Below, piece after piece: positions 1 to 64,000 of a stretch of 64,000 bases of DNA. A program made the translations under genes and the position numbers. The DNA comes from Mycobacterium barrassiae (lineage in GTDB: Bacteria > Actinomycetota > Actinomycetes > Mycobacteriales > Mycobacteriaceae): NCBI RefSeq assembly GCF_025822765.1, contig NZ_JACKUK010000045.1, positions 8,675-72,674 on the forward strand. The letters run 5' to 3'. Within the stretch, counting starts at the first letter, position 1, and the number at the start of each line of letters is the position of its first letter. The notes beneath the pieces are model-generated. The model saw nothing but the letters and a program-made list of their open reading frames with translations, ran no database searches and was not told the origin of the DNA.

Positions 1-2
1 GC

Positions 3-203
3 GAGCTGCTGGCCACGTTCATCCACACCCTGATGGGCGCTGAAGCCGACGCCTTGTGCGGTGCGGGATACGGCGAGCGCAGCGCCGAGCGCACCAATCA
101 GCGCAACGGCTATCGGCAGCGCCAGTGTCGAGATGCAACGAAGATTGACAGGACACGCCTGGGTACTTTGACAAGACTTCGGCGTGTCGCAGGAGCTTGT
201 TAA
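3..203 (+). pseudogene. IS256-family transposase N-terminal fragment
   Basis: The open frame from base 3 reads ELLATFIHTLMGAEADALCG, followed by ERSAERTNQRNGYRQR. This is the typical N-terminal region of IS256-family (mutator) transposases, where an 'R.T.RNGYR.R' stretch precedes the catalytic domain. The frame stops at 201-203, and resemblance is lost after about base 125, so the catalytic DDE core is absent. The start lies off the left edge. It is probably a deletion remnant of an insertion sequence at the border of the defence genes. Family assignment is from motif memory only. The 240 bases after it show no convincing gene. Confidence 0.7.
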
Positions 204-442
204 AGAACTTTGCAAAAGTCCAGCTTGTAGCCGGGATTCTCTACGCTCGCGGTGCTCACCTGAACCAGGCACCATCGCGCACTTCACACGCCGTCGAGCG
301 GTGTACAGAGGCTGGCAGTAGCCGACTGCACCGCAGTCGAGGCGCCCGGCGCGGTCGCCCCGCGTCTGACCGGTCAACGCTGTGACTTCAAACGTTCTGC
401 GGCCGTAGCGGATACGCGTTCCCCTCATGACCGGCTATGTCG

Positions 443-1927
443 TTACCATCGCACCGACCCTTGGTCGGTATCAGATAAGGGCGGTTCCCCAGAGAGTTCG
501 TTGACCTTATAGGCCCGCTCGGCCAGCAGCTGAAGTCGAGGATGGTTAAGGAGCGCCTCAAGCACCTTTGTCACGGGTACTTCGAGTTCCTGCAGGGCGG
601 CGAGATAGGTGACCAGGTGCACAGACTCAGCGACTGCATGGAGTTGGAAGTAGTCGCGAAGTTCACGCCACCTATTGGTTCCGCCGTGGGCAACGTGGTT
701 TCGCGCCCAGACGGCCCAGCTTGCCCACTGCTCGGTGTCTAGCCCGATCCGTTCCTGTATTTCCGGGGCGAGTCGGTCGTGCAGTGCCTTGAGGCGAGTG
801 TTCAAAGACGCATTGTCTGGCCCCTGCAGGCACCAGCGGTGAAAGCCTTCGGCTGCGGCGACGGCCTGACTCACGTATTCCTCGACTATTCGCGACGAGC
901 GTCCACACAGACCGACCACTACGCTCCACGCGTAACTCGCTTGCTTGCCGTAGGTCAGCCGTTGTTGCGCCTGCATGTAACGGTTGAGCGGAACGTCGAC
1001 GAGGGTGAACACCACGGCGGTGGCGTCATGGACCCCATCTGGGCGAGCACGCTTGCCGTCATGCACAAGGATCGCGACCGTTGTGCCGTCGTCGGCGTCC
1101 AACCTGATCTTCTCGATGCCGCAGGCCTCGAATGTTGCCAATTGGACCAAATCATCGATTGGGCCGATCCTCTCAACGACCTTGGCCGCCGAGATCAACG
1201 CGCCGTCGCGCAACCGAATCGAGACGTGAGCACCAACTCGCAACTTCACCACCGGCCCACACCGCAGGTTCGTCGTCATCATCTGAAGCTTCAGGTCGGG
1301 CCAAGTTTCTGTCGCATCGCTGACCCACGGGTGCGTCGCTGTAGTGGCAATTGAATATTCGGCGTCGTTGTCCTCACCCCGCGCATATTCCGCTCGGAGG
1401 CCTCCGATCACAGGAAGGATGTACGGCATCAATCGCGTGCCGTCCGGCTGTTCTTCGCCGGGATGCTCGACACCTTCGATACGCGCCCACTGCGGCGGAC
1501 AGAATCGCGCATCCTCAGTGAGGTAGTAGAGCTCGTCGATTGTGACCACAGCTTCGGCGAAGGACGGTACCTGCGGGCTCGGGATGTGCGCACCGACGCA
1601 GATCCACGAGGACTGCCAAAATTCGTCGTGAACGCCACGGATGAGCCCAGCGGTGTACTTGCCGCGCTGTGCATCCCATAGGGTTATTGGCTGGCCGGAG
1701 TCAGATTCTCCATAGATGCTGCCCGGCCGCACATCTCCTACAACCTGGTTGGCGGTCCATCCACCGGTGTCGGTCTCTCGGTACTCTGGCTCCGGCGAGA
1801 AGCCGCCGATCAGTTCGAGCGTGGCACCTTCGTCGGGCAGCCAGGTCAAAATTCCTGGCCTGCGGTCGTCGGGAGATTCTGGCAGGTAGAACCAGCCCTT
1901 GATCCTTTGCGTTTCGCACTGTCTCAT
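443..1927 (-). CDS. ApeA-like HEPN-domain antiphage protein
   Basis: This gene encodes about 494 aa. The N-terminal part begins KGWFYLPESPDD with 'PGILTWLP.EGATLELIGGF', the beta-rich ApeA N-terminal domain. The C-terminal helical part contains WARNHVAHGG, which gives the HEPN RNase motif R-x4-H (R417/H422 if counted from the upstream ATG at 1951). ApeA proteins are single-gene abortive-infection factors thought to cleave RNA after phage sensing. I prefer ATG 1927 because GGAAAG sits 8 bases upstream; ATG 1951 is the alternative. It is transcribed divergently from the TIR gene at 2278, which places it in a defence cluster. The RNA target and trigger cannot be read from sequence. Confidence 0.8.
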   Translation of the reverse strand: MRQCETQRIKGWFYLPESPDDRRPGILTWLPDEGATLELIGGFSPEPEYRETDTGGWTANQVVGDVRPGSIYGESDSGQPITLWDAQRGKYTAGLIRGVHDEFWQSSWICVGAHIPSPQVPSFAEAVVTIDELYYLTEDARFCPPQWARIEGVEHPGEEQPDGTRLMPYILPVIGGLRAEYARGEDNDAEYSIATTATHPWVSDATETWPDLKLQMMTTNLRCGPVVKLRVGAHVSIRLRDGALISAAKVVERIGPIDDLVQLATFEACGIEKIRLDADDGTTVAILVHDGKRARPDGVHDATAVVFTLVDVPLNRYMQAQQRLTYGKQASYAWSVVVGLCGRSSRIVEEYVSQAVAAAEGFHRWCLQGPDNASLNTRLKALHDRLAPEIQERIGLDTEQWASWAVWARNHVAHGGTNRWRELRDYFQLHAVAESVHLVTYLAALQELEVPVTKVLEALLNHPRLQLLAERAYKVNELSGEPPLSDTDQGSVRW

Positions 1928-2277
1928 GACGCAAGCTTTCCAGGGCATCATCGGGGGTCAGCATCCCGCGTTGAGCGTATGCGGTATGGGTGAGTGGCGC
2001 GCGCGTCGTCGAGTTCTGCGCTGAACAGCCAACCGGTCGAGAACGACAATCGCCGAACGGGTAGACGACCCGTCTCGAACTGTAGAAACAGCCCGACCGA
2101 AGGTGCGTAGACGCTGCTCATAGGCTGTATAGGTTCGGGTCTTTGTCGCCTCCGGTACGGGCTTGAGACGCACCCCGCCGGCGTCCTTTCGCGTCCACGA
2201 GTAGCTATCTCGAATAGCTCCTCAACACGGAGGACGACACGCCTAGAGCTGTCGCACCCTGCCAATATCCTGGGACC

Positions 2278-3144
2278 ATGGCCGAGCCTGACGCTAAGCG
2301 CGTATTCGTCATCCATGGTCGCAACGACGCGGCCCGCCGCGAGATGTTCACATTCCTGCGGGCCATAGGCCTCCACCCCATCGAGTGGAGCGAAGCGCTT
2401 CACGCCACCGGGACGGCGAGTCCGTACATCGGTCAGGTTCTCGACACGGCATTCGGGATGGCTCAAGCGATCGTTGTGTTGATGACCCCGGATGAGATCG
2501 CCTACCTGATCCCTGCGTACAGCCATGGCGAGCACGACCCCGAAACTCAGCCCGCCGCGCAGGCTCGACCGAATGTACTGTTCGAGGCCGGCATGGCGAT
2601 GGGCCGGGACCCCAAGAGGACAGTGCTGGTCGAACTTGGTTCGGTGCGGCCCTTCAGCGACGTGTCCGGACTGCATGCCGTGCGCCTAGCGCCCACGCCC
2701 GAGAAGCGTAAGGACTTGGCCCAGCGGCTAAAGACTGCAGGCTGTGAGGTGAATCTCAACGGCGACGACTGGATGCAGACAGGCGATTTCACGGCGCCCG
2801 AGGTGCCGGGAGCCGGGAGGCCGTTGGGACGACGTGTTCCCAGCCAATCCGGTCAGGGCGCGGCTCGGGTAGATGGGCGGTACTTCAAGCGGTCGGCGGG
2901 CAGCGATCAACTCCAGATCATCAACCGCAGCGGGGAAAACTTGCTGAACCTGCGTCCCGAAAACCTTGGCGACTACCCGGGCAGAATTATGGGCTTTCCC
3001 ATCGAGCGGTTGCCCGCCTTCAAGGACGTGAAGCTGATGACGTTCACCCATGGTGAGAGGGACAGATTCGATTTGGTGATCGTCGGTCAGACTGAAGGCG
3101 GCGAAGATTTCCGCGATTCAGTGTTTCTCGACTTCAACGGATAG
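2278..3144 (+). CDS. TIR-domain effector (Cap12/Pycsar-type TIR) with C-terminal beta domain
   Basis: This gene encodes 288 aa. Residues about 7-160 match the TIR-like nucleotide-binding/NADase family: 'VFVIHGRNDAARREMFTFLR', 'PIEWSEAL..TG.ASPYIGQVLD', 'AQAIVVLMTPDE' and 'ARPNVLFEAGMAMGRD', whose Glu in the FEAG motif is the expected catalytic residue. These domains typically degrade NAD+ once activated in antiphage systems. Residues about 170-288 are a separate beta-rich region I do not recognise and may be the sensor. No STING or cyclase gene is adjacent. It starts a tight cassette with the zinc-ribbon gene 8 bases downstream and the HEPN gene after it. Confidence 0.82.
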   Translation: MAEPDAKRVFVIHGRNDAARREMFTFLRAIGLHPIEWSEALHATGTASPYIGQVLDTAFGMAQAIVVLMTPDEIAYLIPAYSHGEHDPETQPAAQARPNVLFEAGMAMGRDPKRTVLVELGSVRPFSDVSGLHAVRLAPTPEKRKDLAQRLKTAGCEVNLNGDDWMQTGDFTAPEVPGAGRPLGRRVPSQSGQGAARVDGRYFKRSAGSDQLQIINRSGENLLNLRPENLGDYPGRIMGFPIERLPAFKDVKLMTFTHGERDRFDLVIVGQTEGGEDFRDSVFLDFNG

Positions 3145-3152
3145 GTTTACTC

Positions 3153-3611
3153 GTGGAAATTCCGGTCGAGTTCCCGCTCGACGTTGACGGCTTCATCCGC
3201 CGCGAGTGTCCTACGTGCACAGAACAATTCAAGTGGCACTACGGCCCAACAGAATCGCGTCCCCCCGAGGCAGTCGATCCACCGATGTACACGTGTCCTC
3301 TGTGCGGCCGACCAGCAGGGCCGGATCAATGGTGGACGCAAGTGCAGATCCAGTACCAGGAAGAGGTTGTAAATTTCTACGCCGGAGACATCATGAACGA
3401 TGCGATGAAACAGGCGTTGCGAGGGTCGAAAACTATCAAGTACACACCGGGCAAGAACACCGCGCCCGCTCCGACAGCGCTCCACGAGCCGAACGACATG
3501 ATTATCGTCGAATCACCATGTCACCCATGGGAACCCGTAAAGGTACCGCAGGAGCGGGCGGACAACGGAGCCTTGTACTGCTTGGTGTGTGGCGAAACTT
3601 TTTCGGCATAG
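3153..3611 (+). CDS. zinc-ribbon protein of the TIR/HEPN cassette
   Basis: This gene encodes 152 aa from a GTG start 8 bases after the TIR gene stop, so translation is probably coupled. Two metal-binding sites are visible. Residues 19-51 carry CPTC and CPLC pairs, and the C-terminal part carries PCHPWE and YCLVCG. This looks like two treble-clef or zinc-ribbon modules joined by a helical stretch of about 70 residues. I do not recognise a named family. Its position between a TIR effector and a HEPN protein suggests an adaptor or nucleic-acid sensor, which is inference from context. Confidence 0.6.
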   Translation: MEIPVEFPLDVDGFIRRECPTCTEQFKWHYGPTESRPPEAVDPPMYTCPLCGRPAGPDQWWTQVQIQYQEEVVNFYAGDIMNDAMKQALRGSKTIKYTPGKNTAPAPTALHEPNDMIIVESPCHPWEPVKVPQERADNGALYCLVCGETFSA

Positions 3612-3659
3612 TGGCTATTCGGCGGCAATCCCGCGCTTCGTCTGAACCGACGTCGAACA

Positions 3660-5030
3660 ATGGTTGATCGCCTCCGAGCAACCATGGATGGCACGCTCGG
3701 CCATTTCTGGATGAATTTCGCCGATGTGTACGACCTCGATAAGGCAACCGATGGTTACGTGAAGCTAGGCGACGATGATTTTTTCCACATAGGCACGTTG
3801 CGCACTCGCCAGTACAACAGCGAGTTCGGCACCAACCGCGAGCGACTTGCTCTGCCAGACACGATCTACGCGATGACGAACGTCACCCGTTCCATCTTCT
3901 TCGATGTCGCCGGCATCTCGCAGTCGAACGTGATGGGGGAAAGAGCATCGACCCAAACTGTCCGGACGCGCGGTGTGATAGTGAATGTGCCGCTAGCGTC
4001 GCTCAAGGATGACCAATTTCTCGCCGTAGAGCTCGAGATTCCTCAGGTAACCAGATGGGCAGGGCTAACCAGCATTCGCGAGGAGAGTGTTCCTCCCGGC
4101 GGCAGTCGGGCGAAACAGTACAAGGCCGAAACAGTTGAGGTGGAACCTCTTGAGCTAGAGATTAGGCGCGGCTTGAGCTTGAAGCTTGACTCGACGTGGC
4201 ACGTCGACGGTCCTGATGACCGCCGAACTATCAACGCGCCGCTCGTAGTTGGCACCTCGAGCCGAAGGCCGCGTAAGTGGCACGACCACCTTGTGCCGTT
4301 GCTGGCCGTTCAAGATCTGATTAATCTCGCGCATGAAGGGTTCGTGCCAGCGGAGCAAGCAAGGGTCGAATTCAAGATGGAAGACGACGGCAGACCTCGT
4401 GAATCCGCCACACTTTGGAACTCTCGATTGATGGCGCTGCCACGGCAAGGCGGTGTGTCAGGCCCAAAGTCGATGACCGAGGTCCCTTTGTTTTACCTCG
4501 AAAACATCGGCGGCGTTCAAGGACTCCGCAACTGGATCCGTCTTGACCACCATCACGGGCGCGCGACCGGACCAATCACTAACGCATACAGGTACGGGAC
4601 AACCGGTGTAGAGGTCCATCTGATTGAGATCGCTACCGGGATGGAGTACTGGACGAAAGTCCACCGCGAGCTGGGGCGAACCTGGGCCGAGCCGAGACGT
4701 AGGAGCAGACGCGTTTGGGAGCCGCTTCCGATGTCGATCGGGCGCCACGTCGGTCCTGCTTTCGCCGAGTTCGTCGGCGACTTGGACCAGTGGAGCCAAA
4801 TGTTCTGGGAGACATACAACAGCTTGAAGCACGCCCCAAACTACGAGTACAACCCGTCCGAAGTGCAGCTACTCGGCGACACCGGCGAGCTGCTTCTGCT
4901 CGGAGCTCTGCTCAATAGGGTTGCGGGCAACAAGGTCCCAATGAAGACGCTCTGCCAAAGCCACAGAACACACATGATGGGGTACAACATTCGAAAGCTA
5001 CTCGGCGCTGGCGAATTCTCAACCGAATAG
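3660..5030 (+). CDS. HEPN-domain protein with ApeA-like beta-rich N-terminus
   Basis: This gene encodes 456 aa. The N-terminal half is beta-rich and begins 'FWMNFADVYDL', with 'FFHIGTLRTRQYNSEFG' and 'GVIVNVPLASL', resembling the ApeA-type N-terminal domain. The C-terminal helical part carries 'WETYNSLKHAPNY', a HEPN-like N-x3-H (N387/H391) in which the usual Arg of R-x4-6-H is Tyr. It is therefore either a weakly active nuclease or a catalytically altered partner. It is the third gene of the TIR / zinc-ribbon cassette, starting 48 bases after the second. ATG 3684 is an alternative start. Confidence 0.6.
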   Translation: MVDRLRATMDGTLGHFWMNFADVYDLDKATDGYVKLGDDDFFHIGTLRTRQYNSEFGTNRERLALPDTIYAMTNVTRSIFFDVAGISQSNVMGERASTQTVRTRGVIVNVPLASLKDDQFLAVELEIPQVTRWAGLTSIREESVPPGGSRAKQYKAETVEVEPLELEIRRGLSLKLDSTWHVDGPDDRRTINAPLVVGTSSRRPRKWHDHLVPLLAVQDLINLAHEGFVPAEQARVEFKMEDDGRPRESATLWNSRLMALPRQGGVSGPKSMTEVPLFYLENIGGVQGLRNWIRLDHHHGRATGPITNAYRYGTTGVEVHLIEIATGMEYWTKVHRELGRTWAEPRRRSRRVWEPLPMSIGRHVGPAFAEFVGDLDQWSQMFWETYNSLKHAPNYEYNPSEVQLLGDTGELLLLGALLNRVAGNKVPMKTLCQSHRTHMMGYNIRKLLGAGEFSTE

Positions 5031-5039
5031 CGCAATTTC

Positions 5040-5080
5040 GGCGGCCGAGTCGGACTCGAACCGACACTTGGGCGGACCTT
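5040..5080 (-). other. tRNA 3'-end-like fragment (T-arm plus acceptor strand)
   Basis: On the minus strand, bases 5065-5049 form a perfect T-arm, GTCGG-TTCGAGT-CCGAC, followed by an acceptor-like TCGGCCGCC. No matching 5' half (D-arm or 5' acceptor strand) is found further along the minus strand, so this is not a complete tRNA. Fragments ending in the T-arm are typical attachment-site remnants of integrating elements. It lies about 140 bases left of the long direct repeat. Confidence 0.4.
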
Positions 5081-5287
5081 AAGAGCGCTTAGCGTACCTT
5101 CGAGCGCGGGAACACCAACCGTGGATAACCGCTGTGATCCGTCATCTGTTGGCCGCTCTCCGCCAGACGCCAACGGTGGCGAATTTTGGCGTCGTCTGCG
5201 ACTGCCGCCCTTCATCTACCGATAACACCCGATCCCGTCGGGTCAAGAAAGTCATCGGTCCGCTGGCGCGGCCACTACAATCGTGAA

Positions 5288-5521
5288 GTGCCCGACCTCG
5301 AGTTCGTTCAGACAGATGACCGCGGACGGATCACTCTGCCTGACCGCCCTAATAGCCGGTTCCTGTTGCGCCACAACGCGGATGGCAGCATCCTTATTCA
5401 ACCAGCCCAGGTTGTCACCGACGCCCAGTACGAGTACTGGACCAATCCCGAACTACGAACACTGCTCACTGCCGCAGCGTCATCACGCACCGTTCACCGA
5501 GCGCGCGACCACCGCGACTGA
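5288..5521 (+). CDS. small AbrB/MazE-like DNA-binding protein (left repeat copy)
   Basis: This gene encodes 77 aa from GTG. 'VQTDDRGRITLP' followed by a short beta stretch resembles the swapped-hairpin SpoVT/AbrB fold of MazE-type antitoxins; the C-terminal part (YEYWTNPELRTLL) would be the partner-binding tail. The start is chosen because TACAAT (5275-5280), a good -10, ends 7 bases before the GTG, which fits a leaderless mRNA as is common in mycobacteria. The longer frame from ATG 5186 would run through that promoter. A second copy lies at 59807. Whether it is an antitoxin is unproven. Confidence 0.6.
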   Translation: MPDLEFVQTDDRGRITLPDRPNSRFLLRHNADGSILIQPAQVVTDAQYEYWTNPELRTLLTAAASSRTVHRARDHRD

Positions 5522-5530
5522 TCACTCCGT

Positions 5531-5716
5531 TCAGCCACCGGACTCACGAGAACGACCTTCATCCGCTCGGGCCGCCCGCTGCCACGGATCCTGCAGTTCA
5601 TCCGCGATTCGGTCTCGGTCCGCCGCCCACTCAGGATCCTCGGGTCCGTCGAAAAGGTCGGCCACCTCAGCCGATGATCGCCAGCATCGGGCAGGGTTCA
5701 CCTCGTCGTCCGTCAC
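5531..5716 (-). CDS. small acidic protein, convergent with the AbrB-like gene
   Basis: This gene encodes about 61 aa from a GTG preceded by a purine-rich GGGGGTGG. The centre reads 'VADLFDGPEDPEWAADRDRI' and continues ADELQDPWQRA. Compared with the second repeat copy, the changes in this stretch are largely third-position synonymous (GAT/GAC, GAA/GAG), which supports real coding. It runs tail to tail with the AbrB-like gene and may be its partner. No family is recognised. Confidence 0.4.
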   Translation of the reverse strand: MTDDEVNPARCWRSSAEVADLFDGPEDPEWAADRDRIADELQDPWQRAARADEGRSRESGG

Positions 5717-5948
5717 GTGGCCACCCCCTGCTGTTGCTCGAAGATCCACTCACTTTAGTGTGACTCCAGCCGGATCGAGCGCCGATAACCGCTCCCTATG
5801 TCGGGTACGCCAGCATTACCCGGTTCGCGCCTGCACGCCGACAACACTCGGAATTTTTCGCCGCCGCTGGCCGAGACGCACGGGTGCCGACACCGCGCGG
5901 ACGCAATAGTGCCGAGTAGCATCGCGGATCCACGGAGGATTGGAGACT

Positions 5949-6068
5949 ATGTGGGACCAGGTGGCCATGCGCCAAAAGGAAGCGGCCGATCACACTGGCG
6001 GTGCCGGCATTTATCGACAGCCACAGAACGTTTTACGTCAAGAGTGGATACGGGCGGTTTCGCAATGA
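5949..6068 (+). CDS. possible 39-aa peptide
   Basis: The short frame MWDQVAMRQKEAADHTGGAG continues with IYRQPQNVLRQEW. GGAGG lies about 11 bases upstream of the ATG, with a further GGAG nearer. There is no family match. It is the only candidate gene in the roughly 380 bases between the repeat copy and 6099. Low confidence. Confidence 0.25.
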   Translation: MWDQVAMRQKEAADHTGGAGIYRQPQNVLRQEWIRAVSQ

Positions 6069-6098
6069 CATCTCAGCTCGTGCGATTCGCGTGACGCT

Positions 6099-6566
6099 AT
6101 GATGAGCCGCCATAGGCAAGGACACGATGGCCGTCCCGGCAAGAATGCACGGCGGTGGTGGTGGATCGCGGCGGTCGGCTGCGCGTTGATTGTCGGCGTA
6201 ATCGCGGTCACAACAACTGTTTTCGGTCTCGGTGGTTCTGATGACCGTGATGAGTCGGAAAGAGAAAAGGCACAGAAGCGCTGCGAAACCGAAACTCTCA
6301 ATCGATTGATATCACCATCGACTGCACAGCTAACAAAAGTGCAAACGGAGCTTAGTCAGCTCGACGCGGGCAGCCGCGATCTCTTTTCGCTACTGGACGA
6401 GCCTCTCAAAGGGGTTGATCATTCCCGCATACGAGTTTGGAATGTTTCGGGCGTTGTCGACGCGAAGAACGACTTCGGAGGCACAATCAAAACTCCCTTC
6501 ACATGCCGCGCATATTTCGTCGACAGCGGCTTGGCTCATACCCTCGTTCTCCTCGACAACCACTAG
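6099..6566 (+). CDS. single-pass membrane protein of unknown function
   Basis: This gene encodes 155 aa. Basic residues precede one membrane segment at about 20-42 (WWWIAAVGCALIVGVIAVTT), followed by a charged linker and an extracytoplasmic domain with two Cys (KRCETET, FTCRAYF) that could form a disulfide. The C-terminal part is predicted beta-rich. I do not recognise a family. Two adjacent ATGs make the start 6099 or 6102. It lies just inside the left direct repeat. Confidence 0.5.
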   Translation: MMSRHRQGHDGRPGKNARRWWWIAAVGCALIVGVIAVTTTVFGLGGSDDRDESEREKAQKRCETETLNRLISPSTAQLTKVQTELSQLDAGSRDLFSLLDEPLKGVDHSRIRVWNVSGVVDAKNDFGGTIKTPFTCRAYFVDSGLAHTLVLLDNH

Positions 6567-6771
6567 CACCGCCGCGCCACTTCGGCCGTCATCACAACCG
6601 CCGATGTTGCCGTGGATGCATTGATACCAGGACGATTCTGAGAACGGTCAACGCCGCTCATTCGGCAGACCGCGGAGGTCGAATGCACAAGCCTCTTTGC
6701 CAAGACACGCCTGTCCGACCGCATCTCCCCCGAGGACAGTGACAGTGGCATCTCATTGCGATTGAGAAGTG

Positions 6772-7518
6772 ATGTCTCTTCCCCAACGACTGGGCCCACA
6801 GTGCCATCATTCTCGAGTGACCTCGAGAGCAGGGACGAAGACTGACGGCAAGCTGGCTATCCGCCTGGCGGCGATCTCATCCTTCGGCGCGGCGATAATT
6901 CACTTCGCGGTCATGCCCACACATTGGCAAGCGTGGACGCAATCCGGAGTGTTTTTCGCCTCCATCGCGATGTTTCAAGTGTTGTGGGCATTCCTGGTGT
7001 CGCGACGCCCGATGCCGGCAGTGTTCGCCGCAGGCATCCTGGCCAATGTCGCTGCGGCGGCGCTCTGGGTGATGTCGCGGACCGCGGGCGTACCCTTTGG
7101 CCCGCACTCGGGACAGTCAGAAGCGGTTGATACTGCAGGTCTTTGCGCTCTCCTACTTGAGTGTTATGTCGTCATGGGGGCCGGCTGGGGGTGGTATCGC
7201 GTCGAACGCGCCGATCCGATATCGCGATTCGGAAACGCGATCATCCTGGGCGGCGCCAGTGCCGTCGTTACCATCGCAGCGACGCTGGGGGCAGCGTCAG
7301 GGGTGCTGCTCGACCACCACGGGTCGAGTGAGGCGGAGCAGAGCGACCATCCGTCGGCTAGTGACCATGCGGGCAGCCATAGCGGTGTTCCAACTCCTGC
7401 CGCTATACCCGTGGTGGAGGCGGCTCCGAAGAGCGATTCTCCGGCTCCGGTCGAACACCCCGCTCCGGCGACGGAACTATCAGATAAAACCGCGGAGGAT
7501 CACCACCACAGCGAGTGA
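6772..7518 (+). CDS. four-TM membrane protein with His-rich C-terminal tail
   Basis: This gene encodes about 248 aa. There are four hydrophobic segments between roughly residues 28 and 185. After the last one (GASAVVTIAATLGAASGVLL) comes a low-complexity tail rich in His, Asp, Glu and Pro (DHHGSSEAEQSDH, ending AEDHHHSE). His clusters in such tails often bind copper, zinc or nickel. GTG 6817, nearer the first membrane segment, is an alternative start. It precedes the convergent MPT63-like copper gene. The metal-binding role is inferred from composition and neighbours. Confidence 0.5.
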   Translation: MSLPQRLGPQCHHSRVTSRAGTKTDGKLAIRLAAISSFGAAIIHFAVMPTHWQAWTQSGVFFASIAMFQVLWAFLVSRRPMPAVFAAGILANVAAAALWVMSRTAGVPFGPHSGQSEAVDTAGLCALLLECYVVMGAGWGWYRVERADPISRFGNAIILGGASAVVTIAATLGAASGVLLDHHGSSEAEQSDHPSASDHAGSHSGVPTPAAIPVVEAAPKSDSPAPVEHPAPATELSDKTAEDHHHSE

Positions 7519-7544
7519 GTGATCCAGCCGCACAGCAAAAGCAG

Positions 7545-8111
7545 CTACATCCGATCGCGACAGTGCGGGCACGGCATTTCCATAGCGGCGCACATCGGGC
7601 ATTTGTCCATCGACATCGGCATCTGCATGGCTTGGTCGCAGCACCACATTAAGTGGCGGCCGTTTCCGTCGGCATAGAGTACAGCCATCGGATCTGCCCC
7701 CACGATGTCGAAATAGACCTTGCCGGTAGAGCTTTGGCCTTGTGCCAGTGTGGTGGCGGGCAGCCCTTCCGGGGTTGCGATCTGCCACAGGACGGGGTGC
7801 CGCTGACCGTCGATTGAAACGGCGTGCAGGTTGGGGATGATGGGTGTAACGGTGCCGGTGACTGCGCGCACTGTCGCCGAGCTTTCCCAGAGCTGACCCC
7901 GCGGGGTATATCCCGGCAGGATAGTCGCCGACTTCTGAAGGTCGGCCACAGTCCACTCCTGGACTACCGCACCCCCGGCATCGACGATCTGTTGCGCTGA
8001 ACCGAATTTATGGGGGCAATGCTTCGTGGCGGCCGCTGGGGCAGCGAACGCTATTGCTCCAGCGACGAATGCGGCGGCGAGCGTCGCGGTGAGCACTGTT
8101 AGGAGTCGCAA
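7545..8111 (-). CDS. secreted MPT63-family protein with Cys/Met-rich metal-binding tail
   Basis: This gene encodes about 188 aa. TTG 8111 is chosen because AAAGGAGAGG lies just upstream and a signal peptide (LLTVLTATLAAAFVAGA) then begins at once; the longer frame runs through the operators. The mature part has the MPT63/DUF1942 immunoglobulin-like pattern: 'EWTVADL', 'ILPGYTPRGQLWESSATV', 'VTGTVTPIIPN', 'LWQIATP', 'STGKVYFDIVG'. Unlike MPT63 it ends in a tail of about 32 residues with WCCDQAMQMPMSMDKCPMC and CPHC, typical of Cu(I) binding. Two 19-bp dyads lie 66-111 bases upstream. It is probably a periplasmic copper chaperone or scavenger. Confidence 0.7.
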   Translation of the reverse strand: MRLLTVLTATLAAAFVAGAIAFAAPAAATKHCPHKFGSAQQIVDAGGAVVQEWTVADLQKSATILPGYTPRGQLWESSATVRAVTGTVTPIIPNLHAVSIDGQRHPVLWQIATPEGLPATTLAQGQSSTGKVYFDIVGADPMAVLYADGNGRHLMWCCDQAMQMPMSMDKCPMCAAMEMPCPHCRDRM

Positions 8112-8175
8112 GCAACCTCTCCTTTCAAGAGAATTGGCGAGCAGCACAAAATCAGGCGCGGACAGCTCGCCCAAT

Positions 8176-8229
8176 ACTACGTACTGGGATAGTAGATGAG
8201 TGACTACGTACTGGGATAGTAGATGAGTG
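8176..8229. promoter_or_regulatory. tandem 27-bp repeat containing two 19-bp dyad operators
   Basis: An exact 27-bp unit occurs twice (8176-8202, 8203-8229). Each holds CTACGTACTGGGATAGTAG (8177-8195, 8204-8222), a CTAC-N11-GTAG dyad. They lie upstream of the minus-strand MPT63-like gene and match the dyad found across the island. Confidence 0.7.
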
Positions 8230-8319
8230 TTGATTTCGGATGGTGGCGCCTCGATGGGGCGCGAGAGGCGCGAAGATCGAGTCGGCGAATGGGCGAGACC
8301 CACGCGAGGCCCGAACGGT

Positions 8320-9033
8320 TCAGGCATGAGACGTGCATGGCGCCGCCGCACTGCTGCTGAATTCCTGTTGGCCCGCTCCGTTGCCGTCCGGCCGCCAGTC
8401 GAACGGGAAGTGCTTGCTGGAGGCGCCTTGATAGTCGCGCGACCACTCGAACCCGACAGCGTGATCGCGCTCGACGACCCCCCACGTGGCGACCTGGCCG
8501 GGACCGACCTCGGCGCCCGGCGGGTTGGCGGTGGTCACGCGACGGTTGAGATCAGAGGTGGGTCCGGTTAGCGCTGCGACGCGGACATCGACCTTGCCGG
8601 GGATTTCGGCGCGCCAGTAGGCCAGGTCATCTGCTGCATCGAAGGTAATCGGCGCGTACTCGATGCCGCGCAAATCCGCGATCAGGCTTGCGAATTCGGC
8701 TGGCCAGCCGCCTTCCTGTCCGGTAAAGATGCGCTCTAGGGCCTCACGCTGGGCGGCGTCGGCGTCGGCATCAATGTAGAACATCAGCTTCATCATGGCG
8801 TTGGGATCGCCGACCCACATGTTGCCGGTGAACTCCCCGAGGGAAACGACGTTGAGTCCCCCCAGATCTACCGGACCGAAGTGGCCTGCCCGGATATGCC
8901 ATACGAGGGTGAACAGGCAGTCACCGTGGGTGGGCTCTTGAGCGAAGGTGCATGGGCAGGGCAGCTTGCAGCTACACACGTCGAACCAGTCACCACGCAG
9001 ATGCCAGTCGGTGGTTGTCGAGATTGTTTTCAT
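8320..9033 (-). CDS. DUF1326-family protein
   Basis: This gene encodes 237 aa. 'WHLRGDWFDVCSCKLPCPC' near the N-terminus followed by 'GDCLFTLVWHI..GHFG.VDL.GLNVV' is the hallmark of DUF1326 proteins, whose C-S-C-x3-C-x-C cluster probably binds metal. It has no signal peptide and is likely cytoplasmic. A perfect CsoR/RicR-type box lies 20-36 bases upstream of its ATG, so it is probably induced by copper. The last 20 residues are poorly conserved and end in an AAAPCTSHA tail. The biochemical function of the family is not known to me. Confidence 0.75.
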   Translation of the reverse strand: MKTISTTTDWHLRGDWFDVCSCKLPCPCTFAQEPTHGDCLFTLVWHIRAGHFGPVDLGGLNVVSLGEFTGNMWVGDPNAMMKLMFYIDADADAAQREALERIFTGQEGGWPAEFASLIADLRGIEYAPITFDAADDLAYWRAEIPGKVDVRVAALTGPTSDLNRRVTTANPPGAEVGPGQVATWGVVERDHAVGFEWSRDYQGASSKHFPFDWRPDGNGAGQQEFSSSAAAPCTSHA

Positions 9034-9052
9034 CGTTCAAACCTTTCGTTGT

Positions 9053-9069
9053 ATACCCCATGGGGGTAT
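9053..9069. promoter_or_regulatory. CsoR/RicR-type operator, N5 class
   Basis: ATACCCC-ATG-GGGGTAT is an almost perfect palindrome with TACCC and GGGTA separated by 5 bases. It lies in the promoter of the DUF1326 gene (start 9033). Confidence 0.75.
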
Positions 9070-9110
9070 CGGGCGGGTTGACCATATCCCCATGAGCGCT
9101 TCTCCACAAG

Positions 9111-9125
9111 TACCCCCAGGGGGTA
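9111..9125. promoter_or_regulatory. CsoR/RicR-type operator, N5 class
   Basis: TACCC-CCAGG-GGGTA is followed at once by TATATT, a likely -10, and the ATG at 9136. A repressor here would block transcription of the rhodanese lipoprotein. Confidence 0.75.
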
Positions 9126-9135
9126 TATTTATGTC

Positions 9136-9648
9136 ATGAGTGAATCGGTGTGCCCCAGGCGTGTCGAGGGGTCACAAACCTCGCTTCGACGTGCGGTGAG
9201 GACCGGGTCGGCGTCCCGGCTGCTTGCAGCAGTTCTGGCAGCAGTCGGCGCGCTTGCCCTAACCGCGTGTGCATCGGACGGCCCATCCCCGCCCGCACCT
9301 GCAGCGCCGACGTCGCAGGCCCCGGCCTCGGGTGCGGCCCGGTTGGTAGATCCCGGCGAGTTCGCCGCGGTGATCGCTGAGCCTGATCGCGTGACGGTGA
9401 ACGTCCATGTGCCATTTGAGGGCGACATCCCGGGCACGGACCTGTCGATACCGTTCGATCAGATCACCGCACAGGCTGGTTGGCTGCCAGCCAATCGTGA
9501 CACCGGGTTGGCGATCTATTGTCGGTCGGGGCCAATGAGTGCGACCGCGGCGGAGACGCTTCGCGATCTCGGCTACACCGATGTCGTCGAACTTCGCGGG
9601 GGCATGCGCGCTTGGCAAGCCGACGGCCGCGAATTGGTCGGCATCTGA
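9136..9648 (+). CDS. lipoprotein with single rhodanese domain
   Basis: This gene encodes 170 aa. A signal sequence with lipobox ALTAC (Cys about residue 37) is followed by a Pro/Ala linker and a rhodanese domain (VDPGEFAAVIAE ... FEGDIPGT). The active-site loop YCRSGPMSA has the catalytic Cys, and the fold ends with VVELRGGMRAWQADGRELV. It would act on the outer membrane face in sulfur transfer or thiol/persulfide chemistry. A copper-type operator lies directly upstream, which links it to metal stress. It is divergent from the DUF1326 gene with its own box on each side of the promoter region. Confidence 0.85.
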   Translation: MSESVCPRRVEGSQTSLRRAVRTGSASRLLAAVLAAVGALALTACASDGPSPPAPAAPTSQAPASGAARLVDPGEFAAVIAEPDRVTVNVHVPFEGDIPGTDLSIPFDQITAQAGWLPANRDTGLAIYCRSGPMSATAAETLRDLGYTDVVELRGGMRAWQADGRELVGI

Positions 9649-9727
9649 TGACGGTCGAGCACTCGGGGCTACCACCGGGTAGACCCCGACGTTCAGGCCG
9701 GTATCGACGTGATAGCCGCGCAGACTA

Positions 9728-10990
9728 TTACGCAGGAGTCATTGCATCGAGGGACTTTGGTGCCTGTAGCCGGCCGGCGCGGTCTAGGCGGTACAGGGTG
9801 AGCGCCGCGATCAGGCCGATGACGACCAATCCGATCCACGTCAGCTCGGGCATCCCGGCGTCGGAAGCTTTTTGCATGAGCGTTCCGGTGGCGAGGTTGC
9901 CGACGAGGATGCCGATTCCGACGATGGTGTTGTAGAAGCCGTAATGTGTGCCGACGAGCCGGCCACCGGCCAGTGAGACGACGGTGTCCATTTCGAACGG
10001 GAACACCGCAGCCGATCCGATGGCAAGCACCGCAGCGCCGACGAGAAGCGCACTGATGGCGGCGATTTGGCCGGCACGCCGATCATCGGGCAGCACGGCC
10101 ATGGGTATGAATGACGCCGCGAGGACCAGCATACCGATCACCAGTGAGTGTCCTGGTCCCCACCACTTAGCGAACCATCGGGTGATCCTGAGCTGACCAG
10201 CGACGGCGATCAGGCCGGAGATGACGAATACGCCTGCCACTACGGCGGGTTCAGCATTGGGCACCAGGTTCTTGGCGTGCAGCGGCAGCGCCAGATAGAC
10301 CTGAAAGGACAGCACGTAGGAGCCGATCATCGCCACGGCGAACAGCAGGAATGAGCGGTTGGCCAGTACAGTGCGCCAGTCGTCGAGCACCGACGTGCCA
10401 TGTTCGGTCGGAGAGGCCTTGCGTTGTGGCAGAGCGAAAAGTTGCGCGACGGTCAAAGCTGCGAAAACCCCCGCAGCGGCCGCGGCGGCGATGCGGAAGT
10501 CGAGCGCCATCAGCGCCAGTCCCACGAGCGGACCGGCGAGGATCCCTCCTTGGTAGAAGATGTTGAACAACGCGAAGGCTTCGACCCGGCGTGGGCCGGC
10601 CTCGGCGGCAAGATAGGCGCGCACCGCTGGGTTGAACAATGCTCCGGCGAAACCCGTTGCTGCTGAAGCGATCACCATTGCCGGCAGCGAATCGGCAATC
10701 ACCAGAAGCCCGAATCCCGCGGTGCGCAGCAGGCAGCCGGCAACGATGAGCGGCTTGTATCCGATGCGATCGGCCAATGTGCCGCCGATGATGAACATGC
10801 CCTGCTGGGAGAAGTTGCGCACGCCCAGCACCAGGCCGATGGCCCATGCGGCCAGCCCGAGCGGCCCGGCGAGGTAGCCGGCCAGATACGGCATCAACAT
10901 GTAGAAGCCAAGGTTGATGCCGAACTGATTGATCATCAGCAGCCGGCTCGGCCATCCGAAACTGCGGAATTCGGTGAGGAAGCCCGTCAT
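9728..10990 (-). CDS. MFS efflux transporter (Rv0849-like)
   Basis: This gene encodes about 420 aa with 12 likely membrane segments. The typical MFS loop appears as '[20 protein letters not shown]' after segment 2. ATG 10990 is preferred: it overlaps the cysK2 stop as ATGA, and the protein then begins [16 protein letters not shown]. In M. tuberculosis the same order lpqS-cysK2-MFS (Rv0847-Rv0849) is copper-responsive under RicR. The substrate is unknown; organosulfur or siderophore-like metabolites would fit the cysK2 neighbour, but that is inference. Confidence 0.8.
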
Positions 10991-12096
10991 CGCGGTGCCT
11001 TGACCGGATCTACCACCCTGGGGCACCGTGTCCAGGAGTCCACCACATGCTGTGTGGGGTCATCGATGAGCGCCGGCTCAGCGGGCGGCGCTATGTCATG
11101 GAGATTGTGCTTGCGGCAGTAGTCGTCGTTGTAGATGGTGTCGAAGTAGCGTTGCGGGCCGTCGGGGAAGATCGCGGCGATCGTTGTGTCTTCGGGGCGG
11201 GTCTGCGCCGCCCAGCCGGCGACCAGGGCAACGGCGCCCACGCTCCATCCGCCGCTGGCGTAGTGGGTGGCGGCCAGCGTGCGGCATGCCCAGACGGCTT
11301 CGGCCGGGGCGACCCAGTGGACTTCGGTGAAGGCGTCGTAGTCCACGTTGCGTGGATAGATGCTCGACCCCAGCCCGCGCATCAGTCGTGCGGTTGCCGG
11401 TTGACCGAAGATCGTGGAGCCCACCGTGTCGACACCGATCAGTTGCATGTGGGGATTGAATTCCCGCAACACGCGAGCCACGCCGGCCGAGTGCCCCCCG
11501 GTGCCGACCGAGCACACCAGTACGTCGATGTGGCCGAGTTGCGCCTGCACCTCGAGAGCAAGCCCGCGGTATGCGTCGACGTTGTCGGGGTTGTTGTACT
11601 GATCGGGATACCAGGCGGATTCGTCGGTGGCGAGGATCTGCATCACCCGGTCCCGTCGCGCCTGCTGCCAGCCGCCTTCGGGGTGCGGTTCGGTCACCAA
11701 GTCGACCTCGGCGCCGTAGGCCGTCAACATCCGCTGAATGATCGGTTCCATTCCAGGATCGGTCACCAGCGTGACGGGGTGGTGGTGCACGGTTCCGGCC
11801 AGTGCCAGGCCCAATCCCAGTGTTCCGCTTGTTGATTCGACGATCCGGCCATCGGGGCGCAGGGCACCGGTGGCGCGCGCTCGTTCCACCATGTACATCG
11901 CCGGGCGGTCTTTCATCCCGCCGGGGTTGAAGCCTTCGAGCTTGGCCCAGAAACCTCGACCGGGCGAGGTGAAGGGCTCGGCGATGCGCAGCACCGGTGT
12001 GTGGCCGACCATTGTGCCGGGCCGGTCATAACGGCCGAGGCATCGCTGTCGAGGCGTGTGAAGTTCAAGGTTGCGAACGGACAGGGCGTGATTCAT
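10987..12096 (-). CDS. cysK2: PLP-dependent S-sulfocysteine synthase, CysK2-like
   Basis: This gene encodes 369 aa. It is a cysteine-synthase fold: '[10 protein letters not shown]', PLP lysine in '[15 protein letters not shown]', substrate loop '[13 protein letters not shown]', and glycine-rich phosphate loop '[16 protein letters not shown]'. The length and position between lpqS and the MFS gene match M. tuberculosis CysK2 (Rv0848), which joins O-phosphoserine and thiosulfate to make S-sulfocysteine, a proposed redox signal. The related Cds1 desulfhydrase is an alternative on sequence alone, but synteny favours CysK2. It is the third gene of a four-gene operon read from about 13.5 kb. Confidence 0.8.
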
Positions 12097-12208
12097 GGAA
12101 GTACATCGCTTCTGCTTCGAGCCGCGCGCCGTCCGGCGCGCAGCAGCTGAAAGGGACGGCGGTCACCGACCCCGCCGCAGCGAGGCAGCGTGGTCTGGCG
12201 CCACCGGA

Positions 12209-12811
12209 TCAGCAGCGTGCGATACACAGCCGGGTGAGCATCACCCGACCGGAAATAACTGTCGCTAGCGGCCGTGGCGGACCACGCACCACAGCCAGTG
12301 TCGATTGACTCCACAGTGAAGCCGCGACGGCCAAAGCGGCGATCAGCCCCAACGCGATCAGTATGGTCGATGTGCGCGGCAGCACTCCCTCGGCGACTGT
12401 GTCCGGCAGTAGCGGCACCGATCCATCGCTGATATGCGGATGCTCAATGACCACGGAATGGTCGGGAAGAAGGTCAGAAGACAGGGCATGCGGCCCGTGC
12501 GCAGAGGGCTGGTCTCCTATTGGCAACGCCCACTCAGCGGCAACAACGACGACCCAAGACGCCAGCACCAGCGCAATCAATGCGCGGGTTCGCGTCCCGA
12601 GAAAGCCCACGTTGCTGTTCACAATGGTGCCAAATGTAGCAGCGGATCGCGCGTCGGTTCGGCGCCCACGAACTCGACGCATAGTCGTTACCGCGCCGCG
12701 ATAGAGCCGTCGCCAGCGACGGTGCGTCGATCCGGACGCTCGTTGCATCGAACCCGACGAGTGCTGGCGGGCAACCGCAGCAGAACACTGTGCATTCGCC
12801 AACATGGTCAT
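12209..12811 (-). CDS. lpqS: LpqS-like membrane/secreted protein
   Basis: This frame is up to 200 aa. The likely true product starts later (ATG 12682 or GTG 12622), because a membrane segment (ALIALVLASWVVVVAAEWAL) follows about residue 76. The C-terminal pattern VRGPPRPLATV...MLTRLCIARC matches the 'ARGPP...LLTRFCLAR' end of M. tuberculosis LpqS, a small copper-induced protein beside cysK2. HPHISDGSVPLLPD contains His residues that could bind metal. A second hydrophobic segment (TILIALGLIAALAVAASLW) is present. The upstream DUF4396 gene stops 10 bases before the 12811 start. Confidence 0.65.
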   Translation of the reverse strand: MTMLANAQCSAAVARQHSSGSMQRASGSTHRRWRRLYRGAVTTMRRVRGRRTDARSAATFGTIVNSNVGFLGTRTRALIALVLASWVVVVAAEWALPIGDQPSAHGPHALSSDLLPDHSVVIEHPHISDGSVPLLPDTVAEGVLPRTSTILIALGLIAALAVAASLWSQSTLAVVRGPPRPLATVISGRVMLTRLCIARC

Positions 12812-12821
12812 CAGCGCCTCG

Positions 12822-13502
12822 TCATGTCAGATCATGCCCCGTCGCGCCTATCGCCGATGCTGAATGCCCAGACTCGGTGTCAGGGCGTGTCAGCTCGTCG
12901 GCGAGCGACACCACCAAGCCACCCAGCATGAATGCGGTGATCGCGGCGACCAGGGTGGCGGTACTGAAAGCGGGGATGTACCGCCTCGCCCCCGTCGGCG
13001 CGCTGGCGCCGTGGTGATACTGGTGCGTCAGCGCATGTCCTTTGCCCCTGCCCAGCAGGTAGCGGTTCACCGGGTAGGCAGCGACGAAGGCGGCCCCGAG
13101 CGCGATCATCATGCCCACCCAGAAGACCGGATTCACCAGGCCCGCGTTCATGGCCCCGGGTATGACCGCCATGACGGCGTTGTCGACGATCTCCATCGTC
13201 AGGATCGACAGCGTGTCGGCGGCCAGCACCACACTCAGTGCTGTCCCCAGTGCGAGACCCGCGCGCAGCAGCGGCAGGGTTGAAAGGGTGTAGCCGAACA
13301 AGAAGGCCAACCCAACGGCCAGCGCAATCGTGCCCACGTTGCTCAAGCCCAAAGCGGTGCCGATGATCAGGCCGACGATCTCGCCAATGGCACACCCGGT
13401 CAGGCAGTGCAGCGTCGCGCTGAGGGCCATCGTGTTTGTGCTGCCATCGTGTTCGTGATGAGCATGACCACTGGGTTCGTGGTCGTGAGTGTGGACGGTC
13501 AT
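12822..13502 (-). CDS. DUF4396 membrane protein with His-rich N-terminus
   Basis: This gene encodes 226 aa. The first 20 residues are His-rich (THDHEPSGHAHHEHDG), then comes 'LHCLTGCAIGEIVGLIIG', the signature start of the DUF4396 domain with a C-x3-C pair, and several membrane segments. The family often occurs near copper genes and is suspected to move or sense metal. It heads the operon DUF4396-lpqS-cysK2-MFS. Two CsoR/RicR-type boxes lie about 205-250 bases upstream. The transport role is inference. Confidence 0.7.
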   Translation of the reverse strand: MTVHTHDHEPSGHAHHEHDGSTNTMALSATLHCLTGCAIGEIVGLIIGTALGLSNVGTIALAVGLAFLFGYTLSTLPLLRAGLALGTALSVVLAADTLSILTMEIVDNAVMAVIPGAMNAGLVNPVFWVGMMIALGAAFVAAYPVNRYLLGRGKGHALTHQYHHGASAPTGARRYIPAFSTATLVAAITAFMLGGLVVSLADELTRPDTESGHSASAIGATGHDLT

Positions 13503-13706
13503 GACGTACTCCAGAGTTAACTGTGGACGGTGTAGCGGTATTGGCTGATCGATGAGGTCCCTTCAGGCAATAGCCCGTGAACGGCGTATTCCCCATGGCG
13601 TGTTTGAGCAACCCGCATCGTCGTAAACCGTGGTGTTTGCGGTGCCGAGTTGGTGGATGTCGCCGGCAGCGCCCATGCAGACCTGATCTTGCTCCTCCGA
13701 TTCCCG

Positions 13707-13749
13707 TACACCCCACAGGGGTAACCGCCTGTATACCCCACAGGGGTAT
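13707..13749. promoter_or_regulatory. two CsoR/RicR-type operators, N5 class
   Basis: 13733-13749 is ATACCCC-ACA-GGGGTAT, a perfect palindrome. 13707-13724 is a weaker copy around CACCCCACAGGGGTA. They probably control the DUF4396-lpqS-cysK2-MFS operon. The rest of 13503-14158 shows no convincing gene; a frame at 13773-14057 looks like a chance ORF. Confidence 0.7.
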
Positions 13750-14158
13750 ATGATGCAAGACCGCCCCCCTCGATGACTACCTTCGCGCCTACCCGCGGCG
13801 CCGCCACCAGGCTGCTGAAATTGCTTCGAATCAAACGGTTCTGGGAGCGTGCGCGGCAATCGGCTTCGCTTCTGAGGCGGGCTGAGCCGTGCCTGTCACC
13901 CGGGAGGGAGATGACCACTTGCAAGTCCCTGAGGGGTGCCGCCGGATCTGTGACTACCCCTCCTTCACAGGGGCGTGGGATCTTTGGGAGGTCGGCCTTC
14001 GCCCGGAGATTTTCCGTGTCGGCGTCAATGCTGTTACTCGCTGTAGCCAAACCGTGACGGACACTTGATCGAATTGCTAACACGCCCTTGCGCATTCATT
14101 CGCGGCGCCACCCATAGCATCAATTGACACAGTCGAAATTTCGAGGGAGCCGGAGACG

Positions 14159-15028
14159 ATGCGTGGGGTTGTTCGGTATGTCCTTGCCGCGATCACGATT
14201 CCTGCGAGTGTGATCATGGGCCCGGTCGATACAAGCCTCGCGGCAACGAAGCAGCCGTCGGGGAATAGCATCGCGTCTGTCTCACCGACGCGAGACGCGG
14301 TCGTTGGCGTCGCACACCCCGTGGTCGTGACCTTCGGCAGGCCAGTCTCCGACAGGCGCGCAACCGAACGTGCCCTCGACATCACTTCGTCGCCCGCGAT
14401 GACCGGTGAATTCGACTGGCTCGCAGACAACGTCGTTCAATGGGTTCCCAATCAATTCTGGCCTGCTAACAGCGCGATAGCGCTATCTGTGGGCGGGATG
14501 AAGACGAACTTCGCGACGGGTCCCGCTGTGGTCGGCGTTGCCAACACCGCGGATCACACATTCACCGTGACTATCGACGGCGTGGAGGCGGCCGTGCTCC
14601 CAGCGCCACACCACCGTCCCAACTGGGGAAAGCCGGGCGTGTTCCCAGCTTCGATGGGTCGCCCCGAGTACCCCACACCCGTAGGTACCTACACCGTCTT
14701 GGCGAAAGAGCGCGACGTGGTGATGGATTCGAGCAGCGTCGGCATCCCCGTCGACTCGCCCGACGGTTATCTACTCGACGTGGAATACGCCGTCCGTTTC
14801 ACCAGACGTGGCCTCTTCGTGCATTCAGCTCCGTGGGCGATCAATTCGCTCGGCTATGAGAACGTCAGCCACGGGTGTATCAGCCTCAGCCCTGAGGATG
14901 CCGAATGGTACTTCAACACGGTCAACATCGGTGACCCGATAATCGTGCAGGAGAACAGCATAGAAGTTCCTCGATCGGTACCCGCGCCGGAAAACGGAGT
15001 TGAAGTTCCTCGCGTAATCCCCCGCTGA
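14159..15028 (+). CDS. L,D-transpeptidase, LdtMt1-like (paralog 1)
   Basis: This gene encodes 289 aa. An N-terminal signal segment (VVRYVLAAITIPASVIMG) leads to an Ig-like domain ('VSPTRDAVVGVAHPVVVTFGRPVSDRRATERALDI') and a YkuD catalytic domain with 'VHSAPWAINSLGYENVSHGC', whose SHGC Cys is the nucleophile. It makes 3-3 peptidoglycan cross-links outside the membrane. The Ig-like domain is nearly that of LdtMt1 (Rv0116c), but the C-terminus has an extra tail of about 25 residues repeating EVPRSVP/EVPRVIP. GGAG lies upstream of the ATG. Unlike the other three paralogs it lacks an obvious 19-bp dyad. Confidence 0.88.
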   Translation: MRGVVRYVLAAITIPASVIMGPVDTSLAATKQPSGNSIASVSPTRDAVVGVAHPVVVTFGRPVSDRRATERALDITSSPAMTGEFDWLADNVVQWVPNQFWPANSAIALSVGGMKTNFATGPAVVGVANTADHTFTVTIDGVEAAVLPAPHHRPNWGKPGVFPASMGRPEYPTPVGTYTVLAKERDVVMDSSSVGIPVDSPDGYLLDVEYAVRFTRRGLFVHSAPWAINSLGYENVSHGCISLSPEDAEWYFNTVNIGDPIIVQENSIEVPRSVPAPENGVEVPRVIPR

Positions 15029-15346
15029 CGAGGCCTCAACGCTGCTACAGAGAATTGTGTCGTCGTTGCAACCGGCGCCTTGGGATAACGTCCGAAAACA
15101 GCCCTTGTCTTCGGTCGGATCGTTATCCACCGACGATGATGTCGGCCAGCACCAATTAGGTTGCGTGGGCGGGCCATTGCAAGAGACTTCGGCCATGCCC
15201 TGGACGTTATTGCATCCGAAGCAGTTGGCCCCGCACACGTGCACAGCGCGCTTGATGCGCTTTCACTGCCACCTGCAGCCCGCGAATTCCAGCCTTGTAA
15301 TTATGTTGCCGGTGTTACTAATGATGCAATTGTGAGTTACGCTGAT

Positions 15347-15365
15347 CTACGTACTCACTACGTAC
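15347..15365. promoter_or_regulatory. 19-bp dyad operator
   Basis: CTACGTACTCACTACGTAC lies 89-107 bases upstream of the NlpC/P60 gene. It is the same layout as at 51671 upstream of the LdtMt2-like gene, differing only in the central three bases. Confidence 0.65.
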
Positions 15366-15453
15366 GAGGTTGCTACTCAATGCGAACCGTCGCCAGATCC
15401 AAGGTTTGGCAGCCCGCGGCCCGCCGCTTCGACCGCCGGAAGAAAGATTCAAC

Positions 15454-16203
15454 ATGGGACCTACTGCCCGTGGCGTGCGCTCAAAGCGCGCCTGCCCTTC
15501 CCGGATCGATTTTCGGCGCGCCGCTAGCGTGGTCCTCACTGTTGTCGCGTCGCTATTCCTCGCGTGCACCCCAGCGGCATCCGCCGAACCGACCGCCGGG
15601 CAATGGGATCCACTACTGCCAAAGCTGCCGAGCGCGGGAGCGCCCGGCGATCCGGTAGCCATCGCCAATGCGTCGCTGCAGGCAACGGCCGCCGCAACTC
15701 AGACAGCGGTCGACTTAGGGCGCAGCTTTCTTAGCAGCCTCGGAATTGCCAGTCCCACGGCTAGTCCTCAAACGACCGTTCGCGGCAATAGGTTGTACGG
15801 TGCCCAGGCGATCGAATACGTCATTCGCAGGGCCGGAACGCAGATCGGCGTTCCCTACTCCTGGGGAGGCGGCAGCCTGAACGGCCCGAGCCGCGGTGTC
15901 GACCAGGGAGCAGGCACCGTCGGATTCGACTGCTCTGGTTTGACACGTTTTGCGTTCGCCGGCGTCGGTGTACTGCTGCCACGATGGTCGGGCGATCAGT
16001 ACAACGCTGGCAGAAAGGTGCCTCCCTCTCAAGCCAAGCGCGGCGACCTATTGTTCTGGGGGCCCGGCGGAAGTCAGCATGAGGCGATCTACTTGGGCGG
16101 GGGACAGATGATTGAGGCCCAACAGACAGGCGTTCCCATCAAGGTCTCACCCGTACGTACGGCGGGAATGACACCCTACGTCGTTCGAATTATCGAGAGC
16201 TAG
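15454..16203 (+). CDS. secreted NlpC/P60 peptidoglycan hydrolase, RipB/RipD-like
   Basis: This gene encodes about 249 aa. ATG 15454 follows GGAAGAAAG at good spacing, and a signal peptide then begins (ASVVLTVVASLFLACTPAASA). The catalytic domain reads 'GVPYSWGGGSLNGPSRGVD', 'VGFDCSGLTRFAFAGVG', 'LPRWSGDQYNAGRKVPP' and 'GGSQHEAIYLGGGQM', so the catalytic Cys and His are both kept. This differs from M. tuberculosis RipD, which lost them, and is closer to RipB (Rv1478). It cleaves the D-Glu/mDAP stem peptide bond. A 19-bp dyad lies upstream, and an L,D-transpeptidase precedes it, so cutting and cross-linking enzymes are paired. Confidence 0.85.
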   Translation: MGPTARGVRSKRACPSRIDFRRAASVVLTVVASLFLACTPAASAEPTAGQWDPLLPKLPSAGAPGDPVAIANASLQATAAATQTAVDLGRSFLSSLGIASPTASPQTTVRGNRLYGAQAIEYVIRRAGTQIGVPYSWGGGSLNGPSRGVDQGAGTVGFDCSGLTRFAFAGVGVLLPRWSGDQYNAGRKVPPSQAKRGDLLFWGPGGSQHEAIYLGGGQMIEAQQTGVPIKVSPVRTAGMTPYVVRIIES

Positions 16204-16238
16204 TTGCAGCGCCCAAATTCGCTAGCTCGCAACGCAAT

Positions 16239-16949
16239 TCAGGCCGCCGCGTGATGAGCTAATCCGAGTAAACAATAGCCGATGCCGCGGACCGTGCGGA
16301 CGTAGCGCGGACATGTCGGGTCGTCGCCCAGCTTTCGGCGAAGATTTCCGATGTGCACTCCCAGAGCGGAACGACCGCCAGAATGCGGAGAGCCCCACAC
16401 GATCTCCTCAAGGCGTCGGCAGGTCACGGGCTCGCCCGGATTGTCAGACAAAGCCTGAAGGATCGCAAACTCGATCCGAGTAAGCGATATGGCGCCTCCG
16501 CTTCGGAACGCACGCCGGGCGGCCACGTCGACCACGAGGTCGTCAATGCGGCGTCGCCGCGTGTCGCCGATCTCACCGTAGAGGCGAATGTGTCTGAGGG
16601 CGCGCCGAATTCGTGCGCTCAGCGTCTCGCAGTGCCCAATGGCGACCACTCCAGCACGTGACATTAGTGGCGCGATCTCTGCGTCAGCAAGCGCGACGAC
16701 ACCACCGCCTGCCGCCTGGCGAACCCGATCCAGAACAGCAGCACCCTGCTCGCCCACGCACACCACCACCACGTCGGGGTCATACTCGCGCAGTGCACTG
16801 AATGCTGCGGCTTCTGAGCATGCGACAGCAACGACGAAATCATCGGCGCGCATCTTGTGGGCCAGAATGTCGGCGTAGATGCGCCGCGGCTCAACGAGCA
16901 AGACGCGGATTCGGCCGGCGGCCACCACCGGACGTGCGTCACCGTCCAC
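16239..16949 (-). CDS. OmpR-type response regulator with degenerate receiver
   Basis: This gene encodes 236 aa. The C-terminal winged helix is intact ('ISLTRIEFAILQALSDNPGE', 'VHIGNLRRKLGDD', 'YVRTVRGIGYCLL'). The receiver is not. The acidic pair after the first strand is replaced (LLVEPRRIYA), the phosphoacceptor position in 'DPDVVVVCVGEQG' has no Asp, and the conserved Lys near the end is missing. It should therefore act without phosphorylation. No histidine kinase is adjacent. A full 19-bp dyad lies 118-136 bases upstream, so it may belong to the same regulon and pass control to further targets. Confidence 0.8.
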   Translation of the reverse strand: MDGDARPVVAAGRIRVLLVEPRRIYADILAHKMRADDFVVAVACSEAAAFSALREYDPDVVVVCVGEQGAAVLDRVRQAAGGGVVALADAEIAPLMSRAGVVAIGHCETLSARIRRALRHIRLYGEIGDTRRRRIDDLVVDVAARRAFRSGGAISLTRIEFAILQALSDNPGEPVTCRRLEEIVWGSPHSGGRSALGVHIGNLRRKLGDDPTCPRYVRTVRGIGYCLLGLAHHAAA

Positions 16950-17066
16950 TCGGACTCCGGGGTGTGAGTCGATGGTCGTGACAGTCTCCTTCGCCGATGT
17001 GGGGCATCGTTTAACTGCGTCACCTACATGGTTACTGGGAGCCTTAGCGTATCACGATCTATGTAT

Positions 17067-17085
17067 CTACTACGTATATCAGTAG
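17067..17085. promoter_or_regulatory. 19-bp dyad operator
   Basis: CTACTACGTATATCAGTAG lies between the response regulator (start 16949) and the end of the M56 gene. Full CTAC-N11-GTAG match. Confidence 0.6.
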
Positions 17086-17151
17086 TTGATGATTGAGGCT
17101 GATATGTCGACGTTCATCCGCCTGCTGCGAGCCTCGGCAGCCTTCGAATGT

Positions 17152-18075
17152 CTAGTGGTGGCAGAGCACTTGAAAAAGGGTAGGCGCGGCAACCACTGCG
17201 CAAATCATGGTGGCCAAACAGATGCGATGGCGCCATTGCACGTGACTGCGTGTAGGAGTGACCAACCGCTGCGCGCGAGTGACGACCGCCGTCGCCGCCG
17301 CGGCGAGGCCGTCGTACGCAACGGGTTGGTGTCCGGCCAAAGCGATCAAGCCGGTGAGCAGAGGTCGGGTACCCACCCGACGTGCCGCGGTGTCATCAGC
17401 GCACATCTCCAGCAGCTCCGCCACACAGCGCTCAGCCCGGGCGAAGAGAGGTAGTCGCGGAAGTGTGAGCGCCACGGCACGCAGCACCATGAGAATGTAG
17501 TGGTGACGCCCAGAAATGTGGGCGTTTTCATGGGCAAGGACCGCTTTCAGCTCAGACCGGCTTAACGACCTGAGTGCCGCTGAGGTGACGACGATTGCGT
17601 TGGGGCGTCCGACGACGCAGTAGGCGGCCGGACGGTCGTCTTCCACCATGACGACGTTCGGATGACCGGTGGGCCGGCCGATGATCCGCGCGGCCTGCGC
17701 ATGCTCGTGACTTCGCGCGCGTAGGCGAGATATGCACCGGCAAACACGAAGCGCGACAAGCCCCAACGTCAACGTTGCAGCCACGATGAGGGTAAGTAAC
17801 CCGATAGGGCCGGCCATACGCGTGTGATCGGAGAAGCCGAACAGTTCCAGACACAGCGTCACGACCGCGCCTGTGTGAACGCTGTCTGCCGTCGCTCCGA
17901 TGGCGAGCGCGAGCGCAACCAGCCATGTCACCAGCGCCGCGGCCACCGCGGCTATCCATGCGGCGGCGCCCATGCGGGGGCTGATGCCGGAAGCGGTCAT
18001 CCGCCCAAGAATGGGCGGAGCCAACCATGCGAGCGTAGCGCCGTAGAGGAGTAGCCACACCGCCGTTGTCATCAT
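17152..18075 (-). CDS. M56-family membrane metallopeptidase, BlaR-like without sensor domain
   Basis: This gene encodes about 307 aa. It has four or five membrane segments and a zinc protease motif 'LAHENAH' (HExxH), with the family stretch 'YCVVGRPNAIVVTSAALRSLS' before it and 'LLEMCADDTAARR' after it, where the third ligand Glu is expected. Like M. tuberculosis BlaR (Rv1845c), it lacks the penicillin-binding sensor domain of staphylococcal BlaR1. Such proteases inactivate BlaI-type repressors on signal. Its own upstream repressor gene is broken, so this copy may be an orphan or may act on the BlaI at 47.3 kb. ATG 18090 is an alternative start. Confidence 0.78.
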   Translation of the reverse strand: MMTTAVWLLLYGATLAWLAPPILGRMTASGISPRMGAAAWIAAVAAALVTWLVALALAIGATADSVHTGAVVTLCLELFGFSDHTRMAGPIGLLTLIVAATLTLGLVALRVCRCISRLRARSHEHAQAARIIGRPTGHPNVVMVEDDRPAAYCVVGRPNAIVVTSAALRSLSRSELKAVLAHENAHISGRHHYILMVLRAVALTLPRLPLFARAERCVAELLEMCADDTAARRVGTRPLLTGLIALAGHQPVAYDGLAAAATAVVTRAQRLVTPTRSHVQWRHRICLATMICAVVAAPTLFQVLCHH

Positions 18076-18094
18076 CGTCGTTCCATACACAGAA

Positions 18095-18295
18095 CCGCCC
18101 TCGGTGGGACCAAGTGGTCAGCACTCTTCTTCGTCCAGGGCTTGCGGTACAGATTGGCCACAGTCACATCACGGTGGTGCGAGCGACCTGGCGGTGTCGT
18201 GAAATCTCGTCGACGAGATGGAGCACCGTGACGGGCTCCATGCGAATCCACAGGCAGTTCATGCCCAACGCTTCGAGGTCGCCGAGTTTTCGTTG
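18095..18295 (-). pseudogene. broken blaI-family repressor
   Basis: On the minus strand from about 18295, one frame reads KLGDLEALGMNCLW, then VDEISRHRQVARTTVM, and stops at 18164. The neighbouring frame continues TVANLYRKPWTKK. Together these match the BlaI/MecI winged helix ('LGELEA.IM..LW', 'ARTTVMT...NLYRKGWL'). A frameshift and loss of the C-terminal half make it nonfunctional. It sits exactly where the partner of the M56 gene would be, immediately upstream of it. Confidence 0.7.
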
Positions 18296-18580
18296 TCGCT
18301 GTCCATTTGCGTGCCACTCCTGATCTCCCCGACGAGTTCGCCCAGTCGCCGTGTGACCCAGCCCCCAAATGTAGCGGCCGGCTTGGATAAACCGTCGATT
18401 CGCCACACCCAACGTGTGATCATCGCTTTGGAAATGTCTGCCGTCCTTTTCAAGGTCCGCCGTTCGGCCGAATGATCTCGTTCCTTCTGAACAGACACGG
18501 CCGATCCGGCGCGACGCCGTACGTCACCAGCTTGATCGAGTGCTGACATCTGGCAGCGGGGCCACTGTGAGTGCACCGCT

Positions 18581-18787
18581 CTACCGGTCAGTCCGCACCG
18601 GCGCGGCAGTTCCAACAGATTCCTGCGCAGAGTCCGGCCGCTCGGAACGGCGCGGCCACGGCGAAGCGCCAAGTAACGCCATTGCTCCGGCGATAGCCGC
18701 AGCCCACAGCACAACGACAACGACACTCAGAATGAGCCACACTTCCGACCCGACACTGTTCGCGCACACGACAGTCATCCAACGCAT
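18581..18787 (-). CDS. small single-pass membrane protein
   Basis: This gene encodes 68 aa. The start ATG is preceded by GAGGAGGCGAGAT, one of the best ribosome sites in the window. One membrane segment is present (VWLILSVVVVVLWAAAIAGAMALL), followed by a polar tail rich in Arg and Ser. It resembles the short membrane part of SHOCT-type proteins common in mycobacterial metal loci, but no SHOCT motif is visible. The roughly 280 bases between it and the blaI remnant show no further gene. Confidence 0.5.
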   Translation of the reverse strand: MRWMTVVCANSVGSEVWLILSVVVVVLWAAAIAGAMALLGASPWPRRSERPDSAQESVGTAAPVRTDR

Positions 18788-18880
18788 ATCTCGCCTCCTC
18801 GGCGTCCAGCGTCACCCCGCCGCAGGTTGCAATCGGTATGAGTCTGGTAAAGATCTGCTGAAGATCGAGGCTCTCCGACG

Positions 18881-19669
18881 GTGGCACGTCACCGCGGCCG
18901 CATCAGCGGGCACCATATGGGCATGGAGCACCACCCGGGCACACCGCCTGAGCAGGCAAACGGTTACCGCGCGCTCGTCGTCGACGACGAGCTTCCCCTA
19001 GCCGAAGTGGTCGCCAGTTATTTGGAACGCGAACAGTTCGAAGCCGTCGTCGCGGGCAACGGCGTCGACGCGATCGCCGTCGCCCGCGACCTTGATCCTG
19101 ATGTCGTCATCCTTGATCTCGGTCTTCCCGGCATCGATGGGCTGGAGGTCTGCCGGCAGCTGCGCACATTCTCTGACGCTTACGTCGTCATGCTCACCGC
19201 TCGCGACACCGAACTCGATACAGTCCTCGGCCTCAGTGTCGGCGCCGACGACTACATCACCAAACCTTTCAGCCCGCGCGAGTTGGTAGCGCGCATTCGC
19301 GCCATGTTGCGGCGGCCGCGTGTCCTGCAGTCGGTCACTGCACGCGCCGAACTTGACGTGAGGCCACCACGCTGCTTCGGCGCGCTGAGCATCGACGTCG
19401 CCGCCCGTGAGGTACGCATCGGCGACGAACAGATCCTGTTGACTCGCACAGAGTTCGACATTCTCGAAGCTCTTTCAGGTCGGCCGGGCATCGTGCTGAC
19501 CCGTCGCCAACTTCTCGAAATCGTGCGTGACGGACCCTGGGTCGGTAACGAGCACCTCGTTGACGTCCACATCGGGCACCTGCGGCGCAAACTCGGCGAC
19601 GTCGCAACTCGCCCGCGCTACATCGCCACTGTCCGAGGCGTGGGTTACCGGATGGGGTCCGGAAAATGA
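18881..19669 (+). CDS. OmpR/PhoB-family response regulator
   Basis: This gene encodes 262 aa. It is a complete receiver: 'LVVDDELPLAEVV', phosphoacceptor Asp in 'DPDVVILDLGLPGIDGLEV', the 'MLTARD' Thr, and Lys in 'DDYITKPFSPREL'. A winged-helix output domain follows ('LTRTEFDILEALSGRPGIV', 'VDVHIGHLRRKLGD', 'YIATVRGVGYRM'). The N-terminal 12 residues are unlike the family, so ATG 18917 or a nearby codon may be the real start. It overlaps the sensor kinase by 4 bases (ATGA), forming a two-component pair that is probably metal or envelope responsive, judging only by context. Confidence 0.88.
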   Translation: MARHRGRISGHHMGMEHHPGTPPEQANGYRALVVDDELPLAEVVASYLEREQFEAVVAGNGVDAIAVARDLDPDVVILDLGLPGIDGLEVCRQLRTFSDAYVVMLTARDTELDTVLGLSVGADDYITKPFSPRELVARIRAMLRRPRVLQSVTARAELDVRPPRCFGALSIDVAAREVRIGDEQILLTRTEFDILEALSGRPGIVLTRRQLLEIVRDGPWVGNEHLVDVHIGHLRRKLGDVATRPRYIATVRGVGYRMGSGK

Positions 19670-20823
19670 GTCCCCCGGCTACGTCAACGCTGCGCCCATT
19701 TCGACGAGGTGGCCGCCCCGGCATCGGCCTGAGGCTCCTGGCAGCCCAAGCCATTGTGCTCGCGGCCGGGGCCGCGACAACCTTGGTAGTGGCCGCCGTC
19801 GTCGGCCCTCCCCTGTTTCGTGAGCATTTGCATCGCGCAGGGGTGCCGATGGACTCCCCGGAGGAAGTTCACGCCGAAGAAGCCTACGGCTACGCAACGG
19901 TGATCTCCCTCGGAGGCGCCTTGGCGGTGTCCATACTGGCCGCACTGGCTGTCAGTTTCTACATCAGTCGACGGCTCCAGCGGTCCATCGCCGAGGTCGC
20001 TTCCGCTGCAACCAATGTCGCGCAGGGCAACTATGACATTCGGGTGTCGCCGCCGGGCCTCGGCGACGACTTCGATGCCCTCTCGTCCGCCTTCAATCAG
20101 ATGGCTTCCCGGCTTCAGGCTGTTGATTCGTCGCGGCAGCGGTTGTTCGGAGACTTAGCGCATGAGATCCGGACACCAGTCGCTGTGTTGGAGGCATACA
20201 TCGAGGCGCTCGAAGATGGCATCCGCACTCTGACGCCGCAGACAGCCGCCATGCTGCGCGACCAAACCCGGCGGCTTGTGCGATTCTCCGATGACGTCGC
20301 CGCCCTCGCAAACGCCGAAGAAAGCTCGGTTTCGATGTCCTACGCGAACATTGATGTCGACCGCTTAACGCGCCAGTGCGTCGTCGCTGCGCAGGAAAGC
20401 TACAGCAAGAAAGGAGTGGCGCTGCTTGTTCGCGTCCAGGAGGGACTACCGCCGCTGTGGGCAGACGAGCAACGACTGTCCCAGGTCATTGGCAATCTGC
20501 TGCAAAACGCGTTGCGGCACACGCCATTCGGCGGCTCTGTCGAGCTGAGCTGTGGCCGGGACGGCGGCCGGCTACAGATCGCTGTCTCCGACACAGGCGA
20601 GGGAATCCCGGCAGAGCACCTCAGGAGAGTGTTCGATCGGTTCTATCGCGCAGACACCGCCCGCGATCGCGAACACGGCGGCGCCGGTTTAGGGCTCGCG
20701 ATCGCTAAGGCGCTGGTCGAGGCTCACGGCGGTTCAATAGTCGCAGCCAGCGCTGGACTCGACGCCGGTGCAGTATTCACCGTCGACCTGCCTATCGCGC
20801 AACCTCAACAGAATCTCGGATAA
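19666..20823 (+). CDS. sensor histidine kinase, partner of the response regulator
   Basis: This gene encodes 385 aa. Two membrane segments (about 22-42 and 80-100) enclose a short extracytoplasmic loop with several Glu and His (FREHLHRAGVPMDSPEEVHA), a plausible metal-sensing patch. A HAMP linker is followed by the H-box 'LFGDLAHEIRTPVAVLEAYI', N-box 'LIGNLLQNALRHTPFGG'-type sequence (QVIGNLLQNALRHT), G1 'VSDTGEGIP', F-box 'FDRFYRAD' and G2 'GGAGLGLAIAKALVEAHGG'. All catalytic motifs are intact. The signal is unknown; the loop composition and the DUF305 neighbour suggest metal. Confidence 0.88.
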   Translation: MSPPATSTLRPFRRGGRPGIGLRLLAAQAIVLAAGAATTLVVAAVVGPPLFREHLHRAGVPMDSPEEVHAEEAYGYATVISLGGALAVSILAALAVSFYISRRLQRSIAEVASAATNVAQGNYDIRVSPPGLGDDFDALSSAFNQMASRLQAVDSSRQRLFGDLAHEIRTPVAVLEAYIEALEDGIRTLTPQTAAMLRDQTRRLVRFSDDVAALANAEESSVSMSYANIDVDRLTRQCVVAAQESYSKKGVALLVRVQEGLPPLWADEQRLSQVIGNLLQNALRHTPFGGSVELSCGRDGGRLQIAVSDTGEGIPAEHLRRVFDRFYRADTARDREHGGAGLGLAIAKALVEAHGGSIVAASAGLDAGAVFTVDLPIAQPQQNLG

Positions 20824-20864
20824 CCGCACATCAACGCGATCCCGCCCAGCCCACTTGGGATTGG

Positions 20865-21521
20865 TCACTTGTCCAGCATTCCCTGCATGGTGTCGATTTC
20901 TGCTTGCTGAGACGACACAATGTTGCGCGCCATCTCCATCGCCGCGGGGAACTGACCATTGTCAATTTCCTGCTGCGCCATCATGATCGCGCCCTTATGG
21001 TGCTCAATCATCTGCGTTAGAAAAAGCCGGCTGGCCTCAGCGCCCTGCGCGTTCTGCAGCGCGGCCATATCGGCATCCGACATCATGCCGTGCCCGCCAC
21101 TCATACCAGGCATCTGATGTCCGGGCATGCCCTGGTCGGGCATGCCAGTGCCGCTCGGCGTAGGTGTGGAAGAGACTTCCCACTCTCGGAGCCATCCCTG
21201 CATTTGCTCGATCTCGGGAGCCTGAGCGTTCTTGATCTCGTTTGCCAGCGACACAACCTCGGGGTCGATGCCTTGTTTACCGAGAAGCATGTCGCTCATC
21301 TCGATCGCCTGCTGGTGATGGGGAATCATTCCTTGAGCGAACCTCACATCGGCGTCATTATGGGTAGCGACACTGCCGGCCGCGCTGGGCGAGACCGACG
21401 CTTCCGCCGAGGTAGGGCTGGCCGCTGGCGCAGAGTCTGTTCCGGTGTTCGAACAGGCTCCTACCAACATGGCCGCCGCCGCCAAAGCCGCGAGCCTCAA
21501 TCCATTTCGCCTGTGCTGCAT
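20865..21521 (-). CDS. DUF305 lipoprotein (copy 1)
   Basis: This gene encodes about 218 aa from ATG 21521, preceded by GGAAGGA. The signal sequence has lipobox LVGAC. The DUF305 pattern is clear: 'VRFAQGMIPHHQQAIEMSDML', a linker rich in Met, Gly and His (MPGHQMPGMSGGHGMM), then 'FLTQMIEHHKGAIMMAQQEI'. The two HH-x2-A/G-I sites make a four-helix bundle that often accompanies copper genes, and the Met/His linker could bind copper. It is convergent with the two-component pair. The function of the family is not firmly established. Confidence 0.85.
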   Translation of the reverse strand: MQHRRNGLRLAALAAAAMLVGACSNTGTDSAPAASPTSAEASVSPSAAGSVATHNDADVRFAQGMIPHHQQAIEMSDMLLGKQGIDPEVVSLANEIKNAQAPEIEQMQGWLREWEVSSTPTPSGTGMPDQGMPGHQMPGMSGGHGMMSDADMAALQNAQGAEASRLFLTQMIEHHKGAIMMAQQEIDNGQFPAAMEMARNIVSSQQAEIDTMQGMLDK

Positions 21522-21785
21522 GGCACATCCTTCCTCACAACTTCGTGACATCACGCATCAGCGGGGCGAGCGCTCTCGCCGCCTCAGTTCAGCCTCAGGA
21601 CCCCATGTATGGGTGCGTTCGTGTTCCGATGAAGATTTGATGAAGACACCTCGACTACCTGTTACCAGCCGAGCGCCGCTGAGTCGACGCTGAGCTCGGC
21701 GCTTGGCCGCCACTAGCGCATGATGGGTAAATGGCTTGCACGACACCGAAGCGCTCAGACCGGCTGGCCTCCGGTCACGTAGCCT

Positions 21786-23510
21786 CTACGCGGGAGTTAC
21801 GGTTGCAGTGCTGTCAGTGACGCTTCCGCCGACCGGGCGACCGCCGAGCATGGTGGTTAGGACGCGGGTATGAGGCAGGTCAGAGAGCGGACAGGTCAAC
21901 GGGTTGCGATCCACGACAATCATGTCGGCATGATGGCCGGCGACGAGTGACCCGATGTCATTCCACCTCAATACTTGTGCAGCAGTGCGCGTCCAGGTGG
22001 CGAGCGCGTCTATGCGAGAGACCCCGGCGGTAGCGGCGGCACGTCCAGAAGCGCCGTAGCGCGGTTTCGCAGCCAGGGCCAGATGTTCGAAGACGTTCTT
22101 CGGCCCCCAGTCAGTGCCACAGCCTACGGTGAGCCCGGCGTTGAGAAACCGCTGCAGCGGCACGAGGTGCTCGAGGATGGCCTCGCCGACACGGTCGGCG
22201 AACAGCTCACCCTTGCCCCAGGAGAACGACATGGTGGTGGTGAGGTCGAGATCCAAGGCGGCGAGGCGACTGATCTGTTCGGGTTCGGCGATTGCTGCAT
22301 GCTGCACGATCCACGGACGGTCCTCCGCGCGTAGCGGCCCGACGAGGCTTTCGAGCTGTTCGAGATAGTCATCGAGTTCACCGTTGCCGGCGATCATCAT
22401 GTTCAGCCGTAGGCCGCTGGCAAGGCAGAACCGCATGACCTTCTCGACGGTGTCCGCAGGCACAAATGATCGTCCAGATGTCATGGTGCCGAAAGGCCCC
22501 CGATACGGCTCACGGAGCAGCAACTGTCCGGCGTGGCAGGATCCGCCGCGGCCAATGGTGATGCCGTCGATGCGCAATATGTCGTCGTCTCGGTCGACCA
22601 TGCCGGCCGCTCGCCGAAGCCGGGCAAGTAATCGGTCGACATCAAGCGGATCGTCGTCGGGCATGCCATAGATGTGGGCTTCGGGTGCGCACTGCACGCG
22701 CAAGCTGAGCTGATCGGTGCTGCGCAGCCACTGGTAGAGCTCGATGTGGGAGAAGTCCATAGCGTGGGCTTCGTAGATGGTAGTTACACCGCGTGCATTA
22801 GCGTCTCGCATCGCGTGAACGACGCCAGGCTCGAATGCATTGGGCTGCAACAGCGGTAGCTGCCGCAGCAGGCCATTCATGAAGTCGTCGTTGTTGTAGT
22901 AGAGGGTGACCGCGCCGTGGAGCCGCCCGGTCGGCTCACCGCTGGCGTCTTTTTCGACCCAGACATCGCCGACGCGGTCGGCGGTGTGCCGGTCGATGCC
23001 CAGGCGCTGCAATCCTGCGCTATTCAGCACGCAGGTGTTCGGGATGACCGGCGCCCAAGCCTGAATGAACACGGGATGGTGCGGCGCGGCACGGTCGAGT
23101 GTGATTCGATCAGGCAAGACCCCTTCGGTGAGGTGGCGGTAGGACCGTCGCAGGAAGTAGTGCGGCTCTCCTACCGGGGTGGTCATGATCCACTCCCCCG
23201 CCGGAGTCGTTTTGGTGCGGACAGCGAGGCGCGCGGCGATGTCCATATGGTCGACTGCGTCACCGAGATCGACCAATGGCTCGGCGATCACCCCGAAGTG
23301 CAGCAGGTGAGGGTGGGTGTCGATGAAGCCGGGCATCACCGTGGCCCCGTCGAGGTCTACGACGGCGGCGTCCGGTCCGGCAGTGCGGCGCACGAAAGCC
23401 TCGCTGCCCACGGCGGTGATGCGCCCGTCAGCCACGGCAACCGCTTCGGCAATCGAGTTTGAGCGGTCGCACGTGAGGACGGTGGCATTGGTATAGAGGG
23501 TGCTCGTCAT
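21786..23510 (-). CDS. amidohydrolase-family enzyme (YtcJ-like)
   Basis: This gene encodes about 574 aa, starting MTSTLYTNATVLTCD at ATG 23510, which overlaps the upstream hydroxylase stop as ATGA. The metal-dependent hydrolase pattern is present: 'VMPGFIDTHPHLLHFG' (HxH), 'IDGITIGRGGSCH', 'WIVQHAAI', 'VGCGTDWG' and 'GHHADMIVVDRNPL'. Proteins of this kind hydrolyse amide or formamide bonds in small molecules, often as catabolic enzymes. The substrate is not deducible. It forms a two-gene operon with the fatty acid hydroxylase-like protein, divergent from an AraC-type regulator. Confidence 0.8.
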   Translation of the reverse strand: MTSTLYTNATVLTCDRSNSIAEAVAVADGRITAVGSEAFVRRTAGPDAAVVDLDGATVMPGFIDTHPHLLHFGVIAEPLVDLGDAVDHMDIAARLAVRTKTTPAGEWIMTTPVGEPHYFLRRSYRHLTEGVLPDRITLDRAAPHHPVFIQAWAPVIPNTCVLNSAGLQRLGIDRHTADRVGDVWVEKDASGEPTGRLHGAVTLYYNNDDFMNGLLRQLPLLQPNAFEPGVVHAMRDANARGVTTIYEAHAMDFSHIELYQWLRSTDQLSLRVQCAPEAHIYGMPDDDPLDVDRLLARLRRAAGMVDRDDDILRIDGITIGRGGSCHAGQLLLREPYRGPFGTMTSGRSFVPADTVEKVMRFCLASGLRLNMMIAGNGELDDYLEQLESLVGPLRAEDRPWIVQHAAIAEPEQISRLAALDLDLTTTMSFSWGKGELFADRVGEAILEHLVPLQRFLNAGLTVGCGTDWGPKNVFEHLALAAKPRYGASGRAAATAGVSRIDALATWTRTAAQVLRWNDIGSLVAGHHADMIVVDRNPLTCPLSDLPHTRVLTTMLGGRPVGGSVTDSTATVTPA

Positions 23511-24412
23511 GAATGGTTCGCCACAGTTTGAGCGCTGTCGTTTGCGTCGTCCTTGAGTTGGCAAGCGCCGGTCGCGCGGAACGGCTCAGCCAGCTGAGCC
23601 AGATAGCCGACCGGGTAGTTCGGCTTGGCGGCCATGCCGAGGTCGTCGCTGCTGAACCGGCGATGCGGGTCGAAAGAGAATGTGCGCAGCGCGTGGTCCC
23701 AGATGAGCGTGAACAGGCCGAAATTCACGTCACCGATGCCTGCCCACTTGAGGTGATGGAAGCGATGACCTTCGTTAAGTGCCAGCATTTTCCGCAGCGG
23801 ACCTATGCGGTAGTCGGCGTTGGAGTGTTGAAGCAACAGCTGTACCGCAATGCACACGGTCAAAACCTCGGCCACAGTCTTGGGCATGCCGAGTAAGAGC
23901 AGAGGCACGGTCCCCGCCGCGAGTTCCAAAGCTCCGTGAAGGGGATGCTTCATGAGTCCGTTGAATCCGTAGAACCGTTTGACGCTGTGATGCACGGCGT
24001 GAAAGCGCCACAGCCACCCCACCTTGTGGCTGGCCAGGTGCGCGACGGTCACGCCGAAGTCGGTGACGACGATCGCGATCAGAACCTGCACGACGAAGGG
24101 CAGCGACGAAGGCCAACGTTGACCGAATGGTGACAGCGCGGCCATCAGCGGGATAACCAGCACTGTAAAGAGCAGCGAGGTCTCGTTGATGAAAGCGTGC
24201 ACCACGTCGCGGCGCCCATCACCAACCGAGGTGTTCCATTCATCGGTGTAGGGCAGAATCCGCTCAGCGACGAACGACAATCCGATCGCCGCAACAATGA
24301 GCGCAGCCATCCATGACTCAGCCCACGGTGCATGTGCCAGCCCGATCGCGGCGCCGTTTATACCGATCAACATCAGCGGCACGTAGCCGTACCGAACAAG
24401 TGTCTTCGCCAT
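23507..24412 (-). CDS. membrane fatty-acid hydroxylase / sterol desaturase family protein
   Basis: This gene encodes about 301 aa from ATG 24412. It has several membrane segments and the eight-His diiron signature: 'HLASH' (HxxxH), 'FHAVHHS' (HxxHH), 'HPLHGALE', and 'HRFHHLKW' (HxxHH). Such enzymes hydroxylate or desaturate lipids or alkyl chains using oxygen. It is translationally coupled to the amidohydrolase. The pair resembles a catabolic or lipid-modifying module and has no visible link to the metal genes around it. Confidence 0.82.
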   Translation of the reverse strand: MAKTLVRYGYVPLMLIGINGAAIGLAHAPWAESWMAALIVAAIGLSFVAERILPYTDEWNTSVGDGRRDVVHAFINETSLLFTVLVIPLMAALSPFGQRWPSSLPFVVQVLIAIVVTDFGVTVAHLASHKVGWLWRFHAVHHSVKRFYGFNGLMKHPLHGALELAAGTVPLLLLGMPKTVAEVLTVCIAVQLLLQHSNADYRIGPLRKMLALNEGHRFHHLKWAGIGDVNFGLFTLIWDHALRTFSFDPHRRFSSDDLGMAAKPNYPVGYLAQLAEPFRATGACQLKDDANDSAQTVANHS

Positions 24413-24527
24413 GTCTTCAGTCTTCAAAGTGTCTAGACCGCGGCGCATGTACAGATCCGGTGACCTTCACGCGAAGCGAGTCGTCGAAGTCTCTAGGCGC
24501 CGGGGCCGACGACGGCATACTCAAGAG

Positions 24528-25280
24528 GTGACGTGGTCGGGTGCAGCGGTGATCGAGCCGGGTCGGCTGATCTACGGCGGCCGCCTCGGTGCCGCGCATG
24601 GTCACTCGCATGCGGCCGTTCAGATCGCCATCGCCGCCGATGACCCTGTGCTTCTCACCGACTCGTCCGGACACAGTGCCCAGAGTCGCGTCGGTGTCAT
24701 TCCGTCTGGCGCCGCACACGCTGTGGATGCCGGCGCAGCGACTGGACTCATGATTTATCTCGATTCGGCCAGCGCATACGGGCGCCGAGTCGAAGCTCTC
24801 GTCGACCGGACCACGAGGCCAGAGGTGGATGGATGGATTGCAGCGGCTCAACGCCTTTCGGCAGATCTTCCGCGATCAGACGATCTCGCAGCTGCAGCCG
24901 ATGCCGTGATCGCCGAGCTTGTCCGACCAGAAAAACAAGTTAACGCTCACGCCGAAACGCACCCGGCTGTGTCGGCTGCCATCACGTTGATACCCGACCT
25001 CCTCAGCGGCCCAGTTCGACTGACCGACGTCGCTGCTGCGGTGCATCTGTCGGCCGACCGGCTAGGCCGGCTGTTCGCGCGCGACGTCGGTCTGTCCTTT
25101 CCAGCCTATGTCCGGTGGGCGCGCCTGATCCGAGCGATGGAAGTCGCGCGTACGGGAGGGACAATCACCGACGCGGCTCACGCCGCCGGCTTCGCCGACA
25201 GCTCTCATGCCAACCGCGCGTTCCACGAAATGTTCGGCGTCGCACCGATCGACGTCCACCGAAGCGTTCGGCTTGCCTGA
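24528..25280 (+). CDS. AraC-family transcriptional regulator
   Basis: This gene encodes about 250 aa. The N-terminal cupin-like sensing region (GHSHAAVQIAIAADDPVLL) precedes a C-terminal double helix-turn-helix: 'LTDVAAAVHLSADRLGRLFARDVGLSFPAYVRWARLIRAMEVA' and 'TITDAAHAAGFADSSHANRAFHEMFGVAP'. GTG 24528 is chosen because AAGAG precedes it and the upstream part of the frame overlaps the divergent hydroxylase promoter. It most likely controls the adjacent hydroxylase-amidohydrolase operon, read in the opposite direction from a shared promoter region. Confidence 0.82.
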   Translation: MTWSGAAVIEPGRLIYGGRLGAAHGHSHAAVQIAIAADDPVLLTDSSGHSAQSRVGVIPSGAAHAVDAGAATGLMIYLDSASAYGRRVEALVDRTTRPEVDGWIAAAQRLSADLPRSDDLAAAADAVIAELVRPEKQVNAHAETHPAVSAAITLIPDLLSGPVRLTDVAAAVHLSADRLGRLFARDVGLSFPAYVRWARLIRAMEVARTGGTITDAAHAAGFADSSHANRAFHEMFGVAPIDVHRSVRLA

Positions 25281-25465
25281 CCGGTCGTCGGGAGCGCCTG
25301 GGCTCACACCTCCGTGGCGCATTAGTGTTTTCTGCGCGGGTGGTGCAGGTAGCAGAGGGGTGATCTGTGCTCGTGCGACCAAGATCTTCGTCATCTGATT
25401 CCTGCTTATATCGATTACGGCGCATGTGAGGCCTGTTATCTATGGTACGAATGAGTTACGCTCAT

Positions 25466-25484
25466 CTACGTATTAAGTACGTAC
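25466..25484. promoter_or_regulatory. 19-bp dyad operator without an obvious target gene
   Basis: CTACGTATTAAGTACGTAC. The bases before it (GAGTTACGCTCAT) match those before the dyad at 15347 (GAGTTACGCTGAT). Downstream to 25686 there is only a doubtful 67-codon frame from TTG 25486. The stretch 25281-25685 otherwise holds no gene I can support. Confidence 0.55.
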
Positions 25485-25685
25485 ATTGTCACGGAGCGGG
25501 CCGGGCCGTTTGAGCCTTGCCACTCCCCTTTCGTTGGCCACCTCATCCGTCGAGGCAGTAGCCACGCCTCACTGCGAGGTGTCGCTTACCGTCTTCCTCA
25601 GTCCCGCACCAGTTTTGACGCTGAATACCGATGGCATCATATGCCCGCGCGCGGACTTCGCAGCTCCGACTATTGCGGGCAACCC

Positions 25686-26477
25686 CTAGGCCGGCGAGAG
25701 CAATATCTGGGCCAGGCGCGTTGTCGTTTCAACGCCGTCTTCGTAGCCGCCCTCCCCTTCGAGTGAGTTCATGATTGCCAAGGTGTAGCGCTGTTGTGGA
25801 CCCGCGAAACCGACGCTGTTGACCACCCACCCGCCTTGCTCCTGTGACCATCCGTTCTTGTTGCCCGGAGACATTTCCGCACCCGCGCCCCACACGCCCC
25901 ATTGTTGGTTTGAATCGAGGTGCTGCATCTCCGCGACAATCGCCGCGCTCTGCGCCGGCGGCAATTTGGTGAGTGTGTAGTTCATCAGTCGGTCGAGGTC
26001 GTCACTCGTCGATTTTTGGAAACCCCAGTAGGGATACGTTTCGCTGAACCCTTGTTGCGCCTGCAGACTGGTCAGTCCATAGGCGGGGAAATTGCGGTTG
26101 AACGCCATGTTGTCGGGTCCGCTGTAGCGCTTCCAGAGCGTATCGGCGGCGTCGCTGTCAGAGGAATGCATCATGTCGGCCATGAGTTGGCTGTCGGCCG
26201 GACTCAAACTGATTTGGCCAGCGCGCGCCCGCGTCAACAGATCCACCACCATCGCGAGTTTGATGGTGGACGCGGTCCATCTCATCGTGCCGGCGGCGTC
26301 GTTGCGGTGCGCCTGTCCAGTTGTGCGGTCGCGGAACACATAGCCGACGGTGCCAGGACGAGTGGTGAGGTAGGCCTCTGCCTGCGCAATACGCTGGACC
26401 ATGTCCGCGTTCGCGACGGGCGTCGGGACGACGAGCAGCACCACCAGTGCGACAAGTCCAGTCGCTAGCGCCTTCAC
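25686..26477 (-). CDS. secreted serine beta-lactamase-like hydrolase
   Basis: This gene encodes 263 aa. A signal peptide (LATGLVALVVLLVVPTPVANA) is followed by a class-A beta-lactamase/PBP-type fold: SxxK in 'RWTASTIKLAMVVDLL', an SDS triad in 'MHSSDSDAADTLW' in place of SDN, and 'GNKNGWSQ' at the KTG position. No Glu166-type ExxLN motif is obvious, so it may be a carboxypeptidase or a weak beta-lactamase. A full 19-bp dyad lies 64-82 bases upstream, which fits BlaI-type control. LppW-like mycobacterial serine hydrolases are the nearest family I recall. Confidence 0.72.
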   Translation of the reverse strand: MKALATGLVALVVLLVVPTPVANADMVQRIAQAEAYLTTRPGTVGYVFRDRTTGQAHRNDAAGTMRWTASTIKLAMVVDLLTRARAGQISLSPADSQLMADMMHSSDSDAADTLWKRYSGPDNMAFNRNFPAYGLTSLQAQQGFSETYPYWGFQKSTSDDLDRLMNYTLTKLPPAQSAAIVAEMQHLDSNQQWGVWGAGAEMSPGNKNGWSQEQGGWVVNSVGFAGPQQRYTLAIMNSLEGEGGYEDGVETTTRLAQILLSPA

Positions 26478-26540
26478 AGGTTCAGCTTCTCAGTCCCTTC
26501 CGCATGTTGGCCTAAGGCACGCCGCTGCCGACACCGCTTC

Positions 26541-26559
26541 CTACTGCTCGTCTACGTAG
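26541..26559. promoter_or_regulatory. 19-bp dyad operator
   Basis: CTACTGCTCGTCTACGTAG lies upstream of the minus-strand serine hydrolase and just after the CadD stop. Full CTAC-N11-GTAG match. Confidence 0.65.
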
Positions 26560-26606
26560 GTGTGGTCGACGAGCCTTATCGTGTCGGCCAGCAGTGGCCG
26601 CAATCC

Positions 26607-27200
26607 TCAAAAAGCGAGGCCGCTCACCAGGATGAAGATGCCCAGGCTGAGCAGAACGATGGGGAATAGCACGTGTTCCCAGCGTTCGAGGACGTCGGCG
26701 ATCGGCTGGCGGGTAGCGACGAATCTGGCGGCGAGAACCAGCACTGCGACGAGGACGAGGAAGACGACACAGTAGGCCACTACCGCCGCGGGTACGACGT
26801 TGAGGAAGACGGGAACGTAGACGCCGATGTTGTCGCCGCCATTGGCGAAAGTAACTCCTGCGACAGCCCAAATACCGACGTTCTTGCCTGCGATCCCTCC
26901 ATCGTTGTCATCTTCATCGTTGCCGCGCCGCGCTTCCCATGCCGCCCGCAGTCCCAGGGCTAAGGGGATAAGTCCGAAATAGGGGACCACTTCGGAAGGA
27001 AGGAATGCCCCTGCGCCGACCGTCACAAGTACCGCCGCACCCAGGATGCCCGCGAAACCTAGGTACTGGCCTGCGGTGATCCGTGCCGTTGTCCCGCGCT
27101 GCCCCGCGCCGCGCGCAAAGAACAGCGAGAGCACGATGATGTCGTCGACGTTGGTGGCGATGAACAAGCCGATTGCGGGCAGAACCGAAGACAGCATCAT
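26607..27200 (-). CDS. cadD: CadD-family cadmium resistance transporter
   Basis: This gene encodes about 197 aa from ATG 27200. It has about five or six membrane segments with the family motifs 'GLFIATNVDDIIVLSLFFA' and 'FANGGDNIGVYVPVF', whose acidic residues are conserved in CadD transporters. These proteins export or sequester cadmium. An acidic loop (GNDEDDNDGG) lies between segments 3 and 4. The gene follows the CtpG-type ATPase and CmtR-type sensor, reading in the same direction, so the three form a cadmium/lead/zinc resistance unit. Confidence 0.85.
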   Translation of the reverse strand: MMLSSVLPAIGLFIATNVDDIIVLSLFFARGAGQRGTTARITAGQYLGFAGILGAAVLVTVGAGAFLPSEVVPYFGLIPLALGLRAAWEARRGNDEDDNDGGIAGKNVGIWAVAGVTFANGGDNIGVYVPVFLNVVPAAVVAYCVVFLVLVAVLVLAARFVATRQPIADVLERWEHVLFPIVLLSLGIFILVSGLAF

Positions 27201-27294
27201 GTGCAAGTCGCGGTGTCTCCGGGATCGCGTGCACACCCGACGATCGACGCGACTACGAATGCCTCGGCGAGAGCGAAGGCGGATCTGCCGGCAT

Positions 27295-29265
27295 TCACTG
27301 ACCTGCGCCCACCGGCGCCGCGGAAATCCGGCTCACGGAGCGCTCCCCCGGCGCGGTGACCAGCACTGTGGCGCGGCCGGCCCGGACACCGTTGGCGATG
27401 ACGACGATTTCGGCGACCTCATGGACCAGCACGACGGCGGCTAGGCCGAGAATGCCGAGCAGCGCCAGCGGAATCAATACAGCGATCAGTCCCAGTGATA
27501 GGCCGACGTTTTGCAGCATTATCCGGCGGGCCCGGCGCGCGTGGGTGAAAGTTTGCGGCAGGTGCCGTAGATCTTCGCCCATCAACGCCACGTCGGCGGT
27601 TTCGATGGCCACGTCGGTGCCCATCGCGCCCATGGCGATACCGAGGTCGGCGGTAGCCAGCGCGGGGGCGTCGTTGACGCCGTCGCCGACCATGGCGGTG
27701 GAGCGCTCGGCGCGCAGCGCTTCGATCAGCCGCGCTTTGTCCTCCGGCCGAAGTTCGGCGTGCACGGCGTCGATGCCGACGTCCTTGGCCAGTGCGGCCG
27801 CGGTTGCGTGGTTGTCGCCGGTGAGCATCGCGACGTGGTAGCCGTCGCGATGCAGTTGGGCGACGACGTCGGCGGCCTCGGGGCGCAGTTCGTCGCGCAC
27901 GGCGATCGCTCCGATCACCCGCGCGTTGTCCTCGACGAGGACGGCGGTCGCGCCGGCCTGTTGCATGCGCGCCACATCGCTGGCCAGTGATCCGGCGTCG
28001 AGCCAGCCGGGGCGGCCCAGACGGATGGTGTGTCCGTCGCGGCGGCCGGTGAGCCCGGCGCCGGTCACGGCCGCCACATCAGTGGCTGGGATGACGTCAT
28101 CGACGGCGGAAAGGATCGCCGCGGCCAACGGGTGTTCGCTGCGCGCTTCCAGGGCCGCCGCCAGGTCCAGAACCTGTTCGCGGGTGGCGCCGTCGGCGAC
28201 GGCTACATCAATGACAGCGGGCCGGTTGGCGGTCAGGGTGCCGGTCTTGTCGAGAGCCACACCGCGGACGGCACCCATAGCCTCGAGTGCGGCGCCGCCC
28301 TTGACCAGGGCGCCAAGCTTGCTGGCGGCGCCGATCGCCGCGACCACGGTGACCGGCACCGAAATCGCCAAGGCGCACGGCGAGGCCGCGACCAGCACCA
28401 CCAGCGCGCGTTCAATCCAGGTGGTCGGGTCACCGAGCAGGCTGCCGATCACCGCGATCAGCGTCGCGGCGATCATTACCCCGGGCACGAGGGGTTTGGC
28501 GATGCGATCGGCCAGGCGCTGCGAGGCGCCCTTTCGGGATTGTTCGGCCTCCACGATGCGCACGATGCGGGCCAGCGAGTTGTCCTCGGCGGTGGTGGTG
28601 ACCTCGACCTCCAGCACGCCCGTGCCGTTGATCGACCCGGCGAACACCTCGGCACCGGGTCCTGCTTCGACGGGCACCGATTCACCGGTGATGGCCGAAA
28701 CGTCCAGCGCGGTGCGCCCTTCGCGAATGACCCCGTCGGTGGCGATCCGCTCGCCTGGCTTGACCAGCATACGGTCGCCGACCCTTAATTCGCCTGATGC
28801 GACAACGGTTTCGGTGCCCTCACGCAGCACGGTGGCCTCATCGGGCACCAGCGACAGTAGTGCGCGTAGGCCGCGGCGGGTGCGCGCTAGGGAGTACTCC
28901 TCTAGGCCTTCGCTGATGGAGAACAGGAACGCCAGCATGGCGGCCTCGCCGACCTCGCCGAGGATGACCGCGCCCACGGCGGCGATGGTCATCAGCGTGC
29001 CGACGCCGATTTTGCCCTTGGCCAGCCGCTTGAGCGTGGAGGGGACGAAGGTGTAGGCGCCGACGACCAGGGCCAGCGCTTCTAGCGTGAGCACCACTGG
29101 GCGTGCGGCATCAGCGAACCCGGCGATCAAAGCGGCCAGCAGCAGCACCCCCGAAATGGCGGCGAACTGCAGTTCGCGCACTTGCCACAGGCGTTCGGGC
29201 TCGTGCTCCTCGGCCTGTTCGTCGGTGGTGGGTTCGTCGTGGCCGCAGCCGCACGCGTCGCTCAT
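27295..29265 (-). CDS. ctpG: P1B-type heavy-metal ATPase, CtpG-like
   Basis: This gene encodes 656 aa. It has a short Cys/His N-terminus (CGCGHDE), then the full P-type set: 'ITGESVPVE' (TGES), transport motif 'SPCALA' instead of CPC, phosphorylation site 'DKTGTLTAN', 'EHPLAAAI', 'GDGVNDAPAL', and 'HEVAEIVVIANG' in the last membrane segment. This is the CtpG type known from M. tuberculosis, induced by cadmium and related ions. It overlaps the CmtR-type gene by 4 bases (ATGA), so sensor and pump are co-transcribed. Confidence 0.88.
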   Translation of the reverse strand: MSDACGCGHDEPTTDEQAEEHEPERLWQVRELQFAAISGVLLLAALIAGFADAARPVVLTLEALALVVGAYTFVPSTLKRLAKGKIGVGTLMTIAAVGAVILGEVGEAAMLAFLFSISEGLEEYSLARTRRGLRALLSLVPDEATVLREGTETVVASGELRVGDRMLVKPGERIATDGVIREGRTALDVSAITGESVPVEAGPGAEVFAGSINGTGVLEVEVTTTAEDNSLARIVRIVEAEQSRKGASQRLADRIAKPLVPGVMIAATLIAVIGSLLGDPTTWIERALVVLVAASPCALAISVPVTVVAAIGAASKLGALVKGGAALEAMGAVRGVALDKTGTLTANRPAVIDVAVADGATREQVLDLAAALEARSEHPLAAAILSAVDDVIPATDVAAVTGAGLTGRRDGHTIRLGRPGWLDAGSLASDVARMQQAGATAVLVEDNARVIGAIAVRDELRPEAADVVAQLHRDGYHVAMLTGDNHATAAALAKDVGIDAVHAELRPEDKARLIEALRAERSTAMVGDGVNDAPALATADLGIAMGAMGTDVAIETADVALMGEDLRHLPQTFTHARRARRIMLQNVGLSLGLIAVLIPLALLGILGLAAVVLVHEVAEIVVIANGVRAGRATVLVTAPGERSVSRISAAPVGAGQ

Positions 29266-29648
29266 TTACTTCCCCTCGTCTTGGTCGTTGCCCCGGCGCG
29301 GATTCCGTAGGTGGGGCACAGCGCCACCTTGTTGCCGGTGGCGGCCAGCAGCGTCTCGGCCGAGGCCAGCAGATCCATCAGCTCCGGGCGGGTCAGCGAG
29401 TAGAACATTTGCCGCCCTTCGGGACGGCCGGTGACCAGGCCGCACTCGCGCAGACAGGCCAGGTGCGCCGACACGGTCGACTGCGCCGCTCCCAGCAGGC
29501 CGGTCAGATCCACCACGCGGGCTTCGCCTTCGGTGAGTCGCTCCAGGATCGCCAGCCGGGTCGGGTCGGACAGGCCGTGAAACAGCGCCACAGCCGGTGC
29601 CAGGTCTGTGGTGGGTCGCGTTGAGGATCCCCCCGTTGTCATCGCCAT
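29262..29648 (-). CDS. cmtR: ArsR/SmtB-family metal sensor, CmtR-like
   Basis: This gene encodes about 128 aa from ATG 29648. The winged-helix core is 'LSDPTRLAILERLTEGEARVVDLTGLLGAAQSTVSAHLACLRECGLV', where the Cys pair in 'HLACLREC' and a later Cys in 'ALCPTYG' match the Cd/Pb ligands of M. tuberculosis CmtR in the DNA-recognition region. Metal binding would release DNA and turn on ctpG and probably cadD. It is the first gene of the operon. Confidence 0.82.
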   Translation of the reverse strand: MAMTTGGSSTRPTTDLAPAVALFHGLSDPTRLAILERLTEGEARVVDLTGLLGAAQSTVSAHLACLRECGLVTGRPEGRQMFYSLTRPELMDLLASAETLLAATGNKVALCPTYGIRAGATTKTRGSK

Positions 29649-29933
29649 TCGACGATGATAGCGTGCGAGGTGCATCGATCGTCAAATTACGGTGATAGCG
29701 TTCACTGGCGCTGATTCGGGAGGCGGAGAAGATCCAGTAGGAAACGCACGCGGTGGTGGATCTTGGCGGGGTCGCTGATCGCGGGTTCGACATCACGATC
29801 ATGAACGTGGCGTCTGCTCGACACACAACTTACCCGTTCTCGGGCCGAAAAGCGTTCGGTCACAACCCAATCAGTGGACCGAGCGGTGGGATGACTCGAA
29901 CACCGTCGTCGATCGTAGAAAGGGGTGGCTGCG

Positions 29934-30566
29934 ATGTTGATGAACCGGGCCGAGATCGGGCTGGTGAATTCGCCGCCGCGGCGCTGGCTGCAACGCATCT
30001 ATGAGGTGCCGGTGCTGCTGCGGTTTGGCGGTCGCCTGCTGCCCGGCACACCAGCCTTGGAGATCGGGTGTGGGTCCGGATACGGCTTGGAGCTGATCTT
30101 GGAACGGTTCGGGGCGGGTACCGCGGACGCGGTGGATCTGGACCCGGCGATGATCCATCGCGCCGGCCGGCGCCTCGCCCGCTACGGGGATCGGGTCCGG
30201 CTGGCCCAGGGCAGCGCCACCGATCTGCGCACCGCACTGGATGCCGACGACGACAGCTACGGCGGGGTCTTCGATTTCGGGATCGTGCACCACATCCAGG
30301 ACTGGCGAAAAGCCATCGCCGAAGTCGCCCGGGTGATCGCACCGGGTGGGCGGTTTTACTTCGAGGAGGTCACCTCGCACGCCCTGGCGCGCCCCATCTA
30401 CCGGCGGCTGTTCGATCACCCCACCGACGACCGATTCAGCGCCGAACAGTTCCTCGATGAACTGGCCCACCACGGCCTGGTGGTGCTCGGATCGCTCACC
30501 CGAATCCAGGGTGATTACCTGCTCGGCGCTGCAACCAAGCCCGTGCCCACCGGGGGTGAGCGGTGA
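29934..30566 (+). CDS. class I SAM-dependent methyltransferase
   Basis: This gene encodes about 210 aa. GAAAGGGGTGGCTGCG precedes ATG 29934. The SAM motif I is 'ALEIGCGSGYGLELIL', with the acidic residue in 'DAVDLDPAMI' and the post-motif 'GIVHHIQDWRKAIAEVARVIAPGGRFYFEEV'. A small-molecule methyltransferase is likely. It overlaps the next gene by TGATG, so a membrane isoprenylcysteine-type methyltransferase is co-translated. The pair is divergent from the CmtR-CtpG-CadD operon. Substrate unknown; detoxification by methylation is a guess. Confidence 0.75.
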   Translation: MLMNRAEIGLVNSPPRRWLQRIYEVPVLLRFGGRLLPGTPALEIGCGSGYGLELILERFGAGTADAVDLDPAMIHRAGRRLARYGDRVRLAQGSATDLRTALDADDDSYGGVFDFGIVHHIQDWRKAIAEVARVIAPGGRFYFEEVTSHALARPIYRRLFDHPTDDRFSAEQFLDELAHHGLVVLGSLTRIQGDYLLGAATKPVPTGGER

Positions 30567-31192
30567 TGGCGAATGCTGTGCTGGCCCTGTTCGCCGCCAT
30601 GATGTTGGTGATGGGCGCCCTGCGCGCAGCGATTCAACGGCGCCACACCGGAGAGATCGGCACGCGGCGCTCGATGCGCCCTGACGGCTCCCTGGAGTGG
30701 TGGGCGCTGGCCGGAACCGACCTCGGTTGGCTGACTGTGGGGATCGGGGCACCCGTCGCCGACTTGGCCGGCATGTCGCCGCTGGCGATCTTGGATCATT
30801 CGATGCTGCGCGGGGTCGGTGTCGCGGTAGCAGTGCTCGGCATAGTCTTGGCCTTCGCCGCTCAAATGGCCATGGGCGCGTCCTGGCGGACCGGGATCGA
30901 CGAGGCGGAACGCACGACTCTGGTAACCACCGGTGCCTTCCGGGTCGTTCGCAACCCGGTCTTCGCCGCCGCAACTGTCGCGTTTATCGGCCTGGCGCTC
31001 ATGGTGCCCAACGCGGTGGCAGTCGCCGGGCTGGTGGTTTCCGTGATCGGCATAGAAGCACAGGTGCGCTTCGCCGAAGAGCCCTACCTACGCCGCGTCC
31101 ACGGCGTGGCCTACACCAGCTACGCCTCCCGCGTGGGTCGCTTCCTACCCGGGATCGGACGCCTGCAACCCGAACACCAGTACCGGAGCTAA
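30566..31192 (+). CDS. isoprenylcysteine carboxyl methyltransferase-family membrane protein
   Basis: This gene encodes about 208 aa with four or five membrane segments. The C-terminal family core is 'LVTTGAFRVVRNPVFAAATVAFIGLALM', then 'QVRFAEEPYLRRVHGVAYTSYASRVGRFLPGIG', which matches the ICMT/PEMT-type SAM pocket (RNP and E.YL motifs). In bacteria such proteins methylate lipids or small molecules, and they are often found near metal genes. It is coupled to the upstream methyltransferase. The 325 bases that follow hold only a doubtful frame (31196-31429). Confidence 0.75.
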   Translation: MANAVLALFAAMMLVMGALRAAIQRRHTGEIGTRRSMRPDGSLEWWALAGTDLGWLTVGIGAPVADLAGMSPLAILDHSMLRGVGVAVAVLGIVLAFAAQMAMGASWRTGIDEAERTTLVTTGAFRVVRNPVFAAATVAFIGLALMVPNAVAVAGLVVSVIGIEAQVRFAEEPYLRRVHGVAYTSYASRVGRFLPGIGRLQPEHQYRS

Positions 31193-31517
31193 CCGATGCG
31201 GGCGAAATGGAGCGATCCGTTGCGTTACTCACCGCGCCGTGATCGCGGGCTGCGGCCCACAAAAGTAGCCGCCAAAAGTGCTGCGTCACAACCGAATCAC
31301 TCTGGCGCTTGTTGGCGGTCGAACACCGCCGGCACAAGGATGCTCGAGGAGGTGGCACCGAATGATGCTCGAGGATCTCGCGGCCTGCTGCGAATAGCGC
31401 GCATGTCCGCCGTGGGCTTGCGGGTATGAGCGCTGCTGAGCCCGTGGCGGGTGATTCATCGGTTCAGATGCGCCGCCAGACATCAGCGCATCTGAGGGAT
31501 GATGGAGGGACGATCAG

Positions 31518-32213
31518 GTGACTGAATCGGAAAGTGTCGAGGCGACGTTCGCGTTCGTCGATCTGTCTGGGTTCAGCGTCCTGACTGAAATGTGCGGTGA
31601 TGAACAGGCGGCCAGTCTGGCCGGCCGCCTGCTTGCCGTGACCCGTGACTCGCTATGGCCGGGCGTCACCATCGTCAAGACGATGGGTGATGCGGTCATG
31701 CTGCGCTCCAGCAAGCCCGAGCAGATGGTGGCGACCATCCTGCAGCTTGCTGACCGGGCCGCCGATGAGGACGGCTTCCTTGCACTGCGGGCTGGCATTC
31801 ACCACGGCAGCGCGGTGCACCGCGACAACGACTACTTCGGACACGGCGTGAATGTGGCCGCCCGCATCACGGCGCTGGCCGGCGCCGGGCAGGCTGTGGT
31901 CACCGACAATGTTCGTCAGGCCTGCGCGCAGCTTGGTCTATCGCCAGATCCATTGGGCGCCAAGAAACTCCGCAACATTGCGACACCGATGGAGGTGTAC
32001 GCGGTGTGCCTGCCGGCGGCTCGCTACCCAACCGACCCGGTGTGCCGCGTGCGGGTCGACCCTGGCACGGCGGCCAGCCATCTGCGTCACGCCGATCGTG
32101 ACTGGTGGTTCTGCTCACCAGAGTGCGCTCAACGATTCGCCGCCGCACCAGCGCAATACGCGAGTGTCGACACAGTCAGCGATCACCAGCAGCGTGGGAT
32201 TCCCCGGGACTGA
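31518..32213 (+). CDS. class III adenylate cyclase fused to YHS metal-binding domain (copy 1)
   Basis: This gene encodes 231 aa. GGAGGGA lies upstream of the GTG start. Residues about 10-165 are a class III nucleotide cyclase: metal Asp in 'FAFVDLSGFSVLTE' (D15), 'VKTMGDAVM' (K54, D58), and 'GVNVAARI' with the Asn and Arg of the transition-state pair. All key residues appear present. Residues about 175-215 form a YHS domain, 'YPTDPVCRVRV' ... 'WWFCSPECAQRFAAAP', a Cys-based metal site. It has no membrane segment. A metal-gated cAMP source is the obvious reading but is inference. A paralog lies at 40641-41318. Confidence 0.82.
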   Translation: MTESESVEATFAFVDLSGFSVLTEMCGDEQAASLAGRLLAVTRDSLWPGVTIVKTMGDAVMLRSSKPEQMVATILQLADRAADEDGFLALRAGIHHGSAVHRDNDYFGHGVNVAARITALAGAGQAVVTDNVRQACAQLGLSPDPLGAKKLRNIATPMEVYAVCLPAARYPTDPVCRVRVDPGTAASHLRHADRDWWFCSPECAQRFAAAPAQYASVDTVSDHQQRGIPRD

Positions 32214-32243
32214 GCGCCAATCCGGCTCACCTGGCGCCGTGGC

Positions 32244-33647
32244 TCAGATCGATTGGCGCTGTTGTCTTTCAGCTGCGGCGTGGGTCTGCGCCCATGCGTT
32301 GTAACCGCCGATCAGGTCGCTCACGCGTCCGAATCCGTCGGCCCGCATCATGGAGGCGGCCACACTGGATCTCCAGCCGCCGGCGCAGTGCACCACGATC
32401 GGCTTGTCACCGGCAATGTGCGCCAGTTGGGTGCGCAGTTGTGCCAGCGGGATGTGCACCGCGCCAGGTATCGTCCCGGCTTCGCGTTCGCTGGGATTGC
32501 GGATGTCGATCACCGTCACCGCATGCGCAACCCGCAGGCGGTCGAGCTCAGCGACATCGATTCGCGGTGCGGGTTGAACAAGGTCGGTCAGCTCGGCGGG
32601 GAAATTTCCGTCATGCGCGACGGTGAGATAGCCGATCACGTTGTCGGAGCCGACTCGGGCCAGCCGCATGGCCGCCAGCTGCTCCTCACCGGGATAGGTG
32701 ACCAGCGCGATGGTCGCACCCACCTCGGCAACCATGCCGCCGGTCTCGGCGAAGCGGCCGTCGAAACCGACGTTGACCGATCCGCGGAGATGACCGGCAG
32801 CGAAGTCGTCTACCGACCGGGCATCCACCACGCGGACACCGGCCGCCAGAGCGGACCGCAGCTGGGCCGCGGTCAGTTCGGGGATGTTGCGGTGCTGATC
32901 CAGCAGTGGATGCACGCGTTTGTTCATCGCGGCGTCAACCGAGAAATAGGCGGGCGCCGCCGGCTGGCCGTGGGTGATCAGCTCCACGAATTCGGCCTCG
33001 GTCATCGGCTGCGCCGACGGGTTGGTGCGGCGCTGCACACCGATGGTTGAGGTGAGTTCAGCAGAGAGGTTCTTGCCGCACGACGACCCGGCGCCGTGGG
33101 CCGGCATCACCGTGACGTGGTCGGGCAGCCTTAGCAGCCGGTCGTGGATGGTTCGATACATCGCCCGAGCCAGGTCGGTAGTTGAGCCATCACCAAGGTT
33201 GGCCAGGTCCGGGCGGCCCACATCGCCGATGAACAGCGCGTCGCCGGTCAGCACCGCGACCGGGTCGACCCCGGCACGTTCACGCACCAGGACGCTGATC
33301 GATTCCCAGGTGTGCCCGGGGGTGGAGAGGATCTCCAGGTCGACCTCACCGAGCGAGAGGTGCTGCCCGTCAGACAACCGGCGGATCGGGTAGTCGGTCT
33401 GGGCGGCCGCGCCGAAGCCGATCCACGCCCCGGTGGCCTGCACCAATTCCAGGTGACCGGAGACGAAGTCGGCGTGAAAGTGGGTGTTGATTACGCCTTC
33501 GATTGTCAAACCGTGTTTGGCGGCGTCGTCGAGGTATTCGGTGATGTCGCGGCGCGGGTCGACAACGACTGCGCGCCCGGTGGTTTCGTCGCCGACCAGA
33601 TACGACGCGTGCGACAGGCACTCGATGTAGTACTGCTCCAGAATCAT
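32244..33647 (-). CDS. persulfide dioxygenase-rhodanese fusion (CstB/ETHE1-like)
   Basis: This gene encodes 467 aa. The metallo-beta-lactamase part (about 1-240) has 'NTHFHADFVSGH' and 'STPGHTWESISVL', the mononuclear iron site of ETHE1-type persulfide dioxygenases. Two rhodanese domains follow. The first (about 255-350) lacks a catalytic Cys (ALVTYPGEEQ); the second has 'VVHCAGGWRSSVAAS'. The enzyme oxidises persulfides formed from sulfide to thiosulfate or sulfite. It is divergent from a TauE/SafE permease, with CsoR-type N4 boxes between them, so it belongs to a CstR-controlled sulfide detoxification unit. Confidence 0.88.
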   Translation of the reverse strand: MILEQYYIECLSHASYLVGDETTGRAVVVDPRRDITEYLDDAAKHGLTIEGVINTHFHADFVSGHLELVQATGAWIGFGAAAQTDYPIRRLSDGQHLSLGEVDLEILSTPGHTWESISVLVRERAGVDPVAVLTGDALFIGDVGRPDLANLGDGSTTDLARAMYRTIHDRLLRLPDHVTVMPAHGAGSSCGKNLSAELTSTIGVQRRTNPSAQPMTEAEFVELITHGQPAAPAYFSVDAAMNKRVHPLLDQHRNIPELTAAQLRSALAAGVRVVDARSVDDFAAGHLRGSVNVGFDGRFAETGGMVAEVGATIALVTYPGEEQLAAMRLARVGSDNVIGYLTVAHDGNFPAELTDLVQPAPRIDVAELDRLRVAHAVTVIDIRNPSEREAGTIPGAVHIPLAQLRTQLAHIAGDKPIVVHCAGGWRSSVAASMMRADGFGRVSDLIGGYNAWAQTHAAAERQQRQSI

Positions 33648-33734
33648 CCGTCCGTCCTCCTATGTCCCGCGGATACGCAGAAACCCGTGCGGTCTCAGCC
33701 GATACCCCTGGCGCATTCCGGCGTCATCCGATGT

Positions 33735-33783
33735 ATACCCAGGGGGGTATCAACTACTATAGCCCGCATACCCCCCGAGGTAT
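33735..33783. promoter_or_regulatory. two CsoR/CstR-type operators, N4 class
   Basis: 33736-33749 has TACCC and GGGTA separated by 4 bases, inside a longer ATACCC...GGGGTAT. 33768-33783 is a second imperfect palindrome, ATACCCCCCGAGGTAT. They lie between the divergent dioxygenase and TauE genes and probably serve both. Confidence 0.65.
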
Positions 33784-33878
33784 TCCGGAGATGGCGCGGT
33801 TCGGTCCCGGCCCCGACAGACAGGACGACACGAGATGTTGAACAAGGCGAGGTTCGAATCTGCCGCGATGAGGTCGCC

Positions 33879-34751
33879 ATGATGGCGTTGACCGTCGCCT
33901 TGGCCGTGTTGGTCGGGGTCGCGCTGGGGCTGCTGGGCGGGGGCGGCGCGATCCTGACCGTCCCGCTGCTGGCCTATGTCGGGGGCCTGGACGCCACGCA
34001 GGCGATCGCAAGTTCGCTTCTGGTGATCGCGGTCACCAGCGCGGTCGGCGCGATCGCCCATGTGCGGGCCGGGCGGGTGCGGTGGGGCGTCGCGCTGCCG
34101 TTCGGCGCGGCGGCCATGACCGGGGCCGTGGGCGGCGGTCTGCTAGCCCGCTTCATTCCCGGGACCGCACTGCTGATCGCATTCGCGGTGATCATGCTCG
34201 CCGCCGGGGGTGCGATGCTGCGCGGCCGCAGCAACACCCATGCGTGCGACGCGGTCCGGCGCGTGGCCATGGTCAAGATGGCCGTGCTGGGTGTTGCCGT
34301 CGGCGCGGTCAGCGGGCTGGTCGGCGCGGGTGGCGGCTTCCTGTTGGTGCCTGCGCTGGCCGTGCTGACCGGGCTCCCGATGCCCGCCGCGGTCGGCACC
34401 TCCCTGGTGGTGATCGCGATGCAATCGTTCGCCGGTCTGACGGGGCATCTGGCCAGCGGACAGGTCTACTGGCCAATGGCCGCTGTGGTCACCGCCGCCG
34501 CCGTTGTGGGCGCTCTGATCGGCGCACGCTTTACCGGCGCGGTCGATCCCGATGCGTTGCGCACGGTCTTCGGCTGGTTCGTTCTGGTGATGGCGTCGGT
34601 GCTCCTCGCGCAGGAGACAACCCTGGCTGTCGGTGCCGCGTCTGCAGCCCTGATCATGATCGGCGTCGGCACTTATGTCACCTGCCGTCGAACCGCCTAC
34701 TGTCCCCTGCGGCGGCTCATCCCTCGCGTGCACCCAGCCGCCGCGGCCTGA
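33879..34751 (+). CDS. TauE/SafE-family sulfur-compound permease
   Basis: This gene encodes 290 aa. Start ATG 33879 or 33882 gives MALTVALAVLVGVALGLLGGGGAIL; the much longer open frame to 33312 runs antisense through the dioxygenase gene and is not real. There are seven or eight membrane segments with the duplicated family motif 'GLLGGGGAILTVPLL' and 'GLVGAGGGFLLVPAL'. Family members export sulfite or sulfonates or import sulfur anions. In CstR regulons a TauE protein accompanies the persulfide dioxygenase. The C-terminus carries a Cys pair (TCRRTAYCPLRR). Confidence 0.85.
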   Translation: MMALTVALAVLVGVALGLLGGGGAILTVPLLAYVGGLDATQAIASSLLVIAVTSAVGAIAHVRAGRVRWGVALPFGAAAMTGAVGGGLLARFIPGTALLIAFAVIMLAAGGAMLRGRSNTHACDAVRRVAMVKMAVLGVAVGAVSGLVGAGGGFLLVPALAVLTGLPMPAAVGTSLVVIAMQSFAGLTGHLASGQVYWPMAAVVTAAAVVGALIGARFTGAVDPDALRTVFGWFVLVMASVLLAQETTLAVGAASAALIMIGVGTYVTCRRTAYCPLRRLIPRVHPAAAA

Positions 34752-34773
34752 CCAGGCGAAGGCACCGGGAAGA

Positions 34774-34788
34774 ATACCCCCACGGGTA
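34774..34788. promoter_or_regulatory. CsoR/CstR-type operator, N4 class
   Basis: TACCC-CCAC-GGGTA lies between the TauE gene and the CstR-like gene, 38 bases before its ATG. It suggests autoregulation. Confidence 0.65.
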
Positions 34789-34795
34789 ATGTTGA

Positions 34796-35095
<300 letters not shown>

Positions 35096-35242
35096 CCGGT
35101 CGCTGTCGGCGGAATGATGCTGAACGCCTCAGGTACAAGTTGTCGTGTGGTGCTCGCTCGAATTCCGCATCACGGGGTTCAGCGGACAACCCGCAAATTT
35201 GAGTTTGCCTCGCTTGCGAGAGGTTTGCCGGACGCCATCACC

Positions 35243-35824
35243 ATGACTGTCACGAAATCGAACAGCAGCGCTCTGCCCGCGCCGGCCGTCGCTATCGCCG
35301 TAGCGTTGACGGCCGGGACGTTGGCCGTGGGCTATTGGGCGCTCGGGCTGGCGACCATGATCATCTTCACCGCCGGGTTCGTCGGGGGCTTACTCCTATG
35401 GCTGGTGCGGCCGGATGGCGGCACCTGGACCGACATTCGCGCGCCATACTGGATCGCGTTGACACTGTTTGTGATTCACCGCGTCGAAGAGAAGCAGATG
35501 AAATTCTTCGCCTTCCTGGCGGAGGTCACAGGGGTGCCCACTCCCGCGGTGACGTCAGTTCCCGTGGTCTTGCTGGTCGTCGTTTCGGCTGGCGCCTGGC
35601 TGCTGGTGCCGGTCCTCATGCACCGTCGGCGACCAATTGCCCGCTATCTCGCATGGACGTTCTTTGCCTCGATGGGCCTGACCGAGTTGGCGCACTTCCT
35701 GGTGTTTCCGTGGCTCGATCCCACCGGCGCCGGCTACGTGCCCGGAATGTGGAGCGTGATCGCGCTCGCTCCAGCCGCCTGGTGGGGAATGTGGCGTCTC
35801 GCTCGAGCGCCATCCATCACCTAA
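35243..35824 (+). CDS. HXXEE-family membrane protein
   Basis: This gene encodes 193 aa from ATG 35243, chosen because the extension to 35114 is unlike protein and the first membrane segment (AVAIAVALTAGTLAVGYWALGL) then sits near the N-terminus. Five membrane segments are likely. 'LFVIHRVEEKQMKFF' contains the His-x-x-Glu-Glu motif that names the HXXEE family, a possible metal site in the membrane. The function is unknown. It lies between the sulfide module and the DsbA-like gene, with no clear operon partner. Confidence 0.65.
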   Translation: MTVTKSNSSALPAPAVAIAVALTAGTLAVGYWALGLATMIIFTAGFVGGLLLWLVRPDGGTWTDIRAPYWIALTLFVIHRVEEKQMKFFAFLAEVTGVPTPAVTSVPVVLLVVVSAGAWLLVPVLMHRRRPIARYLAWTFFASMGLTELAHFLVFPWLDPTGAGYVPGMWSVIALAPAAWWGMWRLARAPSIT

Positions 35825-35902
35825 GGCGACCGTGCAAACGGTAACGCACGGCGCTGCTGCTTTGTCGTCGGTCAGCTGTGCGCCAGCGGGCACGCCGCAG
35901 AT

Positions 35903-35921
35903 CTACGGTGTTGCTACGTAT
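35903..35921. promoter_or_regulatory. 19-bp dyad operator (one mismatch)
   Basis: CTACGGTGTTGCTACGTAT lies 106-124 bases upstream of the DsbA-like gene, with a TATAGT -10-like element just after it. Confidence 0.5.
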
Positions 35922-36026
35922 ATAGTCACGGGAGATGCATATTTTCACGTCCGTTCCGATGCGCCGCTACAGTGCGCGGCCGCCCCATCGCCCAACGGAC
36001 GCTCTCTGACAGAAGGACGTACTCAG

Positions 36027-36692
36027 ATGGCACCCATCACACGTATTCTGCTGACCGCGTTTGCAGTCATCACCGTGATCATCGGGGCCGGCGTCTACCT
36101 CTCGGTCCAGAATAAGGACACGCCCGCCGCAGCGCAGGCCGGAGGCGGCGAGGTAGGTCAATTGGTCCGGGACAACAGCCGCCGCCTCAACAACGCCCCG
36201 GACAGCGATGTCACCCTTGTCGAGTTTCTCGACTTCGAATGCGAGGCGTGCCGCGCAGCATTCCCGATGGTCGAGCAGGCGCGATCCCAGTACGGGGACC
36301 GCGTCAACTTCGTCATCCGCTACTTCCCCATTCCGTCTCACTTCAACGCCGAGCGAGCAGCACGTGCGGTCGAGTCAGCCGCCCAGCAGGGCAAGTTCGA
36401 GCCGATGTACAAGAAGATGTATGAAACCCAGAGCCAGTGGGGTGAACAGCGGACTCCGGCCGACTCCACCTTCCGCAGCTTCGCCACCGAACTGGGACTC
36501 GACATGGCCGCGTTCGACGCCGCATACGACGATCCCGCCACGCTCGAGCGCGTCAACGTGGACGTCGCCGACGGTCAGGCCCTCGGCGTCCAGGGCACCC
36601 CGACCTTCTTCCTCAACGGAAACGAAGTGGAATTCAGAAGCTACGACGACTTGTCGGCCGCGGTTGAGAAAGCCTTGAAGGAGCAGCCGTAA
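36027..36692 (+). CDS. membrane-anchored DsbA-like thiol oxidoreductase
   Basis: This gene encodes 221 aa from ATG 36027 with AGAAGGA upstream. One N-terminal membrane anchor (ILLTAFAVITVIIGAGVYL) is followed by a thioredoxin-fold domain with helical insertion: active site 'FLDFECEACRAAFPMVE' (C-E-A-C) and the cis-Pro loop 'LGVQGTPTFFLNGNEV'. It resembles the DSBA-like family of mycobacterial disulfide enzymes. It would fold or repair exported Cys proteins, such as the Cys-dependent hydrolases and L,D-transpeptidases in this island. A dyad operator lies upstream. Confidence 0.82.
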   Translation: MAPITRILLTAFAVITVIIGAGVYLSVQNKDTPAAAQAGGGEVGQLVRDNSRRLNNAPDSDVTLVEFLDFECEACRAAFPMVEQARSQYGDRVNFVIRYFPIPSHFNAERAARAVESAAQQGKFEPMYKKMYETQSQWGEQRTPADSTFRSFATELGLDMAAFDAAYDDPATLERVNVDVADGQALGVQGTPTFFLNGNEVEFRSYDDLSAAVEKALKEQP

Positions 36693-36732
36693 AGGATGGG
36701 CGGGTATGCCCTCTTGCGGTACGTGGCCACCT

Positions 36733-38661
36733 TCACGCGTCAATGGTCGGCGCACGTAGGTTGTCCGTTCGCAGGCAACCGGTACGCTTTGCGGCGACGA
36801 TTGCGATGACCGTCAACATCGCCACAGCACTACTGACTGAGACGATTACACCGCCCATTCTCTGGTCGCTCAGAAGGTTCGTCTGCCAGTTCAGCCTCAG
36901 TGAACGGTAGAAGTTGCCACCAAGGACAGCCTGCATCTGCACCACCACAATGCCTGCGACCACGAACTGGGACAGCGCGAACAACGTCATTGCGACTCGA
37001 CGCTGCTTGGACATCGGCCCTGGCATTGGCCCCGCGCCGCTGACGGCACCGAAGAACAGCGTGCCACTGAACAGGAAAAAGCCGATCGTCGCCATGTGCG
37101 CGGCATGGTCGCTCATTGCGACGTCGTAGACGCCCGCAATGCATAGGCCGTAGACGCCCACCATGAGTATCGCCAGCGCCGTCCACGGTTGGGTGAGTAG
37201 GCGCGTCATCGGTGCGGCCACGACGCTCTGAACCCATTCGCGTGGGCCGGGAGCAGAATTCGGCTCAGCTGCCTTCAGCGCCTTGAGTGCCAGCGTCACA
37301 GGCGCGCCCTGGACGAGCAGCGCCGGCACCGCGATGGTGAGCAGCAATTGAACGATGGCGTGCATGCTGTACATCGCCGCCATGTACATGCCCAGTCCCG
37401 ACGAGGTAGCGAATAGCATTGTGATACAACCGATCAGCCAACATATGGTGCGTCGCTTCGACCACGGGTCCCCACGGCGGGCCAGCCGGTACACCGCAGC
37501 GAGGTAGATGCTTGCCATGACGACCGCTGCTGTACCGAAGATGAGGTCGAATCGCCAATCGGTAAACACTGCAGCAATCGTTGGCGACTCGGAAAGGTCG
37601 AATCCGAGCGCAACCTCAGCTGGCGAGGGCTCGCTTCTCGTCGGAGGCGGCGGAGTGCGACCAAGCCCGACCGCGACTCCGACCGCGATGCCGAACAGGG
37701 CAGCCTCGCCGAGCGCGAGCCGCAGGAGCGGTCGACGTGCGGTCGAATCATGCTGCAGCGCAACGATTGCCGAACGCCGTTGGCGCCAGCCAAGAACACC
37801 GAGACTAACAAGCGCCGCCACCTTCGCCAGAATCAAGAGTCCATAGGTACTGGTCCAGAGGTTCGTCAGGTCGATCCGCACCGCGGCATTGATGAGCCCA
37901 CTGACAGCCATCGCAACGAAGCATCCAAGCGCCAGTCGCGAGAATCGTCGAGCGGCGAGGTCGGTGTAACTGCCACGGCGCAGCGCGTGTACGACCAGCG
38001 CGAGCAGTCCACCGGCCCACAACGACCCGGCAACCAGATGGATGAGCAGGCTGTTGGTCGCAATATCGTGTGAACCGCCCGTGGAAGAGTGCCCCGTCAC
38101 GGCGACCGGCACCAAAGTCACCAGCCCCCCGATCAATAGGCCAGGTGTCCACGACCACCGCAACACCGTCAGACTCGCCACGGCGACGACTGCGGCCAGG
38201 ATGAAGGTGGTGCGCCACGCCGCAGTGGTTTCGACAAGGCCGGCCGCCGACCAAACATCCAGCGGTGTCAGCTCAGCTAAGGGCACCCCCGACACATCGG
38301 AGACGGTCAGCGCCACCAATAGCGCAGCGCACATCGCCCACACCACACAAGCGACAGCGCCGACCCGCACCGCGCGGTACCCATCAACGTCGAGCACTCC
38401 ACCGGTTTGTGGCGGCACGAGGAAGGCGGCGAACAAGAAGTGCCCGATCGTCACTATCGCAGCGATCTCACCGGCGCCGCGCAGGAAGGGCAGCCCGTAG
38501 GCAGTGATCGGCCCAGGATCTCTGAGTCCTGTTACCTCAAGCGCGTCGTCCAACATGAGGGCGCCGATCGCGCCGGCGGTCACGCCCGCCACCAATGCGA
38601 CACCGAGCAACACCGGCCACACCACCCGGCGACGCCCACCGGCAACGGAAGTCGCCGTCAC
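36733..38661 (-). CDS. CopD-CtaG fusion membrane protein (Rv0102-like)
   Basis: This gene encodes 642 aa with about 16 membrane segments. The N-terminal half has the CopD copper-import fold (GHFLFAAFLVPP, TGHSSTGGSHDIATNSLLIHLVAGSLWAGGLLALVVH), with His residues on the outer side. The C-terminal half is caa3_CtaG (MYMAAMYSMHAIVQLLLTIAVPALLVQGAPVTLALKAL; YDVAMSDHAAHMATIGFFLFSGTLFFG), used for copper insertion into cytochrome oxidase. This fusion is known from M. tuberculosis Rv0102. It probably feeds copper to the CtaD protein encoded nearby. It is followed on the same strand by no close gene; ccdA lies 41 bases upstream. Confidence 0.85.
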   Translation of the reverse strand: MTATSVAGGRRRVVWPVLLGVALVAGVTAGAIGALMLDDALEVTGLRDPGPITAYGLPFLRGAGEIAAIVTIGHFLFAAFLVPPQTGGVLDVDGYRAVRVGAVACVVWAMCAALLVALTVSDVSGVPLAELTPLDVWSAAGLVETTAAWRTTFILAAVVAVASLTVLRWSWTPGLLIGGLVTLVPVAVTGHSSTGGSHDIATNSLLIHLVAGSLWAGGLLALVVHALRRGSYTDLAARRFSRLALGCFVAMAVSGLINAAVRIDLTNLWTSTYGLLILAKVAALVSLGVLGWRQRRSAIVALQHDSTARRPLLRLALGEAALFGIAVGVAVGLGRTPPPPTRSEPSPAEVALGFDLSESPTIAAVFTDWRFDLIFGTAAVVMASIYLAAVYRLARRGDPWSKRRTICWLIGCITMLFATSSGLGMYMAAMYSMHAIVQLLLTIAVPALLVQGAPVTLALKALKAAEPNSAPGPREWVQSVVAAPMTRLLTQPWTALAILMVGVYGLCIAGVYDVAMSDHAAHMATIGFFLFSGTLFFGAVSGAGPMPGPMSKQRRVAMTLFALSQFVVAGIVVVQMQAVLGGNFYRSLRLNWQTNLLSDQRMGGVIVSVSSAVAMLTVIAIVAAKRTGCLRTDNLRAPTIDA

Positions 38662-38701
38662 GTCTTGCGCTCCGTCAGCGCAGAAGGCCGCTCACGCACC
38701 G

Positions 38702-39472
38702 TCATATCGGAAGTGTGGTGTTGCTGACGAAGACATCGCGCACCCACGTCACCACCTCATTCCACAATCCGGTCAGCAAGGCGATGCCGACGACGACGAG
38801 GAGCACGCCACCAAAAATCTGAATTCGCCGCGTGTTTCGACGAAGCCAGCCCAACGCCTTAACTGCGCGCCCGGATGCGATTGCCAACAGCACAAACGGG
38901 CTGCCCAACCCGAGACAGTAGGCGACTACAAGCAAAACGCCACGAAACACAGTTGGCCCCTCGGTGGCAGAGGCCACTGCTATGACCCCCGTAAGCGTCG
39001 GACCCAAACAAGGAGTCCAGCCGAGCCCGAAGACCGCCCCAAGCAGCGGTGCACCCCCGAGCGTTGACAACGACTTCGGCGCCAAACGCGCTTCCCGTTG
39101 CAGTGCAGGGATGACACCCATAAACACCAGACCCATCAAGATCGTGATGACCCCACCAAGGCGTTGCAACCACAACCCGTTACTGATCACCGTCGACGTC
39201 AGGCCCAGGATCGCGACAGAACCCATCAGGAACACCGACGTGAAGCCAGCCACGAACAAACCCGCGGCGCCAGCGACCCGCAAGTGCGCACTGACTTGCC
39301 GGTGGGCACGTGCCTCGTCGTCGACGCCAACAATGGCCGCCAAATAGGACAGATACCCGGGTACGAGCGGAACGACGCACGGCGATGCAAATGACACCAG
39401 CCCCGCCAGCACCGAGACAAGCACGGCCAACAGCACATGTCCAGACGTCGCGATCTCCGTGAAACTAGTCAC
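38702..39472 (-). CDS. ccdA: CcdA-type cytochrome c biogenesis / thiol-reductant transporter
   Basis: This gene encodes 256 aa with six membrane segments. The two conserved Cys are in '[19 protein letters not shown]' and '[14 protein letters not shown]'. CcdA passes electrons from cytoplasmic thioredoxin to periplasmic thiol proteins. It lies 41 bases upstream of the CopD-CtaG gene on the same strand, so they are probably one operon. It is divergent from an L,D-transpeptidase across a region with two dyads; CTAC-N11-GCAG at 39516-39534 lies 44-62 bases before its ATG. Confidence 0.87.
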
Positions 39473-39515
39473 GGCGTTTCAGACTCTTCCATCCACCTGT
39501 CCTGAACTCCCACAT

Positions 39516-39577
39516 CTACTACGTAGGTCAGCAGTCACGCTATGCGCTGCACCATCATCTACTATGCAACTACGTAG
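39516..39577. promoter_or_regulatory. two 19-bp dyads in a divergent promoter region
   Basis: 39559-39577 is CTACTATGCAACTACGTAG, a full match, 66-84 bases before the L,D-transpeptidase. 39516-39534 starts CTACTACGTAG and ends GCAG, on the ccdA side. Confidence 0.68.
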
Positions 39578-39642
39578 CAACTCGGCGGCCGTCGACGTCC
39601 TCTAACGCATTGACGGCGACCAGTGGATGGGAGAAGACCTGT

Positions 39643-40581
39643 ATGCGGTGTCCGCCGCTAACGCCAGTCGTCGCGATATTGACATCGTTCTTCGCGGCGA
39701 TGACGCTCCTGGCCGCGCCGTCAGCCTCCGCCCAACCACCAGTACCCGTGCCTACGCCCGGCGACCCTATGGGGATCCCAGTACCGACGTCGTCGAACCC
39801 TTTCGTGCCGTCCCTCGGGTCGGCACCGGCGACTGCAGACCCACCCGCCGGCCAGAATCCGGCACCGTACCTCGGCCCGCCAGTATTCGCGCCACCCACG
39901 TTCAACCCGGTGAACGGCTCAACCGTTGGCGTCGCCAAGCCCATCATCGTCAACTTCCAACGGCCGATCGCCGACCGACCGTTAGCCGAACAAGCCGTCC
40001 ACGTCTCGTCGAACCCCCCGGTTCCGGGCAAGTTCTACTGGATGAGCGCGACTCAACTCAGGTGGCGCCCGATCGACTTCTGGCCCGCCAACACCACGGT
40101 GACCGTCGACGCGGGCGGAACTAAGTCGAGCTTTCGCACCGGTGACGCGTTGGTGGCGACCATCGATAACGCAACCCTCCAAATGGAGGTGATGCGCAAC
40201 GGCGTGCTCGAGAAGACCATTCCCGTGTCTCTAGGTAAGCCGGGCTATGAAACACCCAACGGCACCTACTACGTGCTCGAGAAGTTCGCCGACATGGTGA
40301 TGGACTCCTCGACCTACGGCGTGCCCATCAACTCCGCCGAGGGCTACAAGCTCAAAGTCAAGGACGCGGTGCGCATCAACAACGCGGGCATCTTCGTTCA
40401 CGGCGCACCCTGGTCGGTGGCGGACCAAGGCAAACGGAACGTCAGCCACGGCTGTCCCAACCTCAGTCCAGCCAACGCCCAGTGGTTCTACGACACGTTT
40501 GGTAGCGGCGACCCGGTCGTGGTCAAGAACTCCGTCGGCGTGTACGACGAGAACGACGGTGCGCAGGACTGGCAGATCTGA
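39643..40581 (+). CDS. secreted L,D-transpeptidase with Ig-like domain (paralog 2)
   Basis: This gene encodes about 312 aa. ATG 39643 places a signal peptide at once ([23 protein letters not shown]); ATG 39610 is an alternative. A Pro-rich linker of about 60 residues is followed by an Ig-like domain ('[32 protein letters not shown]', '[19 protein letters not shown]') and a YkuD domain with '[21 protein letters not shown]', where Pro follows the catalytic Cys instead of the usual Leu or Ile. It makes 3-3 cross-links. The subtype is between LdtMt2 and LdtMt3/LdtMt5; I cannot assign it. Confidence 0.87.
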
Positions 40582-40640
40582 TACGGGCACAACGGGTCCC
40601 GAGTCTCCCGAGCCGGTGGCCGCTCCTCGGTGCCCGGAGG

Positions 40641-41318
40641 CTAGGTGGTGTCACCGTCGATGCGCTGAGCAAATTGCTGCATGCAGGCGGTCGAACAGAA
40701 CCGGTACGACGTACCCGCATGCGTGATCGTCAATTCTCGGACGCCCGTCGCGACGTGCATCCGACAGACAGGATCCACATGCTCGCGGTGATGGGTACCG
40801 ATGTCGAGAGCAAATGCACCAATAGGCGATCCGACGTTGCGCAGCGTCAGTGATCCCAACGCGGTCATCGCCGCGATATCGGCTGCCGGAAGCGCCGACG
40901 CGACACCGTCATTGACGACGATCTGCCCGGCCTGCGCGAGGCTAGCGAGCCTCGCCGCGGTGTTGACCGTCGAACCGAAGACGTCTCCGCGTCGCTTCAC
41001 CACGGGGCCAGCGGCGATGCCGGCCCGCAACATCGGAAAGCCTTGGACGCGCCTGATCTCGGCGGTGAGTCTTCGGAGGAAAGTCACTGCCGTAGCCGGG
41101 TTCTCACACACCACCAGCACCGCATCGCCGATTGTCTTGATGACCTCGTCGGCGGGACCGAGAACCCGTGTGGCTGAGGCGGCGAATGTTTCTGCCAGCT
41201 GTGCAGCGCTGTGATCGCCGTGGGTTTCGGTGAACGCGGTGAAGCCAGACATGTCGACGAAGACGACGGCTGCTTCCAAATCGGCGTGCTCGAAGTTCGC
41301 TGCTGCACTCAACATCAT
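40641..41318 (-). CDS. class III adenylate cyclase fused to YHS domain (copy 2)
   Basis: This gene encodes 225 aa. The cyclase part has 'VVFVDMSGFTAFTE', 'VIKTIGDAVLVV' and 'GSTVNTAARLASLA', all key residues as in copy 1. The YHS part is 'HVDPVCRMHVATGVRELTITHAGTSYRFCSTACMQQFA' split as DPVCRMHV and FCSTACMQQF. ATG 41318 shares its A with the TGA stop of the upstream P1B-ATPase (TGATG), so the cyclase is translationally coupled to a metal pump. The frame extends further upstream (to 41519) only antisense to the pump's reading frame. This coupling strengthens the idea of metal-dependent cAMP production. Confidence 0.82.
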   Translation of the reverse strand: MMLSAAANFEHADLEAAVVFVDMSGFTAFTETHGDHSAAQLAETFAASATRVLGPADEVIKTIGDAVLVVCENPATAVTFLRRLTAEIRRVQGFPMLRAGIAAGPVVKRRGDVFGSTVNTAARLASLAQAGQIVVNDGVASALPAADIAAMTALGSLTLRNVGSPIGAFALDIGTHHREHVDPVCRMHVATGVRELTITHAGTSYRFCSTACMQQFAQRIDGDTT

Positions 41319-43861
41319 CACGAATCCTGTCCGAGCCTCGCGTCCGCCGTAACGCTCGGTTCTGGGGCTCTCACGGGTTCCATCCGCATCCCTAAGAGCC
41401 GAAGTGCATTGGCGACCACGATCAGTGTCGAGCCCTCGTGAATGAGCACGGCGGGACCGATGCCCAATCCGAGGATCGTCGCTGGAATGAGAAGCGCGAC
41501 GATGCCGAGACTCGCCCATAGATTCTGCTTGATGATCCGTGAGGAGCGCCGACTCAGGCTCACGGCGAACGGCAACGCTCGCAGATCGTCGGCCATCAGC
41601 GCGACGTCAGCGGTTTCCAAGGCAACGTCGGAACCGGCCGCACCCATCGCGATGCCTACGCTTGCGGCCGCCATTGCGGGCGCGTCGTTGACGCCGTCTC
41701 CCACCATGCCCACGCGTCCGTAACGCTCACGCAGAGCAGCGATCTCAGCCACCTTGTCCTCGGGCATCAGGTTGCCGCGGGCGTAGGCAACACCGACTTC
41801 GCCGGCGACGGCGTCGGCCACCCGCTGGTTGTCTCCGGACAGCATCACGGTCTTTGAAACCCCGATCTCGGCGAGACGGGCGATGACCGCCGACGCTTCT
41901 GCGCGAGGAACGTCCATCAGTCCGATCGCACCCAGCCAACGCTCGCCTGCGCGGACGAGCATCGTGGTGCGCCCGGCCCGTTCGAGGCGCTTCACCTCGC
42001 CGGCCAAATAGGCTGGCGGTCGCTCGTTGGCGCCGGTGAACATTTCGGTCTTGCCGATGCGGACGTCGACCCTTTCGACGGACGCCACGATGCCGCGGCC
42101 TGTGAGAGCTCGAACGTCCGTCGCGCGGGGTACCGTCGCCCCAGCGAGGCGCTCGCGGCCGTCGCGGACGATGGCACGGGCCAGCGGATGATCGCTCTGC
42201 TCCTCAACGGCGACGGCGACAGTAAGAAGCTCCACCTCATCACTGTCCGTGCTGGCAACGACGTCGGCGATCCTGGGCCTGCCCTCGGTGAGGGTGCCGG
42301 TCTTGTCGAAAGCCAGCACATCCACCCGGCCCAACTCTTCGAGCGCGGCTCCGCCTTTCATCAGGATTCCGGCTCTGGCCGCTCGCGCCACCGCCGACAA
42401 AACCGCACTGGGCGTGGCGATCGCCAGCGCACACGGACTGGCAGCCACCAGCACGGCGAGTGCGCGGTACACGGTGGCAGTGAACGGTTCATCGACCACG
42501 AAACCGGCGAACAGCAGCAGGACGACTCCGATGAGGATCGTCGGCACGAAAATCCGCTGAAACCGGTCGGTGAACCGCTGGGTGGATGTCGTCTTGGTTT
42601 GCGCCTCGGCCACCAACCGGACGACTCGGGCCAGAGTGGAGTCACCGGCGAGCCGAGTCACCTGGATCTCGATGGCGCCGGCACCGTTGATCGTCCCGGC
42701 GAACACCCGCGATGCCGCGTCAATGAGGTCGGGCGACGCCGCGGCTGCCGCCACATCCGGAACCGGATACTTATCGACGGGAACGCTTTCCCCGGTCACG
42801 GGGGCCTGATCAACGCTAGTGGCGCCAGCCACGACGAAGCCGTCGGCAGCAAGCCGCATGTTGGGTCGCACGACGACGATATCCCCAACGCGCAGGTCGC
42901 CCACCGGCACTTCCACAGTGTCGCCCGTGCCGCCGCGGCGGATCAGTGCCGTCTTCGGAGCGATCTCGGCGAGCGCTTCGATCGCTCGGCGGGCTCGCCC
43001 CATCGCATAGCCCTCCAGCGCGTGGCCGACACTGAACAAGAACAGCAGAAGCGCGCCTTCGGCGACTTCACCGAGCGCCGCCGCACCGGCGGCCGACACC
43101 AGCATCAGGAAGTCGATCTCGAACCGACCCTGACGAACGCTGGCGAAGGCTTCCTGCACGGTGAAGAACGCACCGAAGAAAAAGGCCAGGGAGTAGACCA
43201 CCAACTCCGCGGAACGCGGTGTGTCGGCGAAGGTCGCTAGCAACCAACCCACCAGAAGAAGCGTCCCCGCCAGGCCCGCGAAGATCAGCTCGGTGCGCTC
43301 GCCAAAGATTCCGCCGTGCTCATGCTGGTGCCCGGTGTGCTCCCCTTCCCTTGCACCGTGGTCCACGGCATGGTCCGTCTCAGCGACAGTCGAAGGTGTC
43401 GTGTCTGGTCCAGCGACGGCGGCGATCACGTCTACCAATTCCTGGGCCGTGACCGAAGATCGTTCGAACTCCACTTCGAGTGAGTTCGTTGCAGCGGTTG
43501 CGGCGACGACGCCGGGCATCCTGGTTAATCGGTCGACCAGTGCCGTCCTCGTCGATTCGTCATCCTCTGCGGTTCCGGTCAGCAACCAGCGCAGATGGCC
43601 GTAATGCGAATTGATGGTTTCGGCGACCTGCCAAGCGCGTCGTTGCACATCGACTGCCGTCGCCGCGGCAGCGTCGTAGTGCACGCACAGGCGCGGCGTG
43701 AGCGTCCCGCCGTCGACGACGTGAACTTCGTCAATCAGCGGAGTCGCTGCCAAATCGCGCGTCAAACGGTCCGCGCAGCGGTCGTCACTGCCCGGCAAGA
43801 GGTCCGCCAGGTCAAGCGCCAATGTCTCGTTCGCATAGAGACGATCAGCATCGCGGTTCAT
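41318..43861 (-). CDS. P1B-4-type heavy-metal ATPase with long N-terminal region
   Basis: This gene encodes about 847 aa. The first roughly 190 residues contain two ferredoxin-like (HMA-like) halves without CxxC, plus a His patch (REGEHTGHQHEHGG). The core has 'VTGESVPVD', 'ASPCALAIATP', 'DKTGTLTEGRP', 'SDHPLARAI', 'GDGVNDAPAM' and 'IHEGSTLIVVANALRLLG', the SPC plus HEGST signature of P1B-4 pumps (Co, Zn, Cd, Fe classes). ATG 43861 is preferred because the upstream ATGs at 43885 and 43903 fall inside a palindromic operator. It is coupled to the cyclase-YHS gene. The exported metal is uncertain. Confidence 0.85.
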   Translation of the reverse strand: MNRDADRLYANETLALDLADLLPGSDDRCADRLTRDLAATPLIDEVHVVDGGTLTPRLCVHYDAAAATAVDVQRRAWQVAETINSHYGHLRWLLTGTAEDDESTRTALVDRLTRMPGVVAATAATNSLEVEFERSSVTAQELVDVIAAVAGPDTTPSTVAETDHAVDHGAREGEHTGHQHEHGGIFGERTELIFAGLAGTLLLVGWLLATFADTPRSAELVVYSLAFFFGAFFTVQEAFASVRQGRFEIDFLMLVSAAGAAALGEVAEGALLLFLFSVGHALEGYAMGRARRAIEALAEIAPKTALIRRGGTGDTVEVPVGDLRVGDIVVVRPNMRLAADGFVVAGATSVDQAPVTGESVPVDKYPVPDVAAAAASPDLIDAASRVFAGTINGAGAIEIQVTRLAGDSTLARVVRLVAEAQTKTTSTQRFTDRFQRIFVPTILIGVVLLLFAGFVVDEPFTATVYRALAVLVAASPCALAIATPSAVLSAVARAARAGILMKGGAALEELGRVDVLAFDKTGTLTEGRPRIADVVASTDSDEVELLTVAVAVEEQSDHPLARAIVRDGRERLAGATVPRATDVRALTGRGIVASVERVDVRIGKTEMFTGANERPPAYLAGEVKRLERAGRTTMLVRAGERWLGAIGLMDVPRAEASAVIARLAEIGVSKTVMLSGDNQRVADAVAGEVGVAYARGNLMPEDKVAEIAALRERYGRVGMVGDGVNDAPAMAAASVGIAMGAAGSDVALETADVALMADDLRALPFAVSLSRRSSRIIKQNLWASLGIVALLIPATILGLGIGPAVLIHEGSTLIVVANALRLLGMRMEPVRAPEPSVTADARLGQDS

Positions 43862-43883
43862 ATCGCACTCGTCGCGACGTGTC

Positions 43884-43907
43884 ATACATGCGACTATACG
43901 CATGTAT
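43884..43907. promoter_or_regulatory. perfect palindrome upstream of P1B-ATPase
   Basis: Arms ATACATGCG and CGCATGTAT with a 6-base spacer. The form resembles ArsR/SmtB-family operators. No ArsR gene is adjacent; the only one in the window is CmtR-like at 29.3 kb. Confidence 0.55.
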
Positions 43908-43995
43908 GCATGTACTGAGTCAATACCTACGTTTAATCGTTCGGCGCGGGTTCAGTGCGTCGCCCGACGCCCTGCCCCGGCCCGACCGCGCTCAA

Positions 43996-45780
<1,785 letters not shown>

Positions 45781-45816
45781 CTACTGATCTACTCAGTAGG
45801 TTGTTCTACTGAGTAG
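45781..45816. promoter_or_regulatory. dyad operators of the ctaD promoter
   Basis: 45781-45799 is CTACTGATCTACTCAGTAG, a full match. Two shorter perfect palindromes, CTACTCAGTAG (45789-45799) and CTACTGAGTAG (45806-45816), are also visible. Of the remaining gap to 46176, only a half-site CTACGTACGTA (45980-45990) stands out. Confidence 0.68.
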
Positions 45817-46175
45817 CCTAGTACTAATCGAGGTAGTTGAACACGCCCCTACCGGCAAGCCGCATCACCCGGCACGACGGGTGTCCCGCTGGGGCGGGTG
45901 CCGAGTACTCGCACCCGCTCCGGCCCTCCCGCTTGACGGAGGCGTCGGCAGCTTGCTTCGTTTGCCGAATAGTCTTCAACTACGTACGTACACATCTAAT
46001 AGTCGCAACTACCTCGAGGGATTGCCTGGTGACCACGTCTTGACATGGGGCATGAACTTGGCCGGAAGGCGATCGCGCGCGATAAGCGGCGACCATGAAC
46101 TTGCCGAATCGCGGGTGTTCGGTTAGCGTCTCGCCAACCTGATAACAAACCGGTAACGGTAAGGAACGTCTCGAA

Positions 46176-47195
46176 TTGGTGTCTCACCGCCTGACCGCGC
46201 GGTCGAACGCGCCACGCGAGCACCTGTGGGACGCCGACGTCACTGAGATCATCCCTGTCAATGAGTTCAGCCCGGCGGCCGATTCAACGGTCAATCGCAG
46301 TCCTTTCGCCACCGACGTCGAGGTACTGACCGCACCCGAGCTCGACGATCTGAACGACCTGACCGACGAGTGGCCACTACTTCTACTTGCGCCTACGCGT
46401 GCATCGCGATCTCCTCGCCCCGCCTCCACTGGCCCTTCACGCGTGTACGTTCAAGAAGCTGGCCAACGTGCAACGTCGGCCGGTGCGCACCGTCGGATAC
46501 CCGCGACACATCGGAGAACGCCCGCGGGCGCCGGGTCAGTGCACGGCCGGCTCGTCGTTGCGGGTGTTGCTGCTGGGGCCATAGCCGCTGGGGCGAATGC
46601 GATGGTGGAAGCGTCGGAAGTTCCGGCCAACCCGACTTTGATCGCGGACGCCACAACAGCGCAAGGCGATTCCGTACCGGACGCGGCGGGAGTGCAGATC
46701 GTCCAAGTAGCCAACAGTTTCGACTCCGCAGTCCACCAAGAAGAACTGGTTCGCGGAGCGGCATTCGCCCAAGAGCGTGCCCAGCGAGAGGCGCGAATGC
46801 GACGCCCGCAGTTCGTCTTTCCGGCCCGTGGCATTTTGACTTCGGGATTCGGAACACGGTGGGGCTCCCTGCACGCGGGACTCGACATCGCCAACGCCGT
46901 CGGCACGCCGATCTATGCCGCCTCCGATGGCGAGGTGGTCGCTTCCGGGCCGACACCCGGTTACGGCATGTGGGTCAAGATCCGCGCCTCGGATGGCACG
47001 GTCACGCTCTACGGTCATATCGACACTGCGACGGTTCAAGAAGGCGACCGTGTCTTGGCTGGCGATCAAATTGCCACCATGGGCAACCGTGGCAATTCGA
47101 CAGGTCCACATCTGCATTTTGAGGTCCACCGCAACGGATCGGACAAGATTGACCCGATGGCGTGGTTGCAGGAGCGCGGGGTGCCCCGCCAGTAG
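46176..47195 (+). CDS. membrane-anchored M23 (LytM-type) endopeptidase
   Basis: This gene encodes 339 aa from GTG with AAGGAA upstream. A cytoplasmic N-terminal region of about 120 residues (acidic, then basic) is followed by a membrane segment (LVVAGVAAGAIAAGANAMV), a linker, and a LytM domain: 'GILTSGFGTRWGSLHAGLDIA' (H-x3-D), 'YGHIDTATVQEGD' and 'GNSTGPHLHFEVHRNG' (H-x-H). All zinc ligands are intact, so it should cut peptidoglycan cross-bridges. The long cytoplasmic part resembles mycobacterial M23 proteins linked to division or regulation. A dyad half-site lies at 45980. Confidence 0.85.
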   Translation: MVSHRLTARSNAPREHLWDADVTEIIPVNEFSPAADSTVNRSPFATDVEVLTAPELDDLNDLTDEWPLLLLAPTRASRSPRPASTGPSRVYVQEAGQRATSAGAHRRIPATHRRTPAGAGSVHGRLVVAGVAAGAIAAGANAMVEASEVPANPTLIADATTAQGDSVPDAAGVQIVQVANSFDSAVHQEELVRGAAFAQERAQREARMRRPQFVFPARGILTSGFGTRWGSLHAGLDIANAVGTPIYAASDGEVVASGPTPGYGMWVKIRASDGTVTLYGHIDTATVQEGDRVLAGDQIATMGNRGNSTGPHLHFEVHRNGSDKIDPMAWLQERGVPRQ

Positions 47196-47295
47196 CAGGT
47201 GGATCCGCAACTGACTAGGTCTACCAGACCACAATTCAGCGTCAGATGCTGCCGACACCGTAAGCTACCTACTGACTAATTCAGGAGGTTCGTTC

Positions 47296-47682
47296 ATGGC
47301 GCGGGTGCGTGGCTTCGGAGAGCTCGAGGCGGCGATCATGGATCGCCTCTGGAATCGCGATCCCGAGACCGATACCACGGTTAGGGAGATATTCGACGAG
47401 TTGAGCATCGAACGTCACATCGCATACACCACCGTGATGTCGACGATGGACAATCTGCATGGCAAGGGCTGGCTGTCGCGGAAACGCGACGGTAAGGCCT
47501 ACCGATACCGACCGACGCTGACTCGAGAAGAGCACAGCGCCCGTCTGATGCTTGAGGCCCTAAGCGGCGGCGGCCGATCCGAGGCGGTCCTCAGTCATTT
47601 CGTGGCGCAAATCGACGCGGAGGAATCGGCGGACTTGCGCGCTGCGCTGCGGCGCGTTGCCCGTAAGTCTGGTCGGCGATGA
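47296..47682 (+). CDS. blaI: BlaI/MecI/CopY-family repressor
   Basis: This gene encodes 128 aa. AGGAGG lies 10 bases before the ATG. The winged helix is 'FGELEAAIMDRLWNRDPETDTTVREIFDELSIERHIAYTTVMSTMDNLHGKGWLSRKRDGKAYRYRPTLTREE', then a dimerisation tail with 'EAVLSHFVAQIDAEESADLRAAL'. The length matches M. tuberculosis BlaI (Rv1846c). The family binds dyads built on TAC/GTA half-sites and is removed by an M56 protease. It overlaps that protease gene by 4 bases. Upstream is CTACCTACTGACTAAT (47265-47280), half-sites only. It is the only intact repressor here that could read the 19-bp dyads. Confidence 0.88.
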   Translation: MARVRGFGELEAAIMDRLWNRDPETDTTVREIFDELSIERHIAYTTVMSTMDNLHGKGWLSRKRDGKAYRYRPTLTREEHSARLMLEALSGGGRSEAVLSHFVAQIDAEESADLRAALRRVARKSGRR

Positions 47683-48623
47683 CCGTCACGGCGGCATTGC
47701 TGCTGTACGTCGTGGCAGTCCTATCGATCGGGCCGAAGCTTTTGGCCCGGATCACAGCCGATGGCGGGGCTCCACGCCTGGCGATATCAGCTTGGCTCAC
47801 GGCCGTCGTTACCGTGCTCGGCTGCTCGATTGCTGCTATCGCTCTGCTACTCATCGAGGGCGCCGGGCACTGGGACAGCCCTGACGCGTTACTCGTATCC
47901 TGTCTGGAGCGTCTCCATGCAATTCTCGTCGGGCACGCGGGGTGGCCGGCCCGAATAGTGGCAACAGCCGCAGTGGCCATCGCTGCCGGGAGCCTGCTGG
48001 CAGTTTGCGTTCGAGTCGGCCGCGCTTTGAGTCGCATGCGCAGGCACACCTTCGCGCACGCAGACGCCGTGCGCCTGGTCGGTAGTTCAGACGGCAGCGA
48101 CGTCGTGTACATCGAGGCATCCGAGCGTGCGGCGTACTGCGTGGCGGGCCGTCCACCGGCGATCGTCGTAACCACGGCTGCTCTCGCCGCACTCGATGAA
48201 GCGCAACTGGCGGCCGTCATCGCCCATGAGCGTGCTCACCTCCACGGGCGCCATGCCTACGTCGTCGCCGCGATGCGCGGACTGACCACCGCGCTGCCCA
48301 AGATCGGGCTCTTCACAAGCGCAGCCACGCACATCAGTTCTCTGCTGGAGATGTGTGCCGATGACGCCGCCGCGCGGCGACACGGTCGTCAGCCGCTGCT
48401 GGCGGGTCTGTTGACCCTTTCAGGCGCCCACACGCCGGCCCACGGTTTGGCTGCCGCCGGTGTTGCCGTGCTCGCGCGTGCCGAGCGGTTATCGGATCCA
48501 CCCAATGGATTCGCACGAGTACAAACCCACCTCACGCTCAGTGGTGCGGTCGCGGCGATGGCCGCTACCCCGGTGGCTATCGTCGCGTTATCACTATCGG
48601 GTGTATTGATCTGCTTCGCGTGA
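47679..48623 (+). CDS. blaR: M56-family membrane metallopeptidase, BlaR-like
   Basis: This gene encodes 314 aa, overlapping blaI by ATGA. It has four or five membrane segments, 'YCVAGRPPAIVVTTAALAALDEAQLAAVIAHERAHLHGRHAYVV' (HExxH zinc site) and 'LLEMCADDAAARRHG'. The size fits Rv1845c of M. tuberculosis. There is no C-terminal penicillin-binding domain, so the signal cannot be beta-lactam acylation of a fused sensor and must come from elsewhere, perhaps metal or wall stress. Activation should lead to loss of BlaI and induction of the dyad genes. Confidence 0.83.
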   Translation: MTVTAALLLYVVAVLSIGPKLLARITADGGAPRLAISAWLTAVVTVLGCSIAAIALLLIEGAGHWDSPDALLVSCLERLHAILVGHAGWPARIVATAAVAIAAGSLLAVCVRVGRALSRMRRHTFAHADAVRLVGSSDGSDVVYIEASERAAYCVAGRPPAIVVTTAALAALDEAQLAAVIAHERAHLHGRHAYVVAAMRGLTTALPKIGLFTSAATHISSLLEMCADDAAARRHGRQPLLAGLLTLSGAHTPAHGLAAAGVAVLARAERLSDPPNGFARVQTHLTLSGAVAAMAATPVAIVALSLSGVLICFA

Positions 48624-48744
48624 CCCGCTAGCGCACTCGACTCGGTCCATCGCAATTCTGCGCAGCGCACCTCGAATGCTCTGCTGCCCAGCAGCCTTGG
48701 GGTCGAGGATGTGAACATCACGGAGGACGCTTCAGTCTGCGCGT

Positions 48745-48948
48745 CTAAACGTACGAAAGCGCAGCCGCAATGGCGCGGTCAGCGGACGTCGGTTCGGCCA
48801 TGAGCAAGGCCACCACCGCTAACCCGAAGGCCAGCAGCAGGGCAGCCACAATCCATCGGCGAGTCAGCCGTTCCCTCTGTAGCGCTCGGCGCTGTCGGTT
48901 CCAGCTCCATCGCGGCCCACCGCAGGACACTGCCAGTGCGCTCTTCAC
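48745..48948 (-). CDS. possible small membrane protein
   Basis: This frame is 67 aa from a GTG start. A basic N-terminal half is followed by one membrane segment (WIVAALLLAFGLAVVALLMA) and a short outer tail. There is no ribosome site, but the dyad at 48958 lies 10 bases upstream, so a leaderless transcript is possible. No family is recognised. It is divergent from the DUF305 gene. Confidence 0.35.
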   Translation of the reverse strand: MKSALAVSCGGPRWSWNRQRRALQRERLTRRWIVAALLLAFGLAVVALLMAEPTSADRAIAAALSYV

Positions 48949-48957
48949 GGCACCAAT

Positions 48958-48976
48958 CTACTATGTCACTACGTAT
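48958..48976. promoter_or_regulatory. 19-bp dyad operator (one mismatch)
   Basis: CTACTATGTCACTACGTAT lies 42-60 bases upstream of the DUF305 gene and immediately before the minus-strand small frame. Confidence 0.65.
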
Positions 48977-49017
48977 GTGACCATCGCTTCATTGGTCACC
49001 CGATACGAGGTGTGGTG

Positions 49018-49722
49018 ATGGCCTTCGGAGAACGCGGCCCCCGGACGCTCTCGTCATGTCTGCGTGAAGCACCTGATGCACTGCGTACGCTCGAACTGAC
49101 ACCTCGTATAGGTGGCAAATTCCGCCGGCTATCCGTCGCATTCGGAATCCTGATCACAATTATTGTAGCGGGATGTGTTGAGACAGAGGGTGTTTCGGCG
49201 CAACGTTCTTCAAGTACCTCGGTTGTCACCGCCGAAGAAGCACACACCCGGTTCGATGTCTTATTCGCACGCGACATCATCGACCACAGCGCACAAGCTA
49301 TTGCGTTGAGCAACCTGGCTATGGTCAAGGACGGTCTTGCACCCGAAATCGTCGCCATCGCAGGCCGAATCACGGCCGACAGTTCCCGGCGCACCGATGA
49401 GCTGCAGGCGCTTCTCCTGGCCTGGGGATTTGCCCCGATGAGCGCCAGCTCAGCTCCTCCGGCGGGCGCACAAAACCTTCCGGTTCAGCCAGGCGAACAC
49501 CCCCTCGCCACCGAAGTCGATTTCCGCCGCCTTCGCGACGCGGCCGGAGCACATGCGGCGGAGGTGTATCTCGAATTGATGATCAGGCAGCACCAGTTCA
49601 CGATGTCTGCCGCGCGTGACCAACTTCAATCAGGGTCGCACCCCGCAGCGATGGCCATTGCCCGATTGCTCGTCGAAAGTCAGGAGGCCGAGACCTCCGT
49701 CATGGAGGCGCTGCAACGCTGA
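49018..49722 (+). CDS. DUF305 lipoprotein (copy 2)
   Basis: This gene encodes about 234 aa. An N-terminal stretch of about 35 residues precedes a lipoprotein signal with lipobox IVAGC. The DUF305 pattern is degenerate compared with copy 1: 'FDVLFARDIIDHSAQAIALSNLA' has DHS for HHQ, and 'YLELMIRQHQFTMSAARDQL' has QHQ for HHK. It therefore keeps one His per site and lacks the Met/His-rich linker. It may be structurally similar but metal-poor. A dyad operator lies upstream. GTG 49012 is an alternative start. Confidence 0.75.
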   Translation: MAFGERGPRTLSSCLREAPDALRTLELTPRIGGKFRRLSVAFGILITIIVAGCVETEGVSAQRSSSTSVVTAEEAHTRFDVLFARDIIDHSAQAIALSNLAMVKDGLAPEIVAIAGRITADSSRRTDELQALLLAWGFAPMSASSAPPAGAQNLPVQPGEHPLATEVDFRRLRDAAGAHAAEVYLELMIRQHQFTMSAARDQLQSGSHPAAMAIARLLVESQEAETSVMEALQR

Positions 49723-49783
49723 ACGCTGCGCAGCGAGGTGCACCACGACCGGATGTACTCCCAGGCGTTGTCGACATCCCCCG

Positions 49784-50764
49784 TCAGTTGTGCTCGTTCG
49801 CAACGCCTTCCGCCCCGGTGGGTCGCGGCGGCCGTTGATGCAGTCCGCGCAGAAATGCGTTGTATGCGGCCAGTTCGGCGTCGCCGCGTTCGACGTCGGC
49901 TTCCCTCTTCGCCGACTCCGACTCCTCGTCACGACGCCAGCGGATGGCGAAGATCAAGGTGGTCAATAGGGCAACAGGTTCACCGTAAGACCATGCCAAG
50001 GCGCCGGCGACCGCCTGATCGGCGACCGGGTCGACGTTCCAATTCGCCGGCGGCTGCGCGAATGTGTCGGTCAGCGCGCGTGGTGCCATCATCAGAATTA
50101 CACCGATGAAGACGTGCAGCGGCATCTCGACGAAGATATCGAAGAAACGACCTAGATTGCTCTGCCGGACCGGCAGCGGACCAGTCGACAAGATCGGCAG
50201 GATGAACAGCAGCCCGCTGGCGAGGAAGAACACTTGCAGTGCGACGTGGCCGGCGACGCTGGCCGCCGCCGCGTCGAACAGGTCGGACAGATAAAGGCCG
50301 TAGTAGCTCAGAAGAAACACCGGAATGGTGAAGCCGGGGTGCAAGACGATTCGGCTCGCGCGGCAACGTAATGCCCCCAACGCAGCGATCAAGACGTAGC
50401 GTCCAACGCCACGGTGTGGTGTCGACCTGAGCAACAGCCGGCCAGGTGCGCCCAACACCAGCAGCGGCGGGACGAGTATCGATAGCGTCAGGTGCTGAAA
50501 CATGAAGGCACTGAACAACCGATAGCCATAGCTGTCGATGGCCAGACCCGTCACCGCCGCCAAGGCGGTGCACCCAGCCAGGAAACTCGCAGTTCGCATC
50601 CACGTCCATTGCCGGCCGTGCGACCTGACGATTCGAACGGCCACCAGATACCACACCGCCAAGCCGACCGCCACCATGGGAAGAAGCGGAACCGGCGGCG
50701 GCAGCCAGCCAAGCATCGCCGATACCGACGGTGGCGACGCAGGAATCGCCACTTGACCAATCAC
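49784..50764 (-). CDS. CtaG-type cytochrome oxidase assembly protein
   Basis: This gene encodes up to 326 aa. About seven membrane segments follow 'LPPPVPLLPMVAVGLAVWYLV'. Family features are 'FSAFMFQHLTLSILVPPLLVLGAPGRLLLR', 'YYGLYLSDLFDAAAASVAGHVALQVFFLASGLLFILPIL' and 'EMPLHVFIGVILMMA', with the conserved membrane His and Met residues used in copper delivery. The start is uncertain: GTG 50764 follows the thioredoxin stop, and ATG 50716 lies nearer the first segment. Together with the CopD-CtaG fusion this is the second CtaG domain in the island. It is read with the thioredoxin lipoprotein. Confidence 0.8.
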   Translation of the reverse strand: MIGQVAIPASPPSVSAMLGWLPPPVPLLPMVAVGLAVWYLVAVRIVRSHGRQWTWMRTASFLAGCTALAAVTGLAIDSYGYRLFSAFMFQHLTLSILVPPLLVLGAPGRLLLRSTPHRGVGRYVLIAALGALRCRASRIVLHPGFTIPVFLLSYYGLYLSDLFDAAAASVAGHVALQVFFLASGLLFILPILSTGPLPVRQSNLGRFFDIFVEMPLHVFIGVILMMAPRALTDTFAQPPANWNVDPVADQAVAGALAWSYGEPVALLTTLIFAIRWRRDEESESAKREADVERGDAELAAYNAFLRGLHQRPPRPTGAEGVANEHN

Positions 50765-50801
50765 CGTTCGTCGCGCCAACGAAGTGGCGCGCAGTCGCCG
50801 T

Positions 50802-51530
50802 TCACTGTGGTGGCCCGGTGTCGGTGGCGGGCTCGACTGCGAGGCGTCGAACCACCGGTTCGAGATCCTCGGCAAGCAGCGCCCGCAGAAACACCGCGGC
50901 GACGCGATGGGCTCGGTCCAACACGATCGTGGAGGGAATCACCGTGGTGGGATACCTGGCCCCCAGGGCGATCATCGTGCGCATCGGCGGGTCATAGATC
51001 GACGGAAAGGTGACCTTACGGTCAACGATGAAATCGACCGCGGCCTGGCGGTTGTTGTCGCGGACATCGATGCCAACAAAAGCGACTCCCGCGTTGCGGG
51101 TCGCGTCGTACACCCGCTGCAATTCCGGCATCTCGGTGCGGCATGGACCACACCACTGCCCCCACACGTTGATGACCACCACCTGGCCGGCGAAGTCATC
51201 GACGGACACCGTGCGGTTCGGGTCCATCAGGTCAGGTCCGCGTATCGGTCCGGGGCTACCGCGGTCCTGCGGCGGGTCATAGTAGATGTCGACTTGCCCT
51301 CCTGGCGAAACGAATTCGAACGTGCCACCCTGCGCGACCGCGTCGTCGCCACTCGAACACCCGGACACTGCGGCACCAAGCAGCATCGCGCTAACGCCCG
51401 CAATAATGTGTCGTCGTATCGCCGAAGAAACGGATGCGGTTCGTCCTCGGCCCCGCACACGTTCATCGTCCGTGTCGATCCTCGGCGGAGGTAATGCAGA
51501 AACCTGCGGATGACCTATCTCACGTTTCAT
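50802..51530 (-). CDS. thioredoxin-like lipoprotein (TlpA/DsbE type)
   Basis: This gene encodes about 242 aa from ATG 51530 with GGGAAGAAG upstream. The lipobox is AVSGC. The thioredoxin fold has 'DDFAGQVVVINVWGQWCGPCRTEMPELQRVYD' (CGPC) and the cis-Pro region 'TTVIPSTIVLDRAHRVAAV'. It would reduce exported Cys proteins or Cu sites, with electrons from CcdA. It lies immediately upstream of the CtaG gene, consistent with a role in oxidase copper-site thiol reduction. No dyad lies directly at this start, although one on the far side (51671) is 141 bases away. Confidence 0.85.
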   Translation of the reverse strand: MKREIGHPQVSALPPPRIDTDDERVRGRGRTASVSSAIRRHIIAGVSAMLLGAAVSGCSSGDDAVAQGGTFEFVSPGGQVDIYYDPPQDRGSPGPIRGPDLMDPNRTVSVDDFAGQVVVINVWGQWCGPCRTEMPELQRVYDATRNAGVAFVGIDVRDNNRQAAVDFIVDRKVTFPSIYDPPMRTMIALGARYPTTVIPSTIVLDRAHRVAAVFLRALLAEDLEPVVRRLAVEPATDTGPPQ

Positions 51531-51670
51531 CTTCTTCCCAACCCTGCCGCGAATCGGGTCGCGCGATCCGACCCGGGAGATTGCCACGCGTGACGTGCGT
51601 CATCGCCAGAACTACCTCAAGGCACTCGACGTCAGGCCCAACGCTTCGAGGTCCGCTCACAGAACACGTT

Positions 51671-51689
51671 CTACGTACAGACTACGTAC
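51671..51689. promoter_or_regulatory. 19-bp dyad operator
   Basis: CTACGTACAGACTACGTAC lies 46-64 bases upstream of the LdtMt2-like gene. The outer 8 bases on each side equal those of the dyad at 15347. Confidence 0.68.
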
Positions 51690-51734
51690 GATGGTAACGA
51701 CACCAGTTCATGGCGAATGACGGGATAAACACAA

Positions 51735-52967
51735 ATGAGGCGGATCGGCTCCGCGGCCATCCATCGGCGCAGGGGCTTCGGGTGGACGACGTTGGTGCTA
51801 CTGGCAATTGCCGGCGTTGTCCTGGGGGTTGGCGCCTGCGGCGGTTCGCCGCCGCCGCAGCAGCCCCAGGCCATTGTTGACAAGGGAACACCCTTTGGCG
51901 ATTTGCTCGTGCCGAAAGTCCAGGCGTCTGTGACTGATGGCGCGATCGGGGTTCCGGTTGAGTCACCCGTGACCGTTACCGCCGACGCCGGGGTGTTGGG
52001 GGCAGTGACATTGGTCAACGAGCAGGGGCGCGTCGTCGCCGGCGAGATGAGTCCTGACGGTGTCACGTGGAGTTCTGCGGAACCGCTGGGCTACAACCGG
52101 CAATACACGCTCAACGCGGAAGCGCGTGGGCTCGGTGGAGTAGCACAGACCAGTGCAACCTTCGAGACCCACTCGCCCCAGAACCTCACGATGCCGTATG
52201 TGCTACCCAACGACGGCGAAGTCGTGGGCGTCGGGCAGCCCATCGCCGTGCGCTTCGACGAGAACATTCCTGACCGTCTCGCCGCCCAGCAGGCGATTAC
52301 CGTCACCACGAACCCTCCGGTCGAGGGTGCGTTCTACTGGTTGAACGATCGCGAGGTTCGTTGGCGGCCGGCGCAATATTGGAAGCCGGGAACGTCGGTC
52401 GACGTCCAAGTTAAGGCCTATGGGGTTGATCTGGGTCAAGGGTTGTTTGGCCAGGACGATGCCTCCACTCGCTTCACCATCGGCGACGAGGTGATCGCAA
52501 CCGCTGACGACACCACCAAGACGATGACCGTGCGGGTCAACGGCAACGTCGTCAAAACTATGCCGATTTCCATGGGCAAGGACAAGACGCCCACCGACAA
52601 CGGCACGTATGTCATCGGCGATCGATACTCATTCCTGGTGATGGACTCTTCGACCTACGGCGTGCCGGTGAACTCACCTGACGGGTACCGAACCGAGGTC
52701 AACTGGGCCACCCAGATGTCCTACAGCGGGATCTACGTCCACGCTGCCCCATGGTCGGTCGGCAGCCAGGGGCGCGCCAACGTCAGCCACGGTTGCCTCA
52801 ACGCCAGTACGGAGGACGGTAAATGGTTCTACGACAACACCAAACGCGGCGACATCGTCGAGGTCGTCAACACGGTGGGGCCCACCCTTTCTGGTACTGA
52901 CGGACTCGGCGACTGGAACATCCCGTGGGACCAATGGAAAGCGGGAAACGCCACAGTAACGGGCTAA
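51735..52967 (+). CDS. ldtB: L,D-transpeptidase, LdtMt2-like lipoprotein (paralog 3)
   Basis: This gene encodes 410 aa, close to LdtMt2 (Rv2518c, 408 aa). The lipobox is GVGAC. There are two Ig-like domains ('[35 protein letters not shown]'; '[22 protein letters not shown]') and a YkuD domain with '[21 protein letters not shown]', the Cys being the nucleophile. The end '[15 protein letters not shown]' is the LdtMt2-specific C-terminal motif. It is the main type of 3-3 cross-linking enzyme in mycobacteria. It overlaps the RipC-like gene tail to tail by 4 bases. A dyad operator lies upstream. Confidence 0.93.
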
Positions 52968-54055
52968 TATCGTCGAACGTTGTAAATCGGAGCCGACGAG
53001 ATCGGCGCCACCTTGACGGGGGTGCCGTACGTCGAGGCGTGCACCATGTTCCCGTCTCCGATGTAGATTCCCGCATGCGAGGCGTCTGAATAGAAGGTGA
53101 CGATGTCACCGGGCTGGACGTCGGACGTGGCGACGGGCTGCCCACCGGCGGCCAGGGCTTGACTCGACCGCGGCAGCGATTTGCCGTTCTGGAGGAATGC
53201 CCACTTGATGAGTCCTGAGCAGTCAAATGCGTTCGGTCCGGTCGCGCCCCAAGAGTACGGAGATCCGACGCGGCTCAACGCGGCCTGCACGACCGCCGCA
53301 CCCTCCGGCGAGCCGGTGGGCCCCGGCGCGACCGGCGGCAGTCCCATCTCAGGCATCGCCACGATGGCGGGGTCCCCCGCTGGCGGAGGCGGCTGAGGCG
53401 GCACCGGTCCAGGGTCCGCCAGCGCGGCACGCTGATCCGGAGTCAATGCTCGGTATTGAGCCTCCACGTCTGCGATCTGGGTGCGCAGCCGACTCTGCTC
53501 GGCCTGAAGGCCTGCACGGACCGCTGACGCCTGTTCTGCTGCCGTCCTGGCATCGAGCGTCGAAGATTCGGCCGCGCGGGCGGCACTCTCGGCACGGGTT
53601 GATGCGGCGCGATAGGCCGCGATGCGGTCCGACATCTGGGTGGCCATCAGGCGGTCGAAGGAGAGTTCGTCGAGCAAGCTTTGCGGAGACTCTGCGGCCA
53701 GCACGGCGCTGATGCCGCTGGTCGCACCTCCCATGTAGGACGCGGCCGCCACCTGGTCCACGATTTTCTGATACTCGCGCAGATCTGCTCGCGCCGCGGT
53801 CAAGGCCTCAGACTCGGCGCGTTGGCGATCCTCGGCTTGGCGCTGTGCTGCCAGTTTCGCCTCGAGGTCGAGCTCGGCCGAGTAGATGGCTTCCGAGGTT
53901 CGCTCGGCCTCCCGAGACAGCTCCGTCATGCGGGCCAACGCATCGGCGGCTGGGTCGGCCCGGCCGGTGCCCGTCGAGTTGCCGAGCGTCAATGCAAGCA
54001 CGATCGCCACGACGAGAGCACCCGCCGATCGGCATATCGCGGCAGGGCAGTCCAT
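52964..54055 (-). CDS. ripC: NlpC/P60 peptidoglycan hydrolase with coiled coil, RipC-like
   Basis: This gene encodes about 363 aa. A signal peptide ([21 protein letters not shown]) is followed by a long coiled coil (about 45-200, many Ala/Glu/Arg), a Pro-rich hinge, and an NlpC/P60 domain with '[25 protein letters not shown]' and '[21 protein letters not shown]'. It matches RipC (Rv2190c), whose coiled coil responds to FtsEX. ATG 54055 is chosen because it puts the dyad 34-52 bases upstream, as at other targets; ATG 54088 would touch the dyad. Its gene faces ldtB, pairing a hydrolase with a cross-linker. Confidence 0.87.
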
Positions 54056-54088
54056 CTTCAAAACACAGATCCTCACACCGCAGGGCAT

Positions 54089-54107
54089 CTATGGTCTAAC
54101 TACGTAG
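54089..54107. promoter_or_regulatory. 19-bp dyad operator (one mismatch)
   Basis: CTATGGTCTAACTACGTAG lies upstream of the RipC-like gene. It contains the perfect palindrome CTACGTAG. Nothing else is seen between 54108 and 54280. Confidence 0.6.
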
Positions 54108-54280
54108 ATCACGAAAAGGTTACGAGCGAATGCGTCGGATTTCAACTGCATAGAAGCGCGGCAGACGTCGTCCACACCACTGCTTGCGCGTCCACAACTC
54201 GGCGATTCGGGTGGAAGGTCGAGTTGCAGAGGGTCTTTCGCATCTCGCGAATGCCAGCGTCCAGGTGGCCGGACGTCTAT

Positions 54281-54299
54281 CTACTATGTGCCATAGTAT
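54281..54299. promoter_or_regulatory. 19-bp dyad operator, ctaE
   Basis: CTACTATGTGCCATAGTAT lies 46-64 bases upstream of ctaE. Its inner part TACTATG-TGC-CATAGTA is a perfect 7-3-7 palindrome. Confidence 0.68.
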
Positions 54300-54344
54300 G
54301 CAGTGACTTAGTAGATCGCCTGCGGATTTGCATTGAGGGACGGC

Positions 54345-54938
54345 ATGACAAGTGGAACCGCCATCACGGCCCGGGTTCATTCTCTAAACCGGCCCAACAT
54401 GGTCTCCGTCGGGACCATCGTGTGGTTATCCAGCGAGCTGATGTTTTTTGCCGGCTTATTTGCGATGTACTTCACCGCTCGCTCCCAGGCTGACGAATGG
54501 CCGCCGCCGCCCACAGAGTTGAACCTCGCGCTCGCGGTGCCGGTGACATTGGTACTCATCGCGTCGTCGTTCACGTGTCAAATGGGTGTCTTTGCCGCCG
54601 AACGCGGTGACGTCTTCGGACTGCGCCGGTGGTACCTCGTCACTTTCGTCATGGGGTTCTTCTTCGTTCTAGGCCAAGGCTACGAGTACATCAACCTGGT
54701 GCATGAGGGAACGACCCTGTCGAGCAGCGCGTATGGCTCCGTCTTCTACTTGACGACTGGGTTTCATGGATTGCACGTCATAGGCGGTCTAGTCGCCTTC
54801 GTCTTCCTGCTCATGCGCACGCGAATGAGCAAGTTCACCCCGGCGCAGGCGACGGCCGCCATCGTCGTCTCGTACTACTGGCATTTCGTGGACATCGTCT
54901 GGATCGCACTGTTCGCCACGATCTACTTCGTACGGTGA
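54345..54938 (+). CDS. ctaE: cytochrome c oxidase subunit III
   Basis: This gene encodes about 197 aa, five membrane segments, very close to mycobacterial CtaE throughout: '[34 protein letters not shown]', '[14 protein letters not shown]', '[19 protein letters not shown]' and '[17 protein letters not shown]'. It is part of the aa3 oxidase with CtaD. In chromosomes ctaE heads the qcrCAB operon; here it is followed instead by a small membrane protein, so it has been separated from that operon. A strong dyad lies in its promoter. Confidence 0.93.
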
Positions 54939-55327
54939 CGACTGCAACGCCGTGCCTGCGCCAAGTCGGTCGTCGCGCCCGGCAGGCGATCGTGCTTGCT
55001 TTCGCCGCGATACTGGTAGGACTGGTCTCGAATGCTGTGCCGTCTGGCGCTGCAGACCCGTCGGTGCAGTCTGCGTCGACGACAACCTCGCAAACCCCTG
55101 CCATTCCCACTCCAACCAAGCATTCCTACGACGACACCCACAGCGGGCAACAACCCGAAGGTGCAAGCCCAGCCCTTTATATATTGGGGGGTGCGCTCTT
55201 CGGCCTGATGGCGATCGCAGTCATCCTGCTTCGGGCTGGCAAGAGTGAACGCCACCACCTCACCCGAAGTGCATCAGCGTCCCGGCCGATCGTCGTTAAC
55301 CCCCGAACAACAGATACAAGCCGGTGA
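54935..55327 (+). CDS. small membrane protein coupled to ctaE
   Basis: This gene encodes 130 aa from a GTG that overlaps the ctaE stop. An N-terminal signal or membrane segment ([22 protein letters not shown]) is followed by a Ser/Thr/Pro-rich outer stretch with HSYDDTHSG, a second membrane segment ([20 protein letters not shown]) and a basic tail with KSERHH. No family is recognised. Coupling to ctaE suggests an oxidase assembly or accessory role. Its 3' end overlaps the convergent membrane protein gene by 32 bases. Confidence 0.55.
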
Positions 55328-56666
55328 AGGTGTACCCGACCATGGTGAGCATCATCGCGAGCTGTCCGCTGACTTGATTCCGTTTCGGAAGTAACCGCAG
55401 CGCTCGATCGTGCGCGGCGATCACAGCCACGATGTGGCCGATCACCACGCACGAGACCTTGATCGTCCACAGCACCGAAGGGTGTTGGGACAGCACGTAC
55501 ACCACGTCGGTCGAATCCAACCCGAGTAGGTGCCACCCGCGGCCTAACGGATCGGCCAGCCGCACGATGGTCTCTTGGCCGCGCTCAACCAGATATGAGA
55601 GGTAGTGGGCGAAGATGTAACCGACGACGATCGGTATCAACGAATGAGCCAGTTCGCCGGGTAGTTGCCGGCGGCGGTCCGGGTCCACCCCGCCGGTTGC
55701 CCTCGCCGCAGCCCAGAAGGTCACGCCGACAACGGACACGAACACCACCAAACCGACGGTCCGAAGTAGAGAGGCGGCCCAGGATTCGCTTAGCACCGGT
55801 AACGATGCCGCATACCGATCCACGAAATTACGGAACGCGGGTGATTGCGAGAAGCTGTCGAAGGCCGTAGAGCCAAGCAACACCGCGAGGACGGCTACGC
55901 TTCCCGGACGGATCGGCATGGTCGGTAAGTGGTCCATCGGGTTGATCGCCGTGATCCGGGCGGTCACGGGGCTGCGCCGAAATGGCGCGAGCCGCGACAC
56001 GGCCATGCTGTAGACCTCGAACGGGTCGGCCCGGGCGAACCAGCGCGAACCGAAAAGTCCAGCGCCCAACAACATTAGAACCGTGTACGTGAGCAGCCAC
56101 GCTTTGATCGCCGTCAGCGAGCCGGGGTCCGGGCTGGCCAATTCGAGCCAAACGAAAGCCAAGAGACCGAACGCCGCCGGCCAGAACCCCCACGACTTTG
56201 GATACTCACGCGACGTGGGCCGGTCGGATGACTCACGACGCCTCATGCCAAGCAACCGATATACCGTCCGCATCGGCGAGATGACTCTCCACACCGGGCC
56301 GACGATCACCGACACCGCCACCAGCCCGACCCAGAGCAGCACGTAGAACACCCCCGGCAAGGCGTTCTCACCACCGTCCGGTCCGAAGACCGCCGCAACG
56401 ACCACCCAAACCGCGAAGAACAACGCTGCCAGCGACACCATCCATCGCAGTACCACAGAGTCCACGGCGCGGGTAATCCACGTCGGTAGGTCGCGCCCCG
56501 GTTTGTTCGGGTCGAAACGTGGTGTCTTCCAAGCCAATGCGACCACAGCGAAAGTCGCGGTCAACGCCCACGCAGCGCCTATCAACGCGAACGACAGCGG
56601 CACCGGAAGGTCAGTGGAACCGCCTACGCCGTGCGCCAGCACATCCACGCTCCGCGCAGGTGTCAC
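55296..56666 (-). CDS. polytopic membrane protein of a copper-associated operon
   Basis: This gene encodes 456 aa with about 11 membrane segments. It begins with 'VLAHGVGGSTDLPVPLSFALIGAAWALTATFAVVALAW', a pattern common to an actinobacterial family that database entries often label 'fenitrothion hydrolase' without visible support. His residues sit at predicted membrane positions (AHGVGG, AHYLSYL, GHIVAVIAAHD), suggesting haem or metal binding. It overlaps the upstream cupredoxin-like lipoprotein gene by 4 bases. The function is unknown; its setting among CopC and oxidase genes points to copper or respiratory roles. Confidence 0.6.
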   Translation of the reverse strand: MTPARSVDVLAHGVGGSTDLPVPLSFALIGAAWALTATFAVVALAWKTPRFDPNKPGRDLPTWITRAVDSVVLRWMVSLAALFFAVWVVVAAVFGPDGGENALPGVFYVLLWVGLVAVSVIVGPVWRVISPMRTVYRLLGMRRRESSDRPTSREYPKSWGFWPAAFGLLAFVWLELASPDPGSLTAIKAWLLTYTVLMLLGAGLFGSRWFARADPFEVYSMAVSRLAPFRRSPVTARITAINPMDHLPTMPIRPGSVAVLAVLLGSTAFDSFSQSPAFRNFVDRYAASLPVLSESWAASLLRTVGLVVFVSVVGVTFWAAARATGGVDPDRRRQLPGELAHSLIPIVVGYIFAHYLSYLVERGQETIVRLADPLGRGWHLLGLDSTDVVYVLSQHPSVLWTIKVSCVVIGHIVAVIAAHDRALRLLPKRNQVSGQLAMMLTMVGYTFTGLYLLFGG

Positions 56667-57115
56667 GGCCGAACTTGGATCGTCACGACCGTGCGATTGA
56701 GATCATGCAACTCGATGTCGACCTGGCCCGGCACGTCAACCGTGAACTCGAACTGCTGGTCCGGCCGAGGCTCGACCTGAAAAGTGTGCTCAGGCACTGA
56801 ATGGACATGCAGTGAGTCCGAGACATCGCTGTCAACCTCCAGAACAATCGGCTTGCCGACTGTGCCCTGCGCCTGGCCGTTCGTCGGCGTGACTTTTCCG
56901 CCCGCGATGATGATGTCGACGACCGTGCCGTCAACAGCCGGCGCGGACGACGTGGTCAGCGCAGGCGCCGGCGCGGCGGGTGATCCGGGAGCAGCACCGG
57001 AGGACGCATCGGGCGCCGCCGTCTCGGAGGGGGCGCTAGGGGATCCACAGCCCACCAGTGCTGCGGCGAGTACCGCCACAGACATGACGACTAAACGGGG
57101 CGCCCTGACGCTCAC
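56663..57115 (-). CDS. cupredoxin-like lipoprotein
   Basis: This gene encodes 150 aa. The lipobox is ALVGC. After a low-complexity Ala/Pro/Ser linker, residues about 62-150 form a beta sandwich: 'VVDIIIAGGKVTPTNGQAQGTVGKPIVLEVDSDVSDSLHVHSVPEHTFQVEPRPDQQFEFTVDVPGQVDIELHDLNRTVVTIQV'. The order matches cupredoxins, with 'LHVHSVPEH' offering His ligands, but no Cys ligand is seen, so it is closer to EfeO- or CopK-like copper carriers than to a blue copper protein. It overlaps both neighbours by 4 bases. Confidence 0.65.
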   Translation of the reverse strand: MSVRAPRLVVMSVAVLAAALVGCGSPSAPSETAAPDASSGAAPGSPAAPAPALTTSSAPAVDGTVVDIIIAGGKVTPTNGQAQGTVGKPIVLEVDSDVSDSLHVHSVPEHTFQVEPRPDQQFEFTVDVPGQVDIELHDLNRTVVTIQVRP

Positions 57116-57306
57116 TCAGCATCGTGCCTTTCCTTGTCTGCCTCTCCGATGCCGTCGGCAGCGGCGGCGCTTTTGCGCCTGTCCCGCCGAACCACGTAGA
57201 AGACGACGCCGACCACCACAAAAGCCGGTCCGAACGCGGGTAGCGACATCCACAGCCCGACATCGGTGGCGACGTACAAGACATCGGTTGCCGCTAGAGC
57301 GCTCAT
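57112..57306 (-). CDS. small membrane protein heading the cupredoxin operon
   Basis: This gene encodes about 64 aa from ATG 57306 with AGGA upstream. One membrane segment is present (PAFGPAFVVVGVVFYVVRR), followed by a charged tail ending EADKERHDAE. Its stop overlaps the cupredoxin-like GTG start. Size and position suggest a subunit of a membrane complex with the two genes after it. No family is recognised. Confidence 0.5.
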   Translation of the reverse strand: MSALAATDVLYVATDVGLWMSLPAFGPAFVVVGVVFYVVRRDRRKSAAAADGIGEADKERHDAE

Positions 57307-57417
57307 CGGGCTGCATCCTGACAGGCAGCCCGTGCTCCGCGACAGCGAATGAGTCGAAGTCTCGACATCAGCTCGGCCTCCATCGATCCACGACAGCACT
57401 GCGGCAGCTGGTTGCAC

Positions 57418-57436
57418 ATACCGGCTACCTACGTAC
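57418..57436. promoter_or_regulatory. 19-bp dyad operator (one mismatch per side)
   Basis: ATACCGGCTACCTACGTAC lies between the divergent cupredoxin operon and copC. It contains CTACGTACGTA (57429-57439) and could serve either side. Confidence 0.5.
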
Positions 57437-57528
57437 GTATCATCCCCATACGAAACTGTCCGAAACATACACTCGGATGCGCTGAGCGCCGTGGGGTGTC
57501 AGCAATAGCGTGAACCGAGAAGAGGACC

Positions 57529-58152
57529 GTGAATCCAACCTTGCGCACTATCGTTCCCAGCTTGGGGATGTTGGTTGCCTTGACGTGTGGAAGCGGAATC
57601 GCTGCGGCTCACACAGCGCTCTCGAGCTCCGATCCCGCGCCGGACGCCACCGTCACGGCCGCGCCGGCTGCGATCACGTTGACCTTCAACGAGGACATCA
57701 GCCCACAGTTCGCGAGTGTCGCCCTAAGCAGCGCCGACGGTCGCGATCGGATATCCGGCTCCCCACAGGTGCAGGGACAGCGCCTGACCGCGGCCGTCGA
57801 ACCAGGCCGGCCCGGTAACGGCGTCTACACCGTCGGCTATCGCGTGGTCTCAGCAGACGGCCATCCTGTCACCGGCTCCTACAAGTTCACCCTCGCCGAC
57901 GTATCCGACGAACCCCGGCCCATTTCTACATCGGCAGCTGCCGCGCCTAGCACCGCAGCTCCGCCGCCGTCAACGGCAGCTCCTGCCACATCGGACACCA
58001 AAACGACGGTAATTACCGCAGGTGCCGCGGGTCTGGCCCTGGGCGGCGTGATCGCTTTCTGGCAATCGCGGAGGAATCGACGGAAATCCGCAGCAAATGC
58101 CGCAGCAAATGACGCAGCCAGGCTATCCGCGGATTCGCCCGACCCATCCTGA
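57529..58152 (+). CDS. copC: CopC-domain copper-binding protein with C-terminal membrane anchor
   Basis: This gene encodes 207 aa from GTG. The signal peptide ends at 'AAAHTALSSSDPAPDATV', leaving the N-terminal His that is a Cu(II) ligand of CopC. The domain continues with 'ITLTFNEDISPQFASVALSS' and 'GYRVVSADGHPVTGSYKF', where the second ligand His lies. A Ser/Ala/Pro linker and one membrane segment (VITAGAAGLALGGVIAFW) with a basic tail anchor it. It binds copper outside the cell and would pass it to CopD-type proteins such as that at 36733. Confidence 0.88.
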   Translation: MNPTLRTIVPSLGMLVALTCGSGIAAAHTALSSSDPAPDATVTAAPAAITLTFNEDISPQFASVALSSADGRDRISGSPQVQGQRLTAAVEPGRPGNGVYTVGYRVVSADGHPVTGSYKFTLADVSDEPRPISTSAAAAPSTAAPPPSTAAPATSDTKTTVITAGAAGLALGGVIAFWQSRRNRRKSAANAAANDAARLSADSPDPS

Positions 58153-58222
58153 GCGTTATCGAACGACCGGCTCGTGAATCCTTACCGGTACCACAACCTG
58201 TGCGCTAGCGAGCGCAGGCCCG

Positions 58223-58975
58223 TCACGCCTGAACAATGACCGGGTCACCGATGTTCACCGTGTCGAAGTACCACGCCGCATTATCGGGACTGAGATTGAT
58301 GCAACCGTGGCTGACATTGGCACTGCCTTGCGAGCCAACCGACCACGGCGCTGAATGCACATAGACCCCTCCCCACGTAACACGCACCGCGTATTCGCCG
58401 TCGATCAGGTAGCCCTCCGGCGAATCCAACGGAATGCCGATAGTGCGTGAATCGAACTTCACCCGGCGCTGCTTCTCCAGCACCTTGAAACTGCCCTGCG
58501 GAGTGTCAAAGCCCGGCTTGCCCAACGACGCCGGCATCTCACGCACCGTCTGACCGTCGATGCTCACAGTGAACGTATGTGCGGAAATGTCAGCAACGGA
58601 CACGACCGCTGCCCCGACATCGAAGCTGGTCGACATCCCGTCCGTGCGCACCGACACCGGAGTATGGGCCGGCCACAAGCCTTGCGGCGCCCACTGCACG
58701 ACGCGGTCGCTCGTCCACGTGAACCGTCCTGGCACCTCAACGGGCGTGTCGATGGTGATGCCGCGCTCGGCCGCCTCACGGTCGGCGACGACGCTGCTGA
58801 AACGGATAGTCACCGGCGCGGCGATGCCGACCACCTGGCCAGGTTCAGGTGAGACAACCGTCGCCAACGCCATGCTGCTTGGTGTCGCCGTCCCGGCGTC
58901 GGCAACCCCTGCGCCGGTGAATACGAAGTACGCCACGCCCACCGCGACGAGCACAGCGCGAATCTGACCGACCAT
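58223..58975 (-). CDS. L,D-transpeptidase, LdtMt1-like (paralog 4)
   Basis: This gene encodes about 250 aa, the same size as LdtMt1 (Rv0116c, 251 aa). ATG 58975 has GGAGGGAGAAC upstream, and a signal peptide follows. It has one Ig-like domain ('VSPEPGQVVGIAAPVTIRFSSVVADREAAERGITI') and a YkuD domain with '[21 protein letters not shown]', then NLSPDNAAWYFDTV, nearly identical to LdtMt1. The catalytic Cys and His are intact. A full dyad (59009-59027) lies 34-52 bases upstream. The region 59030-59738 that follows has no convincing gene. Confidence 0.92.
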   Translation of the reverse strand: MVGQIRAVLVAVGVAYFVFTGAGVADAGTATPSSMALATVVSPEPGQVVGIAAPVTIRFSSVVADREAAERGITIDTPVEVPGRFTWTSDRVVQWAPQGLWPAHTPVSVRTDGMSTSFDVGAAVVSVADISAHTFTVSIDGQTVREMPASLGKPGFDTPQGSFKVLEKQRRVKFDSRTIGIPLDSPEGYLIDGEYAVRVTWGGVYVHSAPWSVGSQGSANVSHGCINLSPDNAAWYFDTVNIGDPVIVQA

Positions 58976-59008
58976 AGGTTCTCCCTCCGCCGCTTCGGTG
59001 TTCTGCAA

Positions 59009-59027
59009 CTACTATTCTGCTACGTAG
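59009..59027. promoter_or_regulatory. 19-bp dyad operator
   Basis: CTACTATTCTGCTACGTAG, a full CTAC-N11-GTAG match, lies in the promoter of the minus-strand L,D-transpeptidase. It has the same form as 39559. Confidence 0.7.
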
Positions 59028-59380
59028 GGCCGTTAACGTTGTAACGACATCCGAACGGGATTCATATCGACTCACTCCGCTCCACCGGCTGGCCGTTTGC
59101 AGCCTGCGCTCCTGTCAGGCGCCACCTCCATACGGCGGCCGTACGGTGTGACCCCGAGAACGGGTCTGCCGAACTCTTGCTGAATCAGATCGGCGGTGCC
59201 CTCCAGTCGTCAGCGGCGGCCAGATCTCCGTCTTCAGATCTCAAGCAGTTCGGTCATCCGACGTTGCGCCGCGAACACTCCCGAGTTCGTTCAGCCGGAG
59301 GGTCGCGGTCGCTTTACACTTCGGGGTCGTCCCAGTCGGTGTTTCCTGTCGCGGCGCAACTAGGACGGCGGCTTCCACCT

Positions 59381-59632
59381 TCAACCTGCGCAGGACGTGA
59401 GAAAGGCCGGGACGGGTGCCACTACAGGCGCTGTTCGCCGCCGCAGCTTCCGGACATAGCGTTCGCCGAGCACGCCATAATCGTGACTGACGTTTTCAAT
59501 AACGGCGGGACCGGCTCGGCCGACGTTGATCCGCCTGAGCTGGCCGTCTGTCCATTGATCTTGCAGTCCGGCTGCGACCTGGTCTGGGTCCGTCGCTACA
59601 ACGAATCCGCGCGGCCGTGAAATTTCTGTCAT
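59381..59632 (-). CDS. possible small protein near right repeat
   Basis: The frame MTEISRPRGFVVATDPDQVA continues with LQDQWTDGQLRRINVGRAGP, about 83 aa. The composition is protein-like, but there is no ribosome site and no family. A longer opposite-strand frame (59177-59620) looks less protein-like. It may be a remnant gene at the island edge. Confidence 0.3.
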   Translation of the reverse strand: MTEISRPRGFVVATDPDQVAAGLQDQWTDGQLRRINVGRAGPAVIENVSHDYGVLGERYVRKLRRRTAPVVAPVPAFLTSCAG

Positions 59633-59806
59633 TGCTTCGCTGGCATCGCGGCGCATCGCTCGTCGTGCGCCATCCGTTCACTCCTCTTGCAAGGCGGCAA
59701 ACTCCACCGCCTCCAGGGTGTTGGGGTCATCCTCCCCCCGATAAGCGCCGATCCCGTCGGGTCAAGATTGTCATCGGTCCGCTGGCGCGGCGACTACGAT
59801 CGTGAA

Positions 59807-60040
59807 GTGCCCGACTCCGAGTTCGTTGAGACAGATGACCGCGGACGCATCACTCTGCCAGGCCGCCCGAATAGCCGGTTCCTGTTGCGCCACAACGCGG
59901 ATGGCAGCATTATCCTTCAGCCTGCTCAGCCTGTTACTGACGCCCAGTACGAGTACTGGTCCAATCCCGAACTACGAACACTGCTCACTGCTGCAGCGAC
60001 ATCACGCAACGTCCACCGAATGCGCGACCACCGCGACTGA
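59807..60040 (+). CDS. small AbrB/MazE-like DNA-binding protein (right repeat copy)
   Basis: This gene encodes 77 aa, the same length as the left copy, differing at a few residues (VPDSEFVETDDRGRITLPGR). The -10 is TACGAT rather than TACAAT, so its leaderless promoter may be weaker. The conserved reading frame in both copies, with substitutions but no stop or indel, supports function. If it is an antitoxin, two copies could stabilise the island. Confidence 0.6.
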   Translation: MPDSEFVETDDRGRITLPGRPNSRFLLRHNADGSIILQPAQPVTDAQYEYWSNPELRTLLTAAATSRNVHRMRDHRD

Positions 60041-60074
60041 TCACTCCGCAGCGACGGGACTCACGAGGACGACG

Positions 60075-60228
60075 TTAATCCGCTTGAACCGCCCGCTGCC
60101 ACGGATCCTGCAGCTCGTCCGCGATTCGGTCTCGGTCCGCCGCCCACTCAGGATCCTCGGGTCCGTGGAAAAGGTCGGCCACCTCAGTCGATGATCGCCA
60201 GCGCAGGGTCCACCTCATCGTCCCTCAC
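60075..60228 (-). pseudogene. frameshifted copy of the small acidic gene
   Basis: It starts VRDDEVDPALAIID and stops early. Relative to 5531-5716, five bases are missing near the middle. The second half (VADLFHGPEDPEWAADRDRI) is preserved in another frame and ends early at TAA 60077-60075. Confidence 0.45.
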
Positions 60229-60318
60229 CTGCCCACGCTCCTGTTTTTGCTCGAAGATCCAGTCGCTCTAGTGTGACTCCGGGATCGCCGGATCGAGCGC
60301 CGATAACCGCTCGTTCCA

Positions 60319-60765
60319 TCATGTAGATGTGGCCTCAACTAGACGGTCGTCCTCCGTCACACGCAGCAAAGGCTGGTCGAACGCGTGTCTAATCAGTTGC
60401 ACGGTGTCAATGAGGTCCTGGTACCGCTCCCAGCGAAGAAGGTCGCGGGAGCCGTCGACCCACCCCAGCTTGTCGCCGGCGTAATACACCTCCGCGATGA
60501 AGTACTCGGATCCGTCGGCTGACTGCACTACGCGGTAATTCCAGTAACCGACACTTGCGCTATCCGAATCAGTGTACGAAATATTCTGCGCTGCATCGCG
60601 TTTACTCCTTGATGCCAGCCCGTCGAGGTAATCCTGAACGGCCTGTGAGCGCGTGTGGCCATCGGGCAATTCCCGTCCTTCGTGCCGCGCAGAGGCCGTG
60701 GTGTTTCGGGCGATCATGTCCTTGATCGCGCTATCGGAGACAGTCACGCGCTTGGTCCGGCGCAT
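60319..60765 (-). CDS. hypothetical actinobacterial protein
   Basis: This gene encodes 148 aa. The N-terminal half is basic and helical (VSDSAIKDMIARNTTAS; SQAVQDYLDGLASRSKRDA). The C-terminal half is beta-rich and acidic: 'GYWNYRVVQSADGSEYFIAEVYYAGDKLGWVDGS' and 'WERYQDLIDTVQLIRHAFDQPLLRV'. It looks like a complete cytoplasmic protein. I do not recognise the family. It lies just outside the right repeat. The 280 bases upstream hold only the operator at 60988. Confidence 0.5.
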   Translation of the reverse strand: MRRTKRVTVSDSAIKDMIARNTTASARHEGRELPDGHTRSQAVQDYLDGLASRSKRDAAQNISYTDSDSASVGYWNYRVVQSADGSEYFIAEVYYAGDKLGWVDGSRDLLRWERYQDLIDTVQLIRHAFDQPLLRVTEDDRLVEATST

Positions 60766-60987
60766 CTACTTGGCGCCAACCGCTAGCGCACCGTGTAACC
60801 GAGGTGCGGCCCGCGCAATCAGGGTTCCGGGCTTGCTCCCGGGGATGGCCCGAGTTGTCCGCCGTGATGCCCGAAGGTTGTCGTTCGTCGGGCAACCGCA
60901 AGGATAAGCAGGTGGCCCGCTTAGCCATCTCGGAGCCGCTGCGGCGCATCTTTGCCCTGGTCTGGCCGCCATACTCACAAGTTTAGT

Positions 60988-61003
60988 GTACTACTAGTAG
61001 GGC
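60988..61003. promoter_or_regulatory. 16-bp element, left copy flanking XRE gene
   Basis: GTACTACTAGTAGGGC is the exact reverse complement of 61332-61347. Its core CTACTAGTAG is itself palindromic, as expected for a regulator binding site. Confidence 0.6.
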
Positions 61004-61045
61004 TTCATCTGAGCCGGTTCTGTGGCGTCCAAGGCGTCCCTGCAA

Positions 61046-61297
61046 TCACGGCAGTAGTTCCGCCGGCGCAACCTCCAAGGCCTCCGCAATATCGAGGAGC
61101 CGCTCGAATAGGAGGCCGCGCCGTCCATGTTCGACGTCGATGAGCACGTTTCGGGTCACGCCAGATCGCAGCGCGAGCGACTCCTGAGTCATTTCCTGCG
61201 ATAGCCGGACGTCGCGAATTCTCGTGCCTACCTCCAACCGCCAGGCCTCCCACTTGGCAACCCGTTCCGGGTTGTTTTGACTAGGGCGAGTCGGCAC
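61046..61297 (-). CDS. XRE-family helix-turn-helix regulator
   Basis: This gene encodes 83 aa. A single Cro/CI-type domain is present: 'RIRDVRLSQEMTQESLALRSGVTRNVLIDVEHGRRGLLFERLLDIAEALEVAPAELL'. There is no further domain. It is divergent from tniQ and lies between two inverted copies of a 16-bp element, one in the shared promoter region. It probably represses itself and tniQ. A role as a transposon or defence control protein is inferred from position. Confidence 0.8.
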   Translation of the reverse strand: MPTRPSQNNPERVAKWEAWRLEVGTRIRDVRLSQEMTQESLALRSGVTRNVLIDVEHGRRGLLFERLLDIAEALEVAPAELLP

Positions 61298-61331
61298 CCA
61301 TCAAGTAGTCAGCGGACGCCCATCATTGTCT

Positions 61332-61347
61332 GCCCTACTAGTAGTAC
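61332..61347. promoter_or_regulatory. 16-bp element, right copy in XRE/tniQ promoter
   Basis: GCCCTACTAGTAGTAC lies 35-50 bases upstream of the XRE start and 54-69 bases upstream of the tniQ start. Confidence 0.6.
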
Positions 61348-61400
61348 ATTGAGCGTTGCGCCGCACCTCACACACAGTGGTCGACCGAGGTCACAGGATC

Positions 61401-63080
61401 ATGCCGACGGAACTAAGCTTGCTGCCAACCAGGGTGTCTCTGGGTGAGGACGAAGCTCTCGATAGCTTTCTCGAGCGCCTCACCCAAGCCAACGATCTCG
61501 ACCCTGAGCACATCCTGGCTGCGCTCCGCCGCGGCGAAGGCGCAACCCATACGACACTCGCGTTCTTCATGACGGCGCCCACCAACACCGTGCTCGCGCG
61601 AATCGAAAGGCTCAGCGGCATCCCTGCCGAGCGGCTTCGAACCGCGACTCTCATGCGCTTCGACGCAGGAAGGCCTCTGTACCTCGATGCCCTCAATCCG
61701 TTAGACAGGCACAGCTATCGCAGGATCGTGGTGCAGGGGTGGTTTCCTCCCTTCGGCACGCAACTCTGTCCTTTATGCGTTGCACAGCAGGGAATCTGGC
61801 GAGTTGGTTGGCGATTGCCGATCGTGGCCACGTGCATTCATCACGGCACCTATCTGACCACCGAATGCGGCGGCTGCGGCCAACGGTTTCGCAGCCACCG
61901 GTACTGGCCATTGCGCTCGGTGCTCGGACCGGAGCAACCGTGCGGCAATCCTGTCGTCCTGCGGCAGCCGTGTCTTCGCTCGGTACTCACAAACGCCGCT
62001 GAGCCGGCGAACGGCCCTGCGCTCGACTGCACGGAAGCCGTCCATCGAGCGATAAATGGGCAGACGGTGATCATGTTCGGCACACCTGCCGACCCTCGTA
62101 CTTTTCTTGCCGAACTCCGCAACCTTGCAACACTTTTGCTTCATCTGGGAGCGAGGACGTCGGCCCAGACTGCCGTATCGTGGGCGGGCGATTTGCGCGA
62201 TGAGGCGCGGGCTCGGTCGACGCGCGTTCGTGGAGCTCGTTGGGGCTTCAGTCCCCCGCACAGCGCAATGGTTCGCGGGGCCGTCCTCGGATGCGCCCAC
62301 GAAATTCTGATGCAACGGAATCTTGAGGCTGGTGGTGCCCGGTTGAGTGAGTGGATTCGCTTCGTCGAAGACGAGAAGAACGGTCCCGCCGTCTGGCTAA
62401 TTAATCGCACCAAGAGAACGCCGACGATGGAGCGACTGATCGCCGCGTCTGTAGCCGACCGCCGCGATGTGGGTCGACGACTCGATCACGGTCGCCGCTG
62501 TCGGAGGATTCAACCATCGGCGATACCCCAGATGATAGATGTCGGCATTTATCGTCAACTGTTCACCGGCATGCTTGGCGGCTACGAACGCACCGGCCGG
62601 CTCTATGTGTCGCTATGCATGGTGAGAGCGATTGTCTTAGTGAAGAACTGGGCCGACGCGGCTGTCAGGATTGGGCTGCCGCCCGACCTCGGCTCCCGTA
62701 CCTCACGCGCCGCGCGTGCGCGGATGCGCGCAACGCCGGAGGCGCTTCAGCGCCAAATCAACCTGGCGCTGAACAGCCTCCCCGCGAGCAGAGACTTTCG
62801 CACCCTCGAAGCGCAGGTCCGGTTGCTGGCTCGCAATCCCGCCGATTGGTACCCAGCTTGGCGCCTGTCGACCACCCCAGCACGGAGTCCTGACCTGTGG
62901 GTCTACGCCGTCACATGGATGTGGTGCGAGGTGGCACAAGGCTGTCTTGACAACAGTCCGGCGTGGGCTGTGCCGCCTTGCCATCGCATCAAGGCCGGCT
63001 ATCGCGCCTTTCGTGACCGACTGCCGGTCGCAGCCCAGGATTCGCTGCGCCGACTCGTTCTTCCGGCCCCAGCGCGTTGA
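61401..63080 (+). CDS. tniQ: TniQ-family transposition/target-selection protein
   Basis: This gene encodes about 559 aa. The N-terminal TniQ domain (about 15-190) has 'EDEALDSFLERLTQANDL', 'RRIVVQGWFPPFGTQLCPLCVAQQG' and 'CIHHGTYLTTECGGCGQRF', giving the C-x2-C and C-x2-C zinc site. The remainder is a long C-terminal region with a possible helical DNA-binding part. TniQ works with the TniA transposase and TniB ATPase in Tn5053/Tn7-like elements. It is convergent with TniB and overlaps it by 92 bases, an unusual arrangement. Confidence 0.82.
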   Translation: MPTELSLLPTRVSLGEDEALDSFLERLTQANDLDPEHILAALRRGEGATHTTLAFFMTAPTNTVLARIERLSGIPAERLRTATLMRFDAGRPLYLDALNPLDRHSYRRIVVQGWFPPFGTQLCPLCVAQQGIWRVGWRLPIVATCIHHGTYLTTECGGCGQRFRSHRYWPLRSVLGPEQPCGNPVVLRQPCLRSVLTNAAEPANGPALDCTEAVHRAINGQTVIMFGTPADPRTFLAELRNLATLLLHLGARTSAQTAVSWAGDLRDEARARSTRVRGARWGFSPPHSAMVRGAVLGCAHEILMQRNLEAGGARLSEWIRFVEDEKNGPAVWLINRTKRTPTMERLIAASVADRRDVGRRLDHGRRCRRIQPSAIPQMIDVGIYRQLFTGMLGGYERTGRLYVSLCMVRAIVLVKNWADAAVRIGLPPDLGSRTSRAARARMRATPEALQRQINLALNSLPASRDFRTLEAQVRLLARNPADWYPAWRLSTTPARSPDLWVYAVTWMWCEVAQGCLDNSPAWAVPPCHRIKAGYRAFRDRLPVAAQDSLRRLVLPAPAR

Positions 63081-64000
63081 GATCAGACACGCGTGCGCGC
63101 TTCCGGCGCCGCCGCCGGGTCTGCGTCGATGACTCAGTGCGGCGGCGCTCCGTCTCCGCTGCAGTATCACGAATTGCACGCTTGCTCAGCGTGATCGCTT
63201 TGAGGTGCTCCGCGCTGATCCGGTATGAGCCGTCCGTAATCGCCGCAACGGTCGCTCGACTGACTAGCTTTCGCAGGTCGCCAACGTAGCCCTGCGTGCG
63301 AAACCATAGTTCGCCGGCCAGCTTCAGGAAGAGCATTCCCGGCTCACCTGCGGGCAGGTGTGGCAGCACCAACCTTTCTAGGTCACGTACGACGCGTTGC
63401 CATTCGGCTTGTTCTTCCTCGGTATCTACGCCGTAGGGTGCGACGGAAAACTCCGTTAATCGACATGCGATCTGTGGGTCGTTCACAAGGTCGCCGTTTG
63501 CGAGGTTGGCTCCGACCAGGACGAGGGTCGCGCTCGAGACCTGACCAAGTTTGGTGTTGATGCTCTTGATGTGGTCTAGAACATCGCGCCCACTCTTGGA
63601 GTCGGTCTTCAGAAGATGCGCGTCGTCCATGACCACGATCTGGGTGCGGTGCAGACGTAGCCCATGCATCGCTCGATGAGTCAGATCACGTGTGAGGCCG
63701 GTGCTCGCAAGGTTGAAACCGTTGAGCAACTCGGTGGTCACATCATTGACTTTGGCGGCCGAACCCAAGTCGATCCAAATCACAGGACATAGGTCGGCCT
63801 CTACACCGTCCGATGGATAGTGGACGGGACGCCCCCGACGGTCGTGCAGCGCATCATGGGTCCATTCCACATATCGTCTCTGTGCCCACCGCAGCATGAA
63901 CGTGCTCTTGCCAACGTAGTTCGGTCCGGTCAACACGACGATCTGTTTGGCGCCCGGACCTTCCAGCATGTTGTCCCGGACGGTCCGGTCAAGAGCATGC
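62989..64000 (-). CDS. tniB: TniB-like AAA ATPase, 5' end off the window
   Basis: At least 337 aa; the frame is open to the right edge, reading ALDRTVRDNMLEG before the visible ATG at 63969. Walker A is 'LTGPNYVGKSTFML', Walker B 'IVVMDDAHLL', and sensor region 'LVLVGANLANGDL'. The end is strongly basic (RRRRKRARVS). TniB selects target DNA and activates the TniA transposase, which should lie to the right, outside the window. The unusual C-terminal extension overlaps tniQ. Confidence 0.82.
   Translation of the reverse strand, partial: HALDRTVRDNMLEGPGAKQIVVLTGPNYVGKSTFMLRWAQRRYVEWTHDALHDRRGRPVHYPSDGVEADLCPVIWIDLGSAAKVNDVTTELLNGFNLASTGLTRDLTHRAMHGLRLHRTQIVVMDDAHLLKTDSKSGRDVLDHIKSINTKLGQVSSATLVLVGANLANGDLVNDPQIACRLTEFSVAPYGVDTEEEQAEWQRVVRDLERLVLPHLPAGEPGMLFLKLAGELWFRTQGYVGDLRKLVSRATVAAITDGSYRISAEHLKAITLSKRAIRDTAAETERRRTESSTQTRRRRRKRARVSDLNALGPEERVGAANPGLRPAVGHERRDSRP

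Follow-up and report, generated by a model that had tools for sequence, protein, structure and literature searches.

Staphylococcal BlaI and MecI belong to the BlaI/MecI/CopY family of repressors, and their operator is a TACTACA-type element of 16 bp that governs few promoters. The solved protein 2g9w is listed as a conserved hypothetical protein, and we take it to be Rv1846c, the BlaI of M. tuberculosis, which together with Rv1845c was reportedly the subject of a study by Sala in 2009. Passages of two papers link Rv1846c to ATP synthase (PMC5874750, PMC12565901), a passage of a third gives the operator RNYKACANNYGTMRNY for the CopY/CopR copper repressors (PMC7253601), and part of a fourth places copper-resistance genes on plasmids of mycobacteria (PMC11877719).

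In this study, a window of 64,000 nucleotides from Mycobacterium barrassiae (the whole stretch of DNA analysed) was compared with these systems; it carries a mobile copper-resistance island of environmental mycobacteria. With staphylococcal BlaI/MecI-BlaR1/MecR1 it shares the repressor family, an adjoining membrane M56-type protease, a TAC/GTA dyad operator and autoregulation, but more than ten island promoters carry a site, the protease has no matched penicillin-binding sensor domain, and the dyad, counted from outer T to outer A, is 17 bp long and varies in its inner bases. With the Rv1846c/Rv1845c type it has in common 2g9w as the nearest solved relative, the outer TAC-N11-GTA frame, a link to respiration and a sensor-less HExxH neighbour (20/20 loci of that type), whereas the operator of that type differs in its outer bases and contains inner TAC/GAC triplets. 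CopY and CopR are of the same repressor family, and the island holds copper genes; however, a CxC motif occurs in none of the best 80 of 236 relatives of the island BlaI, 74 of which have no cysteine at all, the island protein itself lacks both the C-terminal CxC copper/zinc motif and any cysteine, and the KACA-NN-YGTM core of the CopY operator was found in 0/16 sites, ten bases on either side included. The plasmids of PMC11877719 resemble the island in bringing mobile copper genes to non-tuberculous mycobacteria; the main text of that paper mentions neither BlaI nor a transpeptidase. Repressor and operator are of a known kind; what appears new is a mobile, many-promoter regulon of copper, envelope and respiration genes. 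No description of such a regulon was found among top-ranked titles and abstract starts in the literature, in agreement with an earlier reading of the sequence alone (the sequence-only reading), which knew of none with this content.

The dyad and its sites in the window

The 19-bp dyad is real, as the following observations confirm. All sixteen 19-mers of the sequence-only reading were found at their coordinates, and the arm ends it described (CTAC or one change from it at one end, GTAG, GTAC or GTAT at the other) need correction at 39516, which ends in GCAG. Most window sites contain the outer TAC-N11-GTA, that is, the TAC/GTA inverted repeat of a BlaI-type operator, and CTACGTA with its complement was observed 22 times against 2.0 expected from trinucleotide frequencies. 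A symmetric matrix scores 20 sites of the window (training sites included) at ≥12 bits, 19 at ≥14 and 16 at ≥16; in 400 kb taken from three other contigs of this genome the counts are 4, 0 and 0, and the top score anywhere is 13.3 bits. The sequence-only reading had proposed such a scan of the host genome, and it came out in favour of the dyad: with each site removed from training and then scored against every position of the 400 kb, 14 of the 16 outscore the whole background. Five extra sites do so as well, of which 17059 is in the training set and 43912, 45806, 47269 and 54296 are outside it.

The promoter position that had been claimed for the dyads was borne out, since in 91 loci, the window among them, only 40 of 376 sites of at least 14 bits fall in gene interiors, which make up 69% of the bases. 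With gene calls from a simple codon-usage script, the last site lies 8-113 bases ahead of the first candidate start in 15 of the 17 promoters printed by a mechanical script; the two longer distances are 128 bases for copC and 188 for an M23 gene.

The sites precede genes of several kinds. An identical pair with a 27 bp step (8177..8195 and 8204..8222; 18.8 bits each, leave-one-out) stands before the MPT63-like (DUF1942) gene (7545..8351, minus strand; PF09167), inside its longest ORF yet upstream of its probable start, and the dyad at 15347..15365 (21.5 bits, leave-one-out) precedes an NlpC/P60 hydrolase (15370..16203, plus strand; PF00877) termed RipB-like after the ripB name in the M. gallinarum annotation. 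Overlapping dyads 17059 and 17067 (17059..17085; 18.9 and 17.3 bits), whose overlap recurs in M. gallinarum, lie before a winged-helix regulator of OmpR type (16239..16949, minus strand; PF00486, the C-terminal domain alone matched). The site at 26541..26559 (15.1 bits), with letters identical in M. gallinarum, precedes a serine hydrolase of the Beta-lactamase2 family (25686..26477, minus strand; PF13354), and that at 35903..35921 (20.1 bits) precedes a DsbA/Thioredoxin_4 gene (35832..36692, plus strand), within whose longest ORF it lies, but upstream of the probable start, which is 105 bases past the dyad. Between the divergent genes ccdA (38702..39472, minus strand; PF02683) and L,D-transpeptidase 1 (39610..40581, plus strand) stands the dyad at 39559..39577 (22.9 bits), whose arms and next bases are identical across five islands.

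Further along, a weaker dyad at 43912..43930 (14.1 bits; 11.8 bits in the M. gallinarum version) is found before a P-type metal ATPase (41318..43903, minus strand; PF00122, PF00702), and the dyads 45781 and 45806 (45781..45824; 20.3 and 16.3 bits) before ctaD, cytochrome oxidase subunit I (43996..45741, minus strand; PF00115). The dyad at 48958..48976 (21.6 bits) precedes a DUF305 gene (49012..49722, plus strand; PF03713), that at 51671..51689 (18.9 bits) L,D-transpeptidase 2 (51735..52967, plus strand), and that at 54089..54107 (19.1 bits) a second NlpC/P60 hydrolase (52964..54088, minus strand; PF00877), RipC-like after the ripC name in the M. gallinarum annotation. Overlapping dyads 54281 and 54296 (54281..54314; 15.2 and 15.1 bits) precede ctaE, cytochrome oxidase subunit III (54333..54938, plus strand; PF00510), and the dyad at 59009..59027 (20.2 bits) precedes L,D-transpeptidase 3 (58223..59008, minus strand), whose probable ATG start lies 33 bases past it. 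All three L,D-transpeptidases match PF03734 and carry the SHGC motif; near the start of a fourth (14159-15028) there is no site of at least 10.5 bits.

Three sites of the sequence-only reading need correction. Its copC site (57418..57436) scores 7.3 bits, equalled or bettered 55 times in the 400 kb, and copC was rejected as a regulon member; the strong dyad at 25466..25484 (21.8 bits) has no convincing ORF downstream by eye and no evident target; and the marginal dyad at 39516..39534 (12.9 bits leave-one-out, with one equal or better in 400 kb) is doubtful. In the alignment, the latter is kept as a 19-bp dyad in none of four relatives, its counterpart having two additional bases in M. gallinarum and altered arms in the other three.

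The BlaI-M56 pair and its relatives

The repressor gene (47296..47682, plus strand) encodes 128 aa with a Penicillinase_R domain (PF03965, 83.4 bits against a cut-off of 22.6), which places it in the BlaI/MecI/CopY family; its solved relatives are 2g9w (79.2 bits) and MecI (22.9 bits). Overlapping it is the gene of an M56-type membrane metalloprotease (47679..48623, plus strand; 314 aa, PF01435) with an HExxH motif (HERAH), in which no penicillin-binding sensor domain was matched, just a Peptidase_M48 stretch. The putative autoregulation dyad, CTACTGACTAATTCAGGAG (47269..47287), covers the blaI ribosome-binding site and is weak (13.7 bits, outside training); its block is conserved among five aligned islands, and the M. 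poriferae copy differs at two bases of the dyad, one of which belongs to an arm.

Among the best 80 of 236 stretches centred on relatives of this BlaI, many of which are near kin and hence not independent, 67 have a dyad of at least 12 bits in the 300 bp upstream of blaI. These include every Nocardia locus (33/33), 30 of which have no dyad elsewhere in the locus, while 13 of the 47 non-Nocardia loci lack a site of at least 12 bits upstream of blaI. An HExxH gene of 297-411 aa follows blaI in 65 of the 78 loci that were long enough, two of the 80 being left out as too short, and was not found in the other 13. Across 301 genomes of the family, own genome included, the pattern with up to two mismatches occurs in 38, a BlaI of the 47296 type in 56 and both in 24 (Fisher p 4e-11, with the BlaI cut of E ≤1.1e-28 set after the table was seen), and a listed blaI is found no more than 15 kb from 35 of the 55 pattern sites. 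A second, wider BlaI grouping, likewise drawn up with the data in view, was left out of these figures. No pattern match was found in 32 of the 56 genomes with such a BlaI, and the pattern may miss divergent operator forms. Raw pattern counts were rejected as evidence by themselves, being 55 against 48 for a reversed-pattern control (hand count), so that location alone speaks; in the own genome the reversed control also matches (12 against 3, 10 against 4 and 8 against 0).

Corresponding genes on plasmids of four mycobacteria are likewise preceded by the dyad, and one plasmid each of Rhodococcus and Gordonia carries related forms of it. When the window is aligned with four plasmid islands, 101/104, 68/72, 29/32 and 47/48 arm positions are identical; in the intergenic flanks the shares are 84, 69, 59 and 68% in the same order. 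The M. gallinarum plasmid has 17 sites of at least 12 bits and the Gordonia plasmid pKB1 has 6. What the sequence establishes is that the sites exist, that they lie in promoter position, that they are conserved and that they are tied to the BlaI clade.

Candidate readers of the dyad

The sequence-only reading had named the 47296 BlaI as the protein that reads these sites, and comparison strongly supports this assignment, the dyad standing before blaI in the related loci counted above and in 0/20 loci of the Rv1846c type. The latter control, 20 loci picked by hand from the BlaI table and covering 398 kb, holds three island-type sites of at least 12 bits, two of them of at least 14. All 20 have instead a TAC[TG]AC-N5-GTAGTA operator before blaI, with the same outer TAC-N11-GTA frame. 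This shared frame, together with a shared family and 46% identity between the proteins, is what would favour the chromosomal Rv1846c-type BlaI (C12) as reader of the island sites. The matrices, however, do not cross-score: the 16 sites of the sequence-only reading reach -18.6 to 5.1 bits on the Rv1846c-type matrix, against 21.4 to 27.4 for its training sites, and Rv1846c-type operators reach -1.6 to 10.0 bits on the island matrix, which points to another specificity within the common frame; moreover, the 40 kb around the C12 gene contain no island-type site of at least 12 bits. We consider this reader very improbable. The C12 gene is also the genome's counterpart of Rv1846c, with 231 bits to 2g9w against 79 for the window gene, which is not an Rv1846c orthologue by this score or by its sites. 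This suggests two BlaI paralogues per cell with the same dyad frame and separate specificities.

That the sites are read by an island response regulator of OmpR type (18881-19669 or 16239-16949), with blaI as just one of its targets, is quite improbable. Such regulators are present on the island and among the targets (5/131), OmpR-type proteins favour direct repeats with an 11-bp step, and sites such as CTACGTACTCACTACGTAC can be read in that way. Yet pKB1 has sites and a blaI with no Trans_reg_C gene on the plasmid, the Nocardia loci mostly keep the dyad solely before blaI, and several sites, such as CTACTGATCTACTCAGTAG, together with the form in Rhodococcus, can be read solely as inverted repeats; the direct-repeat reading of the sites was rejected on that account. 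The site CTACGTAG is its own complement and so is compatible with both. A division of the window sites between 47296 and its paralogue C45:304 (66% identical), or reading mainly by C45:304, appears unlikely, though less so: C45:304 and C16:659963 adjoin dyads of the island kind, not close upstream in the case of the C16 paralogue, and all three proteins share the stretch IAYTTVMSTMDNL without a change, but the single Penicillinase_R gene on the M. gallinarum plasmid, which carries the same island, is of the 47296 type; pKB1 likewise has a single Penicillinase_R gene. That the dyad might be a common promoter or nucleoid-protein element without any regulon is consistent with its promoter position, but the scarcity of sites of at least 14 bits, none in the 400 kb of other contigs and two around the Rv1846c-type genes, leaves this hardly credible.

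Target content and proposed mechanism

Target and control genes shorter than about 100 aa were dropped before counting. Removal of near-duplicates reduced the targets from 287 to 131 and the controls from 1047 to 616, and a random draw from the latter gave 130 control genes. L,D-transpeptidases, NlpC/P60 hydrolases, DsbA proteins and DUF305 proteins abound among the targets, the 131 genes including 12 NlpC/P60, 10 YkuD, 9 DsbA and 8 DUF305 members; these four are absent from the 25 families listed for the control genes, where unlisted families have at most two members. Copper inhibits L,D-transpeptidases, according to part of one source (PMC11390936).

Very probably, BlaI-type repressors of one clade, mostly encoded beside an M56 membrane protease, have the dyad CTAC-N11-GTAG as their operator, and it serves an island-wide copper, envelope and respiration regulon with proteolytic release. 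On the mobile island this operator would precede exported cell-wall, thiol-redox, copper and cytochrome-oxidase genes and blaI itself. We infer that a BlaI dimer would sit on the two half-sites and block the promoters, that envelope damage, most likely by copper, would lead the M56 protease to inactivate BlaI, and that the whole gene set would then be expressed together. A copper-damaged envelope sensed via M56 is the favoured signal, gene content being its one tie to copper.

More tentatively, a self-regulating BlaI-M56 pair may have taken over as master switch on mobile copper islands as its operator spread before spare copper-sensitive envelope enzymes. The spare set would comprise the L,D-transpeptidases and NlpC/P60 hydrolases, which are cysteine enzymes, the DsbA/TlpA/CcdA thiol proteins, DUF305 and the copper-containing cytochrome oxidase. 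If so, the island would resist copper by efflux and by replacing parts poisoned outside the membrane, and cell-wall damage, copper and respiration would be linked through a single sensor. With its operator defined, its repressor named and its targets listed, this mobile regulon of mycobacteria, which has related forms in Rhodococcus and Gordonia, makes two questions testable: why L,D-transpeptidases and oxidase subunits travel on copper islands, and what it is that M56 proteases lacking a penicillin sensor detect. In Nocardia, the BlaI-M56 pair has few or no other targets nearby.

Dyads in the window and in the host genome

The sequence-only reading described sixteen 19-bp dyads of the form CTAC-N11-GTAG, and all 16 were found at their positions; the dyad observation is confirmed. 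The window contains 22 copies of CTACGTA or its complement, against 2.0 expected. A 19-bp symmetric matrix, trained on 17 window sites and their complements, gave 20 sites of at least 12 bits, 19 of at least 14 and 16 of at least 16 in the window (training sites included), and 4, 0 and 0, respectively, in 400 kb of host contigs C12, C16 and C36. In leave-one-out scoring, 14 of the 16 sites outscored every position of this 400 kb, and those at 39516 (near ccdA and L,D-transpeptidase 1) and 57418 (copC) did not. The former was matched or exceeded once, whereas 55 positions score equal to or better than the latter, which is rejected as a site. Five additional sites (17059, 43912, 45806, 47269 and 54296) lay above all of the 400 kb. 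When looser patterns were searched in the host genome, the reversed control also gave matches (12 against 3 and 10 against 4).

The dyad at 47269 lies over the ribosome-binding site of blaI (47296..47682, forward strand), in a block conserved across five islands, with M. poriferae differing at two dyad bases. Two identical dyad copies, spaced by 27 bp, were seen upstream of the MPT63-like gene (8177-8222), and two overlapping dyads precede an OmpR-type regulator (16239-16949) whose Pfam match covers the DNA-binding domain only. The strong dyad at 25466-25484 has no evident gene behind it and is perhaps the relic of a lost gene, since the sequence flanking it is similar to that of the NlpC/P60 promoter at 15347. 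In the P-type ATPase promoter (43870-43912), a separate inverted repeat, CATACATGCG-N6-CGCATGTATG, was noticed by eye and may serve as operator for a metal sensor. Three further dyad clusters were observed in the host genome (C8:18700-19100, C18:24300-27506 and C16:654000-665000), two of them near contig ends; the C16 cluster includes genes for DUF1775 and DUF305 proteins and for an L,D-transpeptidase, together with a BlaI-M56 pair of its own.

The repressor associated with the dyad

Comparison across genomes strongly supports BlaI as the predicted regulator of the dyad sites, as had been proposed for the protein at 47296. The host carries four Penicillinase_R genes. The one on C12 is of the Rv1846c type, scoring 231 bits against 2g9w (which we take to be the structure of the Rv1846c protein), and the 40 kb around it contain no site of at least 12 bits. 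The other three (C16:659963, C45:304 and the window gene) are each situated among dyads; the window BlaI is 66% identical to either of the other two, which share 94% identity. Eighty loci built around relatives of the window BlaI were compared (the best 80 of 236 candidates); they are not independent events because many are close relatives. The 300 bp upstream of blaI contain a site of at least 12 bits in 67 of them and of at least 14 bits in 59. At the lower threshold these comprise 33/33 Nocardia loci and 34 of the 47 others, titled mostly Mycobacterium or Mycolicibacterium. Within this same best 80, 30 of the 33 Nocardia loci have no other site, with 3 further sites in 632 kb, and the 47 others have 254 in 779 kb. 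Twenty Rv1846c-type loci, hand-picked from the listing (398 kb), gave 3 sites of at least 12 bits, none upstream of blaI, and all 20 carry TAC[TG]AC-N5-GTAGTA, starting 45-63 bases upstream of the matched region. The two operators have TAC-N11-GTA in common, but each matrix is blind to the other's sites. The plasmid sequences searched from M. gallinarum and Gordonia (pKB1) hold one Penicillinase_R gene each, and that of pKB1 holds no Trans_reg_C gene. Six Penicillinase_R matches, one with an internal stop, were seen on the M. vanbaalenii plasmid NZ_CP126903.1.

Across 301 family genomes, the host included, the dyad pattern (at most two mismatches) was detected in 38, this BlaI type (E <=1.1e-28) in 56 and both together in 24 (Fisher 4e-11), the pattern being absent from 32 of the 56. 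Though a listed blaI is found within 15 kb of 35 of the 55 pattern sites, the total number of these sites barely exceeds that of the reversed control (55 against 48, by hand count). Seven further family genomes have strong dyads apart from blaI, near genes that appear, by eye, to encode exported proteins, so the regulon there may extend beyond blaI.

Mobility and conservation of the island

The window is part of C45, a 78,428-bp contig in a 5.9-Mb genome. The BlaI at 47296 has two 100% identical counterparts: one on a contig that bears the title Mycobacterium lehmannii, the other in a 6.0-Mb single-contig genome (G052), where four pattern sites surround that blaI (1303402-1354193), with a fifth in the vicinity of another BlaI. 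The island of M. gallinarum is carried by plasmid pJCM6399; islands of this kind thus occur on a plasmid as well as on a contig of chromosome size. A TniQ-domain gene toward the right side of the window (61356-63080) perhaps belongs to its mobility.

Plasmid stretches of 47-50 kb each contain 17 (M. gallinarum), 19 (M. rufum), 12 (M. poriferae) and 21 (M. vanbaalenii) sites of at least 12 bits, near the same gene kinds as in the window but in a different gene order. Of 21 sites, 13, 9, 4 and 6, respectively, were alignable, and in these the dyad arms are more often identical than the intergenic flanks (97 vs 84%, 94 vs 69%, 91 vs 59% and 98 vs 68%). A Rhodococcus pseudokoreensis plasmid has 14 such sites in 38 kb, most of them CTACTATG-N3-CATAGTAG-like. 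A looser, CTACTA-N7-TAGTAG-like form occurs on Gordonia pKB1, with 6 sites in 32 kb. No such site is present at a Tsukamurella ctaD locus that lacks island neighbours.

Predicted target genes and a possible copper signal

Both the repressor and its predicted operator belong to a kind already known; what appears new is the size, content and mobility of the regulon, of which no description was found among the top-ranked results of the literature searched. Targets were defined by a site of at least 14 bits from 250 bases before to 200 after the longest-ORF start, and 131 de-duplicated genes from 90 loci outside the window were scanned with Pfam beside 130 control genes that have no site nearby. 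The targets include NlpC/P60 (12), YkuD (10), BlaI (9, partly by design because 80 loci are BlaI-centred), DsbA (9), DUF305 (8), response regulators (5) and AhpC-TSA (4), and the gene kinds behind the window's own sites agree with this set. The SHGC motif is kept in the window's three dyad-bearing L,D-transpeptidases as well as in a fourth, dyad-less one. Among the controls, TetR (6) comes first, followed by MFS (5) and dehydrogenase-like families (5), and BlaI accounts for 2; NlpC/P60, YkuD, DsbA and DUF305 are not among the 25 control families listed, and the remaining families have at most two members. Three targets match the impB/mucB polymerase family, which would not be expected in a regulon for copper or the cell wall; they may be chance neighbours.

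Direct copper sensing by BlaI in the manner of CopY is unlikely, judging from the protein sequences, since none of the best 80 of 236 relatives has CxC and 74 have no cysteine at all. A gene with HExxH, as in the window's M56 metalloprotease gene (47679..48623, forward strand, overlapping blaI), adjoins blaI in 65 of 78 testable loci among these 80. Given the size of BlaR1, its product of 297-411 aa has no room for a sensor of the BlaR1 type. For E. coli and V. cholerae, inhibition of L,D-transpeptidases by copper has been reported (PMC11390936). We propose that M56 would sense copper-poisoned wall synthesis, or copper itself, and then release BlaI, upon which the island, by its gene content, would provide substitutes for copper-sensitive exported enzymes along with oxidase subunits. 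A second M56-type gene was seen in the window (17152-18090). In M. rufum and M. vanbaalenii, an M56 gene there adjoins a divergent BlaI, 45-48% identical to that of the window. This BlaI carries additional cysteines and shows a one-residue gap ahead of the presumed recognition helix.
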